Assembly: GCA_950295325.1 (NCBI GenBank) | Contig: OX485803.1 | Coordinates: 31,930,001-31,994,000, forward strand | Direction of reading: 5' to 3' | Source: Polytrichum commune | Taxonomy: Eukaryota; Streptophyta; Polytrichopsida; Polytrichales; Polytrichaceae | DNA length: 64,000 bases | Shown here: positions 1-64,000 of the stretch, piece by piece | Position numbering within the stretch: position 1 is the stretch's first letter | Layout of the letters: every line of letters begins with the position of its first letter | The notes under the pieces: generated by a model | What the model saw: only the letters and a program-made list of their open reading frames with translations | Database searches by the model: none | Told to the model about the DNA's origin: nothing | Program-made: the position numbers and the translations under genes

Positions 1-3000
1 AGCCGTGTGTGTTGTATTTATCTTTGTTATATTGTTGCCAGAGCCATTTTAGTCTTGTAGTTGGGATGGTAATGAGGTGTCGTCCGGTGTCTTCGTATAT
101 ATATGTTAATTCGTTTTGTGTGTGTATGGTGTTTTCTACAGTGGCAATGTTTTTTTCTGGGTTGCATTCTATTACTGATATTTATGTGTATGGTATTATC
201 GTAGGTGATGGTATAAATATTGGATCTTTTGCTTGGATGGGGGCTATGTGTGTTTGTATAATGTTTTTATAGTAGTTGTGTTGGTGTCTTGTGTAGTATT
301 CTTTTAGTAATTTGATGTTGTGTTCGATTACTAGGAGTTGGTTTAGTGGGAAGAATTCGCATTGTGGTAGCCATTTGTTATATGTGGTGTTGTTTTGGAG
401 TGACCATTGGCATAGGTATGTGTTGAATTTTTTTGTTATTTTATACTTATCTTTGGTTTCGTTTGATTTGTTGTTCAGTATACTATGTATGGGGAATCTG
501 AGTGGGTTATTTTTTATGTTGGGGGTGGATTGGGTTGTTGTGGTTGTTGTGGTGGTGGTAGGTGTAATGGATTTTATTGCATGGTGGGTGTTAGTTCATT
601 ATTTTCTGATATGTATCTTGTTTTTAATGTACGGGTTTGGGGGTGCCTGTTACATGGATTTGGGCAGTTTTGGTTGCAACTTTGTTGGCAAAAAGTTATT
701 CCGCTATACGTAGTGCAGTTTTTTTGAGTTTTGTTGGTGTTTTATAATATATTTGGAAGTTTTTTGGTGACATTAAATTTGTACCATTGGGGAGGGAGAT
801 GTGTTTTACTTTATGTATGTTGTGGGTTAAGAGTTTGTATAGTAGTTTTATGGATAGCTCTGGGTTTAGTTGTGGTAGTTCGGTTGTGGCTTGTGTTCTC
901 CATTCATGTTCTAGTTCTGTTGTGTGGAGTTGAAAGTTTGCTTCTATGCTTTTGAGGTGAGCTCCTCCTTTTTTTTTCATTAGGAATAACGTTCGTGTTG
1001 TAGGTGATCTTATACAGTCTTGGTATTTGATTCTTTCTAGGTCATCTGTCCTTCTGTGTTTAGCTAGTATATGTTGTATGAGTCCTTTGTATATTGTTCC
1101 TAATCTTCCGGAGTCGTTTAATGCATTTCTAAGTTGTTCGCTAATACATCTTAGGTAAGCGTTTTTTAATGAGAATGTTTCTAGTCCAAATAGGTCATGT
1201 GGTAGTTGGGTTATTATGTTTGCTGTACATTTGGGAAGACCACATATTATTTTTTGGATACCAATTATTTTTTGTCTAATTTTTTTATGGTTGGTAATGA
1301 ATATGGGACTGCGTAGAAGTTGTAGGCTATACCAACTCTGATGACGGTATCCACCATGCTTATTTTTTGTTTGATTGTAGCTGGGCAATTTGTTAGTTCT
1401 TTGCATTGGTTTATTATTTTGGCTAACGTGATGTGTGTTTGGAGCTTCCATTTTAGTGACGGTACTAATTGTATGCCTAAGTAGATGTAGGGTTCGTTTT
1501 GGTGTAGGATTGGTAGTTGTTGGTTCCTGTAGTTGATGTTTTGGGCTTGGATTTTGGCTTTGAATGTTTCAAGTTTTATTTTTGATTTATTTGGACACCC
1601 TGTGATGGCACATTTTGGCACTCCTAAATCCATTCCGGCCCAATCATAGTATTTATCTAATTTGCTTAGTTGTGTTTGTATTGATTGAAGATTGCTTGTG
1701 ATAGCGGCCAGATCGTCTGTGTATGCTGCCGAGCTGATTGTTAGTTTGGACGTACCAAATGTGTATCCATTCTTTCCTCTTTGTAGCCATCTAAGTAGAG
1801 GTTCTAGGAATATTAGGAAGAGGTATGGGCTGAGTGTGTCTCCTTGTATTGCGCCTCTTTGTATTGGTATAGGTTTTGTTTTTCCGAAGTGTTCACCGGT
1901 GAATATGGTATTGGAGTTTGAATAAATGTTTCCTATTAGGGTCACCGCATCTTCTAGGTATCCTAAGTCTTTTGTTATTGCTAACAGCCTTGCGTGATCG
2001 AGCGAACCGAAGGCATTTTTTAAGTCAATATATAATAGGTATATATCTTGGTTTGTAAATCTTGCATCTTCTAGTGCTGCTATGAGAAGTTGGAGTTGTC
2101 TGGACGTGCTTCTTTCTGCTCTAAATCCTTCTTGATTGTCGTGGAGGATTTGGTGTTTTTCCCCGTATGCTAATAATATATATGTTATGGTACTTGTAAA
2201 GAATTTGTATATTGTGTTTGCGAGTGCAATTGGTCTATGGTTTGATCATTTTGATGGGTCTCCTTTCTTATATAAAAGTATGGTTAGGCTTATTTTCCAT
2301 GATGTTGGGATTTGTTTTTGTTTATAACAGTGGGAGAAGAATATGAAGAGTAGTTTGTGGAAGCTTTCGGACATATTCTTTATGATTATATTGGGAATTT
2401 TATTGGGACCTGGTGTTTTGTTGTTTGCTAGGTTTTTAAGGCAAATGTCGTATGTTTCTCTGTCAAAGTATTTATGTAGAGGGGTTTGTGGGGTTCTTCT
2501 TTTGTCGATTACAAATCCGTCCAGGTCATGCCAAAGGTATTGTCTTACACCGCATGTACAGTATGATGTATGCTCCGGTTGGTGATAACATGTTGGTACT
2601 GTGGGTCTGTTGCTAGTGGATTGTTGTTTGTGAATTTCGTTGGCTATATCTACCGGATTCGTAAGTATGTTCTGGTGTTCATTTGTAATGCAGTTGAGTG
2701 GGGGTGTTTATTGGTTTTTGAAGACTCTTTTGTTAATTTTCTTTGGACTTTTTTCATATAATTGTCTGTATTTGGTTATGGCTTTTTTGATACATTCTTG
2801 GGTGTATTTTGTGGTAATTTTTCGGGCATGTATAATTGCGGTTTTGGTTATTTGGGCTATTGTTTTTATCCATTCTTGTTGGTTAGGTTCTTGATTTGGG
2901 GGAGGTGGGATAATGACTTGAGTGTGATTATGTAGTTCTTCTATTATTGGGTGTGTTGACCAGTTAGGTGAGTTCTTTATGCGGTAGATTGCTTTCCTAA

Positions 3001-3446
3001 TTAGATGATAGGTGGAGAGATGTTTTTTCCATTTTGTTTGTAGTTTTCTTGGTAGAAAACTTCCTTGTTGCGATGTTCGGTTTGTGAGGTCTGGGAGGGG
3101 TGGTGCGCTACACGTGTTTTGGATTTTTTCATAAATTTGTTGAATTAGATGGTCTAGCTTAGTGTAAGATCTTTGCCATTGTACTGTTGTTATTTGGTTG
3201 TTTTTTAATATGTTTGTGAGTTCGATTATTTGTAGTACGTTTTCTTCAACAAATTATGTTTTGAATAATTCGATGTTTGCTTGTGGAATGGGGTTTAGTA
3301 GCCTTGGTGATTTGTTTGTGGTTGGTGGCGTACAGCGGGCTAGTAGTGTATTTGGTGGTATATATAGTGTTACTGGGAAGTGGTCTGAGTTTAGGTTATG
3401 GTCGTTATCGAGAAGAAGTATATGAGCCCATGGAATGGATTCCAGC
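1..3446 (-). pseudogene. LINE A endonuclease C-terminus, reverse transcriptase and pre-RNase H region
   Basis: Directly minus-downstream of the insertion, the endonuclease resumes and ends with LNSDHFPV, the conserved SDH block. The RT follows: LLYKKGDPSK near 2270, HRPIALANTIYKFF, the motif-A stretch LYIDLKNAFGSLDH (about 2040-1996), the motif-B block RGAIQGDTLSPYLF (about 1870-1825) and motif C AYTDDLA (YTDD at 1723-1712). A TGA at 2248-2246 falls at the K-W-S-N-H-R-P-I type position where Trp is expected. Another stop ends the RT frame at 1265, and other stops and frame changes occur downstream. Trp is encoded by TGG elsewhere in the same RT (PTSWK), so the TGA codons are mutations and not a variant code. 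Sequence from 690 to 1 continues as a degenerate post-RT region. Confidence 0.8.
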
Positions 3447-5754
3447 CCTCTCGTGAGGCCACGTCACATTTCCATTTATGTCCGTCCGATTCAGAATTTT
3501 TTCATGTCTGCCGTCGATTTTGAAGTGAAACTTAACCGGAGTTTTTGGCGATGGTTTCAAGGCGACGTTGAATTCAAGGCATCGTTGCTTTCCTATTTAT
3601 GTTGCTCTTGGTTTGCCGTTTAGGGTTTGGCGACAACTTGGAACTTCTGACCAAATGTGACGCTCCTTTTCATCAGTCCCGATCGAAGGCCTTCGATCTT
3701 AATAAGTTACTCTTGTTTTGAGAAATTTGAATTTGTAATGCTGGTGTCTGTAGCTTGGCAATCAATGTCTAATTGCATGCGATATCTTGTGGAGTCCTGT
3801 GGGGTTTGAAGAGACTCTCGAAGAACTCATTTCTCGCTTGTATTTCAATATTATTCTTGCATTGGAGTCTTGTTGCGGCCATATCGAAGTAAAAGATGAG
3901 GGATGTTCTAGGGTTTAGGTTGCATCTTGCTGGATGGCCGAACATTGGATTGGGAGCAGTGCTGCAGTGGAGGGAGTGAGAATGAGGTGTATGATGGGAA
4001 GATAAGCAAAGTACTTTGAAGTTTGGATGTTGAGCAATTAATGCAAACAGCTTTGTGAGAGAATGTGGATTAGCAGGAGCAAAAGTTGAGATCTGCTTCG
4101 GGTTAAGTGTAAGTGCTACAAATGCGAAGTGGTCGTTGTTGCGTTATGATTGCAGGATTGGGTTCAGGTTTTTTCTTGATTAACCAGGCCATGGCGTAGA
4201 GATTAAGGCCTTCGGATTGAAGGTCGTTTGTTGAGTTAAATAGAGTCCATTTCTGTGTCTCTGCTTGCGATAATGTCATACACTACATCAGAATGAGTAC
4301 ATTCTAGAGAAGGTTATGGATGCATAAGAATGTAGATTTACATCAGTCTTGCGTTCAGAATGTAATTAGATATCTCAGCGCAGACGTTCAGATTTTCGTC
4401 AACACTGGACTTTCAGCATCAAATTTGACAGAAACTTAATTGCGAATTCGTTTCTGCAAGTGAAAGTATATGCACATCAAAGCGTTTAGGGTTTTCACAG
4501 AAACTCATGTGCACATCCTTAACGATGTCGGGGTTTCAGATTCTAGTCCTTCAGTACTTCCAAATACCGAATCTTTCGGAGTGCTGGAATCATTCATCTT
4601 CTAGGGTTGGGTCTAAGTCAAAAAATTGCTGAGGTAGAGTTGTAGCGTATCCTTCGTCCTGGAACGTCTCCTACTGTGGTCTGATGTGGAACTGAACATG
4701 AAATATTGAGCTGCACCAACATGAGTTTTGAAATTGGGAGTCATAATCTGAAAGCCCTTTTTGCAGCGAAGAGTGGAAGCTTCACAAGCTAATTGTTATG
4801 TTTCTAAGAATATATGCTGCATTATCTCCCCTTAAGATTTGATTTGGTCTTTTTGGAATAATTTATTGGAAGATGTTGACAGTCTTTAAAGGTCGAATCA
4901 AACCAGCAAGGAATGGTAGCAAGGATGTTGAAATGGCAGCCAAGGTTTCCCTCAAAGTTATGTTCTCTCAAAGTTATGTTTCCCTCAAAGTACACATAAC
5001 TTTCTCACTAGATAATTATAGTACTCCAAATACACAAGATAATTATAGCACTCCAAATACACAGTAGCTTTCTGAGACAGAATATGAAATACACCGTTAG
5101 TACAAGATGATTAGCATATCTAAACCAAGGCTGTAGCAACTTTTCATCATAGGTTTTAACGCTCACATGAATATCTTGTTAACTTTCAAAGTGAAAATTC
5201 TTGTGCTCATTACATGGTCTTCTACGTCTGCCCCAATTATGTTGACTACTTAGCCTGAAAGTTGCGCGATGGATGGTAGAAGCAATATGTATTGGACCCA
5301 GATTAGTACAAGGTATTGATTCACTATAGCATGCAAAATACTAACTGAAATTATTCCACTGTTTCATATTTCCTTAGACGACAAAATGGTGATGGAAGCT
5401 CAGGCTTACTCCTTCACTAATTGAATAAAATCGTCAATGGTGCTTACAGTTAAGAGTGCACGTTATGAAGACCTGGTAGTTGCATATTTAGAAATTCAAG
5501 TTCCATTGCTCATGAAATAGAGCCAGTACCAAACTGAAATCCAGCATCTGCAGTAGAATTAGTATATGCCAGGCCGTGTCGTACTTTCACCACTTACAAT
5601 ATATAATTAAAAATTCCAAGAAAAGAAATTGGAAAAAGAGCATTTCATGAAGTATATTATAACATAACTTTGAACATAACAAAATTATGTTTCCCTCAAA
5701 GTACATGAAGTATGTTATGAAGCATTTCTCTCGACTTCTTCTTTCACCTCTCGT
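3447..5754. mobile_element. 2.3-kb insertion splitting the LINE A endonuclease, 8-bp target duplication
   Basis: CCTCTCGT occurs at 3447-3454 and again at 5747-5754, exactly where the A/C-rich LINE sequence stops and resumes. The intervening 2,292 bp has balanced base composition unlike the LINE, and no long open frame on either strand. An 8-bp duplication is typical of hAT-class transposons, but I see no convincing terminal inverted repeats, and no poly-A tail that would mark a retro-insert. The class is therefore unassigned. The LINE reading frame on the two sides differs by one base, which could be a later indel. Confidence 0.6.
5010..5063. repeat. 27-bp tandem duplication
   Basis: Two adjacent 27-bp units differ at one base (AGATAATTATAG core). 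They lie inside the insertion at 3447-5754. Related AAGTTATGTTTCCCTCAAAG pieces recur nearby (about 4945-4995) and again near 5680-5700. Confidence 0.85.
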
Positions 5755-7168
5755 TTGTGGTTGATGAGTATAGAGCATTATTGGGTGTTTTAATGTAATA
5801 TCCATCTATTAAGCTAGTTTGGTTGTAGTCTTGGCCCCCTTGTCTAGAGTATGAGCTGTTCGTGAGGATATATGTGAGTTCAAGGTTGTTTGTAAATGCA
5901 TGTCATTCTATATCTTCAACTTGTGGTGGTGTTGTTATGTATCCATTTTGTCGTCCAATTAGGGCTATGTCTCTGTTAAAGTCTCCGCATAAGATGAGTG
6001 TGTGATTTGGGTGGTTAGTGTTTTGTTGTGTGATATTTTGTTGTATTATTGATATAAGTCGTATGTCCTCTTCGTGTGACGGCATGTAGATGTGTATTAT
6101 TAGCCATGGTTGTAGGGGTTGGTTGTTTATTTTTATTATTTGTAAGTATGGTGATATTGCAGCTGGAGTGGGGATTTTGGTGATGTTACCGGGATACGCG
6201 TATGATTTGTTTATGAGTGTAAGGAGTCCACCTCTTGCAGGTGTATATGACATTCTTTGTTGTATACATCTTGTTAATGTATGTGTGTTGTTAAATATTA
6301 GCTTGTATTGTGGGAATAGGTTTTGTATGTATTTTGTGGATTTTGTTGCGGTTAGTTTGGTTTCTTGTATAGTGATGATTGCGGGATTGTTTGGTATATA
6401 TGATATAAGTTGGTGGAGGTTTGGTAGGGCTGTATTTAGTGATGAAGCGTTCCATGTAATTAAATGTGTGCTGTGGTTTGTTGTTTGGTTTTCTTGGGGG
6501 TGCAACGTGGGTATGTCGGGTAGTGGCGGGGGGTGGGAATATTCATGTAGCGGGTCTTTACATTTTAAAGCTTCTGTAAGTAATTCATTTGGTAGAAAGG
6601 GAAATTTGTCTATTATTAGCTGTATATTTAAGGGTGCATTACTTTGTTTAATGAAGTTATATAGCTCTTTGTGGATGGTTCTGGGTGGGTTGATAATGTC
6701 TTGATTTGTTTGTAAGAATTGTGTGTATGAGTGCGTGGTTGTGATGTGTCTTTCGGGTGGGTTTTGGAGTGAGGTCATGCGTTCTAGAGCTATGGTTGTC
6801 CAATCAGGTTCCGGTGTTTGTATTAATAAATGATTGCATATTTCTATTACTGGGCTAATTGTGGTAATTAGTGCGTATAGTATGCATGGTGGTGGATGAT
6901 GTTGATTTCTGTAGATGTATCTTGATAGGTGTGGGTAGTTTATAATTGCTTCGTGGTGTTTTGGGTGTGTTAGGTTTATGATAGGGGAGAATTGTTTTGC
7001 TAGATGTTGATATTTAGGTTGTAATTTGATTGTGCATTCTATAAAATACCTTTTACATCTATTTTTATGTGTGGTTGGATGTGTTTGTAGGATGTTGGGC
7101 ATGGGTCCCGGGTTGGTTTCAATGTCCCCACTTTGTAGTATGAGTAAGTGTAAGAAAAATGCTTGCAT
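5755..7168 (-). pseudogene. LINE A endonuclease ORF, N-terminal part with 2A-like leader
   Basis: The frame opens at the ATG at 7168. A short hydrophobic leader ends in SGDIETNPGP (residues 13-22), a match to the D-x-E-x-N-P-G-P 2A signature. A Pro/Thr/His-rich linker of about 200 residues follows, then an exonuclease-endonuclease-phosphatase fold: ITWNASSLN, IITIQETKL (the catalytic Glu block) and LILCGDFNRD (the Asp/Asn block). The frame stops with TGA at 5905-5903, but the same frame continues afterwards with recognisable endonuclease sequence (LIDGYY near 5800), so the stop most likely replaced a Trp codon. The domain is then cut by the insertion at 3447-5754. By analogy with known 2A LINEs, the leader would be released and the nuclease translated as a separate product. 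This copy cannot be functional. Confidence 0.8.
7103..7138 (-). other. 2A-like ribosome-skipping motif
   Basis: The codons spell LQSGDIETNPGP in frame with the endonuclease that follows. All invariant positions of the 2A consensus (D, E, N-P-G then P) are present, and a hydrophobic stretch (FFLHLLIL) lies just upstream, as the nascent-chain half of a 2A requires. 2A-like sequences are established at the N-termini of trypanosome L1Tc/ingi and of several animal APE-type LINEs. I know of no well-known example in a land-plant element. Skipping activity itself cannot be seen from sequence. Confidence 0.75.
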
Positions 7169-7299
7169 TGTGAGAAGGTATTTTCGTCTTTTGTGTGTTG
7201 TGTACTATTGGTTTTTATTTTTCTTTCTTTTGATGTTTAGGTTTGTTATGTGTCTTGGGTGTTCAGTGGTTCTTTTTCGTGGTTGTTTGGAATATGTAG

Positions 7300-9240
7300 T
7301 TATGTTTTTTTTTGTTTTTTTGTTTTTTTGTTTTTTTTTGTTTTCTTAATTTTGGGCGAGGCCGGTAGGCCGAGTCCGTCTTAGGTGGTTTACGTGGATT
7401 TTGTTTTGTGTTTTTTTGTTTTGGTATTTGGGGGGATTTTTTGAGAGGGGTGGGTTGGTGTTGTGGGTTGGTGTTTTTGTAGAGATATGGTGTGCTTTTG
7501 TTTGTTTCCTTGTCGTCTTTTGTGTTTGGTATGGTTTTGGTTTTGTATGTGTGTTTTTTGTATTTTGACTGTGTGCTTTGGTTATGTTTGTTTGTTTCTT
7601 GTGTTTGTTCGTATGATTTATGTTTGTTTTTGTTAAGGTTTTACGTATATTATTTTGGTTTTGTTTTTTGTTTATTTGTTTTATTTGGTCATTGGTTTGG
7701 AGAGGTGTTTTGTTTTTATTGTTGTGTTTATTGTTTATAATATTGGTTGTTTGTATTTGTTTATGGTTTTCATGGATTTTGTTATTTTGTTTTGGGCTAT
7801 CTATCTTATTTTGTTTATTATATTGTTTTGTTCGTATGAGTTTTGGGTTTGAGGCATAGTTTTCGGTGGGTTTTGAGATTTGGGTGGGGTTTGGGTGTTT
7901 TTGGCTTAGTTTTATTTATTTTTTGGTTTTTAATGAGTGCATGTTTGGTTGCGGTGAGAGGGTTGTTTGTGGTGGGTGTTGTGTTTTCTATTTGTTTGGA
8001 TAAGCAATATGTGTGTTTTGGGTACTCTTTGTATGTTGGGTGGAATCTGTATTTTTGGTGAGGTCTATATTTTGGGTGCAACATGAATTTTGGGTGGGGT
8101 TTGCATTTTTGGTGTGTGTAGTATTTCGTTTGAGTATTGTCTTTGTGTGTGTGTAAGGTAAGGTAATTGTACTTGTATTCCATATGGTATTTTGGGCATT
8201 GTAGGGTACTATGCTTAGTATGTTGGTAACTGGTATTATAGAGTACGGGTTTTGTTGTAGGTGTGTGTATGGTACTAGGGTGTGGTCGGGTTTCTTTGTT
8301 TTTTGATGGTTTGTCTTTTTTTGCATAGGAGGCGTATTGTGGTTGTAGAGTAGCGTAGATGTTTGTATTAGAGAGATACAAAAGAATCTTTAATCTCTTA
8401 GGGGATGCAGTAATTAAGTTGATGGGCCTTAGTTGATAGGAAGTGTTAGATGGTCTATGACTTGGTGTGTTAGTTGTGGTTTTGTTTTTTTGGTATGTTT
8501 TTGTTTTGTTGTCCTTATCTTTTATCTTTTTTTGTTTTTTGTTTTTTGTATTGGCGAGGCCGGTAAGCCGAGCTCGTTTTAGTTTATTATGGTTTTTGTT
8601 AATGATTATCATGGGTTTTGAGTATTTTGCATGGTATTTGTGTTTTGGTTTGTGGAAATTTTTTGGATGGGGTTTATATTTTTGGTGGGGACTATATATA
8701 TATATTTATTTATTTATTTATTTATTTATTTTTGGGGACTATATTTTGGATGTAATATGTAATTTATGTGGGGTTTGTTTTTTGGGTGTGGATAGTATTT
8801 CGTTTGAGGTTTGTCTTTGTGCGCATATAAAGTAAAGCAATTGTACTTATATTTCTTATGGTATTTTGGACATTGTAGGATATTGATGTTAGCATGATGG
8901 TATCTAGCATTATAGAGTACGGACTTTGTTGTAGGTGTATAGTATTTGGTTTGAGTATTGTATTTGGCTGGAGTATAGTATTTGGTTTGAGTATTGTATT
9001 GGGCTAGAGTATTGTATTTGGATGGAGTATAGTATTTGGTTTGAGTATTGTATTTGGCTAGAGTATTGTATTTGTGCACGTATAAAGTAGAGAAATTGTA
9101 CTTGTATTCCATATGGTATTTTGGACATTGTAGAGTACCATGACTAATACGATGGTACCTAGTATTTATTCTATGTGTAATACTATATCCAATACTATGT
9201 CTAAGTACGTGTATATATCTAAGATAGTATTGAGGTAAAT
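7300..9240 (-). repeat. A/C-rich leader-like region with repeated modules
   Basis: On the minus strand this is A/C-rich sequence like LINE A. A GC-rich motif (plus strand GGCGAGGCCGGTAGGCCGAG) occurs at 7355-7380 and, slightly changed, at 8553-8577, each followed in the minus direction by an A-rich tract. A second module of about 120 bp occurs three times (about 8148-8272, 8820-8942 and 9075-9170). Open minus-strand frames (8612-7818 and 9271-8726) encode Tyr/Lys/Thr/Asn-rich, low-complexity polypeptides with a recurring CPKYHMEYKYN motif. Whether these are translated or merely stop-poor because of composition is unclear. The region may be the LINE A 5' leader or a separate degenerate repeat. 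Confidence 0.5.
8953..9078. repeat. 18-bp minisatellite, seven units
   Basis: Units of the form GAGTATTGTATTTGGCTA repeat about seven times with a few substitutions. Because 18 is a multiple of 3, the minus-strand frame stays open and encodes a Tyr-rich hexapeptide repeat of the KYNTQT / KYYTPA type. Confidence 0.85.
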
Positions 9241-9267
9241 AATTTTTTTTTCCCCGGCGATTTGTGG

Positions 9268-11055
9268 TCAATCCACATTTGGCAGGTTTTTTATCATAAG
9301 ATTTGGGTTTACCATCCCAGTAATTTGTTGCATCCCGGTAAGTGCCATGGTTAATGTGTTTTGGATGTCCAACATTTGCTTCTTCAATTTTTCGTTGATG
9401 TCATCTACATAGTTGTGGGCCTCTTTGACTATGTCATCCTTCAAGACCTTCATCTCTTCGTGTAGTTCAAGCTTGAGTTTCTTGTTACCTTCTTCAATGG
9501 CCTCCTTCATGATGGTAAAAACTTCGTTTTTGGTGGCATTTTTCTCTCCTTGGTTTTGGTTTTGGATTGCTTCAATGGTGTTCACCAAGCAAGTGTTAGT
9601 ATCTTCAAATCCAAACTTGATCAACAAATATCTAGAAGGTTTGTCAATATCATCAAGACTTCTACGGTGTGGAGTGATTTCCACATGATAAACACCAATT
9701 TTTTCCTCTTTTCCTACAAACTTTTTGTATACAAAGGGGTTGAGACATTCTACATTTGTACTACCATTGTGTCTAATTCCATATTGCTTATGGAACCAAA
9801 TGGAGACAACATTCTTGGTTCCAATTATCTTGCAAATTTCAAGAGATGTGTCATCTATGCTCATCAAGATGGGAAGGTTGTAGAAGGTGAGGGTTAGAGC
9901 TTCTTTCCTTTGTTTTTGCTCCAAGGTGAGAGAAGGCCCTTTCTTCACTTACCCTTCCAAAATTTCATGGTGTGTTGCAACTTGGAGGTCTTGAATTTTC
10001 TTGGCTTGTGAGGGGGTTGGTGCAACAATGTAAGCATGGTTGTTGGAAGTGCCCTTTTGCACCTCTACAATCTCAAATTCATGACCTCTCCTAAAACTAT
10101 TCTCTAAAACATCTTTGAAGAGCATGTGTGAAGAGACATCAATCAAAGTTTCACTAGTGATTTTGATTGAAAGGTTGTTGTTCCTAGCTATGGAGTGGTA
10201 AGTCTTACATACCTTTCCAAGAGTACCTTGGGTTGATTTGGGGTCCAATTGTAGAATGAATGGTCTAAGTCCTTTCAACTAGGCCACCCCATCAATTTCG
10301 GGGTGGAGAAGGTGGAGTTTGGCAATTCCCGCCCAAATTCCTTTCTCCCCACCTCTCTTAACACTCATGCACATGATAGATATGGGCTCAGGTATTTGCA
10401 TCAATTCAAGTCTTTTCCTTACTAGTTCTTTCACATGGTTATGGAGGAGAGGGGTGTTGGGTAATTGAAATTCAATAGCAACATGGAAGTCCAAAGAGAG
10501 ACATGTATTGGGATCGATTGGGATATCATATGGGATTTGCGTTAGGTTGAGGTGTTGTCCAAGGACACCATCCTCTCTCTTATCTGGGTAATAGATTTGG
10601 GGTATCCTTGGGAAGGATATTGTCACCCCCTCCATTTCTTCCGCTTCCTTCTTTGGTACACCCCTAAGTACCCTATCTTCGATGGATTCACCATCGAAGA
10701 GCTCATCCAACCCCTCTTCCATAGCCAATTTCTCCATGTTAGTGAAACCATACCAAAAATTTTGACGGAACCTTCGTTCAGGGAAAATAGAATTTACCTA
10801 TGTGACTTGTGGGCGTCGTTGTGGGGTTTGGTGTAGAGATTTGCTCGGTGTTGTCTTCTCCCGAGTCCTCTTGGTGCCTATTTCCTTCGCAGCTTGATTC
10901 TCCTTTGCCTTCTCTGCTAAGAGCCGCATGAGGTTTTGTGAGGGTGTGTCTACCTCCATGTTGTCCTCGTTGCTTGAGTTGCCTCTATATGCGGAGGGTG
11001 ACGCCATGTTGGGAATTAGGTGTGTTAAGTGGTGCAGTTGGGCTTCTACTGTCAC
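9268..11055 (-). pseudogene. Unrecognised 595-codon frame with three in-frame stops (possible retroelement ORF1)
   Basis: One minus-strand frame runs from the ATG at 11055 to TGA at 9268 with no frameshift, interrupted by stops at about 10800 (TAG), 10281 (TAG) and 9951 (TAA). I do not recognise the family. The N-terminal ~85 residues are charged and low-complexity, followed by a segment with GVPKKEAEEMEG. The middle is globular, and the last ~230 residues contain an RRM-like stretch (TLTFYNLPILM ... YLLIKFGFED) then a coiled-coil-like acidic/basic helix (ELHEEMKVLKDDIVKEA). RNA-binding plus coiled coil is the typical layout of LINE ORF1 proteins. Just after the stop there is an A9 run (9251-9243), consistent with a retro-insert tail. 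It lies upstream of and co-oriented with LINE A, but its base composition is different, so membership of LINE A is uncertain. Confidence 0.55.
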
Positions 11056-11079
11056 AATTTTTTTTTGTAGCCCCTTTAT

Positions 11080-11795
11080 GTCACCTCCCGCTTTTTTTCT
11101 CGGTGACAGTCAGCAGCTTCTCCTCCTGTCACAGCTACCTACTGTAGCCCCCTTGTGTCTCCTCCCGCTCCCTTCTCGGCGTCTATCAGCAGTAGGTTCT
11201 CGTGACTTCCCGCTCTCGTGAACCCCGGTCCTTTCTCGGCGTTCGTCAGCAGTAGCTCTCGTAACTTCCCGTTCACTTCTGTTGTATCTCTGCCCGCTTC
11301 TTTCTCGGCGTCTATCACAGTGGCTTCTCGAAACCTCCCGTTTTCTTGTGTCGTCTCCCGCGCCCTTCTTTCAACATCTGCCGATTTCTGCACTCTTTTC
11401 TTTTTTGTATGTGTGGCAGCGCAGCTGCTGTTTGACGACCTTTCTTGCCCTTTGGAGAGTTTGTTGCAGCTTCCTACTGTAGCCCCCTTGTGTCTCCTCC
11501 CGTTCCCTTCTCAGTTTCTATCAGCAGTAGCTTCTTGTAATCTTCCCGCACTCTTATGTTGTGTCTCCTCCCGTTCCCTTCTCGGCGCCTTATCAGCAGT
11601 AGCTTTCGTTACCTCCCGCTCTCTTATGTTGTGTCTCCTGCCGCTCCCTTCTCGGCGTCTAACAACAGTAGTTTCTCGAAACCTCCTGTTTTCTTGTGTC
11701 GTCTCCCGCTCCCTTCTTCGGCAATCTGCAAGTTTCTGTGTCTGTGTGGCAGCACAGCTGCTGTTTGACGATCTTACTTGCCCTTTAGAGAGTTA
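11080..11795. repeat. ~66-70 bp tandem repeats with higher-order ~333 bp structure
   Basis: About nine units share CCCTTCTCGGCGTCTATCAG followed by CAGTAG on the + strand. A longer period is visible: CTACTGTAGCCCCCTTGTGT at about 11140 recurs at about 11472, and the GTGTGGCAGC..CAGCTGCTG segment at about 11408 recurs at about 11743. The array sits immediately upstream of the minus-strand frame starting at 11055, so it could be the promoter/5'-leader array of that element. Long open frames through it on the + strand are composition artefacts. Confidence 0.8.
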
Positions 11796-11870
11796 GGCGT
11801 GTCTCTGGGTTACAGACGAATCTTAAAGACCTCTGCCCCTTAGTTTTCTGGGCAAAGGTTGTTATCTGTG

Positions 11871-11985
11871 GGCTTAGGGTGTCCACACTGATTTCCTAGT
11901 TTTCAAGAGTTTGGGTTTCGGGTGCTAAGGCTTAGGGTGTCCACACTGATTTCCTAGTCTCAGGAGTTTGGGTTTTAGGTGCTAA
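11871..11985. repeat. 58-bp direct duplication
   Basis: Two adjacent copies (11871-11928 and 11929-11985) begin GGCTTAGGGTGTCCACACTG and differ by a few bases. Confidence 0.85.
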
Positions 11986-13660
11986 TTAAGGGTTAGATCA
12001 GGTTTACTCTTCTTACACATGTTTCTAAACACATGCTTCTATAGTCTGAATTTTTCTCAAACAAATAGCAGCTAATCTTTTGTTTCAGACTTTGTTGCTT
12101 TCCCGAATCTCTAAACTAGTGTGCCAGTTTTTTATTTCTCCTACACAGATCAGGGGTCTGTTATCACAGGTTATTTCGTTCTGCAGATCTCGCTACTGGT
12201 TCGCCGATTGAGATTACATGTTTTCTTTTTCTCCGATAGAGCAGCAGTTATGCTGCTCTTTTTGGGTTTGGATTGTCTACTCAGGTTTTCTCGAATGCGA
12301 AGTTTGCAGATCCGTTTACACTCTTCTTACCGCACACTCTCAGAGTTGGCTACCTTACAGATCGTAGTTTTTCAAACAAATAGTAGCTAGAGATCTTAGT
12401 TTTTCAATCAAATAGTAGCTAGGCTGTTGTTGTAAACTAGTTAACTTCACAGGTTCATTGGATCTCTAAACTTTCGTTCCAGATCTGCTTTCCTCTACTC
12501 ATACCAGTGGCCTAATCATAGGTTGTTTCGTTTTCACATATCTTGCTTCAAGCATTTGGACTTATACAAATTGGGACTTTGCTAATCTGTCTATGCATTA
12601 AACATTCAATGATGTAACCTAATCATCTACTTGTGAGAATGCTTTACAAAACTTTTTTGGTGTATCGCTTGCTCCGCGGTACGGGTTGATGCTGATCGCC
12701 GAGGGCTGTGCTTGTTGCGTCTCCTTGTTGAAGCAATGTCGGGGCAGTGTCAGATGTGTTGTATCTTGTTGGTATGTTGTGCAGTTTGGGTCATGTTGCG
12801 CTTGGGTATGCTGGTAACCTTAGATCTCATATTCGTGTTGCTGCTTCGCCATTACCCATCGGCACCAACACATGCTCGTACTTGTGGATTTCAGCCCGCT
12901 TCAGTACCAATCCACTTTGAGGCAGCTACAACACTTCAATGGGATCTAGGTTGAGATCTAACAATCTACACTTTGTGAATCACGATCTGGGCATCACTCC
13001 TCCCGGAACACACAAGTAGCTTAGATGTATGACCTAACACATATTTACACGCAACAATCCTTCCCTGTCTCAGTGCTTTAGCTCCGCTCAGCCATCTCTT
13101 CCAAGGAATACTACATTGGTATGGCCTTGATAATTCATAGCATGGGCACATGATCTAATAGGTCTCTTCCCCAATTCTCCTAGCTTCATCTTTAGCTTCC
13201 TTTCTTGGTTGTTGCTATATCTATTTTCTGAATGTTTAAGTTGACCGAAAAATGTATTAATGACTCACCCCATTGAATCAAGGCCCACATATGCAATATC
13301 CTCACTTGGCCATCTTTTTTGCTGCTTTTCTCCGACATTTGCAATAGTTCTAACTTGTCATCTTATGACTTATCAAAATTTCATCATGTAGAATCCATTA
13401 TATCTAGGGTACACTCGACTCTCCCTAAAAATTCACACCTACCTTATTAACTTATAGAAAACTAGGTGGAACATTACCTTTCCATATGTATATTTTGTAA
13501 GCCAAAACTCTTTTTAAGTTCCCTTTTATACGCCCATGTGGTATTGTACAACCTGTATTGATTGCCTCCCTCGCCCCCCCCCCTTTCCTAAGGTAAACTA
13601 ACGGATCAAACTTTAAAATAAAACCCTAAAATCTACACATGAGCTGAACACAAAGTCTAT
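11986..13660. other. Intergenic, no gene seen
   Basis: No open frame longer than about 90 codons and no recognisable domain. A short repeat (CAAATAGTAGCTAG, twice near 12375-12420) is present. Composition is ordinary. Confidence 0.5.
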
Positions 13661-13767
13661 TAGGCCGCCCACACATACTGGTGGTGGGCAGCAGTGAACG
13701 GGCGAACTCCGTTCATTGCCACCAGTTTGTGTGGGCGAGAACCGGGGAGAGCCGGTAGTTAGTCCAC

Positions 13768-14110
13768 ATGAACTGGTTGATTTTGAGAAATTACCCGGTT
13801 GCAGTTCAAGACTTCAGGAGAATTTGGTACCTAAAGTTACAAAGATGCACTGATTGATTTTGAGAAATAACCCGGTTGAAGTTCGAGACTTCACGATAAC
13901 TTGGTACCTTAAGTTACAAAGATGAACCGGTGAGTTTGAGAAATAACCCAGTTGAAGTTCAAGACTTCACGATAATTTTGTACTTTAAGTTACAAATATG
14001 AACCGGCGAGTTTGAGAAATAACACGGTTCAAGTTCAAGACTTCATGATAATTTTGTACCTTAAGTTACAAATATGAACCGGTGAATTTGAGAAATAACC
14101 CAGTTGAACA
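13768..14110. repeat. ~77-bp tandem repeat, about 4.4 units
   Basis: Units contain TTTGAGAAATAACCCGGTTG, then AAGTTCAAGACTTCACGATA, then GTACCTTAAGTTACAAA, with 85-95% similarity by eye. The array is inside the candidate transposon at 13661-14810. Confidence 0.85.
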
Positions 14111-14553
14111 AGACCTCACAAAACTTATCAAGTGTTCTAGAGGAATATAGAGAATAAACCTCAAATTAATAAAGAAAAAACTGAAAGTTCACACAACATG
14201 TAACCAATCGGACTTGGAAAGAATAGAATTTTAACCGATCATGCCAAAAAAATCTCCATGGACAATTGGTCAAATTTGATAGTTAGTGTGACTTACTATT
14301 TGGATTCACAAGGTGCTATATCCTTTTACTAATGAAATAAATTTTTACCAAGTAAAGTTGTCAATGTTTTATAATGTCCAAACTATCAATTTAACATTTG
14401 GTAAAATATGAGATGTACAGTTTATAGATATAGCATTGCGTAATTCCACATAGTAAGCTTTGCCTAAATATCATATTCAATTTAGTTATAGAGAGATATG
14501 AATTCGTGGCCTCTATGTAGACTCACTCATTGCGAAGGTGAAAACGTAGTGAT

Positions 14554-14652
14554 TTATCTCGCTTGAAATTATCCAGAAGTGAGAAATTATCTCGCTCGAA
14601 ATTATCTAATAATGCGAAATTATCTCGCTCAAGATTTTCTAATAGTACGAAA
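14554..14652. repeat. 33-bp tandem repeat, three units
   Basis: Three adjacent units start TTATCTCGCT and end GCGAAA or similar. On the minus strand the 11-codon period keeps a frame open that encodes an N-F-x-L-L-D-N-F-E-R-D repeat, which I take as a by-product of the unit length. Confidence 0.8.
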
Positions 14653-14810
14653 TTATAAAAGCGTGTAAAATTGCTGATCACAGCAGTGAACGAGCGAGTG
14701 GCAGGACCGATGCGACCAGTCGTTGCCATTGCTATAAAGTTATAAAAAAGCTCAACCCTGTTGGTGGGAGTTGTTGATTGGCCTCACCACCAGTAGGTGT
14801 GGGGAGGCTA

Positions 14811-15132
14811 TATGCCACCTACCACGACGTAAGCCCGACGTAAGATCAATTGTACATCTCTCAAGAACACAAAACAAAACATCCTAGATATGTACCAATC
14901 CTATGGAAATAGTTTGCACTTGAATAAAATGACTCTTCATTTATGCTTGCTTCCACAATATGTCAATTTATAATTTTGTTGGCTCTGTGTGTAGGACAGA
15001 GACTATGCATCAACGTCTTCGTTTTAAGAGCAAATTTCCTAACCACTTTGCGTTCACACTTGGACATTATTTGTTCTTGTTATTTTTGGTCCACTTTATT
15101 TAATGTGGATGTTAACTATAGTTAACTATAGT

Positions 15133-15176
<44 letters not shown>

Positions 15177-15960
15177 TATAAAACTATAACTGCTCCCTAA
15201 AATGCATTGAAAGAATCTAGTTAACTATAGTTATTTCGGTAGTTCTTGATTATTTATTTTGAAAATTTCTATTCTGAAAATTTCGGGTGATAAATGAATA
15301 GCTTCAATCCTTGTCCCGCATTTGAGATGAAGGTGCACAAAATCCAAGAAAGGTTTGGTATAGTAAGTAACCATGGATTGGCATGAGTAAAATGGACAAT
15401 TACAATTGTAGTCTTTCATAGTAAAGGACAGAGCCTCACGGTTTTACCGTTTTCTTGTTAATATAGAAGCCTGAGAGTTTAAAAAATAAAGAATTTTAAT
15501 TTGTTGGAAAAATGGAATAAATTAAGAAATTAAGGAAAAGAAAAAATAATAATAAAAGGTTCAAGGTCTCAAGTTGAGCCATAAGTGTAAAGTGGAGTTG
15601 AGCGAACAAGCTTGAGGTTGAAGAGGACTCAGCCACTGTGAAGGTTATTTTCAAGCTCTCAAGCTTCTCTAATGTGCAAAGGGGGTCTCTAAGCAGCTAG
15701 TTTTCATCCGTATGACGACGAGTATCCAGCGTAAGTCGCAATTTGTCATCCATTCGGTTGGTGAAAAGTGGATGAATATCATCCTCCGTTTCACCGACGA
15801 GAGTTTAGGGTTTGGCGCTCCTGCTCCCCCCGCCCTCTAACTGTGTCTCCCTTGTCTGATTTAGAGCTAGTGTCTACGCGAACAGCATTTTTGTCATTAC
15901 GAACTGCTTCTCTCGATTGAACTGCGATTTGTTTGTTGAAGAACGGAGAGGTGTTAAAAA
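14811..15960. other. Intergenic and probable Y14 promoter/5'UTR
   Basis: Contains three GTTAACTATA units running into a TA microsatellite (15111-15171). The last ~350 bp (15600-15960) is likely promoter and 5' UTR of the Y14 gene, judging by the pyrimidine-rich sequence before its ATG. No other gene seen. Confidence 0.5.
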
Positions 15961-17881
15961 ATGACGACGGCAGAGGTTGATGCGGTGGATTTCGAGCCAG
16001 AGGACGATGACTTGCTGGATGACGATGTGCCAATGGAAGAAGTAATGGACGCGGCTCCTGCTGCGCCTGCGCCGAAGCTGAGGTCTACGATTATTACGAG
16101 TGCTGTGGGAGGAGGAGCTTCACAATTGGCTTCTGGTGCTGGTGCTGGTGCTGGTGCTGGTGCTGCAATGGGACGCAAGACGAAAGGGCGAGGGTTTCGA
16201 GAGGAAAACGATGTGGACCGCTCCAATCGATATGCGGCGAAGGAATTTGAGTCTCTTGACTCCGAAGGTGGTCCAGGTCCCCAGCGCTGTATCCTCTCAA
16301 TCTCTTACTCAATCCTTCTCTTGCTGTTCAAATTGCCTTATTAATATGACTGAAACCCTCTGGAATGCCATCAACCATTTATTAACCATTCAATGTTATC
16401 AATCATTCATGTGAACCATCCACCATTCAATGTCATCAATTATTCAATGTCGTCAACAATGTCCTCAACTATTCATGAGAACCATCCATGGAACTCAGGT
16501 AGGTTATATAACGGGTCGTTTGCTATACAGGGGATTGTGTTTAAGCCGATTAGTCAAACATCCACAGTGACTACAAGTGATCGAGCTAGTTAATTTGTAG
16601 TCAACGAGCTTAAAGTGAGAGACCCCTAAGTGAGCTAGTTGTAGTGATTAATGCCCTTACAGCTCAAGCACCATTCCTTCTAACTTTTTGGCGCGGCATG
16701 AAAGAACTGCTCTCTCCTCCTATCAACCCTATTAGTGCTCCCAAAATTTTCTACCATTGGATTTTAGAATCATGAAAAGCTTCATTTTGCGAATTAGGGT
16801 TTGAATGACTTATCAGAGTTCCCATAGACATCTGGATTCTCACACAATTTTAATTAGCTGGAAGGCGGATTTCTCTGTGTGTAAATGCCATCCTCCATAA
16901 ATATGGCCAGAGCTGCACCAGTATCAGCAGCAGCATTGAGAGTTAATTTTAGGGTCATAGGTGCAAAATTTTTATTTCTTGAACTTTTCTTGTAGGAGAA
17001 ATATTCAACGAGAAGAGATTATTTTCGTCTTATCATGGAAGTCAAGTGTGGCTTACCACCTTAGAATCACATGAATTAATGGAATCCCTTGTATGATTTC
17101 CCCCAAGGAACTCTGAAATGTCACAGAACACTTGGGTGAGGATGCTTCGAGACAGTCAGAAAGAGTTTCTTTCTGTATACTGTATATAGAGCAGGTGGCT
17201 GTAAGGCACAGATTCAAGCTACCATTGACTGGATAGAACATCTCAATCAATCTACTGAGCGTTTGCATTCCTGCCTTGCATTAAAGTTTATTTTACAAAT
17301 CAATTTATGTACAAAATTTCCCTAATTAATGTGGGTGAAAATACAGTTTAGTAGGAATACAGAGTGGCCTAAAAGCATGTAGGTAGCAATGCCCAAGATC
17401 ATTTCCCCTAAAATCTCTCCCAATGCTTGTGTGAGGCACTTATAGAATGTTATTGACCTCTTCTAGTCGGACTTCATTGTTGGATCTAGGAAATTTGGGT
17501 GGGGCACAATAGTTGGAGAATTTTGTGGAAGGACAGGAGTTTATGGCCCACTTTCTGAGGAATGCACTTAATTATGAAAGTTGAATATGCTATTTCTTTG
17601 AGGAGCCAATCTTAATTAAGACAATTCCGCACGCCTCGTGTCCTGTTTCTTGTATCCCCTGAATCTAGTAGTCACAAGTTGAGAAGCGGATCATGAATGT
17701 TGTAGTCTAGGCTAAGTGTGTAATTAGTTTACATGGTGTAATTGTTACATGTTGGAATTGGGGGGTTTGCTTCAACCCAGCTTAGTATCTAAGAGCTCTA
17801 TTGTAGCTATAGTCTGTGCCACATGTAACTGGTCAATTTAAACTTCTAATTAAAATGTTGTAGGGTTTCATATATAAATAG

Positions 17882-17926
<45 letters not shown>

Positions 17927-18694
17927 ATGTGTGCTGTCCTTAACATATATGCACCAGCTGTGGAGGGTTGGATCATATTGGTGACCGGTGTACATGAAGA
18001 GGCGCAGGAGGATGACTTGCATGAAACTTTTTCTGAGTATGGAGAGATCAAGAACTTGCATCTTAACCTTGATCGTCGAACAGGGTTTGTCAAGGTATGT
18101 CACATTCATTAATTACTTTTTGTGCACAAGTGGTGTGTCTTTTTACGGTCACATTGTTCTAGCTGCCAAAGAGGATGAATCTGGACGTTTCTGCAGGTGA
18201 GAGTGCTCAAGGGTTCTAGGCATTCTCCTTAAATGAGTAGCCAAAATCCATGAGGCATATCAGTCATAGTCCAGTATGTTCTGCTCTCTGAATTCATAGT
18301 TCAGTTACTTTTTATCTTGACCAAATGTAGGGGCATTTTGCTACACCTGCAGGGCTATGCACTGATTGAGTATGAGTCAAAGAAGGAGGCACAGGGAGCA
18401 ATTGACAATTTGAATGGAAAACAGCTATTAACACAAACAATATCTGTTAATTGGGCATTCAGTAGTGGCCCACTCCATAGGCGCAATGTTCGAAGAAGGT
18501 AAGATTTTGCTTGTGTGTGATTGTGCCAGCCAGCATTGCAACTATGATTTTCTTGGGTGCTCTTTGTTTCTCAGAATGGATGAAATTTTATATTTGCCAG
18601 AATTATATGTTGACTTCAATTCTGATCTGCAAAATCATGCAGGTCACCACGAGGTGGGCACCGGTCACGGAGTCCTGTCCGAAGACGGTATTAA
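15961..18694 (+). CDS. RBM8A (Y14): RBM8A/Y14 RNA-binding protein, exon junction complex core
   Basis: Four exons: 15961-16288, 17958-18094, 18353-18498 and 18643-18694. All introns are GT..AG, with codons completed across the junctions, giving 220 residues (Arabidopsis Y14 is about 200). The N-terminus is acidic ([17 protein letters not shown]), then a Gly/Ala run, then [12 protein letters not shown]. The single RRM starts [20 protein letters not shown] (RNP2 ILVTGV), with RNP1 GYALIEYES in exon 3 and the usual [10 protein letters not shown] end. The C-terminus is an Arg/Ser tail ([16 protein letters not shown]). The family pairs with MAGO and, with eIF4A3 and Barentsz, marks spliced mRNA for export, localisation and nonsense-mediated decay. 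Intron 1 (1.67 kb) holds a TG microsatellite. The gene looks intact. A MULE inserted about 450 bp past its stop. Confidence 0.95.
17884..17922. repeat. (TG)n microsatellite in Y14 intron 1
   Basis: About 19 uninterrupted TG units, ending 35 bp before the exon 2 acceptor. Frames through it on both strands are not coding. Confidence 0.95.
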
Positions 18695-19138
18695 GAAGAT
18701 GATAGGATTGTATACAAGCCTGTGGTGAGATTCAGGTTTGAAGTAGAATCAGGAAGATAGCCAGCTGGTCTTCAATGAGATTTAAATCCAGTTGTCTTTC
18801 ACAGTACATTGTCAAGAACTTCATTAGAATCAGGGTTAAATATCTTTCAACCCACGAAGTGTTAGGGGTACAAGACTCTTGCTCTGCATATGGTAGTTCC
18901 TTTCTGTCTCGTGAATACCTGCCTTCCTCTGTCTAAGGCCTCTGTTCATGTTGTAATTTGCTAATTTACTTGCACAATATTTTACCAACATTGGCTTCTG
19001 TACTTTGAAGAGGCTTGTTATTTGGATAGTAATCTTACTCAAAACCAAAAGCAATGCCAGTATTCTGCCATGGGCATCTGCAATGTCGAGTTGATGTTAC
19101 AGATGTGATCATCATTCAATCAAATAAATATCAAGACG
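18695..19138. other. Y14 3' flank
   Basis: Likely 3' UTR and downstream sequence of Y14. No other feature seen before the MULE target site. Confidence 0.5.
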
Positions 19139-19147
19139 TGGTAGACA

Positions 19148-19680
19148 CCCTAACATTACCAAACCCAATGGTGTTAAATGTTGTGTTGAAATCGAGGCAC
19201 GGCAGTGGGTCAGCCCCTCGGGGGTCGGGTCCTGGCATGCCTGCAACAGAGCCTTTGCTGGCCCGGGCCGTAACGACACCGTGGCACGCCAGGCTGCCCG
19301 TGCCCAGCTTCACATCACATCACCTTCCATCATGGCATCCCCATGCCGTGAGGACCATGTGGGGTTCCTAACCTAATCACCCTAACCTAATCACCCTTGG
19401 GGACAGTGTTTTGGGGTTCCTCTTTGAAAGACCTCCATCCAGCCATGGCTGTTGAATCATTGTAACTTGCACACTTCGGATTTCTGCCGCAATGACTGTC
19501 TTGTATCAAGTGATGCGATTGCAACAATGATGCACTGAAGGGATCAGAGGTGATCAACGTTTGGAGCGCTTCTTCCCAAGCACGTTGGAACCATGCCTCT
19601 CATTGATCATAACCTAGGCATTTAGCAAAAAGTGTAGATTTCCGTCATAATGTATTGTCTTCTATGTAGTGAAGTGATTG
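19148..19680 (+). repeat. MULE-1 left terminal inverted repeat
   Basis: About 530 bp matching the reverse complement of 29595-30069 at roughly 90% by eye. It has a small extra duplication (CCTAACCTAATCACC, twice near 19370-19400) and an extra segment near 19550 not present on the right. It includes CGGATTTCTGCCGCAATG, which is also found near 61681 in the second MULE. Confidence 0.88.
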
Positions 19681-20019
19681 CAACATCCAAGCACTGAAGT
19701 TATACAGAAAAAACATCGTGTCGTGCGCTCAGTGTACAGATAGTGGTTACAATCATCCTCACTGATTGTGTTTTAGGGTTTATTTCCAAATTTGGATTCT
19801 AACATCGCTTTTGATTGATGGCATGTATTCGTTTAGGATTTAGTTCGCATTTAAGCCGCAGTCCACTGTCTTCCATAGAACTACAAAGAGCTAAAAACGG
19901 ATCTAAGGACATTTTGTCGCTTGTATGTGGATGTTGTCACTAGAGATTGAGGTTCTCAATGGTTGACTATGTTACTCACGCCGTTGTTAAATAATATGCT
20001 GCACTGCACAGCAACGTAC

Positions 20020-20425
20020 ACCTTCTTGCAGATGGACATCCTACCTCCAACCAAGCACATCGCACATTGTGTGGCCTGCAACCCTCTTATGAGTCTACAT
20101 ATCAAGAGGTACACAAGGCAGACTTTGAGCGGCTCCGCAGTTTAGTTCAGACACCCTGAACGACACTTTCATGCACATAGATTTGACGTGGGCAACCCAG
20201 ATCCGCGCCAAAGGGAGAAGGGACAGTCTAGGATTCATGCTCCAGTTTCAGTACTGTACATACCATGGGCAAAAGTGCATGATTTTGTGAAAGGTGAAGA
20301 AGCTCGTACTAATGGTCCCTGCAAGTTTGTTTGTTGGGGCACTCTATCAAACCAACAGGGGAAACTCACGTTCCCCCATTGGAATAGCTATTCCGCCATC
20401 ATGAGGTGTGTTTGCAACCAATGAT
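20020..20425 (+). pseudogene. MULE-1 transposase N-terminal relic
   Basis: The stretch aligns with exon 1 of the transposase at 62602-63050. APVSVLYIPWAKVHDFVKGE corresponds to APVSVAYIPWARVEDFLKGE, and FPHWNSYSAIMR to FPRWNSYSAIIR, with the exon ending at the same splice position. Upstream homology (YESTYQE-like, about 20090-20140) is in another frame with stops. The rest of the transposase is missing. Confidence 0.85.
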
Positions 20426-20670
20426 CTGAATTCCATTGTGCATGTTGTCATGTCACACATTTCAAAAATAAACATGGCTAGATATATATGACTTGCACAT
20501 GTTACAAACAGTAACCTGGCGTACAACCACTGCACGTATCACCATACCAGCGACCCATTAGGGTGTATAGGCCAAGTTGGGCACCTTAGTGATTTTAGGG
20601 ACTCTCTGATGTTAGGGTGTGAACAATGCGACAAAAAAACGCTTCATTTTCCCAATTTTGGGTATTTGTT

Positions 20671-21400
20671 TTGGTATAGTGTGTGTAATGACAAATTACC
20701 TTGATTCACTGGTTACATGACGTTGATTCATTTTTTTGTGGGAATTGAAATTTGCAATGCACCCAAACCATTCTGACAACATTTACATTGTTTCAAACAA
20801 CTCCTATAAAAAATCCATTTCCAAAACAACCATTCAGGGCCACGGTACTTTCATAAGCAAATGTACTGAAGTCCCATGTTACACTTATTATACATGTTAC
20901 ATATGTAAAAGTTCATCCTTGGGTGTACGTGGAAGTCATAAAAACAATATCTTAGCTACCAAAATGTTTTCCTTCCTATATAACATGTATCCAACTTATA
21001 ACCTAGCAGTTCTGGAGGTCTGCAACTTAGGCGGTTTAGAATATGTTTTTAGTATAGTGTATGTAATGACAAATTACCTTAATTCCCTGGTTACATGGCA
21101 TTAATTCATTTTTTTGCGGGGATTAAAATTTGCAATGCACCCAAACCATTCTGATAACACCTGCATTGATTCAAACAACTTCTATAAAAAATTCATTTGT
21201 AAAACAACCATTCAGGGCCACGGTACTTCCACAAGCAAATGCACTGAAGTCTCATATTACACTTATTATACACGTTACATATGTCAAAGTTCATCATTGG
21301 GCGTACGTGGAAGTCATAAAACAACTTCTTAGCTACCAAAATGTTTTGCTTCCTATGTAACATGTATCCAACTTGTAACCTAGCAATTTAGGCGGTTCTC
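20671..21400. repeat. 378-bp tandem duplication
   Basis: 20671 onward and 21049 onward are the same sequence at a constant 378-bp offset (for example ACCCAAACCATTCTGA at 20761 and 21139). The second copy lacks 17 bp near its end. The two open frames across it (from 20736 and 21114) are alike because the DNA is duplicated; nothing marks them as protein-coding. Confidence 0.9.
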
Positions 21401-22890
21401 TAGTGAGTGGCATCCATGACGGCCTCCTCTGCAATTTGGGATATCTCAGCAAATGTGTCGACGACCACGACCACGGGCGCCTCGGCAGTCTGGGATTTGC
21501 CAACCACGTCAAGGTCCTTAGCCAAATTTTGTGCTGCATTGAATGAAGAACTCGGTGTAGGAGACACCGAATCTTGCCAGTCTAAATCTATTTGGGTCAT
21601 GGGAATGTGCCATGTGGGTCCAACATGCACGTCTGCATGCGTGGAGACCGAGTATTCCGCATCCTTATTGGATTGTGGTTCCACCGAGGGCTACATATCC
21701 TTTAAAGCATCTGTCTTGCTTAAATTTCTTGTATTGCCAACATTGGTAGTATTGGTGGCCTCCACCTCACAGCAAAGTACATCCGCTTCGTGTTGACTGG
21801 GTGTTGGCGGATGCACTTCTGATGTCTTACAACGTTCTCTGACAATATTATTTGCAATAGCTCGAAGCTCGTACAAGTACTCAGCCGGCTCCTGCGGTGG
21901 GACCATAACACCTACGAACAAGTATACACATCAACAACGTTATGTTCGTAACCTCAGGAAGGTATGTTAATAACAAATCATTATGTTACAAATTACCTGG
22001 GTTGGCAAGGACATATCCGATGTCTATGTCCTGTCGATATTGTAGCCACCGTTCGTAACATGCAAGGGGGGCGAGTACTCAGAGGGACGATCACGAATCA
22101 TTCAAGCTTTCAACCACAACTTCTTGTCGTGGAAGGCCATGTCTTGAACTGCTCTGAATTGGGTTGACCTGCACCACATCCGCAATTCCGCCCACCATTG
22201 AACGCCGGGGTTCCTTAAATCCTTCCAAACACCCTCCACGTCTGCAACCCACTGCTTATGTGAATCCACCGTCCTAGCTCCTGCAAATAAGACGAAACTT
22301 TCTTCTTTCAAATACGCCGTTGTCACCTGCCAAGCATGTGAGCTGAATCCACCGACTATTTCCGCGAGCTTCAGCCATTTCGTAACATTCGCATCAGTGA
22401 AGTCGTCCCAAGGGTGCGATAGTAGAGGAGGCAATAGGTTGTAAAACTTCAGAAAACAACGAAAAAGAAGAACGGACCAAGGCACATGGTAGACCTTTCT
22501 CAGATGAGAATATTGCAAAAGCACAGCATGTACATCCCTACGCTCAGCAATTGAATGTAATAAAGGGTATGCAGGTCTGAAGGTGGCACAGATAGGATTG
22601 GCTACAAAGGAGGGATAAAAATGGTGCCAACTCCAAGTAGCTTGCAGCATGCGCGGGTAATTATCGTCATCCCATTGCTTCATGGCCCTGGCAATGGCTT
22701 CGCCAACTTTGTTTTGACGGTCGTCCTCACATTATTTTCGTTGTTTCACCACATGCCGCCTCAGAAATATGTCTTAGACGTAAGTGACTAGAACAACAAT
22801 CTCTGTGGCTACAGTGGGGGCGTCATGAATCTTGCTAACAACATCCGCGACTATCTGCGTGATTGCCGCTGTTACTTCTGATTTGGCCTG
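21400..22890 (-). pseudogene. Unrecognised minus-strand gene of MULE-1, 3' half
   Basis: The best open segment is 22683-22102 (193 codons), rich in Trp and Tyr (ATWSWHHFYPSF, WWAELRMWC) and apparently globular. It is followed, after an apparent intron, by 21921-21691 and 21684-21400 (VMVPPQEPAEYLYELRA; a Val-rich acidic tail). Stops and frame changes occur upstream (about 22720-22780), so it is broken. I do not recognise the family. It is convergent to the transposase relic, the arrangement seen for the second gene in Mutator-type elements, so it may be an accessory gene of this MULE family. Confidence 0.5.
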
Positions 22891-23261
22891 CATCAACATG
22901 GGCATGTTATGTTACAAGGACATTAACATCTCTGAACATATATTACAAATACATAACATAGACAAAAGATGAACGACATTCCGCGAGCAGTCCCCTAAAC
23001 CACATGAGCCATTGTTACGAAAAACATAACACTTGTACTTGATGCGAAGGAGAATGAAATCTACTATAGGCCGCAAACAACCTGTCCGTGAATGCGGGGT
23101 CATTATTCTATTTTTGCACCTCATCCTCAAAGACCTGTGTGAGCCCAAAAGGGTGCCCACATTTAGTCTTAGACCCTTGAAACGTTAGTTGATGCACTTT
23201 GAAGTAGCATGTTACTTCACAAAAATATAAAAAGAGTGAAATGTTAGTCTTAGAAGTACCA
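22891..23261. other. MULE-1 interior, no gene seen
   Basis: Sequence between the minus-strand gene relic and the nested LTR element. No recognisable coding sequence. Confidence 0.4.
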
Positions 23262-23837
23262 TGTTGTAAGAGGCTAGGATGTGAGTTGTTATTGTGTTTT
23301 TACCTTCGGAAGGATTTGAGTGAATGAGGATAGGTAAGGAGAACTTGGATTGAGTAGTTAGTGAGTAGGCTAGTACAAATGGATGGAGACAACCAAAGTG
23401 ACTCAAGAGGCAAGTGCATTCGAATTGGGATGAATGGAGGATCACATGGAGCGCACAAGTGGACCACCTCATCATGGCCACTTAATGGGGAAGGCCCAAG
23501 GAAGAATGCAAGGTGGAGGATAAGCAAATTCTCAAAGCACCAATCAAATCACGAGTTAAGCATCGTGGTTTGAATTAAGTGGTGAGCGACGATTTGGGAA
23601 AGTAAGGGGAGAAAGTTATGGCGGCGGAAAGCGAAGGAGGCTAAGTTTGGGTTGAAGCATCCCAAGTTTGGTAAAGTGTGGTAGGTAGAAAGCCAAGGCT
23701 AGTTAAATGTTCGAATTAGGATCATTGTTGATCATTTGAGGGAGGAAGGCTTAGAAGATAGGATTGGCGCCTACTAAGTAGGAGGAAATCTCAAGGGCTT
23801 ATCGTGAGCCTTGAGGGTGCTCACCCCCTCAAGCTTA

Positions 23838-23846
23838 CTATATAAT
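23838..23846 (+). promoter_or_regulatory. LTR TATA box
   Basis: ACTATATAATCCC lies in the middle of the proposed LTR, followed by a pyrimidine-rich stretch, as expected for a retrotransposon promoter at the U3/R boundary. Confidence 0.5.
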
Positions 23847-24354
23847 CCCTCATTCTTCCCTCACTCATCCTCTCTTTCCTTTGTGCTCCAAGGCACCCCA
23901 CGAGTTATAAGTGTGGGTGTGGGAAGCCATATTGGAGCACATGTGTGTGCTTAGTTTTTAGTTTGAGAGCCAAGGCTTGTTAGCCTTGAAGAGGGCTTGA
24001 CCTCTTGGTAGAATTAGTGTTGACGTGAAGGATTTTAAAGTTAATTCATGATTCCAATTTGTGGTACTTTAAGTTCATGTTTTGAATACACGTGGTTGCA
24101 AGTTCCATGTTTAAGAGTTGAGCACTTGATGTTGTGATGAGTGCAAAAATATACTTGTGTGGATTAGTTAGTCTTAGTGAAGTTAGGAAATTCTCTCTCC
24201 CCCTCTCCTCTCTAGGATTTTAGGATTTTAGGATTAGAGAAGAATTGTGTGATTAGAAAGGGGTTGTTAGTAGAATTAGGGAAATTAGGTAGGAAGATTA
24301 GTTAAGGGCTTGAATAATTAGTGAGGTAGTTGGGGATTACAACTACAAAGTTGT

Positions 24355-24530
24355 GGGTTCATGAAGGAGCTGGGTTTATGAAGGAGCTGGGTTTGTTTAG
24401 TTAGAAAGTAAAGAGCTGGGTTTATGAAGGACCTGGGTTTGTTTAGTTAGAAGCTAAGAAGCTGGGTTTATGAAGGAGCTGGGTTTATGTAATTAGAAAG
24501 TAAAGAGATGGGTTCATGAAGGAGCTTAGT
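24355..24530. repeat. ~58-bp tandem repeats in LTR
   Basis: GAGCTGGGTTTATGAAGGA and TTAGTTAGAAAGTAAAGAG alternate three times with small changes. Confidence 0.8.
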
Positions 24531-24891
24531 AGATAGCCTACCTAATTAGCTCATAGACAAGTAGTTAGTTACATTATGCTAGTTAGTGTTATGTGTGGCT
24601 TTCACAAGTAAATGTATTTGAGATTGACTATAGAGAATAGTGTTTTTTTTAACACTTGCATCCTCTCTTTAAAAATAAACCACGTGTACAACTTAATGGA
24701 GAATGTGGAGCACTCTCGCGATGGCAAGACAAAGGAAGCAAAGACCAAAGTTAAATCCAAGACCACTTGAAGGGTGAACCTTGCACTATGGACTCATCCA
24801 AGTCCAAATCCAATACCGCGGAGGAATGTGAGTCCAAACCCACTACTCGGACTACGGACGCTTAAGGGTGGGGGGTTTGGCCTCACATAAT

Positions 24892-24911
24892 TGGTGCGTC
24901 CGCCGGGAGCG
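24892..24911 (+). other. Primer-binding site
   Basis: TGGTGCGTCCGCCGGGAGCG begins 4 bp after the LTR CA end. It starts with TGG, as expected for complementarity to a tRNA 3' CCA. I do not assign the tRNA. Confidence 0.55.
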
Positions 24912-25796
24912 AAGCGGAAGGTAGTTACAAGACTTGGAGGCGACTAGGAGACTTGGAGGCAACTAGGAAAAATTGGAGACACAAACTTGAGAGAAGGGAA
25001 GGAGCACCCGAAACTCGGTAAGTATTCTCTCTTTGGGTTACATTTGAATTCATTGTATTTCAACTATTCCTTGGAATGAATTGCATTGTCAATTACGCAA
25101 ATTCATTTTTGAGGAAGGAGCGCGGCGAAGGTACGTCCTCAACCTTTTTGGGGATTTGCTAAGAACTTAAAAGGAACCTATAACCGAGTAGCTCATTAAA
25201 ACATTAGAGGGTAAATTCACCTTAGGACATTGAACTTTGACACTCACCTCGGGGTGAGTCTCAAAGTTTTGGGAGTTGTCATTTCATGCTCTAGATTAAA
25301 TTAATATTTCACAAAGTTTATGGTGTTGTTACATTGAGTCACGATTGAGGGGAGTGCTAACTCACAGGGGGATGCGATTGCTCAAGGTATGTTTATTTCT
25401 TCAAAGTGAACTCATTAACTAATTAAGGAATGCCTTTTGTACTCGTGATTGTTGTTATCCGTTGTAGAGGGTAATTCCCGAATTGTGGATGGTGTGAGAA
25501 GTTGAAGGGTGAAGCCTCGACTTTTAACATAATCTACTCGGAAGGTCACCCCCTCACAATCGGTATTGTGGTGAGTGTTAATTTGCGGGAAGGTGCGGAG
25601 GTGATGCTCCGACTTAACCAAAAAATTAACATGAACATGCCTATCCCCTATTGGGATTCTTTCACCTAAGTGGGCTTGCAGGTTCTTTTCCTCACCTCCT
25701 AAAAAAATTATAACCACACCAAGACAAGTGAAAATATTAAGAGGGGAATTGCTAGGATTATGTGTGGTCAAGTGAGGGTCGATCGATTCTTATGGA

Positions 25797-26575
25797 ATGC
25801 AAGGTAGGACTCGCTCACAAAAACCAAGTTTGATAGTAGGACTAGAGAAATCTACTCGAAAGAGGCGGTCCTCTAAAATCAGTGATAGATTAGAACAAGA
25901 TAATGTTAGAATAGAGAGTTGTTTGAACGTCGAACCTAGGACTAGGTCAATTCTAGACACCTTAGAACTTGGAGCTCAACTTGAAGAGGAGATCACTCCC
26001 TCCAAATTGAGTGGTGAAACTTCTTCGGAAAATTACACACTTAGAGAAGAATTCCCGGTAGAAGTTGATAGGGGATTGTTGAATAGTTCACCGGTCACCA
26101 TGGCCGAGGAACGGGGGATGGATCCACCACCCATACCCCCAATTCCGCCCATACCTCCTATACCTCCAATAGACCCATTGGTTAGGCCAAGAGGCCTACC
26201 AATTGTGGTTCCACAAAATTTAGCGGCGATGGATATGCCATCTCATCTCCCTAAATTTTATGGGACCAAGGATGAGGACCCCTCTCGGCACATGGAACGG
26301 TATATCGAACGGTTGGCTAGCTTCCTCATAACCGACCCGGGTTATTGGTTAGTGTGGTTTCCTACCACTCTAGAGGGGGAAGCCTATGAATGGTATCGAG
26401 ATCATGCCGAGGGACATTTTAGGGGATGGGAACAATTACAAAGGGAGTTTCTTAACGAATTTAGGCCGGAAGTGGGTCAAAGTACCGCATTAAGGGCATT
26501 GTCGTCATTGAAGCAAGGAAGGGAGGAAGAAATTTCGGCTTACATTAGGAGGTTTGATTTAGTGTGCAGGTTGAG
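25797..26575 (+). pseudogene. gag of nested gypsy-type element, truncated
   Basis: The frame opens at ATG 25797. A charged N-terminal part is followed by a PPIPPI repeat (about residues 110-125). The Retrotrans_gag domain then follows: LPKFYGTKDEDPSRHMERYI, WFPTTLEGEAYEWY, GWEQLQREFLNEF and EISAYIRRFDLVC. These are hallmark blocks of plant Ty3/gypsy Gag. After VCR the match ends and unrelated sequence continues to a stop at 26738. The zinc knuckle and all of pol are missing, so the gene is truncated. Confidence 0.85.
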
Positions 26576-26595
26576 GGTTTCGTTTCATGTGGTTT

Positions 26596-27397
26596 CTATG
26601 AAAAACTTGGTGTTCCTCTCATCTCGGCATGAGAACGCTTGTTGGTTCGGGAAGGGGCTGCTTCATGCTCGTCGACGACGTCGTCGTCGTCGTCTTGCAG
26701 GTCAACGAAGGCTGGTCGCGTGGGCGCGGCGATATTAGGCCTACGAGGGAGTGATGTCCTTGGTTTAGGGTGCGGCCGACATTCTGTTGTTGGAGCTGGG
26801 CAAGCCTTCAAGGTCTCGAGTGTGGGCTTCATAAACCGGCGCTCCTGCACTCTTGCTCCGGGGGGGGAGGGTAAACGACATCTTTCAATTCGGGGTTGAG
26901 ATCCAACCAGACTGCATTATCGTGGAGGATGTCCCACACTTCACCATTAACAGGTTGCAAAGTAACCTTCAGATCCTTACCTTGTTTCGTGGTCTTTAAA
27001 TTGGGGTAGACATGGAGCTTCCACCTTGAGCCGTTTGAATCAATGGGTCCACATGCGCAACCTGCGACGCGGTGATCTGTGAGCTGTAACTTGCTGGGAA
27101 AAAATCCTCTGCAGTACAAACACAACCAATCATCCCTGGCATTTCCGACATCCCGTGAGCGATTGCGGGTGCATTCCAGCTTTAACTCGATATACACACA
27201 CCTCCTCACGTGCTGCTCCACCCACCCGACAGAGCCCCTGTTGACGTAGTATGTCACCTCGTCCTCTTCTGGTGCGGGCGCTCGTGGCCGGCGGTCCATA
27301 TTTTGCAAACGGCAATGCAAATCAATGGCCATAAACAAAGCAGCCATGTCCGCCATAGGCCACAAAGCGATTACACACAAATGCACTCTGCCCTGTC
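26596..27397 (-). pseudogene. Unrecognised C2HC-finger protein fragment of MULE-1
   Basis: An exon-like minus-strand stretch begins after an acceptor (TTGTGACAG, about 27398) and contains ADMAALFMAIDLHCRL and a zinc-finger-like CLYCRGFFPSKLQLTDHRVA followed by GCACGP (C-x2-C ... H ... C). The open frame ends at 26829. A run of eight G on the + strand (26860-26867) is the likely site of a one-base slip, because the next frame continues with matching character (Pro/Arg-rich, then an Asp run DLQDDDDDVVDE) to a stop at 26596. It is cut there by the nested LTR element. It may be the 5' half of the gene whose 3' half lies at 21400-22890. Confidence 0.5.
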
Positions 27398-29594
27398 ACA
27401 AGTAAGGAGGAAATAGAATAAAGATGCAGCAAGAAGATTGTAACATGCGACATGTTACATGCGACACGTTACACTAACACTATATATTTCAAACAAAGAC
27501 TGAATTTGCCTGTCTCCACATGGCCCTGAATCAATCTGTTCACATTGAGCATAAATATATACAACAACAGCACATGAAGTCATATTTATCTGTTGGCCTA
27601 CAAACAGTCCAGTAATGGACTATGCCAATACAAGAAAATTGTAACAAGGTACTACAATATACTTTGTATCCATCCAAGGAAATGCAAGTGACACATCTAT
27701 CCATCTCATTACATTGTAACTTTCATGCACTGCTTGACAACATTAAAATGCTAAGTTGATGCAAATTTGTAATAGATAAACCTAAAATTTTTGAGGAATG
27801 ATTGAATCAGCTCTATGAGATGTCCAATGGCTAAATCACCATTCTTATGTGCCACAATCTGATGTAATTCCAGCCTGAGGTAACTCAGAACCCTTCAGGG
27901 AAAGTTCTCAAGCACGTCATTGATAATTTGTGTACCAGCATTGCCATGCATATATGAATAAAAAATTCAAGCTTCCTGTACTCTTGGATCAAGGAAAGCA
28001 TGTCAGTCCATAATCATATGTCTTGCAGGAATTTGAACAATTGAATGTTCATGGTTCCTGAAGGAGGACAATGCATGCCAAATGTAGAACATGCTAGAAT
28101 TTTTTCAAACTAATGAATAAAAGACAAAATAAGTATATAACCTTTTCAACGCAAATTATATAGGGCACAGTATCACTGGCAGAGACACGATGGCCATTCT
28201 GCTTCCGCCTCAAAGCAACCTGATTGCAACAAACATAGTCACAACATATTTTAGAGGACCAACCTTCCAGAGTAAGATTGTTGAATAACAAAGGTAAGAT
28301 ATTTCACTCGGTTTGCTCAAGAAGTACCTAAGATGTAACCAGTATAACCCCTTTGTCTTCATCTAATTTGGAGTTGTCTTTTCCACGAAAAAAAGTGAGC
28401 TTCAACATGGAAGAGAATATGAGATTATGGGAGAAAACAACCTTTTCAACGCAAATTACCTCTTTATACATTAGAGACTGTATAATCAGGAAGTGACTTA
28501 CCTTCCATAACTAAGAGTGTATGGCCTCTACCACTTCAAGATTGACTACTTATCAAACTTTCCACCTCAATCAATCATATTAAAAAGTGATACAGAAAAA
28601 ATGTTCACTTACAGAAAAGAGTCAGTGGATCGAGGTATAAAATCAAGGAAAGCATCCCGATCAGCAATCAATGCATCATCAAATATCTCCTGCAGATTAC
28701 AAACTTGAGCACACATCCTGTAGATGCCTCTTTGTCTACCAGCACAAACCTACATATGTAGCCTGTCTAGTGTAGAACCTTATATTGAAGAAATTTTGAC
28801 CTTGTTGATTTCACATAAATTCCGGTAAACCTTACATTTTGTCTCTTGTGATGATTTGAAAGAATGACAGTTGACTTGTTGAGAGAGTGGCTTTCTCAAG
28901 GTATGAGAGCAAACAAAAGTCACCTTCATTTTGGTAGGCAAATCAGCTGTTGGATTCCCTGGGCCTCCATCCTGTAGGGCAAACCATGAATGCACAAACC
29001 CTAAACCCTAAACCAGCGGATCGCATAAAAACTAGCCGTGTCCACCACATTGAAAATTAGGGCTAATACGGAGGCGATTGCTAAGCGAGACCCTAGCCGA
29101 CGGGAAGGAGAGCTTTGAGAACAAAAAAGCAAATAAATGAGGTGTACATCCACATTGGAGATAATAAAACTTCCAAATTCATCGCAGCAACCGCGTACCA
29201 AACTGATTCGCATCAAAACACAACGACTTAATCACCACACCCGAACCGACCGAGGACTCTAGCTTCTTGAGGATCTTGTCACATGTATAAAATGGGACGC
29301 CTAGTGGCTCATGGCAGACATAGAGAAGCAAGCAGATATATGCATCAAGATTGACATTCAAGAAATTACTGCGCAAAATGCACACAGATCGGAGTGGTTC
29401 CGCAAAAAGAACTCTCTAGATACCGATGTTCAATAATCTTCTCTACAATGCTCTTCTTTACCCTTACACAGAAACTTCAGCTAAACCAGCAACCCTAAAC
29501 CAGCAGGCTTGCTGTGACTACTTCTTCTCCATGTGAAGTTGGATTTACATTTAGTAACTTTAGTAACACTACAAATGGCAGCACAACTTGTTAC
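27398..29594 (-). other. Probable captured host gene segment, mostly non-coding
   Basis: Several exon-sized minus-strand pieces with plausible splice sites are present. They include about 28690-28613 (EIFDDALIADRDAFLDFIPR) and about 28968-28921 (GGPGNPTADLPTKMK), as well as the DNA polymerase alpha-like exon at 28142-28219. A plus-strand telo-box-like CAAACCCTAAACCCTAAACC near 28997 would fall upstream of or in a 5' leader. AACCTTTTCAACGCAAATTA is repeated exactly at about 28140 and 28440. Confidence 0.4.
28142..28219 (-). pseudogene. Exon resembling DNA polymerase alpha catalytic subunit
   Basis: A 78-bp stretch with AG before it and GT after it encodes 26 residues starting VALRRKQNGH and containing DTVPYIIC. 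From memory of the family, B-family polymerase alpha has a comparable HVQVAL..K....GDTVPYIIC segment late in the polymerase domain. A single exon this short is suggestive and not decisive. Its location inside a MULE fits gene-fragment capture (Pack-MULE behaviour). Confidence 0.5.
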
Positions 29595-30069
29595 ATAGAA
29601 GACAGTCCATTTTGGCGGAAATCTACACTCTTTGCTAAATGCCTAGGTTACGATCAATGAGAGGCATGGTTATGATCCCTTTAGCGCATCATTGTTGCAA
29701 TCGCATCACTTCATGCAAGACAGTCCATTGCGGCAGAAATCCGGAGTGTGCAGGTTACAATGATTCAGCAACCATGGCTGGATGGACGTCTTCCAAAGAG
29801 GCACCCCAAAACACAGTCCCCGAGGGTGATTAGGTTACCTTGGTGGGTGGATGCCGGCCATGGTCCTCATGGCATGGGGATGCCATGATGGAAGGTGATG
29901 TGATGTGAAGCTGGGCATGGGCAGCCTGGCGTGCCACGGTGTCGTTACGGCTGGGCCAGTAGAGGCTCTGCTGCAGGCAGGCCAGGACCCGACCCCCGAG
30001 GGGCTGACCCACTGCCATGCCTCGATTTCAGCACAACATTTAACACCATTGGGTTTGGTAATGTTAGGG
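29595..30069 (-). repeat. MULE-1 right terminal inverted repeat
   Basis: Inverse of the left repeat, ending GGTAATGTTAGGG at 30069 directly before the TGGTAGACA target duplication. It differs mainly by substitutions and a few indels, indicating an old insertion. Confidence 0.88.
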
Positions 30070-30078
30070 TGGTAGACA

Positions 30079-31294
30079 TGGTTATTGTTTATGAAGTTAC
30101 AGACTTTGTGAAGTGACTTATGTATTCTCAAGCCTGTAGCTTCATAAATTATTACATATGCTGGTACTAAAGATGGTAGCTCACCTTCACAGGAATCACT
30201 TCAGAATGAGACTTTGAGAATTACTTTGAAGTCTCCGTTTTTGGCATTTCTCATGCTTGTTGTGCACCCAGATTTGTTTCCTGCATTGTGTCTGAGAAAG
30301 ATTATTTCAAGGCATTAATATTATGATATGTGGACCTTGTTCGTCATGCAATACCTGTTTCATAATGATTCTATTGAAGTCAGATGCAACCACCAGAACT
30401 AATGAGGACTTAAATGTTATTGGATGTTGAGAGCCATGATGATGACTCAAAATGTTATTTGCATGTTATTAGTTTAATGATCAATTAAGGACAAATGAGG
30501 GTCACTGCTAATTATCTGCTGTACACGAGGTTATTCCTAACTAGATGGTATGCACTGCCATAGCACAAGGGAATTTTACCAAAAGTTATTAAGGTTAGTT
30601 CCCTATTGGGTCTTCATACAGTACCTGTATTAGAAGGTATTGATATCTAAGTATCTGAAAGGAGTTCTAGAAGTATAATGACAGTAACGACACAGACTGA
30701 TCACTATAAGCAGGCAAGATTTGGAGCTTGAATTATTGTCCTTCAAATGGTGGCAACAAATATTCTGATATACGCACTTATGGAGCCTGCAGATCATGTA
30801 AATAGTCTGTTTGTATGACATAAGTGTCTTTGAATTATAAATCGCCACTCTGTTGACTCTGATAAGGTATAAATGATGGCCCTACCTCAGAACACCTTGC
30901 AATCTCTTCCTCAAATTCTTTGGTCATTCCAAGTGGAGTTAAGGCAAATGTAGAGAGACAGAGAGTACCTTGTTTTCAAACATTTGATCTAATGTTTGTG
31001 AGCCAAAATTGCACATTAATGAGTTGAATTGTGTGCTTGATGTATGCAGGGATTTGTTAGAGTTGGTTTTGAAATTCTGCGCAAGAGGGTCAAGTAGGTT
31101 CTTATGATTAGCAATTATCTATGTGAATGCTTCCCAGAATACACTAGACAACAGACCTCAGGACATGGTTCGGTCTACCTAATTGTTGGAGTGCATGAAC
31201 AGAATTCATTAGTGCCATAGCTATTTGGTATACAATCTTCACATACTTGTGTTAGAAAATGCCACATTTAAGCATCTAGTGTACTGCGTATGCG
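30079..31294. other. Intergenic and GDSL promoter
   Basis: Nothing recognisable. The last few hundred bases presumably hold the promoter and 5' UTR of the GDSL gene. Confidence 0.4.
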
Positions 31295-34200
31295 ATGATT
31301 GTTCAACTGGTTCTTGTGGTGTCACTCTTTGCAATGGGCCGAAGAACCAAAGCTGAAGCAGCAGCCTTCACTTGTCCAGAGGCTATTTTCTGCTTTGGAG
31401 ACTCGACAAGCGACACAGGAAATGCTGTGGCTGTAGGTTACGCACATGTGAACTATCCTTATGAGAAAGTTGATCAAAACTTTGACGATCAGCCAGGACG
31501 CAACCGCTTCTGTGATGGGCGCTTAATCATTGACTTTGTCGGTAAACTACTTACTTTATTGTTTTCTTATTATAAGTGTGCAACCTTTCTTCATACAACA
31601 TAGATAGTACTTTTCTCTGTAATCAACTTGTGTACTTGTGTCCTGGTGCACATCTAATTCTTAATCCAAATATTAGGGACTTACATCCACCACCCATGGT
31701 TTTACCTGGATATATATATATATATATATAAGTTTGGCCAATCACCCACAACCAGATTAATTGAGTTTTGAAAGTGTGGAAGAGTCGAGGCCATGTGTTT
31801 TGTGGCATTCTTTGCATAGTGTGTTATCCGCTGCATTATTCCAAGCTAGAAACGCTGAGTGATTTACATGTGAAACCTCCATGATATTTACCTATTCGGT
31901 TTAGTTGCTGAATAATGTTAGAGAGAGAGAGAGAGAGAGAGAGAGAATCCTTTTAAGTCCTTGGTCATTCGATTTTTGAGGGTAGTAAGGGGTTGAGAGG
32001 GTTGCATCTTTCTCTCTCAATAATCAATGGGCAACAAGAAGAACTGGATAACATTTGGGTTTTGTGGGTGGGATGAGTCTGGAGCTTTGCTCCATAGAAA
32101 CCCACAAAGCCAATTATTTAGAGAGTGATTTTATAGTGATAGTTGGAGATGCTCTTAATGCTCTTAATGCTCCACTTACATTCATTGTTCTAACACAGAG
32201 AGCCATTTCTAGGACAATGAAAAGTATGTAGCTTGATATACCACCGAATTGGTTGAACCTATCAGTGCTTATCAGGAAGACATTTGTAGAAATCAGTTCA
32301 TCAAGGTTGTCAATTCCCATGGATGTTTGCACCTAAATTCTGGTGAGCTGAAACACAATTGGATGATGCCCTCCTAATTCATTGTCTTCATGAGCAGCTG
32401 AAGCTTTTGGATTCCCATTCCTGTTGCCCTACGCAAGGCACTACAACTTGTCGAGATACGCATATGGTTGCAACTTTGCATATGCATTTGCAACCGCCGC
32501 TCTTGTCAATGCTCGGACGCCCTTTTTCCTCCAGCTCGAGGTGGAACAGTTTCTTGAGTTCAAGATGTTGGACAATTGTAAGCACAGCCATCAACCTCCT
32601 TCACCATGATGTTGGCATCGATTTTAAGAGATTCATTAGTTTGCAGAGTATGACGTTACTGTAGCCATTATATGATCAGTTATTCCACCTCTCATTCCTT
32701 TTACAGTTGCCAGCAACATTGCACTTAATTCTGCTGGTGCCCAGTGTATTATTTGTCAAAATGTGAAATGACTTTTTATGAGTATGTCATATGTCTTCGT
32801 CCTGATATTGTTTCCATAACTTTCATCATGTGCTGTCCATGCATCCATGCAGCAACCATAAAGTCTGAAAATGCGCTCTATATCATACCAGAGATTGGTG
32901 GGAACGACTTTTTCTATGCTTACCTTGCAGGCATGAGTGTAACTCATGTGATGGCAATCGAAGTACCTGCTGCCATAACTTCCATCCGAGTTAATCTGCA
33001 AGTGAGTTGCTAGTAATTCACCATTACTGACTTCACTTGTGCTGTACATATAATTCCTGTTATTAGTTCGTTGCAGTAGACGTGAGAGCAGGTTGCTAAC
33101 ATCGGTAAGCCAAATAAAACTGAACTCTGCAGCAACATGGTGTGTGGGCTGCCTTATGTGGTCACTCTTCTTAACTGAACACCTATATTTGAGTGGTATA
33201 TGCCAAGGTTTGTACTTAAATAGCAGACACCAAATTGACATGTTTTAAAATAAGATATGAACATTTTGCTCAAAATATAGACATCATTCTAGGTCCAATA
33301 GGGAACACAAACAGGGAGGGCCCATGCGAGCACTCGAAGAACAAGAGGATTTTGCTTTGACCTCTTATAAATGTTAACATCCAATTATGAAAACTTGACA
33401 TGACAGTCGTCGTGATTCTCAATTACTAAGCAGATGAGACAATTACTACATAGTGATCTGATCCGATCCAATGACCAAAGTTACCTGTGGAGTTGGAAGT
33501 GCCCACAATAGGGCCACATATCTTACTGATAATCTATTGGCTTACATCATGGGCAGGAGCTGATTGCCCTTGGGGCGAACAATTTTGCGGTGTTCAATGT
33601 CCCTCCCCAAGGATGCCATCCGGTTATTTTGACGCTTTTCGAGTGGAGGAGCCCAACGAAGGACGAGTTTGGCTGTTTGACAGAGTACAACAATGTTGTG
33701 CAGGCCTTCAATGACGAGCTGACAGCCACAATCTCACTGTTGCAGCAGACATTTCCAACTACAAATTTCCTTATGTTTGATTACTACACAGCCATGATCG
33801 AGATACTTACAAACCTCGAAACCTATGGTAAGCAGACCAAATCCACCTGTCTTGACTTGAAATACTTCCATGACATTGTTTAAGTGTTGTGAGCTTGATC
33901 CCTTTTGATTCAGACTCAAGGATTCAATCTCCCGTACTCAGGGTCCACATTTCTAGGAATGAATGCTGAGCAACGAGCATAGTCAAGTGGTGAGCTCCTA
34001 TTAGTCCTCACCCCATTATGAGCTTTTCTCATAATGTAAAGCCTTCACACATTCTCATATTAAAGCTCAAAATTGCACAATACTAGAGTTTTCCTTTGAT
34101 TCAATCGAAGTTTTGGCTAGGAGTTTACTGTTTTGCATGCAGTACTTTTTCATATACAGTAAATTTTTGGTGCATGCATGGAATCGGTGTGGAGGTTTAA

Positions 34201-34959
34201 ACGGAGAACATTGTATATCAGTTCATCGAAGGCCAAACTCATTTTAGCACCTCTTGGCATGCTAAAATGAGTTCGGCCTTCAGTGAACCAATATAAAATT
34301 TTCTTCACTCAAACCTCCACACCGATTCAAAGCATGCACCAAAAACTTACCAAACATGCAAAGTATTGCATGGAAAACATCCAACTCCTGATCAAAACTC
34401 TGATTGAATTCTAGGATAACTCTATAATTCTCTTCCACGATGTTCGATGTTTGCATCAAAGTGCCTTTGATTCCAGGTCCTACGGAACACTCTTTACGAA
34501 CCTTAATATATCGTCAAGAGATAATCAACAATTTTTCGCAGGACCGCATGAAAGACACTAGTATCCATCATTTATTACCTTGCCACTTGATGCCTTCTAG
34601 GATTCAACAGAAGCCAAGCGCTGAATGCATGTTGTGGCTATGGAGGAAAATACAACTACAATCCACTGGTGACATGCGGCAACGCAGGACTCGTCTTAGA
34701 CCCCTTAACATTTTCGGTTGCATTTGTGAACATCTCGGAGCCCTGCTCCCATCCCGAACAATATTTGTCTTGGGATGGCTTCCACACCACACAAGCCTTG
34801 CACCAAGTTGTAGCTTCCTTCTTCCTAACAGGCCGGTTTGTGGATGGTCCCATGGGAATCTCAAACTTAACCGCGCTTTGTGGTTTAAATTCTCCTGGCA
34901 AAGGAAACTCTCATGAAGTTAGCAACTTTGGGCACCTCAATCCCTACAAGGACTTCTAA
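31295..34959 (+). CDS. GDSL-type esterase/lipase, secreted
   Basis: Five exons: 31295-31541, 32398-32577, 32853-33001, 33557-33827 and 34601-34959. Introns are GT..AG and the phases join cleanly, giving 401 residues. An N-terminal hydrophobic signal peptide (VQLVLVVSLFAM) precedes block I IFCFGDSTSDTGN with the nucleophile Ser. Block III is PEIGGNDFFYAY. ANNFAVFNVPPQGCHP and NACCGYGGKYNYNP are family hallmarks, and block V is SWDGFHTTQA with catalytic Asp and His. This is the plant GDSL/SGNH class related to ENOD8 and alpha-fucosidase-like esterases, usually extracellular. Block II reads YGCNFAYAFATA, lacking the usual NFAxxGA glycine, so catalysis may be altered. Intron 1 has TA and GA microsatellites (about 31709 and 31920) and intron 4 a long foldback. 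Confidence 0.92.
34159..34340. mobile_element. 182-bp foldback element in GDSL intron 4
   Basis: The left arm, starting GTAAATTTTTGGTGCATGC, is mirrored by the right arm ending GCATGCACCAAAAACTTAC. Pairing continues through ATCGGTGTGGAGGTTT and GGCC-AACTCATTTTAGCA to a short loop near 34255. The arms are about 88 bp with few mismatches. It is either a foldback MITE or a small-RNA hairpin locus. Confidence 0.85.
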
Positions 34960-37900
34960 TTAAAGGAGTAATGTGACCTCTACTAAAGGAGTATTTGAGC
35001 ACAATCACAAGAACAATGGACCATCCTAGCAATTGTTTAGGCCGATATGATATGCAATGGTATGATATGATATGACCACAAAATATATTATAAATCACAC
35101 CTTGTCCCAATCCATTGATTTGGTTCTTGGTCAACACCATACAGGCTTAAGCAATGAGTCCGTAACAGGATATTGGTCATTTGAGCATACTTTCTTCCTC
35201 AACATTGCAACTTCAAAATTTGAATGATAATACAAGTGCTTCAATGAATGTGAATTTTGATGAATTGCATGTAATCCGAAAGGCACTTCTTATCAATGTG
35301 TGAACTTGTTATAGAAGTTTTAAAAGCAACACTTTAATCAAACTTTGACATAATACAATGACATACATATGATAGATTGTGTCACTCTACTTAAGGTTTG
35401 CCTCTAGAGATAAAAGCAGGCCTACGATTCTTGGTTGATGATTTTTACCTTATTGACAACCAATTTCACATATTTATCATGTTCCTCTTCAAGTAACCCC
35501 AATTGAACCTCATATGATTGCCAACACCAATGAATGTGTTGCCATTGTCACTCGACTAACATCAAGAACAAGAATAGCATTAGTTGGGAACTCGTTCAAT
35601 GACTATCTTGTTTAAGTAAGGTTGACTCTTGAAATGGGAATGTGGTACAATATACTTTCAAGTTGGTAGAATGAACCAAATTTTGATTATTGTCTCATGT
35701 TACATTTGTTAGAAAATTTGATGCCGGAACTAGTTGCAAAGACCTTAAATGAGTTTACCGGACATATTTGAAATGAAATAATCACAAATCCATACAAGGC
35801 AAAAATATCTAAGATCAACATCCCTAAGAGGTACAGTTGTATGCTACAATTTCCTCCCATTGTAAGACAATAAAGGGATTTTTTTTTTTCATTAGCATTC
35901 AATGTGACACTCTTACCAAACCAAAAAAAACAACGATGACGACGACAACAACAACAACTTGCATAACTTTGTGAAATGATCTAAAAAACTGACCTTATTT
36001 GACAACTATTCAGTTCATAACATTATTCATATTTATAACAATGTTATGAGGGACTGATAGTATTCCATGTAGTATTCCTAGATATTCCCCACATTGAATT
36101 TGAATGTGGCAATGAAGCTTGCAAAAATAACACAAAGAATAACCAACCATCATTTTAAAATAACGATATTCTTCTACTTTCTTAAAGTTTAGCATCAATC
36201 TACCGGTGCTCTCAGAGACTGGCTAACATTGGAGAACTTACGATCTTGACCAGTTGTTACCAGTTCCACTAAGGTAGATGGGTCTCAAATGGTTACTCTT
36301 TCCAACTAGCCCACTCATCCTATGATGTGAAACATGACGTTAGTTAGAGACGGTTCGCAAATTCAAATCGAGCTTGTAGCCAATTTTCTCATAAATTTGG
36401 AGCTCATATGAATATCTTGTCTATTATCAGTGTGAACATTTTTGTGCTTATTAAATGGTCATACAAGTCCCCCTTCCCCACAATTATGGTGACTATTGAG
36501 TATAGAGTGGTTATCATATTTTGAGCATGTAGTCCAATTTCTTTTAAACACATGTCTTTTTGGTGTCCCTATTCTTGGAGCCACACCAAACCACATACCA
36601 TTCAAATATAGGTGTGTAATTAAGAGAAACAATGAAATTAGGCACTTCTACCTTATCCTATATATTATTGGGGGTGGTTGAGGCAAGGCTAAGGCAAAGC
36701 AGAGGTGGAGCAAGGTCACGCACATCGCAAATTGTTGGTGTTGAGGTGGAGGTCTTCGGGAAAGGTCTTCATCTTGGATAACTTAACTTGATAATTAGGA
36801 AATTTAGGGTTTCCATCGATGGATTGGACTTGTGATGTATGCTATTTAAATTTGGCTTAAGACCTATCTCTTAGTTGATTCCACTATACACACACTAACA
36901 CTAGAGTTGTGGCTTGTTGCATTGCAATATGGACTCCTTTATGTCATATGGGATGTGAATTCATAATATTAATAATATATATTAAGGGCTATGCGATGCT
37001 CCACCCAACCATTTGTGATGATTGGTATATTTATTCATAATTTAATATTTATATAAAAATATGTATTAATTGAAATATGGGTATTTGAGATTGTTTATAA
37101 GTTGTTTATTTCAATATTGACATGTACCAAGGGGGTCAGTGTAAATTATCCCCTACATGTTCACTTGAGGATCATTTACAAAATAATAATAAAATATCAT
37201 GTAATATTACTTTCTATAAACTCAAATGAAAGAGTTTAGGGGTAAAGAAATTGTTCAAAAGTGTTGGGGTTTCAAGTCAAGTCAAAGATATATTATAAAA
37301 TACAAGATATAGGGCCTCCTCCTTTAGCTCAAGCAAATGAGTATCTCCAATAGTGTTCACTAACAAAACATGAAGACATCCAACCACTATCTTGCTTGTG
37401 GATGCACAAATCCAGAGATACACATTCACGTAATGATGATACAAAGAGGGAGATTTGAAAATTATATCACAATTTGTGATTGCTATTAATTTATCTTGGA
37501 CACACAAACATAGGCTAAGTCATGACATTAAAATTTGAGATTGCACAAAATGGTCAATTTTCATAGCTTGATGTTGAAACTAATGCTTAACCCTCACTTT
37601 AATAACACCAATCTCTAATTTTATCAACGTGTTCAACGCGACAATCAAGAGGAGATACAAACACAATGATAGTTTCTTGACTAGTTGATACTCAAGAACA
37701 CAAAATTGTTTCATTGCACACATCAAAAACATGGAAAAGACTATCCAACAACAAATTAACTTGGAAAAGACTCTAATTTGGACATGGAATTTGCAAGCTT
37801 GCACATTCTTTTGAACAAAGCCTTGAGTAATGTAGGTACAAAAATTGCAACGACACATACAACAAGCATCAATTCACGGTTTTCACCACCATTCTTCTCC

Positions 37901-38089
37901 ATCTTCAAAACAACAACTTTGATTTCATGTTTTTGTTTTCACCACAAACACTAAAAGTTTGAGAAGCATACTCTAATATCATGGTCAACAAAAAGCTCCA
38001 CCTAGATGGTTGTGGTGTTAATTTTTGAATTTTTATGTTGGAACAATATTTCAGTGTAAATAGTGCCCTTTTTGAACTTCAGAATTGTA
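34960..38089. other. Intergenic AT-rich, no gene seen
   Basis: No open frame above about 95 codons and no domain recognised. AACACCTATATTTGAGTGGTAT near 33178 resembles the reverse complement of 36598-36618, a small dispersed repeat. Confidence 0.5.
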
Positions 38090-40250
38090 AATGATTAAGT
38101 GTGAAAGGGGCTATGGACTGGAAGTTCAGAAAGCAACCGTAAAAGGCTATGGTCTGATTCTAGGAGGTGCCATGAGAGAATATAGGCCATTGTTTTCAGA
38201 AGGAAGGACACTTCTTTTGGGTGATATAGCCTTGGGGAGAGAAGTGAGTGTGTGGCTGGGAGAGGATAGAAGTCAAGTTTTTAGTGTTGGATATATGTAA
38301 GAGAGTTACAGATTTCCGAGGAGGGATTCCTCGGTAATTTCCAGGCTATAATCTGAGTGTTTGATCATACTATAATTTTCTATCCAGGGTGTGTAACTGG
38401 ATCAGTTTGTGTAATTAATTAGGCCATAGACTGTGCAAGAGAGTTTCACCTGTCGGCCGATAATTGAATATATGAATTTTATTATTCACTGGGTTTTGAA
38501 TCTGTCTCAGTTGAATCTCTGTAGGTACATGTTATAGTCTGCTGGAATCTTGAGTGCTGAGTGGACAATGAGAGAAAATGTCCTTCCAGTCCATGGTCTG
38601 TGTGTATGAAGGCAATCTCCAATGTTTATCTCAGGACAAGAAATTTGTTGTATTTAAATTTGATATCACGAGATGGTGATTTATGAAATTATGGCTTTAC
38701 TCTATTGACTCATGAGTGTTGAAGAAATGAGTATATTTGGTGCACCGAATGTTGAGATTGTTATCCAAAATTTGGAATGGAAGTTAACTTGAGAGAGAGA
38801 GAGATTACGGTTAATATTTTCAGTTAATAGTTTATCTCAAATAATATTTGCTAAACCAAGAGTTCGTGCGGTTCAGCCTGGGAATCACATCTTCGGTACT
38901 AGGAGTAATTGCTACAAAAAATTGAGGGATGGCTTGAGTGCAATTGAAACTCTGTGATCTCAGATATGTAGTTGCATTATTGTATTGATTGTTCGTTAAA
39001 AATTTATCACAGGGACAATTACCTGAATTGAATAATGTTTATTCCGAGAAAGCATTGAGTTATAAGTTGACGATTGTCTGGAAGATATGTGAGGGAGAGA
39101 ACATAGCCTGTGTTTGAGGGCCATAGACTGTCTGTAATCACATTTGCAAAACCGAGCGTTTGTGCAGCTTTCATGTTGGTAGCATTGGATTAAATCAAGA
39201 ATTGTCACTGTGAAGTTTGTAAGAATGGATTATCTGTACACGAATATCTTGATTCCTGGAAATGGAAAGCCCTGATGCAATTGTCTGAGATTTTATGCCT
39301 AAGCACAAAGGTCATAATTTGTGTTTAGTAATGTTGACCTTGAAATGGACTTAATACATATTCAGGACATTGTCTGATAAAGAATTCCCTCGGCCAGATA
39401 TTAACCAATACTATAGCAATTGTCTGCGAAAGAGCAAGGCTCTGATATTCCTTGCAGGGCCGGTTGCGGTCGATCTGAAAGGACCAAGGCTATAGACTTC
39501 GTGATATTAAGGAGGGAACTGGGGCGTGTCCAACTGGTGGACAAAAGCTCAGCAGATACTGGGAAGGCCATAGACTTCAAAGGGTAATCTGAAAGTACTT
39601 CCAAAGCCGAACAGACCTGACCATTGACAGCATGGCAAGTAAGCTTGATATTCACTTATAATATGAAGAAGTAAAGTGAAATTAATCAGAACCTGAAATA
39701 AAATGAACTTAACATACCATTGAGTTAAGTGAATGTGCCGGTTACTCATCTCATGATTGATTAATGGAGTAAAAATATGAATAACATTGGTTGAACTGTA
39801 ACTTGACTAAATTTAATTCTTAAGCACAACCGTGATAAAGTTATGGCTTGGATAATATAAAAGATTAATATATCTATATATGTGGTTTGGCCTATTGACA
39901 CAACCCGAGGATGCTCCTGTTAATTTGACTAAGCCTAGGTAAGGATTATTGCCAGACAACCTAATTTAAATGATAAGGTTAATCAAAGAATTTCAACAAT
40001 CCCGAGGGGATGACAGTACTGACTATTTCAAGTTTCATTAAAAAGGATTAATTAAATATCAGGCTATTGACGATATCAAAGGGCCCTCGACTTTGATAAG
40101 TAAGACAAAAATGGGAAACTATTGCAAAAGACTATTGTCGATGGCGAGCCCTATGATTGTGCACCGCACCTGGTCCAATTAAAATGAACTCACTGCCAAT
40201 CTATTGCCTAGGAAAGTAGAGTGAGGTGTGAGACTGTCACATTTGCATGT
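38090..40250. other. Intergenic with a recurring CATAGACT-type motif
   Basis: GGCCATAGACT or GGCTATAGACT variants recur irregularly (for example about 38422, 39119, 39488 and 39566), with related GGCTATGGTCTG at about 38145. No coding sequence is supported. This may be an ancient, strongly diverged repeat. Confidence 0.4.
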
Positions 40251-41074
40251 ACTGACATAGAGTGGTTTTTAGAGTTTTTATCCCTTACCCGTAATCCAAT
40301 TGTCAGTCCTAATCCAAAGTGAAGTGATATAACCTTGTGTTTTCCCTAATAAATCTTATCTAAGACACCTAGATGCTACATGAATCACCTTTTAAGTCTT
40401 CCCTGAGTGTTTCCCTGGGTTTTGTTTGTAACCAAAAAGCTAACTACAATGGCCAATTGATTTCATCAAAGGGAAGAAGACATCCACGCTTCCAGATGTC
40501 TAGCATAAGGTAGCTAGATGGGCCTAAATCGAACACAACAATAATTTGGACACCTATTACAAATTCACATCCTAATGACATAAAAGAATCCAAGTTGTAA
40601 CACAATGAGCCACTCTAATGAACAATAGCACATATATAATGAACAATGCGATGATGATGGTGAGGTTGTCGCCCTACCATTTCGAAAGAAAAGGATCATG
40701 CTAAAATGATGTGTCATATGCATGAGTGCAAAGGATTGGGACAACACATGCCCATACCATTGCTCCAACGCTCCCTACCACAAACTTACCTATTGTTACC
40801 CATTGTTCTAGAAGGTGGGGGTGGGGGACCACATGTACAAGGGGTTGGGTTAGTATTTCCATTGTTGGTTGTACCAATTATATGCACCACACTTTACACT
40901 TAATTCCACATATGGCAATAAACTTGAGGTGGCCAAGTACTAGGTAATGGCCATCAGGAGTGCCATTACATGATGTAATCGGAATTTGCACGGCGAGCCC
41001 ATTAGGACAAACCACGTGGATTTCATTCACATCTGGTAATGATGCGATTGGCATCCATTACCTCACATCAATAA
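40251..41074. other. Intergenic, no gene seen
   Basis: No recognisable coding sequence before the LINE fragment begins. The exact 5' truncation point of that LINE is not visible. Confidence 0.4.
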
Positions 41075-42714
41075 TTTGCATACACAACCAAGTAAATCCA
41101 ACAACGAACTTACAAACCCCGCATGAACTACAAAAAGTCCTAAAGAAAACAACTAATACACACATAAACACCTACCCCATCAAATCCAGCCCCACTCACT
41201 ACAACGTTAAATTCTTCAATGCATGGAAAAATGCCCCGAAAATAAACACACACCACCCCCCTCCCAAGAACACCATTACAACACCCCTACCAACCATATA
41301 CAATCACATTCATCCTCTTAAATTTCATGCACAACAATGCATATACACGGATGGGTCATTTATCCCACCCTCCAAAAACCCAAAAGGCCAAATAAAGGGC
41401 AACACCACAAGTTCAATAGTATATAGCCCCAACAACAACACCCAATTATCATAAAGACTACCCGGATACCAAAATATCCTAAGAGTAGAGCTCAACGCAA
41501 TACTCATTGCTATCAAAACCATACAAACACCCAACTAGATGCACACATATTTACAAACAACCTTAATAACATATTCTTAATCAACAACCACATACAACAC
41601 CCAACATCCCAACACCACCACCCAGATAAATTACTCATAGCAGCCATTGTACATCAAATACATTGGACCCCACACACAATCCACATATACAAAGTGCAAG
41701 CACACTTAGGCATTACTAGAAATAAAACAGCAGACACGCTAGCCAATGAGGGGACACTAAAAGAAAAATCAACCACTACACCGCACATACACATAGCTCA
41801 CCCTACCCCCTACTGGCTAGTAATTTGCCCAACATTCACACATGACGGAGCCATCTGCAACCTTTGCACATTCATAACAAAAGAACATGGAAACTGTGAA
41901 GCTAAATCAACCAAAAGAAAATTCCCATACGTAGACAAATGGTTATCAAACAAACAAATAAATTATAAACTCTCTAACCACTTTTGGAAAAACCACAATG
42001 TGTTGGATGCCCAAAATTACCCAAACTCTAAAATTTAGATATGCCGAACACATGGGTGACCATAGGAAAAATATCTTTTGGCCCCTCACATACCAAAATC
42101 CCAACTGTACACTATGCCATAACAACGACAGAGACACGTGGCCCCACCTCTTATCAATATGCGAAAATCCGTATCTAAAGGGCTTATGAATTGCACGACA
42201 TAACAAGGCCGTACACCTCATTATCCAGACATTACAAGCCAACAAAAACACCCAGTTCTTCACATTGACCAACGCATGCAATATGAATAATCAACCTCCA
42301 GACCAAACAGTCCTAGAATGGCTCCTTAAATGCACATGCCCACAAAGAACATGTCAATGCTAAGCCAAATTAAGATTGAATATCCTATGCATAATCGGAG
42401 CCCCAAACTAAACACAAACACCTATATCACCCTCTCCTAGACACACAATCCAACTCATCGAATTCACATATTGCCACGATAGATTCCTTGAACAAGCCCT
42501 CATGCACAAACACACCGAATACGACCCACTAATTAACACCATACAAAACAATGGATGGAAAACCAGCCCCCTCATTACCGTCGCAACCGGGGTAAGAGCT
42601 ATACACGAACACTCCATAGATCAGCTCAATATACTAAAAATCCCAAAATCCAACATTAAAACCCTCATGAAAAGTATACACCAAAATGCCATCAAATACC
42701 TCACACATACCTAG
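41075..42714 (+). pseudogene. LINE A-type 3' fragment: RNase H, zinc finger and candidate restriction-like endonuclease
   Basis: The coding strand is A/C-rich like LINE A. RNase H signatures are IYTDGSF (41341), RVELNAILIAIKT and VQAHLGITRNKTADTLANEG (about 41694); the third acidic position reads FTNN, where an Asp is expected. CTLCHNNDRDTWPHLLSIC (about 42106) is a CCHC-like finger. The C-terminal block has AKLRLNILCIIG (about 42364), LIEFTYCHDRF (about 42454), HKHTEYDPL and VATGVRAIHEHS, ending at the stop at 42714. Its pattern matches R2/Dualen-type PD-(D/E)XK endonucleases, with the PD pair apparently changed to LN here. Stops at about 41452, 41536, 42361 and 42409 and a frame change near 41537 make it a pseudogene. 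It is 5'-truncated. Confidence 0.7.
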
Positions 42715-45408
42715 TCCTAAACAAAAGAAAACTAGACAATAAACAAGCCCCCGTCCCCTCGCCCTAATGAAATGGGATAACTAAGGTAGAAATACCATAA
42801 CCCATGAAAAGAAGGTGATTCGCATTGAAGATCTGGTCTAACCATCATGAGATATTTTTCCAAGATAGACAAGAAGGATTCATGAAGAATGCAAGTTGTT
42901 TCATATTTTTCTATCCTATTCAAAAAATGCCACAAAGTGGAAAGTTTGTCCAACCCCCTACTCGTTCACTAGATTCTCCGTACACCGAACATGGTACTCT
43001 GCATTTCCATACAAAACATCGCCTAAATTGGTTACCTCATGAGTACATTAACTCTTGACTCCCATTGGCTACACTAAGGGGCTTACCACATTACGGCAAT
43101 TGGGGTTCCGTGATGTGGACTATAGTTCTGGCAACTTTTCAAAGCAAATGCTTACATCTCATCACTTTGCCAATGGTCATGTACCACACTACCGGCAGTT
43201 TAGCGATGAAATGGTGAGCAAGTTTTTCACGTGAAGACAAAACTGAACCTAAATTCTGGAACTTCCAGGGAAAAACCAACGGCAGTTCATCGTGAGGAAG
43301 CACTCCACTTTTCAAAGCCACGTTGTTCTTATCTCCCGTCTGTGTGGTACCCATTAGGGCAGCGGCAGTTGCACCCAACCAATCACTGCCACCACCGAAA
43401 TTTAAGGGCATGTAGTGGGGTAAGCCCCTAAGTGTACACGCATTGAAGTTGCCGCCTAGCTATGATTGGTTTCAGGAATGGCACTTCACCACTATGACGG
43501 TGGTCCAATGCACGGCTAGAGGGTGGTTAACGGGGCATGGTATTTCTATCTTAGTACATCACCAGAGCCCACTTCCCAAAGGAGACATAACACCCTATAC
43601 TGCATCGCATAACACCGTGATCAACACATGGCCAACGAGCTCACATTCATGCCGGTATGTAGATACAGGTGTAATTTTTCATTCTTTCTGACTGTAGGTT
43701 GCAGGTATTCATCCAACACGTCATGGTTTCATCCAGTTTCATCCTCCGTGTCAGTGGAATTTCAGGAGCAATATCGGGATGTTGTGATGTACTGTACGTC
43801 ACAGCATCCATCCACTTGCCACGTGGCTCCAAATAGGCTTGAGCGGGGGACGAACGGTGGGAGAGGCGACGTCCGTTCACGCCCGTCCACTCATCCGTCC
43901 GTCGGGGACCAATGAAAGAGCTAGTAAGAATATGCTTACAAGTAGATGCCCGGGTCGTCTCGCAGCTTGAGGTGGATGGAAGTTAACTTAATAACCTGTG
44001 GGGTAGGGTTTCAAGCTCGCTGTCGTCTTCTCCTTTGCACCATCGCGGGCATCCACTCTGACGCTGACACCACGCCCCGCAGGTGCCACACATCCGAGGG
44101 AGTTGGTGACCATCATTGGCGACTGCCACCGTAGAGTTTGCCCCACATTTCATCGTGTCACTCCAGAGCAATCAGGCTAGGGTTCGCGTGCAAGCTGTGG
44201 TTAATTAAGTTAGCGCGCCAACTGCGACCCTTGCTCATCACGGGACTGGCGGTTTGCTTCTTGGAGCCTTCGATCGGCTGGGAAGTAAGGTAGGACGGGC
44301 TTGACGGGAGGAAACCGTGTACACCCCGCGTCCCATACTGGAGTTTTGGTCGTGGAATCCTTGAATTGAGTCTGGGAAGGGTGGAGGTGAAGGCTCCTTG
44401 GAGGTTACGCGACTGGGATTCGGTTTGGGTGCCCTGAGTTGAGGAGCAGGAGGTGAAGCGGTCTTCAAACCCACGAGCGCTCCGAAGGTGCCTGAGAACC
44501 GTCTTGGAGGGGGAAGGGAATTGGGGTTTGCGGGGACGGAGGTTTCTTGACGCAGTAAACCTTTCATGCTTAGGCGGAGATCTGAGTGTGAAGGAAGAAT
44601 AACCTGACGATAGGCATTTCTTTGTCCGCATCGGTAAATGTCCTGGATCATTTAGCCGTTGCGATTTTTTCTGGATAGCATATCTTTTTAGGATTTCTAA
44701 GTTCCATCTTCCTTGAGCAATTTTTTCCTAGGCTGAAGTCGATTGTATCGTTATAGTTTGCCTTGACGTGGACACGCGCACTCTGTACATTTCTTCTTCA
44801 AGGTCGTGCCATGCTCTTGCTACATGCTCGATTGCGTAGCGTCCGGAGGGCAGGATCGGTTCCTCTTGATTTTTCAGTTGATGGAATTATCTTGTGGAGG
44901 ACTTGTAGTGAACGATTCATTGTCACGCAGTTCTAGATTGGTCTACCAAAATGTCTAAGCATCGACTAGCATCACCTCTTTGATGCGATTCGTGGTCACT
45001 TTGTCTGATCGTATTACGGTCTTCGAGTCCCGGCTATCTTTCTGTACTAAACTATGCTGGTCGTCGATGCACAGTCTAACTCTGGAATGACTTACATTGT
45101 GTATAATACTGTGTATTCAATGTTACAAACAAGGAGATATGAGCATTCTCCTTGTTCTCTCTTAGGCAAACGTCCCTTAGCAAAATCGTCGACATTGAGT
45201 GTAGTCTCCCATTTTTAGATTCTGCGCTAACTTTGACTTTGTTGCTGCAGTCTTCGGTAAACTTGGAGGTTTTTTGAATTACATTGGAGAGCTTTTGTGA
45301 ATTGAATCGCACTCTTATCGACAGAGTGTTGAGTTGACGGAGCAGTGGTTTCTGGAGGCTCTTGGCTGTGCCGCCAGAGCCTAGCTTTCGTCAACTTTAA
45401 ATTATACT
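42715..45408. other. LINE 3' tail, intergenic, and probable RING gene promoter
   Basis: The first ~90 bp (to about 42805, GCCCTAATGAAATGGGATAA) may be the LINE 3' tail. The rest has no recognisable domain. Two overlapping minus-strand frames at 44158-44651 are Ser/Arg/Pro-rich in moderately GC-rich DNA and have no supporting signature. The final few hundred bases likely hold the promoter and 5' UTR of the RING gene. Confidence 0.4.
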
Positions 45409-47060
45409 ATGAGTAGTTCGGCCATTGTCACATCTGCTCCTGCAAATAGCAGGCCTGGTACGTGGAACTTACTTTGGCGCTGCCTTCCTTTTCACTTCAC
45501 GTTTGTGACTGGAAGTTGATTGGTTCATGCGTATTCCTTTAAAGCTTATGGCTAATTGAATGTCTCTTCCTTTGGGCAGATTTAGAAGATACAGCAAACA
45601 ATACAAGGGCCGATAGGAGGGGTGGCAAAGGTATTCTTAGCTTAAATCTTTCTATTAACTTTGTTTCTGTGTCTCTGTATACCTTGCAAATACTACATCA
45701 TCTGCAAATTTATATGATTGCCCATAGTAGTGATCACCTATGCAAATTGTGAAGCCTGATCAATTCAATTATCTGTTGATATGGCAGGAAGAAGAAGACG
45801 TCAAGCAGCAGAGCAAAGATTAATCGAGCAACAGAGATGGGGTCAATACTTAGAGGACGAAGATGGAGACTTCAGTGTTGTAGTTCCTACTACTCTTGTA
45901 AATACTCGTCGTCGGGCTAGAAGAACTTCACGGCGAAATTCAGCAAGAGATGACTTAGAGGAGTATTTGAATGGCACAGGGGACAACAAATTTGGCACAT
46001 CCTTGGCTCATGAGGATGAATTGGATCTTGACGTGGCTTTGGGTAATCCTTAATACAATGACAGAGATCAGAGACCATGGAATGTTTTGGCGACATGCTT
46101 GCTTTTGAATTTATTATCTGTTTTTAAATATATGCATGCTTGTATAAGGTAAGGAAGTGTTTCTCTCCATTTTCATCTGGCCTTTGATCTAGAAGAAGTT
46201 TCATTGAATACTATATGGAATTTCTGTCTTTTTTTTGCTTGGAAATGTTTCTTGGTTTCCATAGGAGTGGAAATGGAAAGAAGGAGCGTTTTTGTACTTT
46301 CTGGAGCCTTTGATTCACCCTTATTCCTTTTGGGTAATATGTCTTTCAGCATTATCACTTTCCCTTGCGGATTCAAGCGCCTTCTCACAATTTGGTAGAT
46401 CACAAGTCACTATCACTGACATGACATATGAGGTATGAAGTCCATTTTGTTCTTTTGATCCTTATTTGATTGGAACAAGTCCCTTATTTTGAATATTGGG
46501 TCTTTGTCTGCTATATACTGGTATGTTATATATAATGCGAGGCAAGAATTTGAAAGGCTAGTCTGAGTATGAATATGGTGTCGGTTGCAGAGTTTAGTGC
46601 AGCTTGAGGATGTGCGCTGTGTTACTTCTACTGCAATTGTGTCCGCCCTGCCTGTTTGCTGCACTGTGAAGGAACAGGCACCATTTTCCAACCAGGCACC
46701 AGAGTGAGTTATAACCATCTGTTATTGTGTATGGGGATATGTCCCCCAGTTCTGATAGACTCAATTTCTCAACTTACCCATATCAAGCTGCAATCCCAAT
46801 TTCCCTTGGTAGTCAAATTTTGATAAGGGTGGAATGTATCTTCCCTAGAGTTGGGAGTGTGTCTGATGGCATGTGGTTCCGGGTGCAGTGTGTGTGTGAT
46901 ATGCCAGGTTGAGTATGAGGAAGGTGAGGTGCAGATGAAACTGCCATGTCTCCATAAATTTCATCAAGCTTGTGGAGCTGAGTGGTTATTGAACTACTCC
47001 AAGCTCTGCCCGGTGTGCAAGCATGATGTCACAGAGTCTTCAGGACCTTCATCCGTGTAG
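45409..47060 (+). CDS. RING-H2 E3 ubiquitin ligase, BIG BROTHER-like
   Basis: Six exons: 45409-45457, 45580-45630, 45788-46042, 46350-46432, 46591-46703 and 46889-47060. Introns are GT..AG and the joined frame is 240 codons. The N-terminus is basic (GRRRRQAAEQRL, RRRARRTSRRNS), then acidic. ITDMTYESLVQLEDV corresponds to the MTYEELVELGEAVG block of the BIG BROTHER family, followed by a Leu-Pro block (SALPV). The C-terminal RING-H2 is CVICQVEYEEGEVQ, LPCLHKFHQACGAEWL, then LCPVCKHDV, with all eight zinc ligands. BIG BROTHER (about 246 residues in Arabidopsis) limits organ size by ubiquitinating growth regulators. The substrate here is unknown. The gene looks intact. Exon 4 is short and was placed by codon phase. 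Confidence 0.9.
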
Positions 47061-47896
47061 AACGCTGAATCTGAAATGCTGCTGAAAGCTCCAACCAGTT
47101 ACATTTGTATATTCCTTTAGGAGGGTTAAGATGTAGATTGTGTACAGATCAGTCATTGGCTGTATTCCAAACCAACATGTCCAACACCTCTCAACACCTT
47201 CCAGCCATGTGCAGTCTAGCAGCCATTGCCTGGTCATTGAGATGGGAACTAGGTAGATGACCACTTTAGTAAGATTGCATTGTGCATGACTTGTATCATT
47301 GATTCCTTCACACTGTACAGGGAGAGACTTGCAATTAAAATATCTCTAATTTGGGGCTCCAGATTCTGAGTCTCACATTTTTGCAAAAATCTAGTGTAGG
47401 ATTTTAATTTGTTATCATGTTCGCCAACTGCTTCGCATCATGGCAATGTGGTATTGGCCTACAGCGCTTGTCTTGTCATTAACATCTGCTAAAGTAGGTC
47501 ACATTAGGTTCGTTGGCTCAGCAATGGTATTGTTGCTTTGCAGTTGATTTGTTGCAAAGAGATTCAAAGCATAGGTTACATGATACCCAGCTTTAGTTAC
47601 GGAGGGTAGATTATCCTCATGTTGTTCCAACTTCTCCATGGCTCTTTTTCCATCACATGAATTGTTGTCCAACTTTCTGTGTCCAACTGATAAATGAGGT
47701 TTTTAGTATATAAAAGACTGACATGCTGAAAGCATGTTCACAAGATTCCCGTCATCTTGGGAGCACACGAACTCTCATGTGCCCTACTTTAAGTTAGATG
47801 TGCCAAACGAATGTGGACAGAATTGGTTGCAATTCTAAAAGGCAGAACTTCTGAACCCCATGTGACGACCATTTCTTTCCATTTTAAGAATGCAAA
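47061..47896. other. RING gene 3' flank, no other gene seen
   Basis: Likely 3' UTR followed by non-coding sequence. Confidence 0.4.
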
Positions 47897-48646
47897 CCAG
47901 GTAGGCCCAAGTTCCAAAGCTGAAAATACTAGGGTATACTTTGGTTTCCCATCAGTGATCAGGGAGATTTTTGGGCATACTAATCGGCTGAGATCCTAGT
48001 GTTTGCAAATCCAACCAGTTACATGTTAACATCCTCTGGTTTTCCTTTATTAAATTGAGGTATATTCTATAAATTCCTCTGAAACGATCAGTATTTTTCC
48101 TGCAGTCTTGAACTTCAATCGGTTATTTCTCAAACTCAACTGGTTCATACGTAACTAACTGCCGGTTCTCCCCGATCATTGTTTCTCATTTGATTGATGT
48201 GTGGTTGGAGGAGGATCGAAGAACAACCACCATAGACACATGTTTAAAAGAGAGTAGACTACATGTTTGATTTTTCATTAACTACTTCATTGTCAATAGA
48301 GTGCACTTTGGTTGTCACAAGCGTGAGATTATTGAGTTTAGAGTGTATTCAATCAAGGAATCAAGAAACATGCGGTTCCGAAAACCATGACTAAAATCAA
48401 AGGATGGCTGATTTTTATTTAATTAATTAATTAAAATTTTGGCTGACGCTTCATTATAACTTTGCTATTGCAACACAAGTTTCATTGTGTAAATATTGCT
48501 GGGAAAAGTTAGATAACAGGAACGATGTATCAAATGACACCTACATACCTTAGATGTGGGTATTCTGTTCACATTCATTTGGCAAGATAGAATGGAATGC
48601 AAGCTAGGTAGGTCCGAGTTCCAAAGCTGAAACTACACTAGGGTAG
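47897..48646. repeat. Direct repeat pair around a dispersed repeat copy
   Basis: A ~47-bp segment containing AGTTCCAAAGCTGAAA and ACTAGGGTA occurs at about 47897-47943 and again at about 48599-48645. Between them is the dispersed repeat copy at 47962-48181 and otherwise plain AT-rich DNA. Confidence 0.7.
47962..48181. repeat. Dispersed repeat, copy 1
   Basis: From GGGAGATTTTTGGGCATA to CGGTTCTCCCCGATCATT. It is about 88% alike to 50682-50898 in the same orientation. Its right half, reverse-complemented, matches the 77-bp repeats and left part of the element at 13661-14810 (TTTGAGAAATAACC, GAACCGG-GGAGA). Confidence 0.85.
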
Positions 48647-48654
48647 TGTACTAA

Positions 48655-49157
48655 GGGCCACTTCACACACAAGACTGAGAGCCCGTGACCATTACACTTC
48701 AAGCGCTCTCATTGGTGGAAAAGGCGGAGCCGGTCCAAGTTCGCTTCACGCTACACTTGAAGGACCAACGGAGTCTGTGAATGCAAGATGGATGTAAAGT
48801 CTACACGGATTCCTACAATGGCATCGAATGGATCATGTTTCATGGTCACTTGGACTATTTTCAAAAACCACCTCTTGGAGGTAGGCCTAACACAAAACCG
48901 GGAGACCATGGCACTCCAAACACTCACAACCATTGGTTTATTCCACTTTGTCATGTGTGAGGACCCGCATGAATGGAGATTCATTGAAATAGCATTTGGT
49001 TGAGGACCCGGTCACATATGACTTCACACTACAATTGAGGGTCCGTGACCACACTACATGATTTTGGAAGGGTGTGTTGGGACGGCCTTTGAACACTTTT
49101 CTTTTGGGCTCTCACAATGTCATGGTCACGGCTCTTGGCTCGTGTGTGAAGTGGCCC
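48655..49157. mobile_element. 503-bp MITE-like element
   Basis: The left end GGGCCACTTCACACACAAGA and the inverted right end (reverse complement GGGCCACTTCACACACGAGC) match over about 40 bp, through GAGCCxGTGACCAT. No coding capacity. The flanks are TAA and TAG, compatible with a slightly degraded 3-bp target site as in PIF/Harbinger-type MITEs. The class is inference. Confidence 0.8.
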
Positions 49158-50640
49158 TAGGGCCTAAGCTGAAGGCCATTCCGTGTTCCGTATAGTTTGG
49201 CTTTTGGGTTACCCGGTTCGTATCCCCAGGTCCAATCACAGTGGGAGTGTATTCCAAAACGGACCGTGCTTATTTGTTGGCCGAATTCATGGTCGAGGTT
49301 GGAAGTTTGTGATCCCGGACACAAATATAGACACAACTTCTTAACAAAACGCTTGACCTTTTCATGTGAATAATAATGGAGTAGACTATAGGCCTTCCTT
49401 GTTTCAAGTGGCCGGCTTGGGCATCGGAGCATCACGTGGAATGATACATTTGATGTGCTTTATGTGTTGTGTGTGGCATAGAAGAAAGAACAATTTTTAA
49501 GACACGGGTTGGTTGGGCCCACTTTTTATATGCCATTTTGAAAGATGTATAGGGTTATTTTTATCAAATTCACGTAGGTGCTTGCCATGTTAGTCTTTAA
49601 CGTGTCGACTTTTGATAAGGATGTGGAATTTGAGGGGGTTTTAAGCAATGGAAGACTGCCATGTGGTGATGTATGTATTATATGCCCTGTATTGGGAGTA
49701 CATTCAAGATGAATCATTTATTGGTTTTTTTCCACTAGGGAAGAGTCTAAGCAATGACACGCCATCGACAATTCAACGAAGGTTCGATGTGTTGATTACA
49801 ATTTTTCCCATGGTCACACTTTGAAATGGATTCATGTGGGAATTTTAAATCCCTGCATAAGGGAGTCCACCACAAGGGTCTCAAAATTTTGGACTCTTAA
49901 ATGAATCCACCATGGTATCCACCATTCTGTAGAAAAATCACACCCCCCGTGGAATTCATCAGATGGGGTCTCAAAATTCAAACCCCATGAAAGCATGGGC
50001 TTGAAAATTCAAACCCCCATGAAACCTACCGTCATACAAGTGTGAAAAATCAAACCCCATGGCATGTGGAGATTTTGGGACCTCCATGAAGCCACCATCG
50101 TAGGGGTTTGAGAATTCAAACCCTATTAATCCACAACTCTTTTAGGTTTGAGAATAAACAGTAAAAGAAAATTATCTCTAGTCTTAGTTTAGGGAGAGGA
50201 AATACATCTTTCTACTTTCCTTTGTATGTTGGGAGGATGAGATATAGTTCATTTAAGCTTTAATTAATTGTATATATTTGAGATTTAAATATTTTCCAAT
50301 TATCTCTAGGTGGTCCATAGCAAAATTTAAACCTAAAAACTCCGACCCCCATGAGACAATATTTAAACCTAAAAACTCCGACCCCCATGAGACAATATTT
50401 AAACCCATGGAACCTACAATCATCCTTTAAAAAGAAAAATGAAACCCCATGATACTACATGTATGAATAGTCAAATCCCATGGGCATAGGGGTCAAAAAA
50501 GTTCAAACCACATGAACACATGGACCCCATTGCCCTCACCAACCATTGATACCAATCATATGAAATACATGCCCTCATAAAAGCCATGATATAATATCCA
50601 CCCATGAATCATATTGTAATATGATAATATTTTGATAAAT
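49158..50640. other. Intergenic with degenerate AAATTCAAACCCCATGAAA repeats
   Basis: From about 49900 to 50560 the phrase TTCAAACCCCATGAAA recurs in varied form every 40-60 bp. It includes an exact 36-bp tandem pair at 50325-50396 (starting ATTTAAACCTAAAAACTCCG). No gene seen. Confidence 0.6.
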
Positions 50641-50650
50641 TTTTGTAAAT

Positions 50651-50681
50651 TTTCTCTCTCTCTCTATAGAGAGAGAGAGAG
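50651..50681. repeat. (CT)n/(GA)n microsatellite palindrome
   Basis: CTCTCTCTCTCTATAGAGAG continues as GA repeats. It can fold on itself. It abuts the second copy of the dispersed repeat. Confidence 0.9.
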
Positions 50682-50898
50682 GGGAGATTTTTGGGCATAA
50701 TTGGTTGAGATCCAAGTGTTTGCAAGTCCAACCGGTTACATGTTGACATCCTTTGGTTTTCCTTTATTAAATTGGGGTATATTCTACACATTCTTCTAAA
50801 ATGATAGGTAATTTTCTTGCAGTCTTGAACTTCAACTGGTTATTTCTCAAACTCAACTGGTTCATCTGTAACTAACTGCCGGTTCTCCCCGATCATTG
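50682..50898. repeat. Dispersed repeat, copy 2
   Basis: Direct copy of 47962-48181 with about 12% differences, ending CGGTTCTCCCCGATCATTGG. Confidence 0.85.
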
Positions 50899-53800
50899 GA
50901 GAGAGAGAGGGAAACCCTTGAATTCTAATAAACCTAAAATCCTAAACCAACTTTTATGTCAAAAATAGATTTTGTGGACAACACCTTCATTACAAAGTGT
51001 TTTCTCAAACATTTTATCAAAGTTCCTCACCACCTAAAATAATCATTTGCAATAAATAAAACGCGTATTTAAGCATAATTGGACATATTTTCAAAATATG
51101 GACATTTTGGTTGCTTCAATTTATGGATGGAGTTGTCAATATACTTTGCATATACCTAAATTCATGGGATTTATATCAATCCTTAATGAATACTTTAGAG
51201 TACTTTAGAGTCTATTTTTGACATAAAAGTTGCCTAACTTCTATCACATGGATAATATTGTTGAGTTTCCTCAACACTCAAATGAACAATGGGCAAAAGA
51301 GCAACAATTGTTGTTTGTGTCATTAGTATTAGAGGCACGGGTAGATCACTCTAAGGCATTTTTGTGCACCACGTGCGGCTGGGGGTTTATTGTTTTGGGG
51401 CTATTTACCTTCAAGGGCTAAATTAAAGCCTCCCTATAATTACTTAAATTTCAAAAATGGCCCATTTGTTTGCACCCTTCGATTACTTATATTGTCCAAG
51501 TCACTGTAATTTTTTGTACTGTATATTCCTTTTAAGTCATTTTGGACAGACTGAAATTCCAATTATCATCCATCCCCGTGAGTCCTAAACCCATTTACAT
51601 ACCATACTAAACATACCTTCTAGGATCCTTATCTTCAACCCCTATATTAATTTTACAAAAAAATAATGGCCCACGTTTTATGTCCATCTAACTTACTTAT
51701 AATGGGATTGTCTATATTTAATGCCCCTTCATTATTTGGAATTCCTTTATAATTATTTATTTCAAATGATTTTAATCCTCTCTATATTATGACGCACATC
51801 ATTTTTATAATGCACTAAGTGATCTACCCGTGATTAGAGGCAAATATCTACGTTTTGAACATTCAACACTAGATGATGAAAACACCAAGAATGAAAAGCA
51901 CATTATAGGACTTGGTTCTCAAAGTTGCAAAGAATGAAATATGATTGTTGGGGCTTTCAGCACTAGATAATATATCATGGTTTTGTTCAAGAATGTTGGC
52001 ATAACATAACATAACATACAATAACAACTGATTTTTATGCATTGTAGCAAATACTATCATATCCATGGTAATGGTGATTTTTACCGGTCTCAACTAATGG
52101 ATGTTATAATAGCAAATTTTATTTTTCAACACCAATTTCTACCAGAGAGGTAATTTTCTTAGCCTACAGTTCAAACGTTGTTTAGCATTTTGTGAATTTA
52201 GTGTTTTATCTAATATGTGTTATTGTTCTTATATTTTATGTAGATTTAAAGAACAATGTCAATTGCTAATCGAATGATAACATTTTCTAAACACATTTGC
52301 ACAAATGTAACTTCTTAACCTCATTTGGTTATAGAAGGTTTCTATTGCAACATGTGTCACAATCCTAAATATGCAATCCAACATGTACATTTTGCACTAA
52401 GATTACAACTAATTTGTCTATTGGAATTGTTATGATGTATCTTGAAGAATATTGACTTCACACTTTTATTCAAATGTCAGAGGATTGATTGGTCAATCTA
52501 TCAAGAGGACAACAAATCTAGATGCTTCATTTGAATCAAAGACATGCATATCTTGGTTAACTTTTATTCTCTTAAATGGACTTGAAGAAAACATGGATGG
52601 GTGGATGTAGTGAAATATAATGTAGAACCTACTAGTTGTAATATAGATAGTAATGTTATATTGTGTGCACAAAATTCACTTCCATGTGAAACGGAAGCAA
52701 ATGCAAGTACTCCACTTAAAAAAATATATAATTTCTCAAATATTTGAAGAAATGTTGCGGGTCTAGCCGAGCCAAAATAAGTTAGAGTTATAGAAAAAAG
52801 ACTTGACAATGGTAGAATAGAAAAAACTTTGAATAACTTCCACTAGCAAATGTAGAAGAAATTGATGTTCAATTGCTTCAATGTACGAGTAAAATTTTAT
52901 TCATACATTTTTGAGACTTTATAAGAGACATGCCTCAAACTCTCTAATTGGCTACCTATCTATGCATCCAAGTTTCATCCACAATCTAACATTTACAATC
53001 TTACATCCATTTTGTCTTGTTTAATAATCTAGCATATTATACGTGATAAAAAAAAACGTCTAACAGTGATTTTATTTGACAATCTTGCTAAACAACTTGA
53101 AAAATATACTCAATGTACTTGGACAGTGTTATTTGATAATATTGCTTGATATTTTCAATCATGGTTTAGTTTTGTACAATCATCAAAGTATTTTTATAAA
53201 TTTGTAAATTTTCTCTATTCAATAAGTTTTAGAAATAATTTATCACATAGAAGTTTCATTCATAAATGCAATATTGAATGTAATTTACAACATAATACAA
53301 CATTGTAGGTGGTTGGATATTTGACACAATAACATATCTATTGGTTTATGAATTTTTTTTCCTCACCTTGAAAACATCCAATACATCACTTAATATATTA
53401 TTTATCATTGAATACACCAAAAGCTAAAAAACGATGGTTAGCTAGAAGTGAATCCAGAAGGATTGCATGATCTACATACAAATATTTTCATTAAATATCA
53501 CTATATGGAAATAGCTATTACTAATCCACAAAATCGACTTTGTGGATATTTTAATATCATCAATGAATATCCGATTATTTACAAAAACTTCCTTAAGAAT
53601 GATGACTTATAAGTAGATTGATTATAAAAAAAAATTCCCAAAAGATTGTTACTTCCAATCATGTTTATTAACTATTACATCTAGTTCAAGTCATTTTCTA
53701 CCAACAGAAAATTAAACTAAACTATGTCATCAACAATTCTCAATAATGAAATGATTACCTTATAACCATTTCTAAAATAGCAAGACAATCATTTAGTTGT

Positions 53801-53945
53801 TACAAAAACACAAAGATTTCTATGGAAAATGAATAATTATTAATCAACTTAAATAAACTAATCTAAACAACATTGTAATTTTAAATTCAAACAAAAAACT
53901 ATAAAATACAAAAACAAGAGTATTATTTTGAAGGTAATAGCATAA
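50899..53945. other. AT-rich desert, no gene seen
   Basis: Strongly AT-rich, with no open frame above about 80 codons. Some stretches near 52140-53600 resemble a heavily decayed coding element in composition, but no motif is recognisable. Confidence 0.5.
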
Positions 53946-56745
53946 GTGATAAAAAAATATTGAAGTCGGGGTCTGGGGGATGGCCGTGCTAAGGGCGGGT
54001 ATCTTAGGTACTTAGTCCCTTTCGCCGGTTTCAGTCCCAGATCAGCACTATCGCCCCTTAGTGCGCGGGTTCTCGTCTCTCGGGCCCCTCCAACGGCTTG
54101 CCGAGGCCTCGTTGGATTAGTTCCCTTCAAGTTGATTCTAACGTCACTTCAGCGCTAGATTCTAGGACTTGCCTTGTCCTAGGGGCAAAAATTTCCGGTT
54201 GTCATTTATTTATATGTATAATTTATACATCTCTTGGCAAGTGGTTTGCCGTCTTCGGTTCGGGACGGTCCTCACCTCCGCCAAGATGGGTCAGTGACCC
54301 CTGTCTAGTAAAAGTCTTATAAATTAACCTAGACACGGAGGCGGATTTGAAAACATGAACTGTTCTAAACCTAGTTATATGGGTGGCTGGTTGGATGGTC
54401 TTATTACCTTTCCCCCTAGCCCCCCGAATTCTTAGAGTAAGCACTATCCTAAGCCGTTAAAGACAATCATCTTACGGCTACTTTTTATTCTAAGATATTT
54501 GGATTTATGGCCTGGCGTCTCGCATCCATCTAGCTACACTACTATAGTACTGATATTTTTGCATTCGATTCAGTAGTTTGGGTCTCTCCAATGTTGGTTT
54601 GCGAGGCTGCAGTTTCAACTCCTCGCGCTGCTCTAGGTTCCCGCAGTACTTAAAGTACTCTCGTCGTAGCCATCTGCATCGCGGGACCCACGCTCCCGCT
54701 TCTTCATTCGGGAAATTCTACCTCCGATTATGAAGCTGGTCCCGAACGATCCACAACTTGTGATTGTGGTTATCAATTGTCTGGATGATTTGATAGATCG
54801 CCCAGGATGTCTGCGTTTTAGTTGAATGTCGCGTATGGCTTGTTTTATCCACGCCGGAATTGTTCCCATTACGCCCAGCATTATCGTGCGAAACCTTATC
54901 GTGTCTTTTCGTCCTTATTACTTCATAGAGCGGATACTTACAGCTGTTGCAAAATAAATGCTTAATTGTTTCTCGCTTCCGTTCGCGACAGTTATCGCAG
55001 TATATCTTGCTACGTCGAGTCCACGTACTCACCACCGACTTTACCGGTAACACGTTGAATGTGGCTGCTATCATCGTCTTATATTCGGGCATACTCAGGC
55101 ATGAAATTCGTATCCATTTGCGGCTTCCTGCCGCCTGGGCCCCATCATGCGCAAATTGTTTCGAGGCAATTTTTTCCACGATCTCGAGTCCATCTCAATA
55201 TCGTACCGCCTCTTTTGTATATTCTTTCAGCTCGAGTTCCTCATTATCCAGCATTGCTTGCGCATTCGGGCCCATCTTGTTGTTCAGATTGTCAATTATC
55301 TTTACCTTCCCAAGACCTTCGAGGTCCTCGTTGCGGATATCCACCTTAAATAAACTTTCTGCCATAATTTGCACTCCTAGGGCCTAACAAGCGTGATATA
55401 GAAACGCGATATAGGTTCAACATTTACCTTTACTGCGCGTTTTTATCTTACGTCTTGCTTTCGGATCCGTTCGGGTCGGTTCTCAATACGCGGGCCCTTT
55501 CGTTTGCGTATTGATGTCGCATATCGGGTTCCCGTAGACCACATCCCAATCCATGAAGATCTTCCCGCGCGGGGCCCGTGTTATCCTTACCGCCGTTCGG
55601 GCCTCCTCTACCATATGCCTGAATAACGTTCTTACTTGCGGATCTATGTTATTTATAAAGGCGCAAGCCGTATTCACTAACATCGAGTCTCAAATAGTCC
55701 GAAAGTTCAGTAGTCTCAGCCTAAGATGGTTCGTATTCATCTCGAGCTGCCGTTTCTTTCCTCGTTTCGCCGGCCACCCGAGTATCCTTCGCGCCGCTCC
55801 TTGTTGGATCTTGGTTGTTTCATCTAGGATATCGTTAGACGGCGGGCTCATTAGACACAATATTTCGATTAGTGGTATCGCCGCCTACGACAGAAAATCA
55901 ACTAGACCACCCTCACCTTAAACTTAGTAAGGGCTCGTTTTCCTTCGTGCGCTTCTCGCCTCTCCTCGTTCGGCCCGTGAGGCAAAGTTGGCTTCTGGTT
56001 GGTTTTCGCTGACGCCGAGGCCTTATGCTTTCCAAAATACTTAAATGTTTCCGATCCCTCCAGCTGCGGGATCGCTTCGCCACACAGGTTGAAGTTTTCA
56101 AGGGTTTCGTCCTCCCCTCTACCCCCTACAAATTCGCGCCCCGCCGCCCCAGTACGCGTATTTGTGAATCCCGAACTTCATCCCTACCCATTCTGCAAAG
56201 TCGCTATGGATTTCAGCCATCTTCCGAATATCCTCCTTCGTATCCGCTATACGAACCTTGTCGTCCATATAATCTATTTTCTTATCTCGATTTTCGCGAT
56301 CGAACACCCCTTACATTCCTTCGCTATCCATTTAGCTACCGTTTCTTTTACCACCACGAACGTTAAGGGACTGATAGTGTTGTCTTGTGAAACCCCCCTC
56401 GTAATAATAATCAATTCGGACGCATCCCCATTCACAATAAGCCGCACTTGATTTCCACTCGCCGTCTTCTTCCACATTTTGCGTAGAGTCGGGTATATAG
56501 GCCGAATATCGATGGTCTTTATTATCAGACCTAACGGGAGCAACGTGAACGTCCTTTTGAAGTTGGTAAACAAGCAGTATAGCTTGTTTCATTTCTGCCT
56601 GCTACCTTCCAAAATTGCCATTAATTTGAAATTCGTGTCCCGGCACCCCGCTACTCCGGGATTCACCCCATGATCCCCATCCGAAACATGAAGGACGTGT
56701 GCGAGTACGCTCTTCGCACTGTTTCTTTCATCGACTCATAGGCAA
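53946..56745 (-). mobile_element. LINE B: GC-rich, animal-type non-LTR retrotransposon relic
   Basis: About 2.8 kb much richer in GC than both flanks. On the minus strand it reads the C-terminal part of an RT, a Cys/His domain and a GC-rich non-coding tail (54600-53946). It is 5'-truncated near 56745 and broken by many frameshifts. Its motifs differ entirely from LINE A. They match my knowledge of LINEs common in arthropods, cnidarians and fish (GVxQxxxISPL, YMDD, GMKFGI, ETIxHL, RHDxV, GVMGTIP). Confidence 0.75.
54633..56592 (-). pseudogene. LINE B reverse transcriptase and C-terminal domain
   Basis: In order on the minus strand: RGVSQDNTISPLTFVVVKE (about 56390, motif B), a frame change, IDYMDDKVRIADTKEDI (about 56275, motif C), AEWVGMKFGIHKYAYWG, a thumb-like segment IQQGAARRILGWPAKRGKK (about 55800), IYCDNCRERKRETIKHLFC followed by RHDKVS (about 55000, Cys/His finger), then MLGVMGTIPAWIKQAIRDI (about 54880). 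At least four frame changes and stops separate these, so it is non-functional. Confidence 0.75.
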
Positions 56746-58000
56746 AGAATGTTATGTACTTGCTCAATATTGAATTATATATATTTTATGAATTTGATAA
56801 AAAATGATATTTTCAATTATTGTGCATAAAATATTTTATGAATTTGATCTAATTTATGTATTTGTATACATTTTATACGACATGTTTATGGCCAATAAAA
56901 CTTAAATAAATGTTTTATTAATTTTATTATAAATTTTGATCATTACTTTCGTTTACTAGAAGATGAATAAAAATTTAAATATCACTTAAATTCTTTGATA
57001 ATACATATCTTAAAATGTAGAATGAAATATCATAATGATAGCTATACAAACATCTTTTAATATAGAAAATAATACATGTATATGCTTAAATTGTTTTTAA
57101 AAGACACTATTGGGGATCCTTCAATTAAAACTCTAACACACAAATTTTGGAATTTTCTATAAAAAAAATAGAAAAAATAAATAAATAATCATTTTATTTA
57201 TATGATATGCATTTCTCTTAATAGATAGTATCTGCTAAAATTATTTGTTTAAAATATAAATAAAGAATTTAACTATCGAACATTGTTTGTTTGTATTATT
57301 CATGAGGTATAAATTAATCAAATAAAATTTTATCATCAAATATGTGGTTAGAAATTTTACATAAAATGATGACTTTGCTACAAGTATTATATTCTCAAAG
57401 TAATGAAATTTTATATTTAAAAATAGTATAAATTCTAATTGGATTCAAATTTAAAAGCGAAGGTTATATTAAATTCATTAATAATTGATTAAGTTAGAAT
57501 CAATATTCATAATTAAAGAAAATTAAGTTTCTACAAAAAAATAATATCCATATAATTTAAATTAATAAATTATATATTTGATTCAAGCTATTAATCTTCA
57601 TAATCAAATAGTTTACTAGTATATTGAAAGGGAACAATTTTGAGAAGGTCTAACTTAACTGTCTTTTAAGTAAGTGCAATTAAAATGTAAGTCATACAAA
57701 ATTTATAGAGAGAGAGAGGGGCTCCCATGAAATTTCTAGATAGAGTAGATAGCTTATGTATTATTGAAAGCCTCCTTGGGAACGCCTCCAGGACAAAGGC
57801 TAAATTGGGCACTGATCTAAATTGGATATTAGTTTAAATTTGTAACATATTTTTATTAATTGATTGCACTTTGTGTAAGTGGCTAAATTTGTGCATTTTA
57901 TATTTTTTAAGCCTAGTCTTTAGCTACATTAAGAAGTATTTTTTGGCAATTTATGTGCATTTGCTTTAAACTCGTTCACGGACCCAAAGGGTCTTCCGGT
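56746..58000. other. AT-rich desert, no gene seen
   Basis: Very AT-rich. A short GA microsatellite lies near 57708. No coding sequence recognised. Confidence 0.5.
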
Positions 58001-58223
58001 AGCATTGCTACTTAATGTTATGAATGGTTGTATTCATCGATATATCTTTCTAACTCGGTCAAAGTGTCAACTTCAATATCCAAGAAATTGCGTTTTGTAT
58101 CATCGTCCTCATTTTCAATTGTTTATTTTATATTCTTTTGCACCTTCTTATATGAAGGCGAAACCAACTCTACATCGTCATCAACCCTCATTCTCTTCAC
58201 TTGTAACTTCACCCTTATTCTTA

Positions 58224-59267
58224 TTACTCGTATATTATTCTCATATTCACCCTTATTCTTATATTGAACTCAACCTCCTCATTCCCAGTCAAATTGATGC
58301 GAGTTTTCTGCTCTCTTAGAATTATGCGATTGAAAGACATCAAGAGGTTTTTGATGGACTCGGTTGGATACCTGCTGCCATCAACCTTGCAAACCATAAA
58401 AAAGAACTTGCTAAGAATCACACCAAGTTCCTGTAGTAGAATCTTTTCTACAGGGATATCAGTGGCGATATTCATGTGCCTACGCCAAGCATTAAATCTA
58501 TTGATACACCACCTCTCGTTTCGGTAACTGTTCGATTCATCGCCATTTTGGACACTATTGAAATCCTCTTGATCTAAATCCAGAAATTCCGAGGAAGATG
58601 GAACAATCGCATGTGCCACATGCACAACAAGGTCTTGTGAGAATCTATCTTGGAGTGGAAGCTCACTAACATGCACTGGAATCTTCCTAAGATGCACAGA
58701 ACTAGAGCTTGGATTGCCATCACTTCTTGTCCCATTTATGAAGGTAGCATTTACGGATGCAACAGTTGTGAGATTTGCACACACAGTAGTGTTCACAAAC
58801 ACTGGTGCATTCAAAGCATTGGGAATAGTGTTGCTTCTCACAATGTTCGAATCAACACCATCAATACGAACATCTGAGGATGGAGGTGCATCAATACAAA
58901 CAGTTTGCACACTTGAAACAACATTATGGCTATCACTCAACAAAACGCCATCTGCACCACAAGCAAACTGTGATGAATTCAACAAAGATGTTTCTGATGG
59001 AACATAGATCTCTTCGACACTGTGTGAATCACGATGCACAGGAGCTTGTCCTCGTCCTCGACCTCGACTGCGCCTTCTAGAACCACGAAACCTAGTGCCA
59101 GAACGTCTATTTTTTCTACCCCTTGAAGCACCAATTTCTAACGGCCTCTCCAACTCATCGTCATCACTAAACAACTTGAATGACGGCATAGGCTGATGTT
59201 GCTCAACGTCACCATCCTCCTGATTACCTTCCATGACAGTGACAAGATTGGCAGACAACAAAGACAC
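58224..59267 (-). CDS. Putative DUF3504/Crypton-type domain protein
   Basis: An uninterrupted 347-codon frame. The real start may be the second Met (MEGNQEDG, 11 codons in). Residues ~50-75 are strongly basic (RGSRRRSRGRGRG). The middle is Ser/Val/Asn-rich and looks disordered. Residues ~255-330 look globular: RWCINRFNAWRRHMNI, then LGVILSKFFFMVCKVDGSRY, PTESIKNLL and FNRIILREQKTRINL. This resembles the W-x-V-x-x-F-x-x-W ... F-x-x-E/V-R-K-x-D-G-x-x-Y-P-P pattern of DUF3504, the core-binding region of Crypton tyrosine recombinases and of ZMYM/QRICH1 proteins. After about residue 330 the match ends at a small AGAATAAGGGTGAA repeat, and no catalytic recombinase domain follows. It is probably a truncated relic or a domesticated N-terminal half. 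The assignment is by pattern memory only. Confidence 0.5.
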   Translation of the reverse strand: MSLLSANLVTVMEGNQEDGDVEQHQPMPSFKLFSDDDELERPLEIGASRGRKNRRSGTRFRGSRRRSRGRGRGQAPVHRDSHSVEEIYVPSETSLLNSSQFACGADGVLLSDSHNVVSSVQTVCIDAPPSSDVRIDGVDSNIVRSNTIPNALNAPVFVNTTVCANLTTVASVNATFINGTRSDGNPSSSSVHLRKIPVHVSELPLQDRFSQDLVVHVAHAIVPSSSEFLDLDQEDFNSVQNGDESNSYRNERWCINRFNAWRRHMNIATDIPVEKILLQELGVILSKFFFMVCKVDGSRYPTESIKNLLMSFNRIILREQKTRINLTGNEEVEFNIRIRVNMRIIYE

Positions 59268-61209
59268 AACTGATAGAACACAAAAAATAAAAACTGATAA
59301 TAGAAATGTTGGAGATCATAGCTTTGTTAGGATTATTAAATGATGGCAGTTTCTCTATAATGAAGCACACATAACGCAATGCACAAACAAGGTGAGTAGG
59401 ACACATTCAAAAAGTAGGGCTTAAATAACTATGTAAAATGTGCACCCTAAACCTCGAGGGAGGGCGGAAAAAATTTAAATGCCCACAATCTACAATCAAG
59501 TTAGCCACCAAATCAATGACTTATTGATTGAGCGTGTCAAATAATTCAACATTTTAATCATAATTTTAATATATCTTATTAGATTTTTTTGATATATCAA
59601 CACTTTTGGTTATTCCAAGTTTTAATATATTACATATATTTATTTATAAATGTATGTATATTTATTTTAAAAATCCTCATCTTTATATCATTTTTTCATC
59701 ATAATATAAAATTAATTAAGTTTCATAACCTAAAAGGAAAAAAAATTATCATAAATATCATCTAAAAATTAAATTTTAATGAACATTTTATAATTACAAT
59801 TATAATATAATTATAATATACGTAGAGCATTCAAATAAAACATCAAATTTTGATCCAAATTTTTAATATAATACAATTTTCTATTACATTTTGTGAATTT
59901 GAGTAACAAGATGCACATTTTTAAATTATATAAATAAAATATTTTAATATAAAATTTCAAATTCACTTGTCAAGTTTTCGACAATTTTTTTAAATGGTGC
60001 TTATTTAATTATTAATCCTAATACAAAAGGAAGATTTTTTTCTTTGCCTCAACATTAAACAAAGGATTGTATCTATATTTGCTAACACTATGATGTATTA
60101 TAAAATATCTTTGCTCACATACTAAGGCCTCACTAAGAAGTACACCCTCACTAACAACCGCAATGGAGGCACTTGGATCACCCATGAACATTGGTACCTA
60201 CGATATTTCAAGATGAGTTGATGACGGGTAGACCCTATGACCTCCATGATAATGATTGGGTGGACTATAATGGACAATTTTGTTCCTTGCCCGTTTTTTT
60301 CAAGATTACGCTTCATTTGTTCTTAGCTCTTTGCCACAAGGTTAAACTTAATTTTTTTTTCTTTATTTTTTTCTTAAGCTTATGCTTTCTTTGTTATTTG
60401 TTTTTTTTGTCTCTAATTTGGAAATTATGGCTATGTATTTTTTTTTATTTGGCTTACAACACTTCTTCTTCAACAAAATTTTAGACTCTTATTCAAAAAA
60501 TTACATATGTTTTTCAAATGCAATTCTTTCTTAGGTTTATAGGGACTACAATTTATGAAAATGTGTGCAAGTCTTGATGTATGATGTTTCTTGTAGATCT
60601 TTTTGTGTTCTCATCATTTAGCTACATTCTCTTACATCATTTTTGTTGTCTTAATGTTGTGTTTCAATGCAGCTAACTAAAGATGCCACTAGGATTTGTA
60701 ACATATGCTAAATATTGTGCCTTCCTTTAGGATTTTATAATCACTTCATAATTTAATTCCTCATTTTTAGGGTATCTATTATCATATCATCATCTAGATT
60801 GTCATTATCCTAACATTTGTGTATCTCTACTTCTTTTTTTTCTTCGCACAAATAAAATAAAGAGTGACATTTACCGAACTTCTTCAATCATTATCCCTTT
60901 TGCACAAGATTTGAAATTCTAATGGATACTCTCATTGTATATAACTAGCTCATATTCGTGGAGTCTAGGCTTTTTGCATCCATGCATATCAATTATTATC
61001 TCGGATAAACATAACCCCAACACCCATGCAATCATATATCTTCCATGCTCATACATACCCATCATATGCACATATGTAGATTCCCATGCTCATAAGCCTC
61101 CATGAACCGCCATCATGTCCCTGTGGAATACTGTGGGGAAAAAGATGGATTTTCTTTTTATTTCTTATTAAACTTGATCGTATCATGCCCATGCTATGTC
61201 ACCACCTTG
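59268..61209. other. Intergenic, AT-rich, no gene seen
   Basis: 59500-60120 is extremely AT-rich. An open + stretch at 60191-60484 has no recognisable motif. The presumed promoter of the minus-strand gene lies just above 59267. Confidence 0.45.
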
Positions 61210-61618
61210 GCTTCATCACCCTAACATTACCATACCCAATGGTATTTACTCAGTTTAGGAAATCGAGGCCCTGCAGTCGGGTGCCAGACTGTACCCTGTT
61301 TTTTCGATCCCTGCGCTGCCGGGTCACCCTGTGCGCGAAGCCGGACCCATCCATGCCCCGGCCTGTACCCGTCCATGTCGCCAGCCTGTAACGGACCCCG
61401 CCACGCTAGCAGCCATGGCAACTGCCACAGTGGCCGCCACGCTGGCCACCCGTTCAAGGGGACGGCTCATCCCGACTCCCGATGGCACAATGAACCTCCC
61501 ATCAGGAGGACATGCCTTGCATCATGCCATTCTCATGGATGCAAAATCATGTGGACCATCACCCACATCCATCGATGGGTGGTAAGCTAATCAGCCTCGG
61601 GGATTGGGCTCTCCATAG

Positions 61619-61902
61619 GTGTTTTCAAACTTCTCCACCCCGCTTGATTCTCTGTAACCTGCTCCCTCAACACACGCTCCGGATTTCTGCCACAATGGAG
61701 CGTGCTGCGATCCATGTGATGATGGACTCAAGGGTTTAGGGAGATCGCACTGTGGAGTGCTTGCTTCGAACGCGGTGGTTACAGCGAAGGTGTTTTCGAA
61801 CTTCTCCACCCCGCTTGATTCTCTGTAACCTGCTCCCTCAACACACGCTCCGGATTTCTGCCACAATATAATGGAGCGTGCTGCGATCCATGTGATGATG
61901 GA
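61619..61902. repeat. ~110-bp direct repeat in MULE-2 terminal region
   Basis: 61619-61726 and 61789-61902 share GTTTTC-AACTTCTCCACCCC through ATCCATGTGATGATGGA at a 170-bp offset. The second copy has a short insertion (ATATA). Confidence 0.9.
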
Positions 61903-62601
61903 AGCAGAATGATGCGGAGAAGCAATGCGGCCAAGATCACCTCACCAACGCTTTTTTTAAGGTTCCATTGTTGCTATGCTTGAGATTGATCATAACCTAC
62001 TCACTTACCATCGAGTTGCAATGAAGTGTGTTGCATGCTCCGATGCGAAAGCAGCAATGAAGTAGTGAAGCTGGTTTAGCAAACTGACCTTGGCCGGCGC
62101 TCAAGCCACACATGGTCGTTACAAGCACCCCAGCTGACTGCGTTTCAGGGATGTCTTTTAAGATCTACATTCAAATATCCCTACTGTTTGATTCATACCT
62201 GCTTTTATTGTGTACTCCACTTGCAAGTTGTATTTGACTGTCTCCCATGGAGTGATGCTATACATGCAAGATCTCCTCATAACGATTGTCGTGCTATGAA
62301 TGTACTTCCTTCCCCATTCTAATAGTCATTGCCGTCATGTTACAAATCACATACGATCAATCCCTAACGAACACTGCCGCATTAGGTTGATTGAACTGCT
62401 GACTACGACCATAATGAAGCGGAGGTCTTTGTAGCTTGCCCGGAAGACTGCAAGGTAGTATTGGCGCAACACGACCAACGATGTAGAAATTTGAACATAT
62501 ACAAAACGATCTACCAGTTCCTTGACCATAGTACCGGAAACGGGTTTAGGGAGCAGTTCCACCTGGTGTGTGGGGGTTCCCATTGAAGGTGTAGGGCATA
62601 A

Positions 62602-63914
62602 ATGGGATCGTTTGTCATAGATGCCGTTGTTCACTCCCCTATTGTAATGCAAAGCGAAGACCACATTCTTGTACCTACAGTGGATGGCTCGGAACCAACA
62701 CGTCGCCCACCGCAAGACTTGGAGCCCTCTTACGAGTCTACATACCAGGAGCTACACAAGGCAGATATTCACCGGATCCGCAGTTTGGTTCAATCTCCAA
62801 ACATAGGCATTTTCATGCATACTGATCTTACGTGGGTAAGCCACATGCGGGTGAAGGGGAGGAAGACCGATCCCAGGACACTTGCTCCAGTGTCGGTTGC
62901 GTATATACCTTGGGCAAGAGTTGAGGATTTTCTGAAAGGCGAGGAGACGCGCAGTGATGCTCCCAGCAAATTTGTTTGCCAGGGTGCTCCATCAAACGAC
63001 AAGGGGAAACTACTATTTCCTCGGTGGAACAGCTACTCTGCCATCATCAGGTCTGTTTGTAACATGCAATTTGTATTCCATTGTGCATGTTACAATATTA
63101 CTCTATCTTGCTAAGTTCCAACCGTCTTCTATATGGCTTTCACCTCCATCACTTAATGTTCTTCCCATCCCACAGGTATCACTGTCAGTATGGACCAAAT
63201 GACAATGCGTCGCACATACCATTGGTTACAAATGACATGTACCAGAAGAAACGGAAACTTGATGTCAAGGGCAAATACATACCAAATGGAAAGGGGCACA
63301 CAGGTCCACGGACATCCGCGAGGATGCGAGGATCGGGCCAGCGAAGGGGATGCCAGTGTGGATTTGTCGTCAAACGATTGTACCTAGAGCCTGCAGTGGC
63401 AGAAATAACATACCACCAGATGCAGCATGTCAACCTGAATGGGTTCTTCTGCCATGGTGCTACAAAGACTGGGCATAAGAGCAGATTCTCAAGTCATCTG
63501 TCGCCACAAGTTCGGGAATTCATCATGAGTCATTTGCGATTGGGATTGTCTATCTCACAAATAATGTGCAAACATAGGAAACGGTTCATGGAAGTGTGCG
63601 AGAGAGGCGAGGAGCTCACCCGAGACCTTTTCATTTCCGAGCAAGACATCCGTAACGTTGCGGGCCGCCTTGCAATAGAGACCTACAAACGCGACAACAA
63701 TGATGCAAAATCTGTTCGCATGTGGGTGCAAGAACATCCTGAGCTTGTGTTCTACTACAAGGAATCAGGGTTACATGTCCATGGAGCAATCACACGGGAC
63801 AATATTCCGTTCACAATAGGCATCCAGACGGCTTGGCAACACGATATGATGCTCAAGCACGGCCACAAAAAAACTGTCTCTATTGACGCCACGTTTGCAA
63901 CTAATGAGAACAAG
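62602..63914 (+). CDS. MULE transposase, partial (continues beyond window)
   Basis: Exon 1 is 62602-63050 and exon 2 is 63176-63914, joined by a GT..AG intron that restores SAIIRYHCQYG. A second donor (CAAG|GTTAGT) follows at 63914. The 396 codons so far are open. Exon 1 has APVSVAYIPWARVEDFLKGE. Exon 2 has a basic region and a zinc-ligand-like GCQCGF ... NLNGFFCHG (compare WRKY/GCM1-type fingers of MULE and FAR1 proteins). Then comes a helical block, and finally KKTVSIDATFATNENK, the first Asp of the DDE catalytic triad in the MULE transposase domain. The remaining DDE residues lie beyond 64000. The start Met was chosen as the first in the frame and is not certain. Confidence 0.88.
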
Positions 63915-64000
63915 GTTAGTGCCTATTAGGATCCTGCTCCCAACATGTTACGGACCATTTTTGCTTAGTATTTTTCCGCGAACATAACGGATTGCTCTCT

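Follow-up and report, generated by a model that had tools for sequence, protein, structure and literature searches.

The window analysed here is a stretch of 64,000 nucleotides from the moss Polytrichum commune (contig OX485803.1, forward-strand positions 31,930,001 to 31,994,000), and it carries parts of two damaged copies of a non-LTR retrotransposon (LINE) on opposite strands. The left copy occupies positions 1-10797 on the minus strand and presents, in reading order, ORF1, a 2A (StopGo) site, an APE-type endonuclease (APE) and a reverse transcriptase (RT). Two remnants of ORF1 survive. The first (10279..10797) is a 172-aa open frame matched by eye to ORF1 of other copies, with which it has LNLTQIP and G(I/L)AKLHL blocks in common, and a Pfam scan of it gave no match; the second, C-terminal remnant (9268..9948) is a 226-aa open frame in which a NVECLNPFVYKKFVGK block likewise resembles, by eye, the ORF1 of other copies, and for which Pfam returned just one weak and unrelated match (E 0.16). 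The beginning of ORF2, with the 2A and most of the APE, lies at 5903..7204 (PF03372, E 1.2e-7, over the cut-off, residues 249-412). The 2A core, GDIETNPGP, is a pattern match at 7104..7129 (C1:31937104-31937129) within a 433-aa frame, which around the core reads MQAFFLHLLILQSGDIETNPGP.

Inside the APE of the left copy sits a 2,345-bp insertion foreign to the element (3409..5753), the flanks of which join at one base of L002, another copy in the genome. It is followed by the C-terminal end of the APE (NSDHFPV) with the APE-RT linker (2708..3463, from translation and a nucleotide match to L002), by the RT (1265..2245; PF00078, E 6.6e-23) and, 3' of the RT, by a chromodomain-like stretch (YLCQW...W; 185..595), a 137-aa frame corresponding to the homologous region of other copies; all of these are on the minus strand. 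This part of ORF2 (1..3408) is 79% identical to L002 by blastn (match 3-3408) and the copy continues beyond the window edge to C1:31927239, where we found an RNase H (in L001, E 1.5e-11, Pfam) and the copy's own restriction-like endonuclease (RLE; C1:31927756-31928784, minus strand), located by tblastn of the subfamily A RLE to L001. Frameshifts, as well as the insertion, break the copy.

The right copy (41061-43690, plus strand) lacks its 5' part and belongs to a second subfamily, B. What remains of its ORF2 (41061..42783; 78% to L005 by blastn) includes an RNase H (41347..41753; PF00075, E 0.0018, 18.9 bits, below the curated cut-off of 25.8) that is split, with TDGS in one frame and the C-terminal half in another, and then a CCHC knuckle and a decayed RLE of predicted R2 type (41754..42764), recovered by tblastn with the L007 RLE in three pieces, the longest of which is 71% identical over 233 aa. 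Stops, one frameshift and the change of PD to LN mark the decay of this domain. The LN had been read at the PD position in the first-pass annotation and is real, AKLRLNILCI standing in frame; judged from an alignment in which PD is invariant in 11 of 11 copies, it is decay. The 3' UTR is interrupted by a 767-bp insertion foreign to the element (42784..43550, the gap between blastn pieces), after which its end (43551..43690) matches L005, L006, L007, L034 and L035. A target duplication was sought for this copy and none was found.

That annotation had placed an APE and then an RT in the left fragment and an RNase H, a CCHC finger and a candidate R2-type nuclease in the right, all of which are present, within fragments that it drew too narrowly: the left adds the ORF1 remnants up to 10797, and the right comprises 41061-42783 plus 43551-43690. 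It had further assigned both fragments to one family. This fails at the level of the subfamily, the identity of the right RLE being 71% with L007 of subfamily B and 37% with L002 of subfamily A, and that of the left copy's RLE 84% with A and 39% with B; the idea of two nucleases in one element survives, because each subfamily carries both. The same difference in subfamily is what might have made the layout an artefact of two unrelated LINE families of similar composition meeting in one window, but that explanation is already refuted to near certainty, since a single open frame spans APE and RLE in copies of both subfamilies, and the left copy, followed outward, reaches an RLE of its own.

Hundreds of copies and fragments of the element are present in the genome, with 123 matches scored for the RT. 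The layout APE, RT, RNase H, RLE, which had been pieced together from the window, is encoded elsewhere in single frames without interruption, 2305-2790 aa long, in six fetched copies that represent both subfamilies and were picked for their long frames. A full-length A copy measures 13.3 kb and comprises ORF1; ORF2, with 2A, APE, RT, chromodomain-like stretch, PCIF1-like domain, RNase H, CCHC knuckle and RLE; and a 3' UTR whose last parts are a hairpin, identified by eye, and a tail of microsatellite-like repeats, (CTAT)n or (TTTTC)n-like rather than poly(A). In Pfam scans of three ORF2 proteins, RVT_1 and RNase_H exceeded the cut-off in all three (PF00075, E 3.3e-12 to 1.3e-14) and the APE model in two; the whole ORF2 of L003 had no APE match, yet its APE motifs align. 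The APE motifs TWN, QET, GDFN and SDH are invariant in seven of seven copies, and with E up to 0.1 the APE profile matched seven PDB entries, every one an exodeoxyribonuclease. The signature residues of RT and RNase H are intact as well. ORF2 is under purifying selection, up to the RT in one A pair and throughout in one B pair, with dN/dS of 0.03-0.36 in the computable windows 3' of the 2A. We conclude, with a probability of about 0.8, that the window fragments are two dead copies belonging to a large superfamily of moss non-LTR retrotransposons that has recently been active and possesses both an APE and an RLE. Among five ORF1 proteins no Pfam match exceeded the cut-off, two families matching weakly in one member each, and the single PDB match of an ORF1 profile was to a coiled-coil-like stretch (E 0.76); ORF1 also has an RRM-like look, as an impression alone. 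The 5' truncation points of B copies seemed at first to cluster, but this we attribute to our having picked copies with short frames.

The C-terminus is, by prediction, an R2-type restriction-like endonuclease, an identification that we make from fold comparison and not from the sequence profile, for which R2 entries were the sole PDB matches but weak ones (E 0.48). The predicted structure models used here and below have mean pLDDT values of 64 and 52.5, a middling confidence. For the RLE fold, the seven best structures are all from R2 (Foldseek E between 6e-9 and 7e-3), with Z of 12.6-14.6 for R2 structures against 8.2 for the next. All 11 aligned copies, from two subfamilies, keep CCHC, RHN, PD and E..K unchanged. 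Pfam produced scattered matches for the 11 alignment members (best DUF2043, E 0.0007, in three; Pro-kuma_activ, 0.002, in one; SwaI-like, 0.1, in one). The element resembles R2 in this CCHC-RHN-PD-E..K C-terminus, in its fold (Z 14.6) and in its RT, the best PDB matches of which are R2; it is unlike R2 in that R2 occupies a single rDNA insertion site and lacks APE and RNase H, whereas insertions here are scattered.

No target is common to the insertions. The element ends were defined, with one 11-bp duplication, and target duplications of 8-16 bp accompany 13 of 25 copies against 2 of 600 mismatched pairs, the other 12 having none under our rule. We settled on this rule with the first 18 copies already inspected; those alone gave 10/18 against 0/306 mismatched pairs, and the second batch added duplications in three of seven new copies. 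Left out of the test were L036 and L047 from the first 20 copies, where the match reaches, or begins at most 4 bases from, the fetched end, and L073, L074, L076, L077, L078 and L082 from the second 13, where it lies at or near that end (n=25 kept). Duplications were looked for and not found in L003 or, by eye, in C1_17.95 and C1_22.1; L071 has a 14-bp duplication visible by eye that the rule missed. Of the 13 duplications, 11 have T-purine as their first two bases.

Such scattered targets, duplication lengths and T-purine starts resemble APE-type LINEs and not the fixed-site pattern of R2, and they would suit an element that cuts with its APE alone and keeps the RLE as a DNA-binding or structural part. 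We think this rather unlikely, given that the PD, E and K residues of the RLE are invariant in all 11 copies across two subfamilies and pure binding needs no catalytic residues; moreover, dN/dS over the RLE, computed from one B pair, is 0.22 and 0.18 in the two computable windows that overlap this domain.

The first-pass annotation had foreseen a land-plant element with a 2A motif, and GDIxxNPGP indeed shares an unbroken frame with the APE in 8 of the 13 copies that were read, preceded by a hydrophobic lead-in and lying shortly 5' of the APE. The pattern has 420 matches in the genome and none in a reversed control. Among the 100 of these 420 matches that were listed, 13 of 14 tandem pairs are in frame and p14, the E of the canonical core (D/G/C/N)(V/I)ExNPGP, is E in 60; in some APE-frame copies p14 is K (L003, L004) or H (L007, L033), and a frame of L032 holds up to four 2A-like sites. 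Published assays on other 2A sequences report more than 95% activity with H at p14 and 26-56% for E14Q (PMC12846837). APE-type LINEs with 2A are described in PMC4981915 from trypanosomes (L1Tc), sea urchin and other animals; the moss element resembles these, being an APE-type LINE with D(V/I)ExNPGP, and departs from them in its plant host and in its up to four 2A-like sites per frame. A 2026 survey states that there is no evidence that plant viruses naturally use 2A (PMC12846837); through the present element, 2A-like sites occur naturally in a plant genome.

For the PCIF1-like fold the six best structures are all PCIF1, and Pfam matched PCIF1 in seven of seven members (E up to 5, the best being 2.2e-13); PCIF1_WW in L007 scored below its curated cut-off (27.4 against 31.1 bits). 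PCIF1 (CAPAM) is a cap adenosine N6-methyltransferase with NPPF as its catalytic motif. The element's domain has in common with it the fold and the SP..C / FGS.G blocks, and differs in sitting within a retrotransposon protein and in lacking NPPF, the position of which, in a register taken from the L002-PCIF1 alignment, reads HPPN, HPHN, HPHT or FPTD in seven aligned copies. Without the catalytic motif, the domain is probably a binding module. The chromodomain-like region gave chromodomains in seven of eight PDB profile matches (E 0.04-0.58), a Z of 5.4 to CHD1 in structure comparison, and Pfam chromodomain matches in three of seven members, all below curated cut-offs (best E 0.016).

We file the element as Dualen/RandI-like on the strength of its domain layout. 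Dualen was reportedly described from Chlamydomonas by Kojima and Fujiwara in 2005 and is said to contain a cysteine protease; no protease family was recognised here in Pfam scans of three ORF2 and five ORF1 proteins, which a divergent protease could escape. Further differences are the host, which is no green alga but, by its LEAFY genes (not known outside streptophytes), a streptophyte and probably a moss; and the in-frame 2A (sometimes several), PCIF1-like fold and chromodomain-like stretch, the algal element being compared by description only. Set against the algal description, the PCIF1-like and chromodomain-like parts and the lack of a recognised protease would favour an origin outside the Dualen/RandI lineage, in which an R2-like core and an APE were fused independently within the plant lineage, in either direction, as would an RT that forms its own clade (support 100/99, against three R2 and five own-genome L1 rows) and is nearly as far from R2 (mean identity 25%) as from the genome's L1s (23%). 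This tree, built from R2 and own-genome L1s with long branches and without outgroup or Dualen, shows monophyly and not placement; the one candidate locus examined for a group II intron outgroup (L066) showed no usable RT. Independent fusion is nevertheless unlikely in our judgement. According to published descriptions, Dualen/RandI unites APE with a PD-(D/E)XK nuclease (PMC3636483, PMC4640811), has RNase H (PMC4640811) and, in RandI, ends in (ATT)n or (CTATTT)n tails (PMC3747384), just as the moss element has an APE 5' of the RT, an RNase H and a PD-(D/E)XK nuclease in one protein and short tandem repeats, not poly(A), at its 3' end; a single ancient origin is also simpler.

On the Dualen/RandI-like reading, a two-nuclease layout previously known from green algae becomes testable in a land plant, and what is new is the PCIF1-like fold, the chromodomain-like stretch and the 2A matches. 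Among the results listed of a search of open literature by titles and abstract openings, with most subscription papers and Repbase outside its scope, we found no report of a land-plant RandI/Dualen or of a LINE with PCIF1, and tblastn confirmed no relatives in viral and prokaryote contigs. PMC4640811 cites Dualen, with both nucleases, as an argument that an RLE was replaced when APE-type LINEs arose; a plant family that has long open frames and copies almost identical to one another allows the role of two nucleases per element to be asked.

We envisage that, at the 2A site or sites, ribosomes would leave the bond between Gly and Pro unmade, releasing leader peptides from the ORF2 protein, which may then bind the tail of its own RNA. 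The APE would nick a loosely chosen site (T-purine starts) and prime reverse transcription there; RNase H would clear the template, and the RLE would most likely cut the second strand or otherwise hold the target. The chromodomain-like and PCIF1-like domains may steer the particle to chromatin or capped transcripts. As a whole, a land-plant LINE with two endonucleases serving one strand each, an array of one to four StopGo leaders, and a captured chromodomain and dead cap-methyltransferase fold reading chromatin or capped nascent RNA is a speculative picture that we would not bet on. The PCIF1-like domain of this retrotransposon belongs to a genome in which PCIF1_WW, counted regardless of LINE context, is matched at at least 150 places.

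The window holds remnants of two copies of a LINE family. In the left copy, on the minus strand, the first-pass annotation had read a 2A motif, an APE endonuclease and a reverse transcriptase (RT), and all three are present there (2A core by pattern match; PF03372, E 1.2e-7; PF00078, E 6.6e-23). The APE is split by an insertion of 2,345 bp (3409-5753): aligned to an intact relative, its two flanks join at a single base position. ORF1-like open frames lie upstream (9268-9948 and 10279-10797, by eye against ORF1 of other copies), with short tandem repeats of 18-base units (8052-9193) between the ORF1 and ORF2 remnants, and the downstream part runs beyond the window to C1:31927239 and contains the copy's own RNase H and restriction-like endonuclease (RLE). 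The right copy, on the plus strand (41061-42783 and 43551-43690, with a 767 bp insertion between 42783 and 43551), carries the RNase H, CCHC finger and RLE attributed to it, the RNase H below the Pfam cut-off; it is decayed, with stops, frameshifts and LN in place of PD. Elsewhere in the window are two repeats in inverted orientation, separated by about 10 kb (19146-19668 and 29592-30071; 92-98% complementary in pieces), and open frames resembling, by eye, a plant MULE-type transposase (62602-63929).

These two fragments had been joined as one element, which is wrong in detail because their RLEs match different subfamilies: the right-copy RLE is closer to subfamily B (L007, 71% identity) than to subfamily A (L002, 37%), and the left-copy RLE is closer to A (84%) than to B (39%). 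The proposed layout nevertheless stands, since domain order is identical in both subfamilies (Pfam scan of three proteins and alignment of seven, two of which, L030 and L035, start after a stop 5' of APE). Six copies picked for long frames, L002 to L007, have ORF2 frames of 2779, 2790, 2663, 2305, 2422 and 2372 aa respectively, read stop to stop and so including sequence 5' of the true start, some ending at the fetched end; L006 lacks around 50 residues after the YADD motif in the alignment. The 408 Mb genome containing the window (G000:C1:31930001-31994000) has at least 123 RT matches, all among those scored of 1873 candidates, at least 150 matches to the C-terminus, scored among 3647 candidates, and 604 matches to a 19-base subfamily B 3'-end pattern (up to 2 mismatches) versus 9 in the reversed control.

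On its predicted structure, the ORF2 C-terminus is an R2-type nuclease, as had been suspected. The model (337 residues, mean pLDDT 64; ten-residue blocks from residue 121 onward average 61-88) retrieves R2 as the first seven PDB entries by Foldseek (E 6.2e-9 to 7.1e-3), and a second structure comparison places R2 first (Z 14.6-12.6), followed by a bunyavirus cap-snatching endonuclease (Z 8.2); the sequence profile alone matches R2 weakly (E 0.48). C118, C121, H131, C136, R148-H149-N150, P208-D209, E236, K252 and K255 are invariant in all 11 aligned copies. Likewise, the APE signatures TWN, QET, GDFN and SDH are invariant in 7/7 copies, the seven aligned copies all keep the YADD motif and four acidic residues of the RNase H, and all seven PDB matches of the APE profile at E ≤0.1 are exodeoxyribonucleases.

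The region separating RT from RNase H contains two parts that were not expected. The first is PCIF1-like: Pfam PCIF1_WW matches 7/7 members (best 2.2e-13), with L007 below the cut-off, a single-sequence search finds PCIF1 (E 0.00021), and the six best structure matches of its model are all PCIF1 (E 2e-5 to 8e-5; Z up to 9.5). All 150 scored PCIF1_WW matches in the genome exceed the curated cut-off (at least 150, among 697 candidates), with no match in any of 14 control genomes. Because HPPN, HPHN, HPHT or FPTD replaces NPPF, methyl transfer would not be expected. The second part (YLCQW..W) falls below the Pfam cut-off and is likely, though not proven, to be a chromodomain, chromodomains making up 7 of its 8 PDB profile matches, the best at E 0.04, and PCIF1 the remaining one. 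These parts would target the element.

Both nucleases are also described for the Dualen/RandI group (in the available text of PMC3636483 and PMC4640811), the known relative; we therefore call the family Dualen/RandI-like, a possible member of that clade. In the RT tree the family is monophyletic, with 100/99 support, when set against R2 and L1s of this genome (mean identity 25% and 23%); the tree does not place it, because these rows include neither Dualen nor an outgroup. L1-like elements of the same genome (L060-L065, by eye) have long open frames, which in the pieces fetched reach 749-1066 aa. A 2013 table, in its available part, gives RandI short-tandem-repeat tails and green algal hosts and otherwise lists flowering plants, so that mosses fall outside its coverage (PMC3747384).

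The 2A motif shares an unbroken frame with APE in 8 of the 13 copies that were read (L002, L003, L004, L006, L007, L012/L029, L033 and L034; stops or frameshifts intervene in L005, L030, L031, L032 and L035), and GDIxxNPGP has 420 genome matches versus 0 in the reversed control. The 100 matches listed come from C1 and the first part of C2; among them, the p14 residue is E in 60, Q in 19, H in 14, K in 5, R in 1 and Y in 1, and p15 is mostly P, T, S or L. In other 2A sequences, the available text of PMC12846837 gives over 95% activity with H at p14, 26-56% for E14Q, and a p15 bias toward P, S, T, L and others. The same 100 include 14 neighbouring pairs at most 1.5 kb apart, 13 in the same frame, which come from related copies and are not independent events. 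Three 2A-like sites share a 470-aa frame in L030 (C2:51458601-51466700) and four, one reading RDIELNPGP, a 595-aa frame in L032 (C1:66446701-66455000); most have a similar lead-in, H.K.P.....YYTWNNSTLILL, and the spacers are about 75-140 aa long. StopGo would release leader peptides.

For a pair of A copies, the 2A-containing window gives a dN/dS of 0.29 and the windows downstream 0.03-0.23 as far as RT, where the second copy's piece ends, so RLE figures come from the B pair only. There, dN/dS is 0.04-0.36 past the 2A window wherever dS is computable, including 0.22 and 0.18 in the two computable windows overlapping the RLE; the remaining RLE windows are saturated (pN 0.08-0.11, pS 0.76-0.78). 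Upstream of 2A it is about 0.46, in poor alignment.

L003 and L004 (99.67% identity across 13,320 bp) both start with ACAAACCCGC and end in (TCTA)n; L004 is flanked by an 11-bp duplication, and its ORF1 (about 1400 aa, open from the 5' end, start not fixed) has no recognised domain. Among 25 B copies with both ends visible, 13 have 8-16 bp duplications, versus 2 of 600 mismatched flank pairs, under a rule fixed after the first 18 copies had been inspected; no common insertion target was seen among the 25. Eleven of the 13 start with TA or TG, a tentative preference, since the T may be common to the tail. The element's parts, frames, selection and duplications are demonstrated; reverse transcription would be primed at the APE nick, with the RLE acting on the second strand. 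Near-identical L012 (C2:42.79 Mb) and L011 (C5:35.13 Mb) share sequence 5' of the start point of two sisters, whose own starts are no more than about 11 bp apart; this may be a longer 5' end, a transduction or a segmental copy.

The host genome also has four places matching the SAM_LFY profile, together with LEAFY DNA-binding exons; LEAFY is not known outside streptophytes, which makes the host a streptophyte. One such exon reads DYLFDLYEQC, whose aspartate we take to be the moss type. The seven large sequences of the genome, 42-78 Mb each, would suit a moss with n = 7, and we regard the host, with moderate confidence, as a moss.
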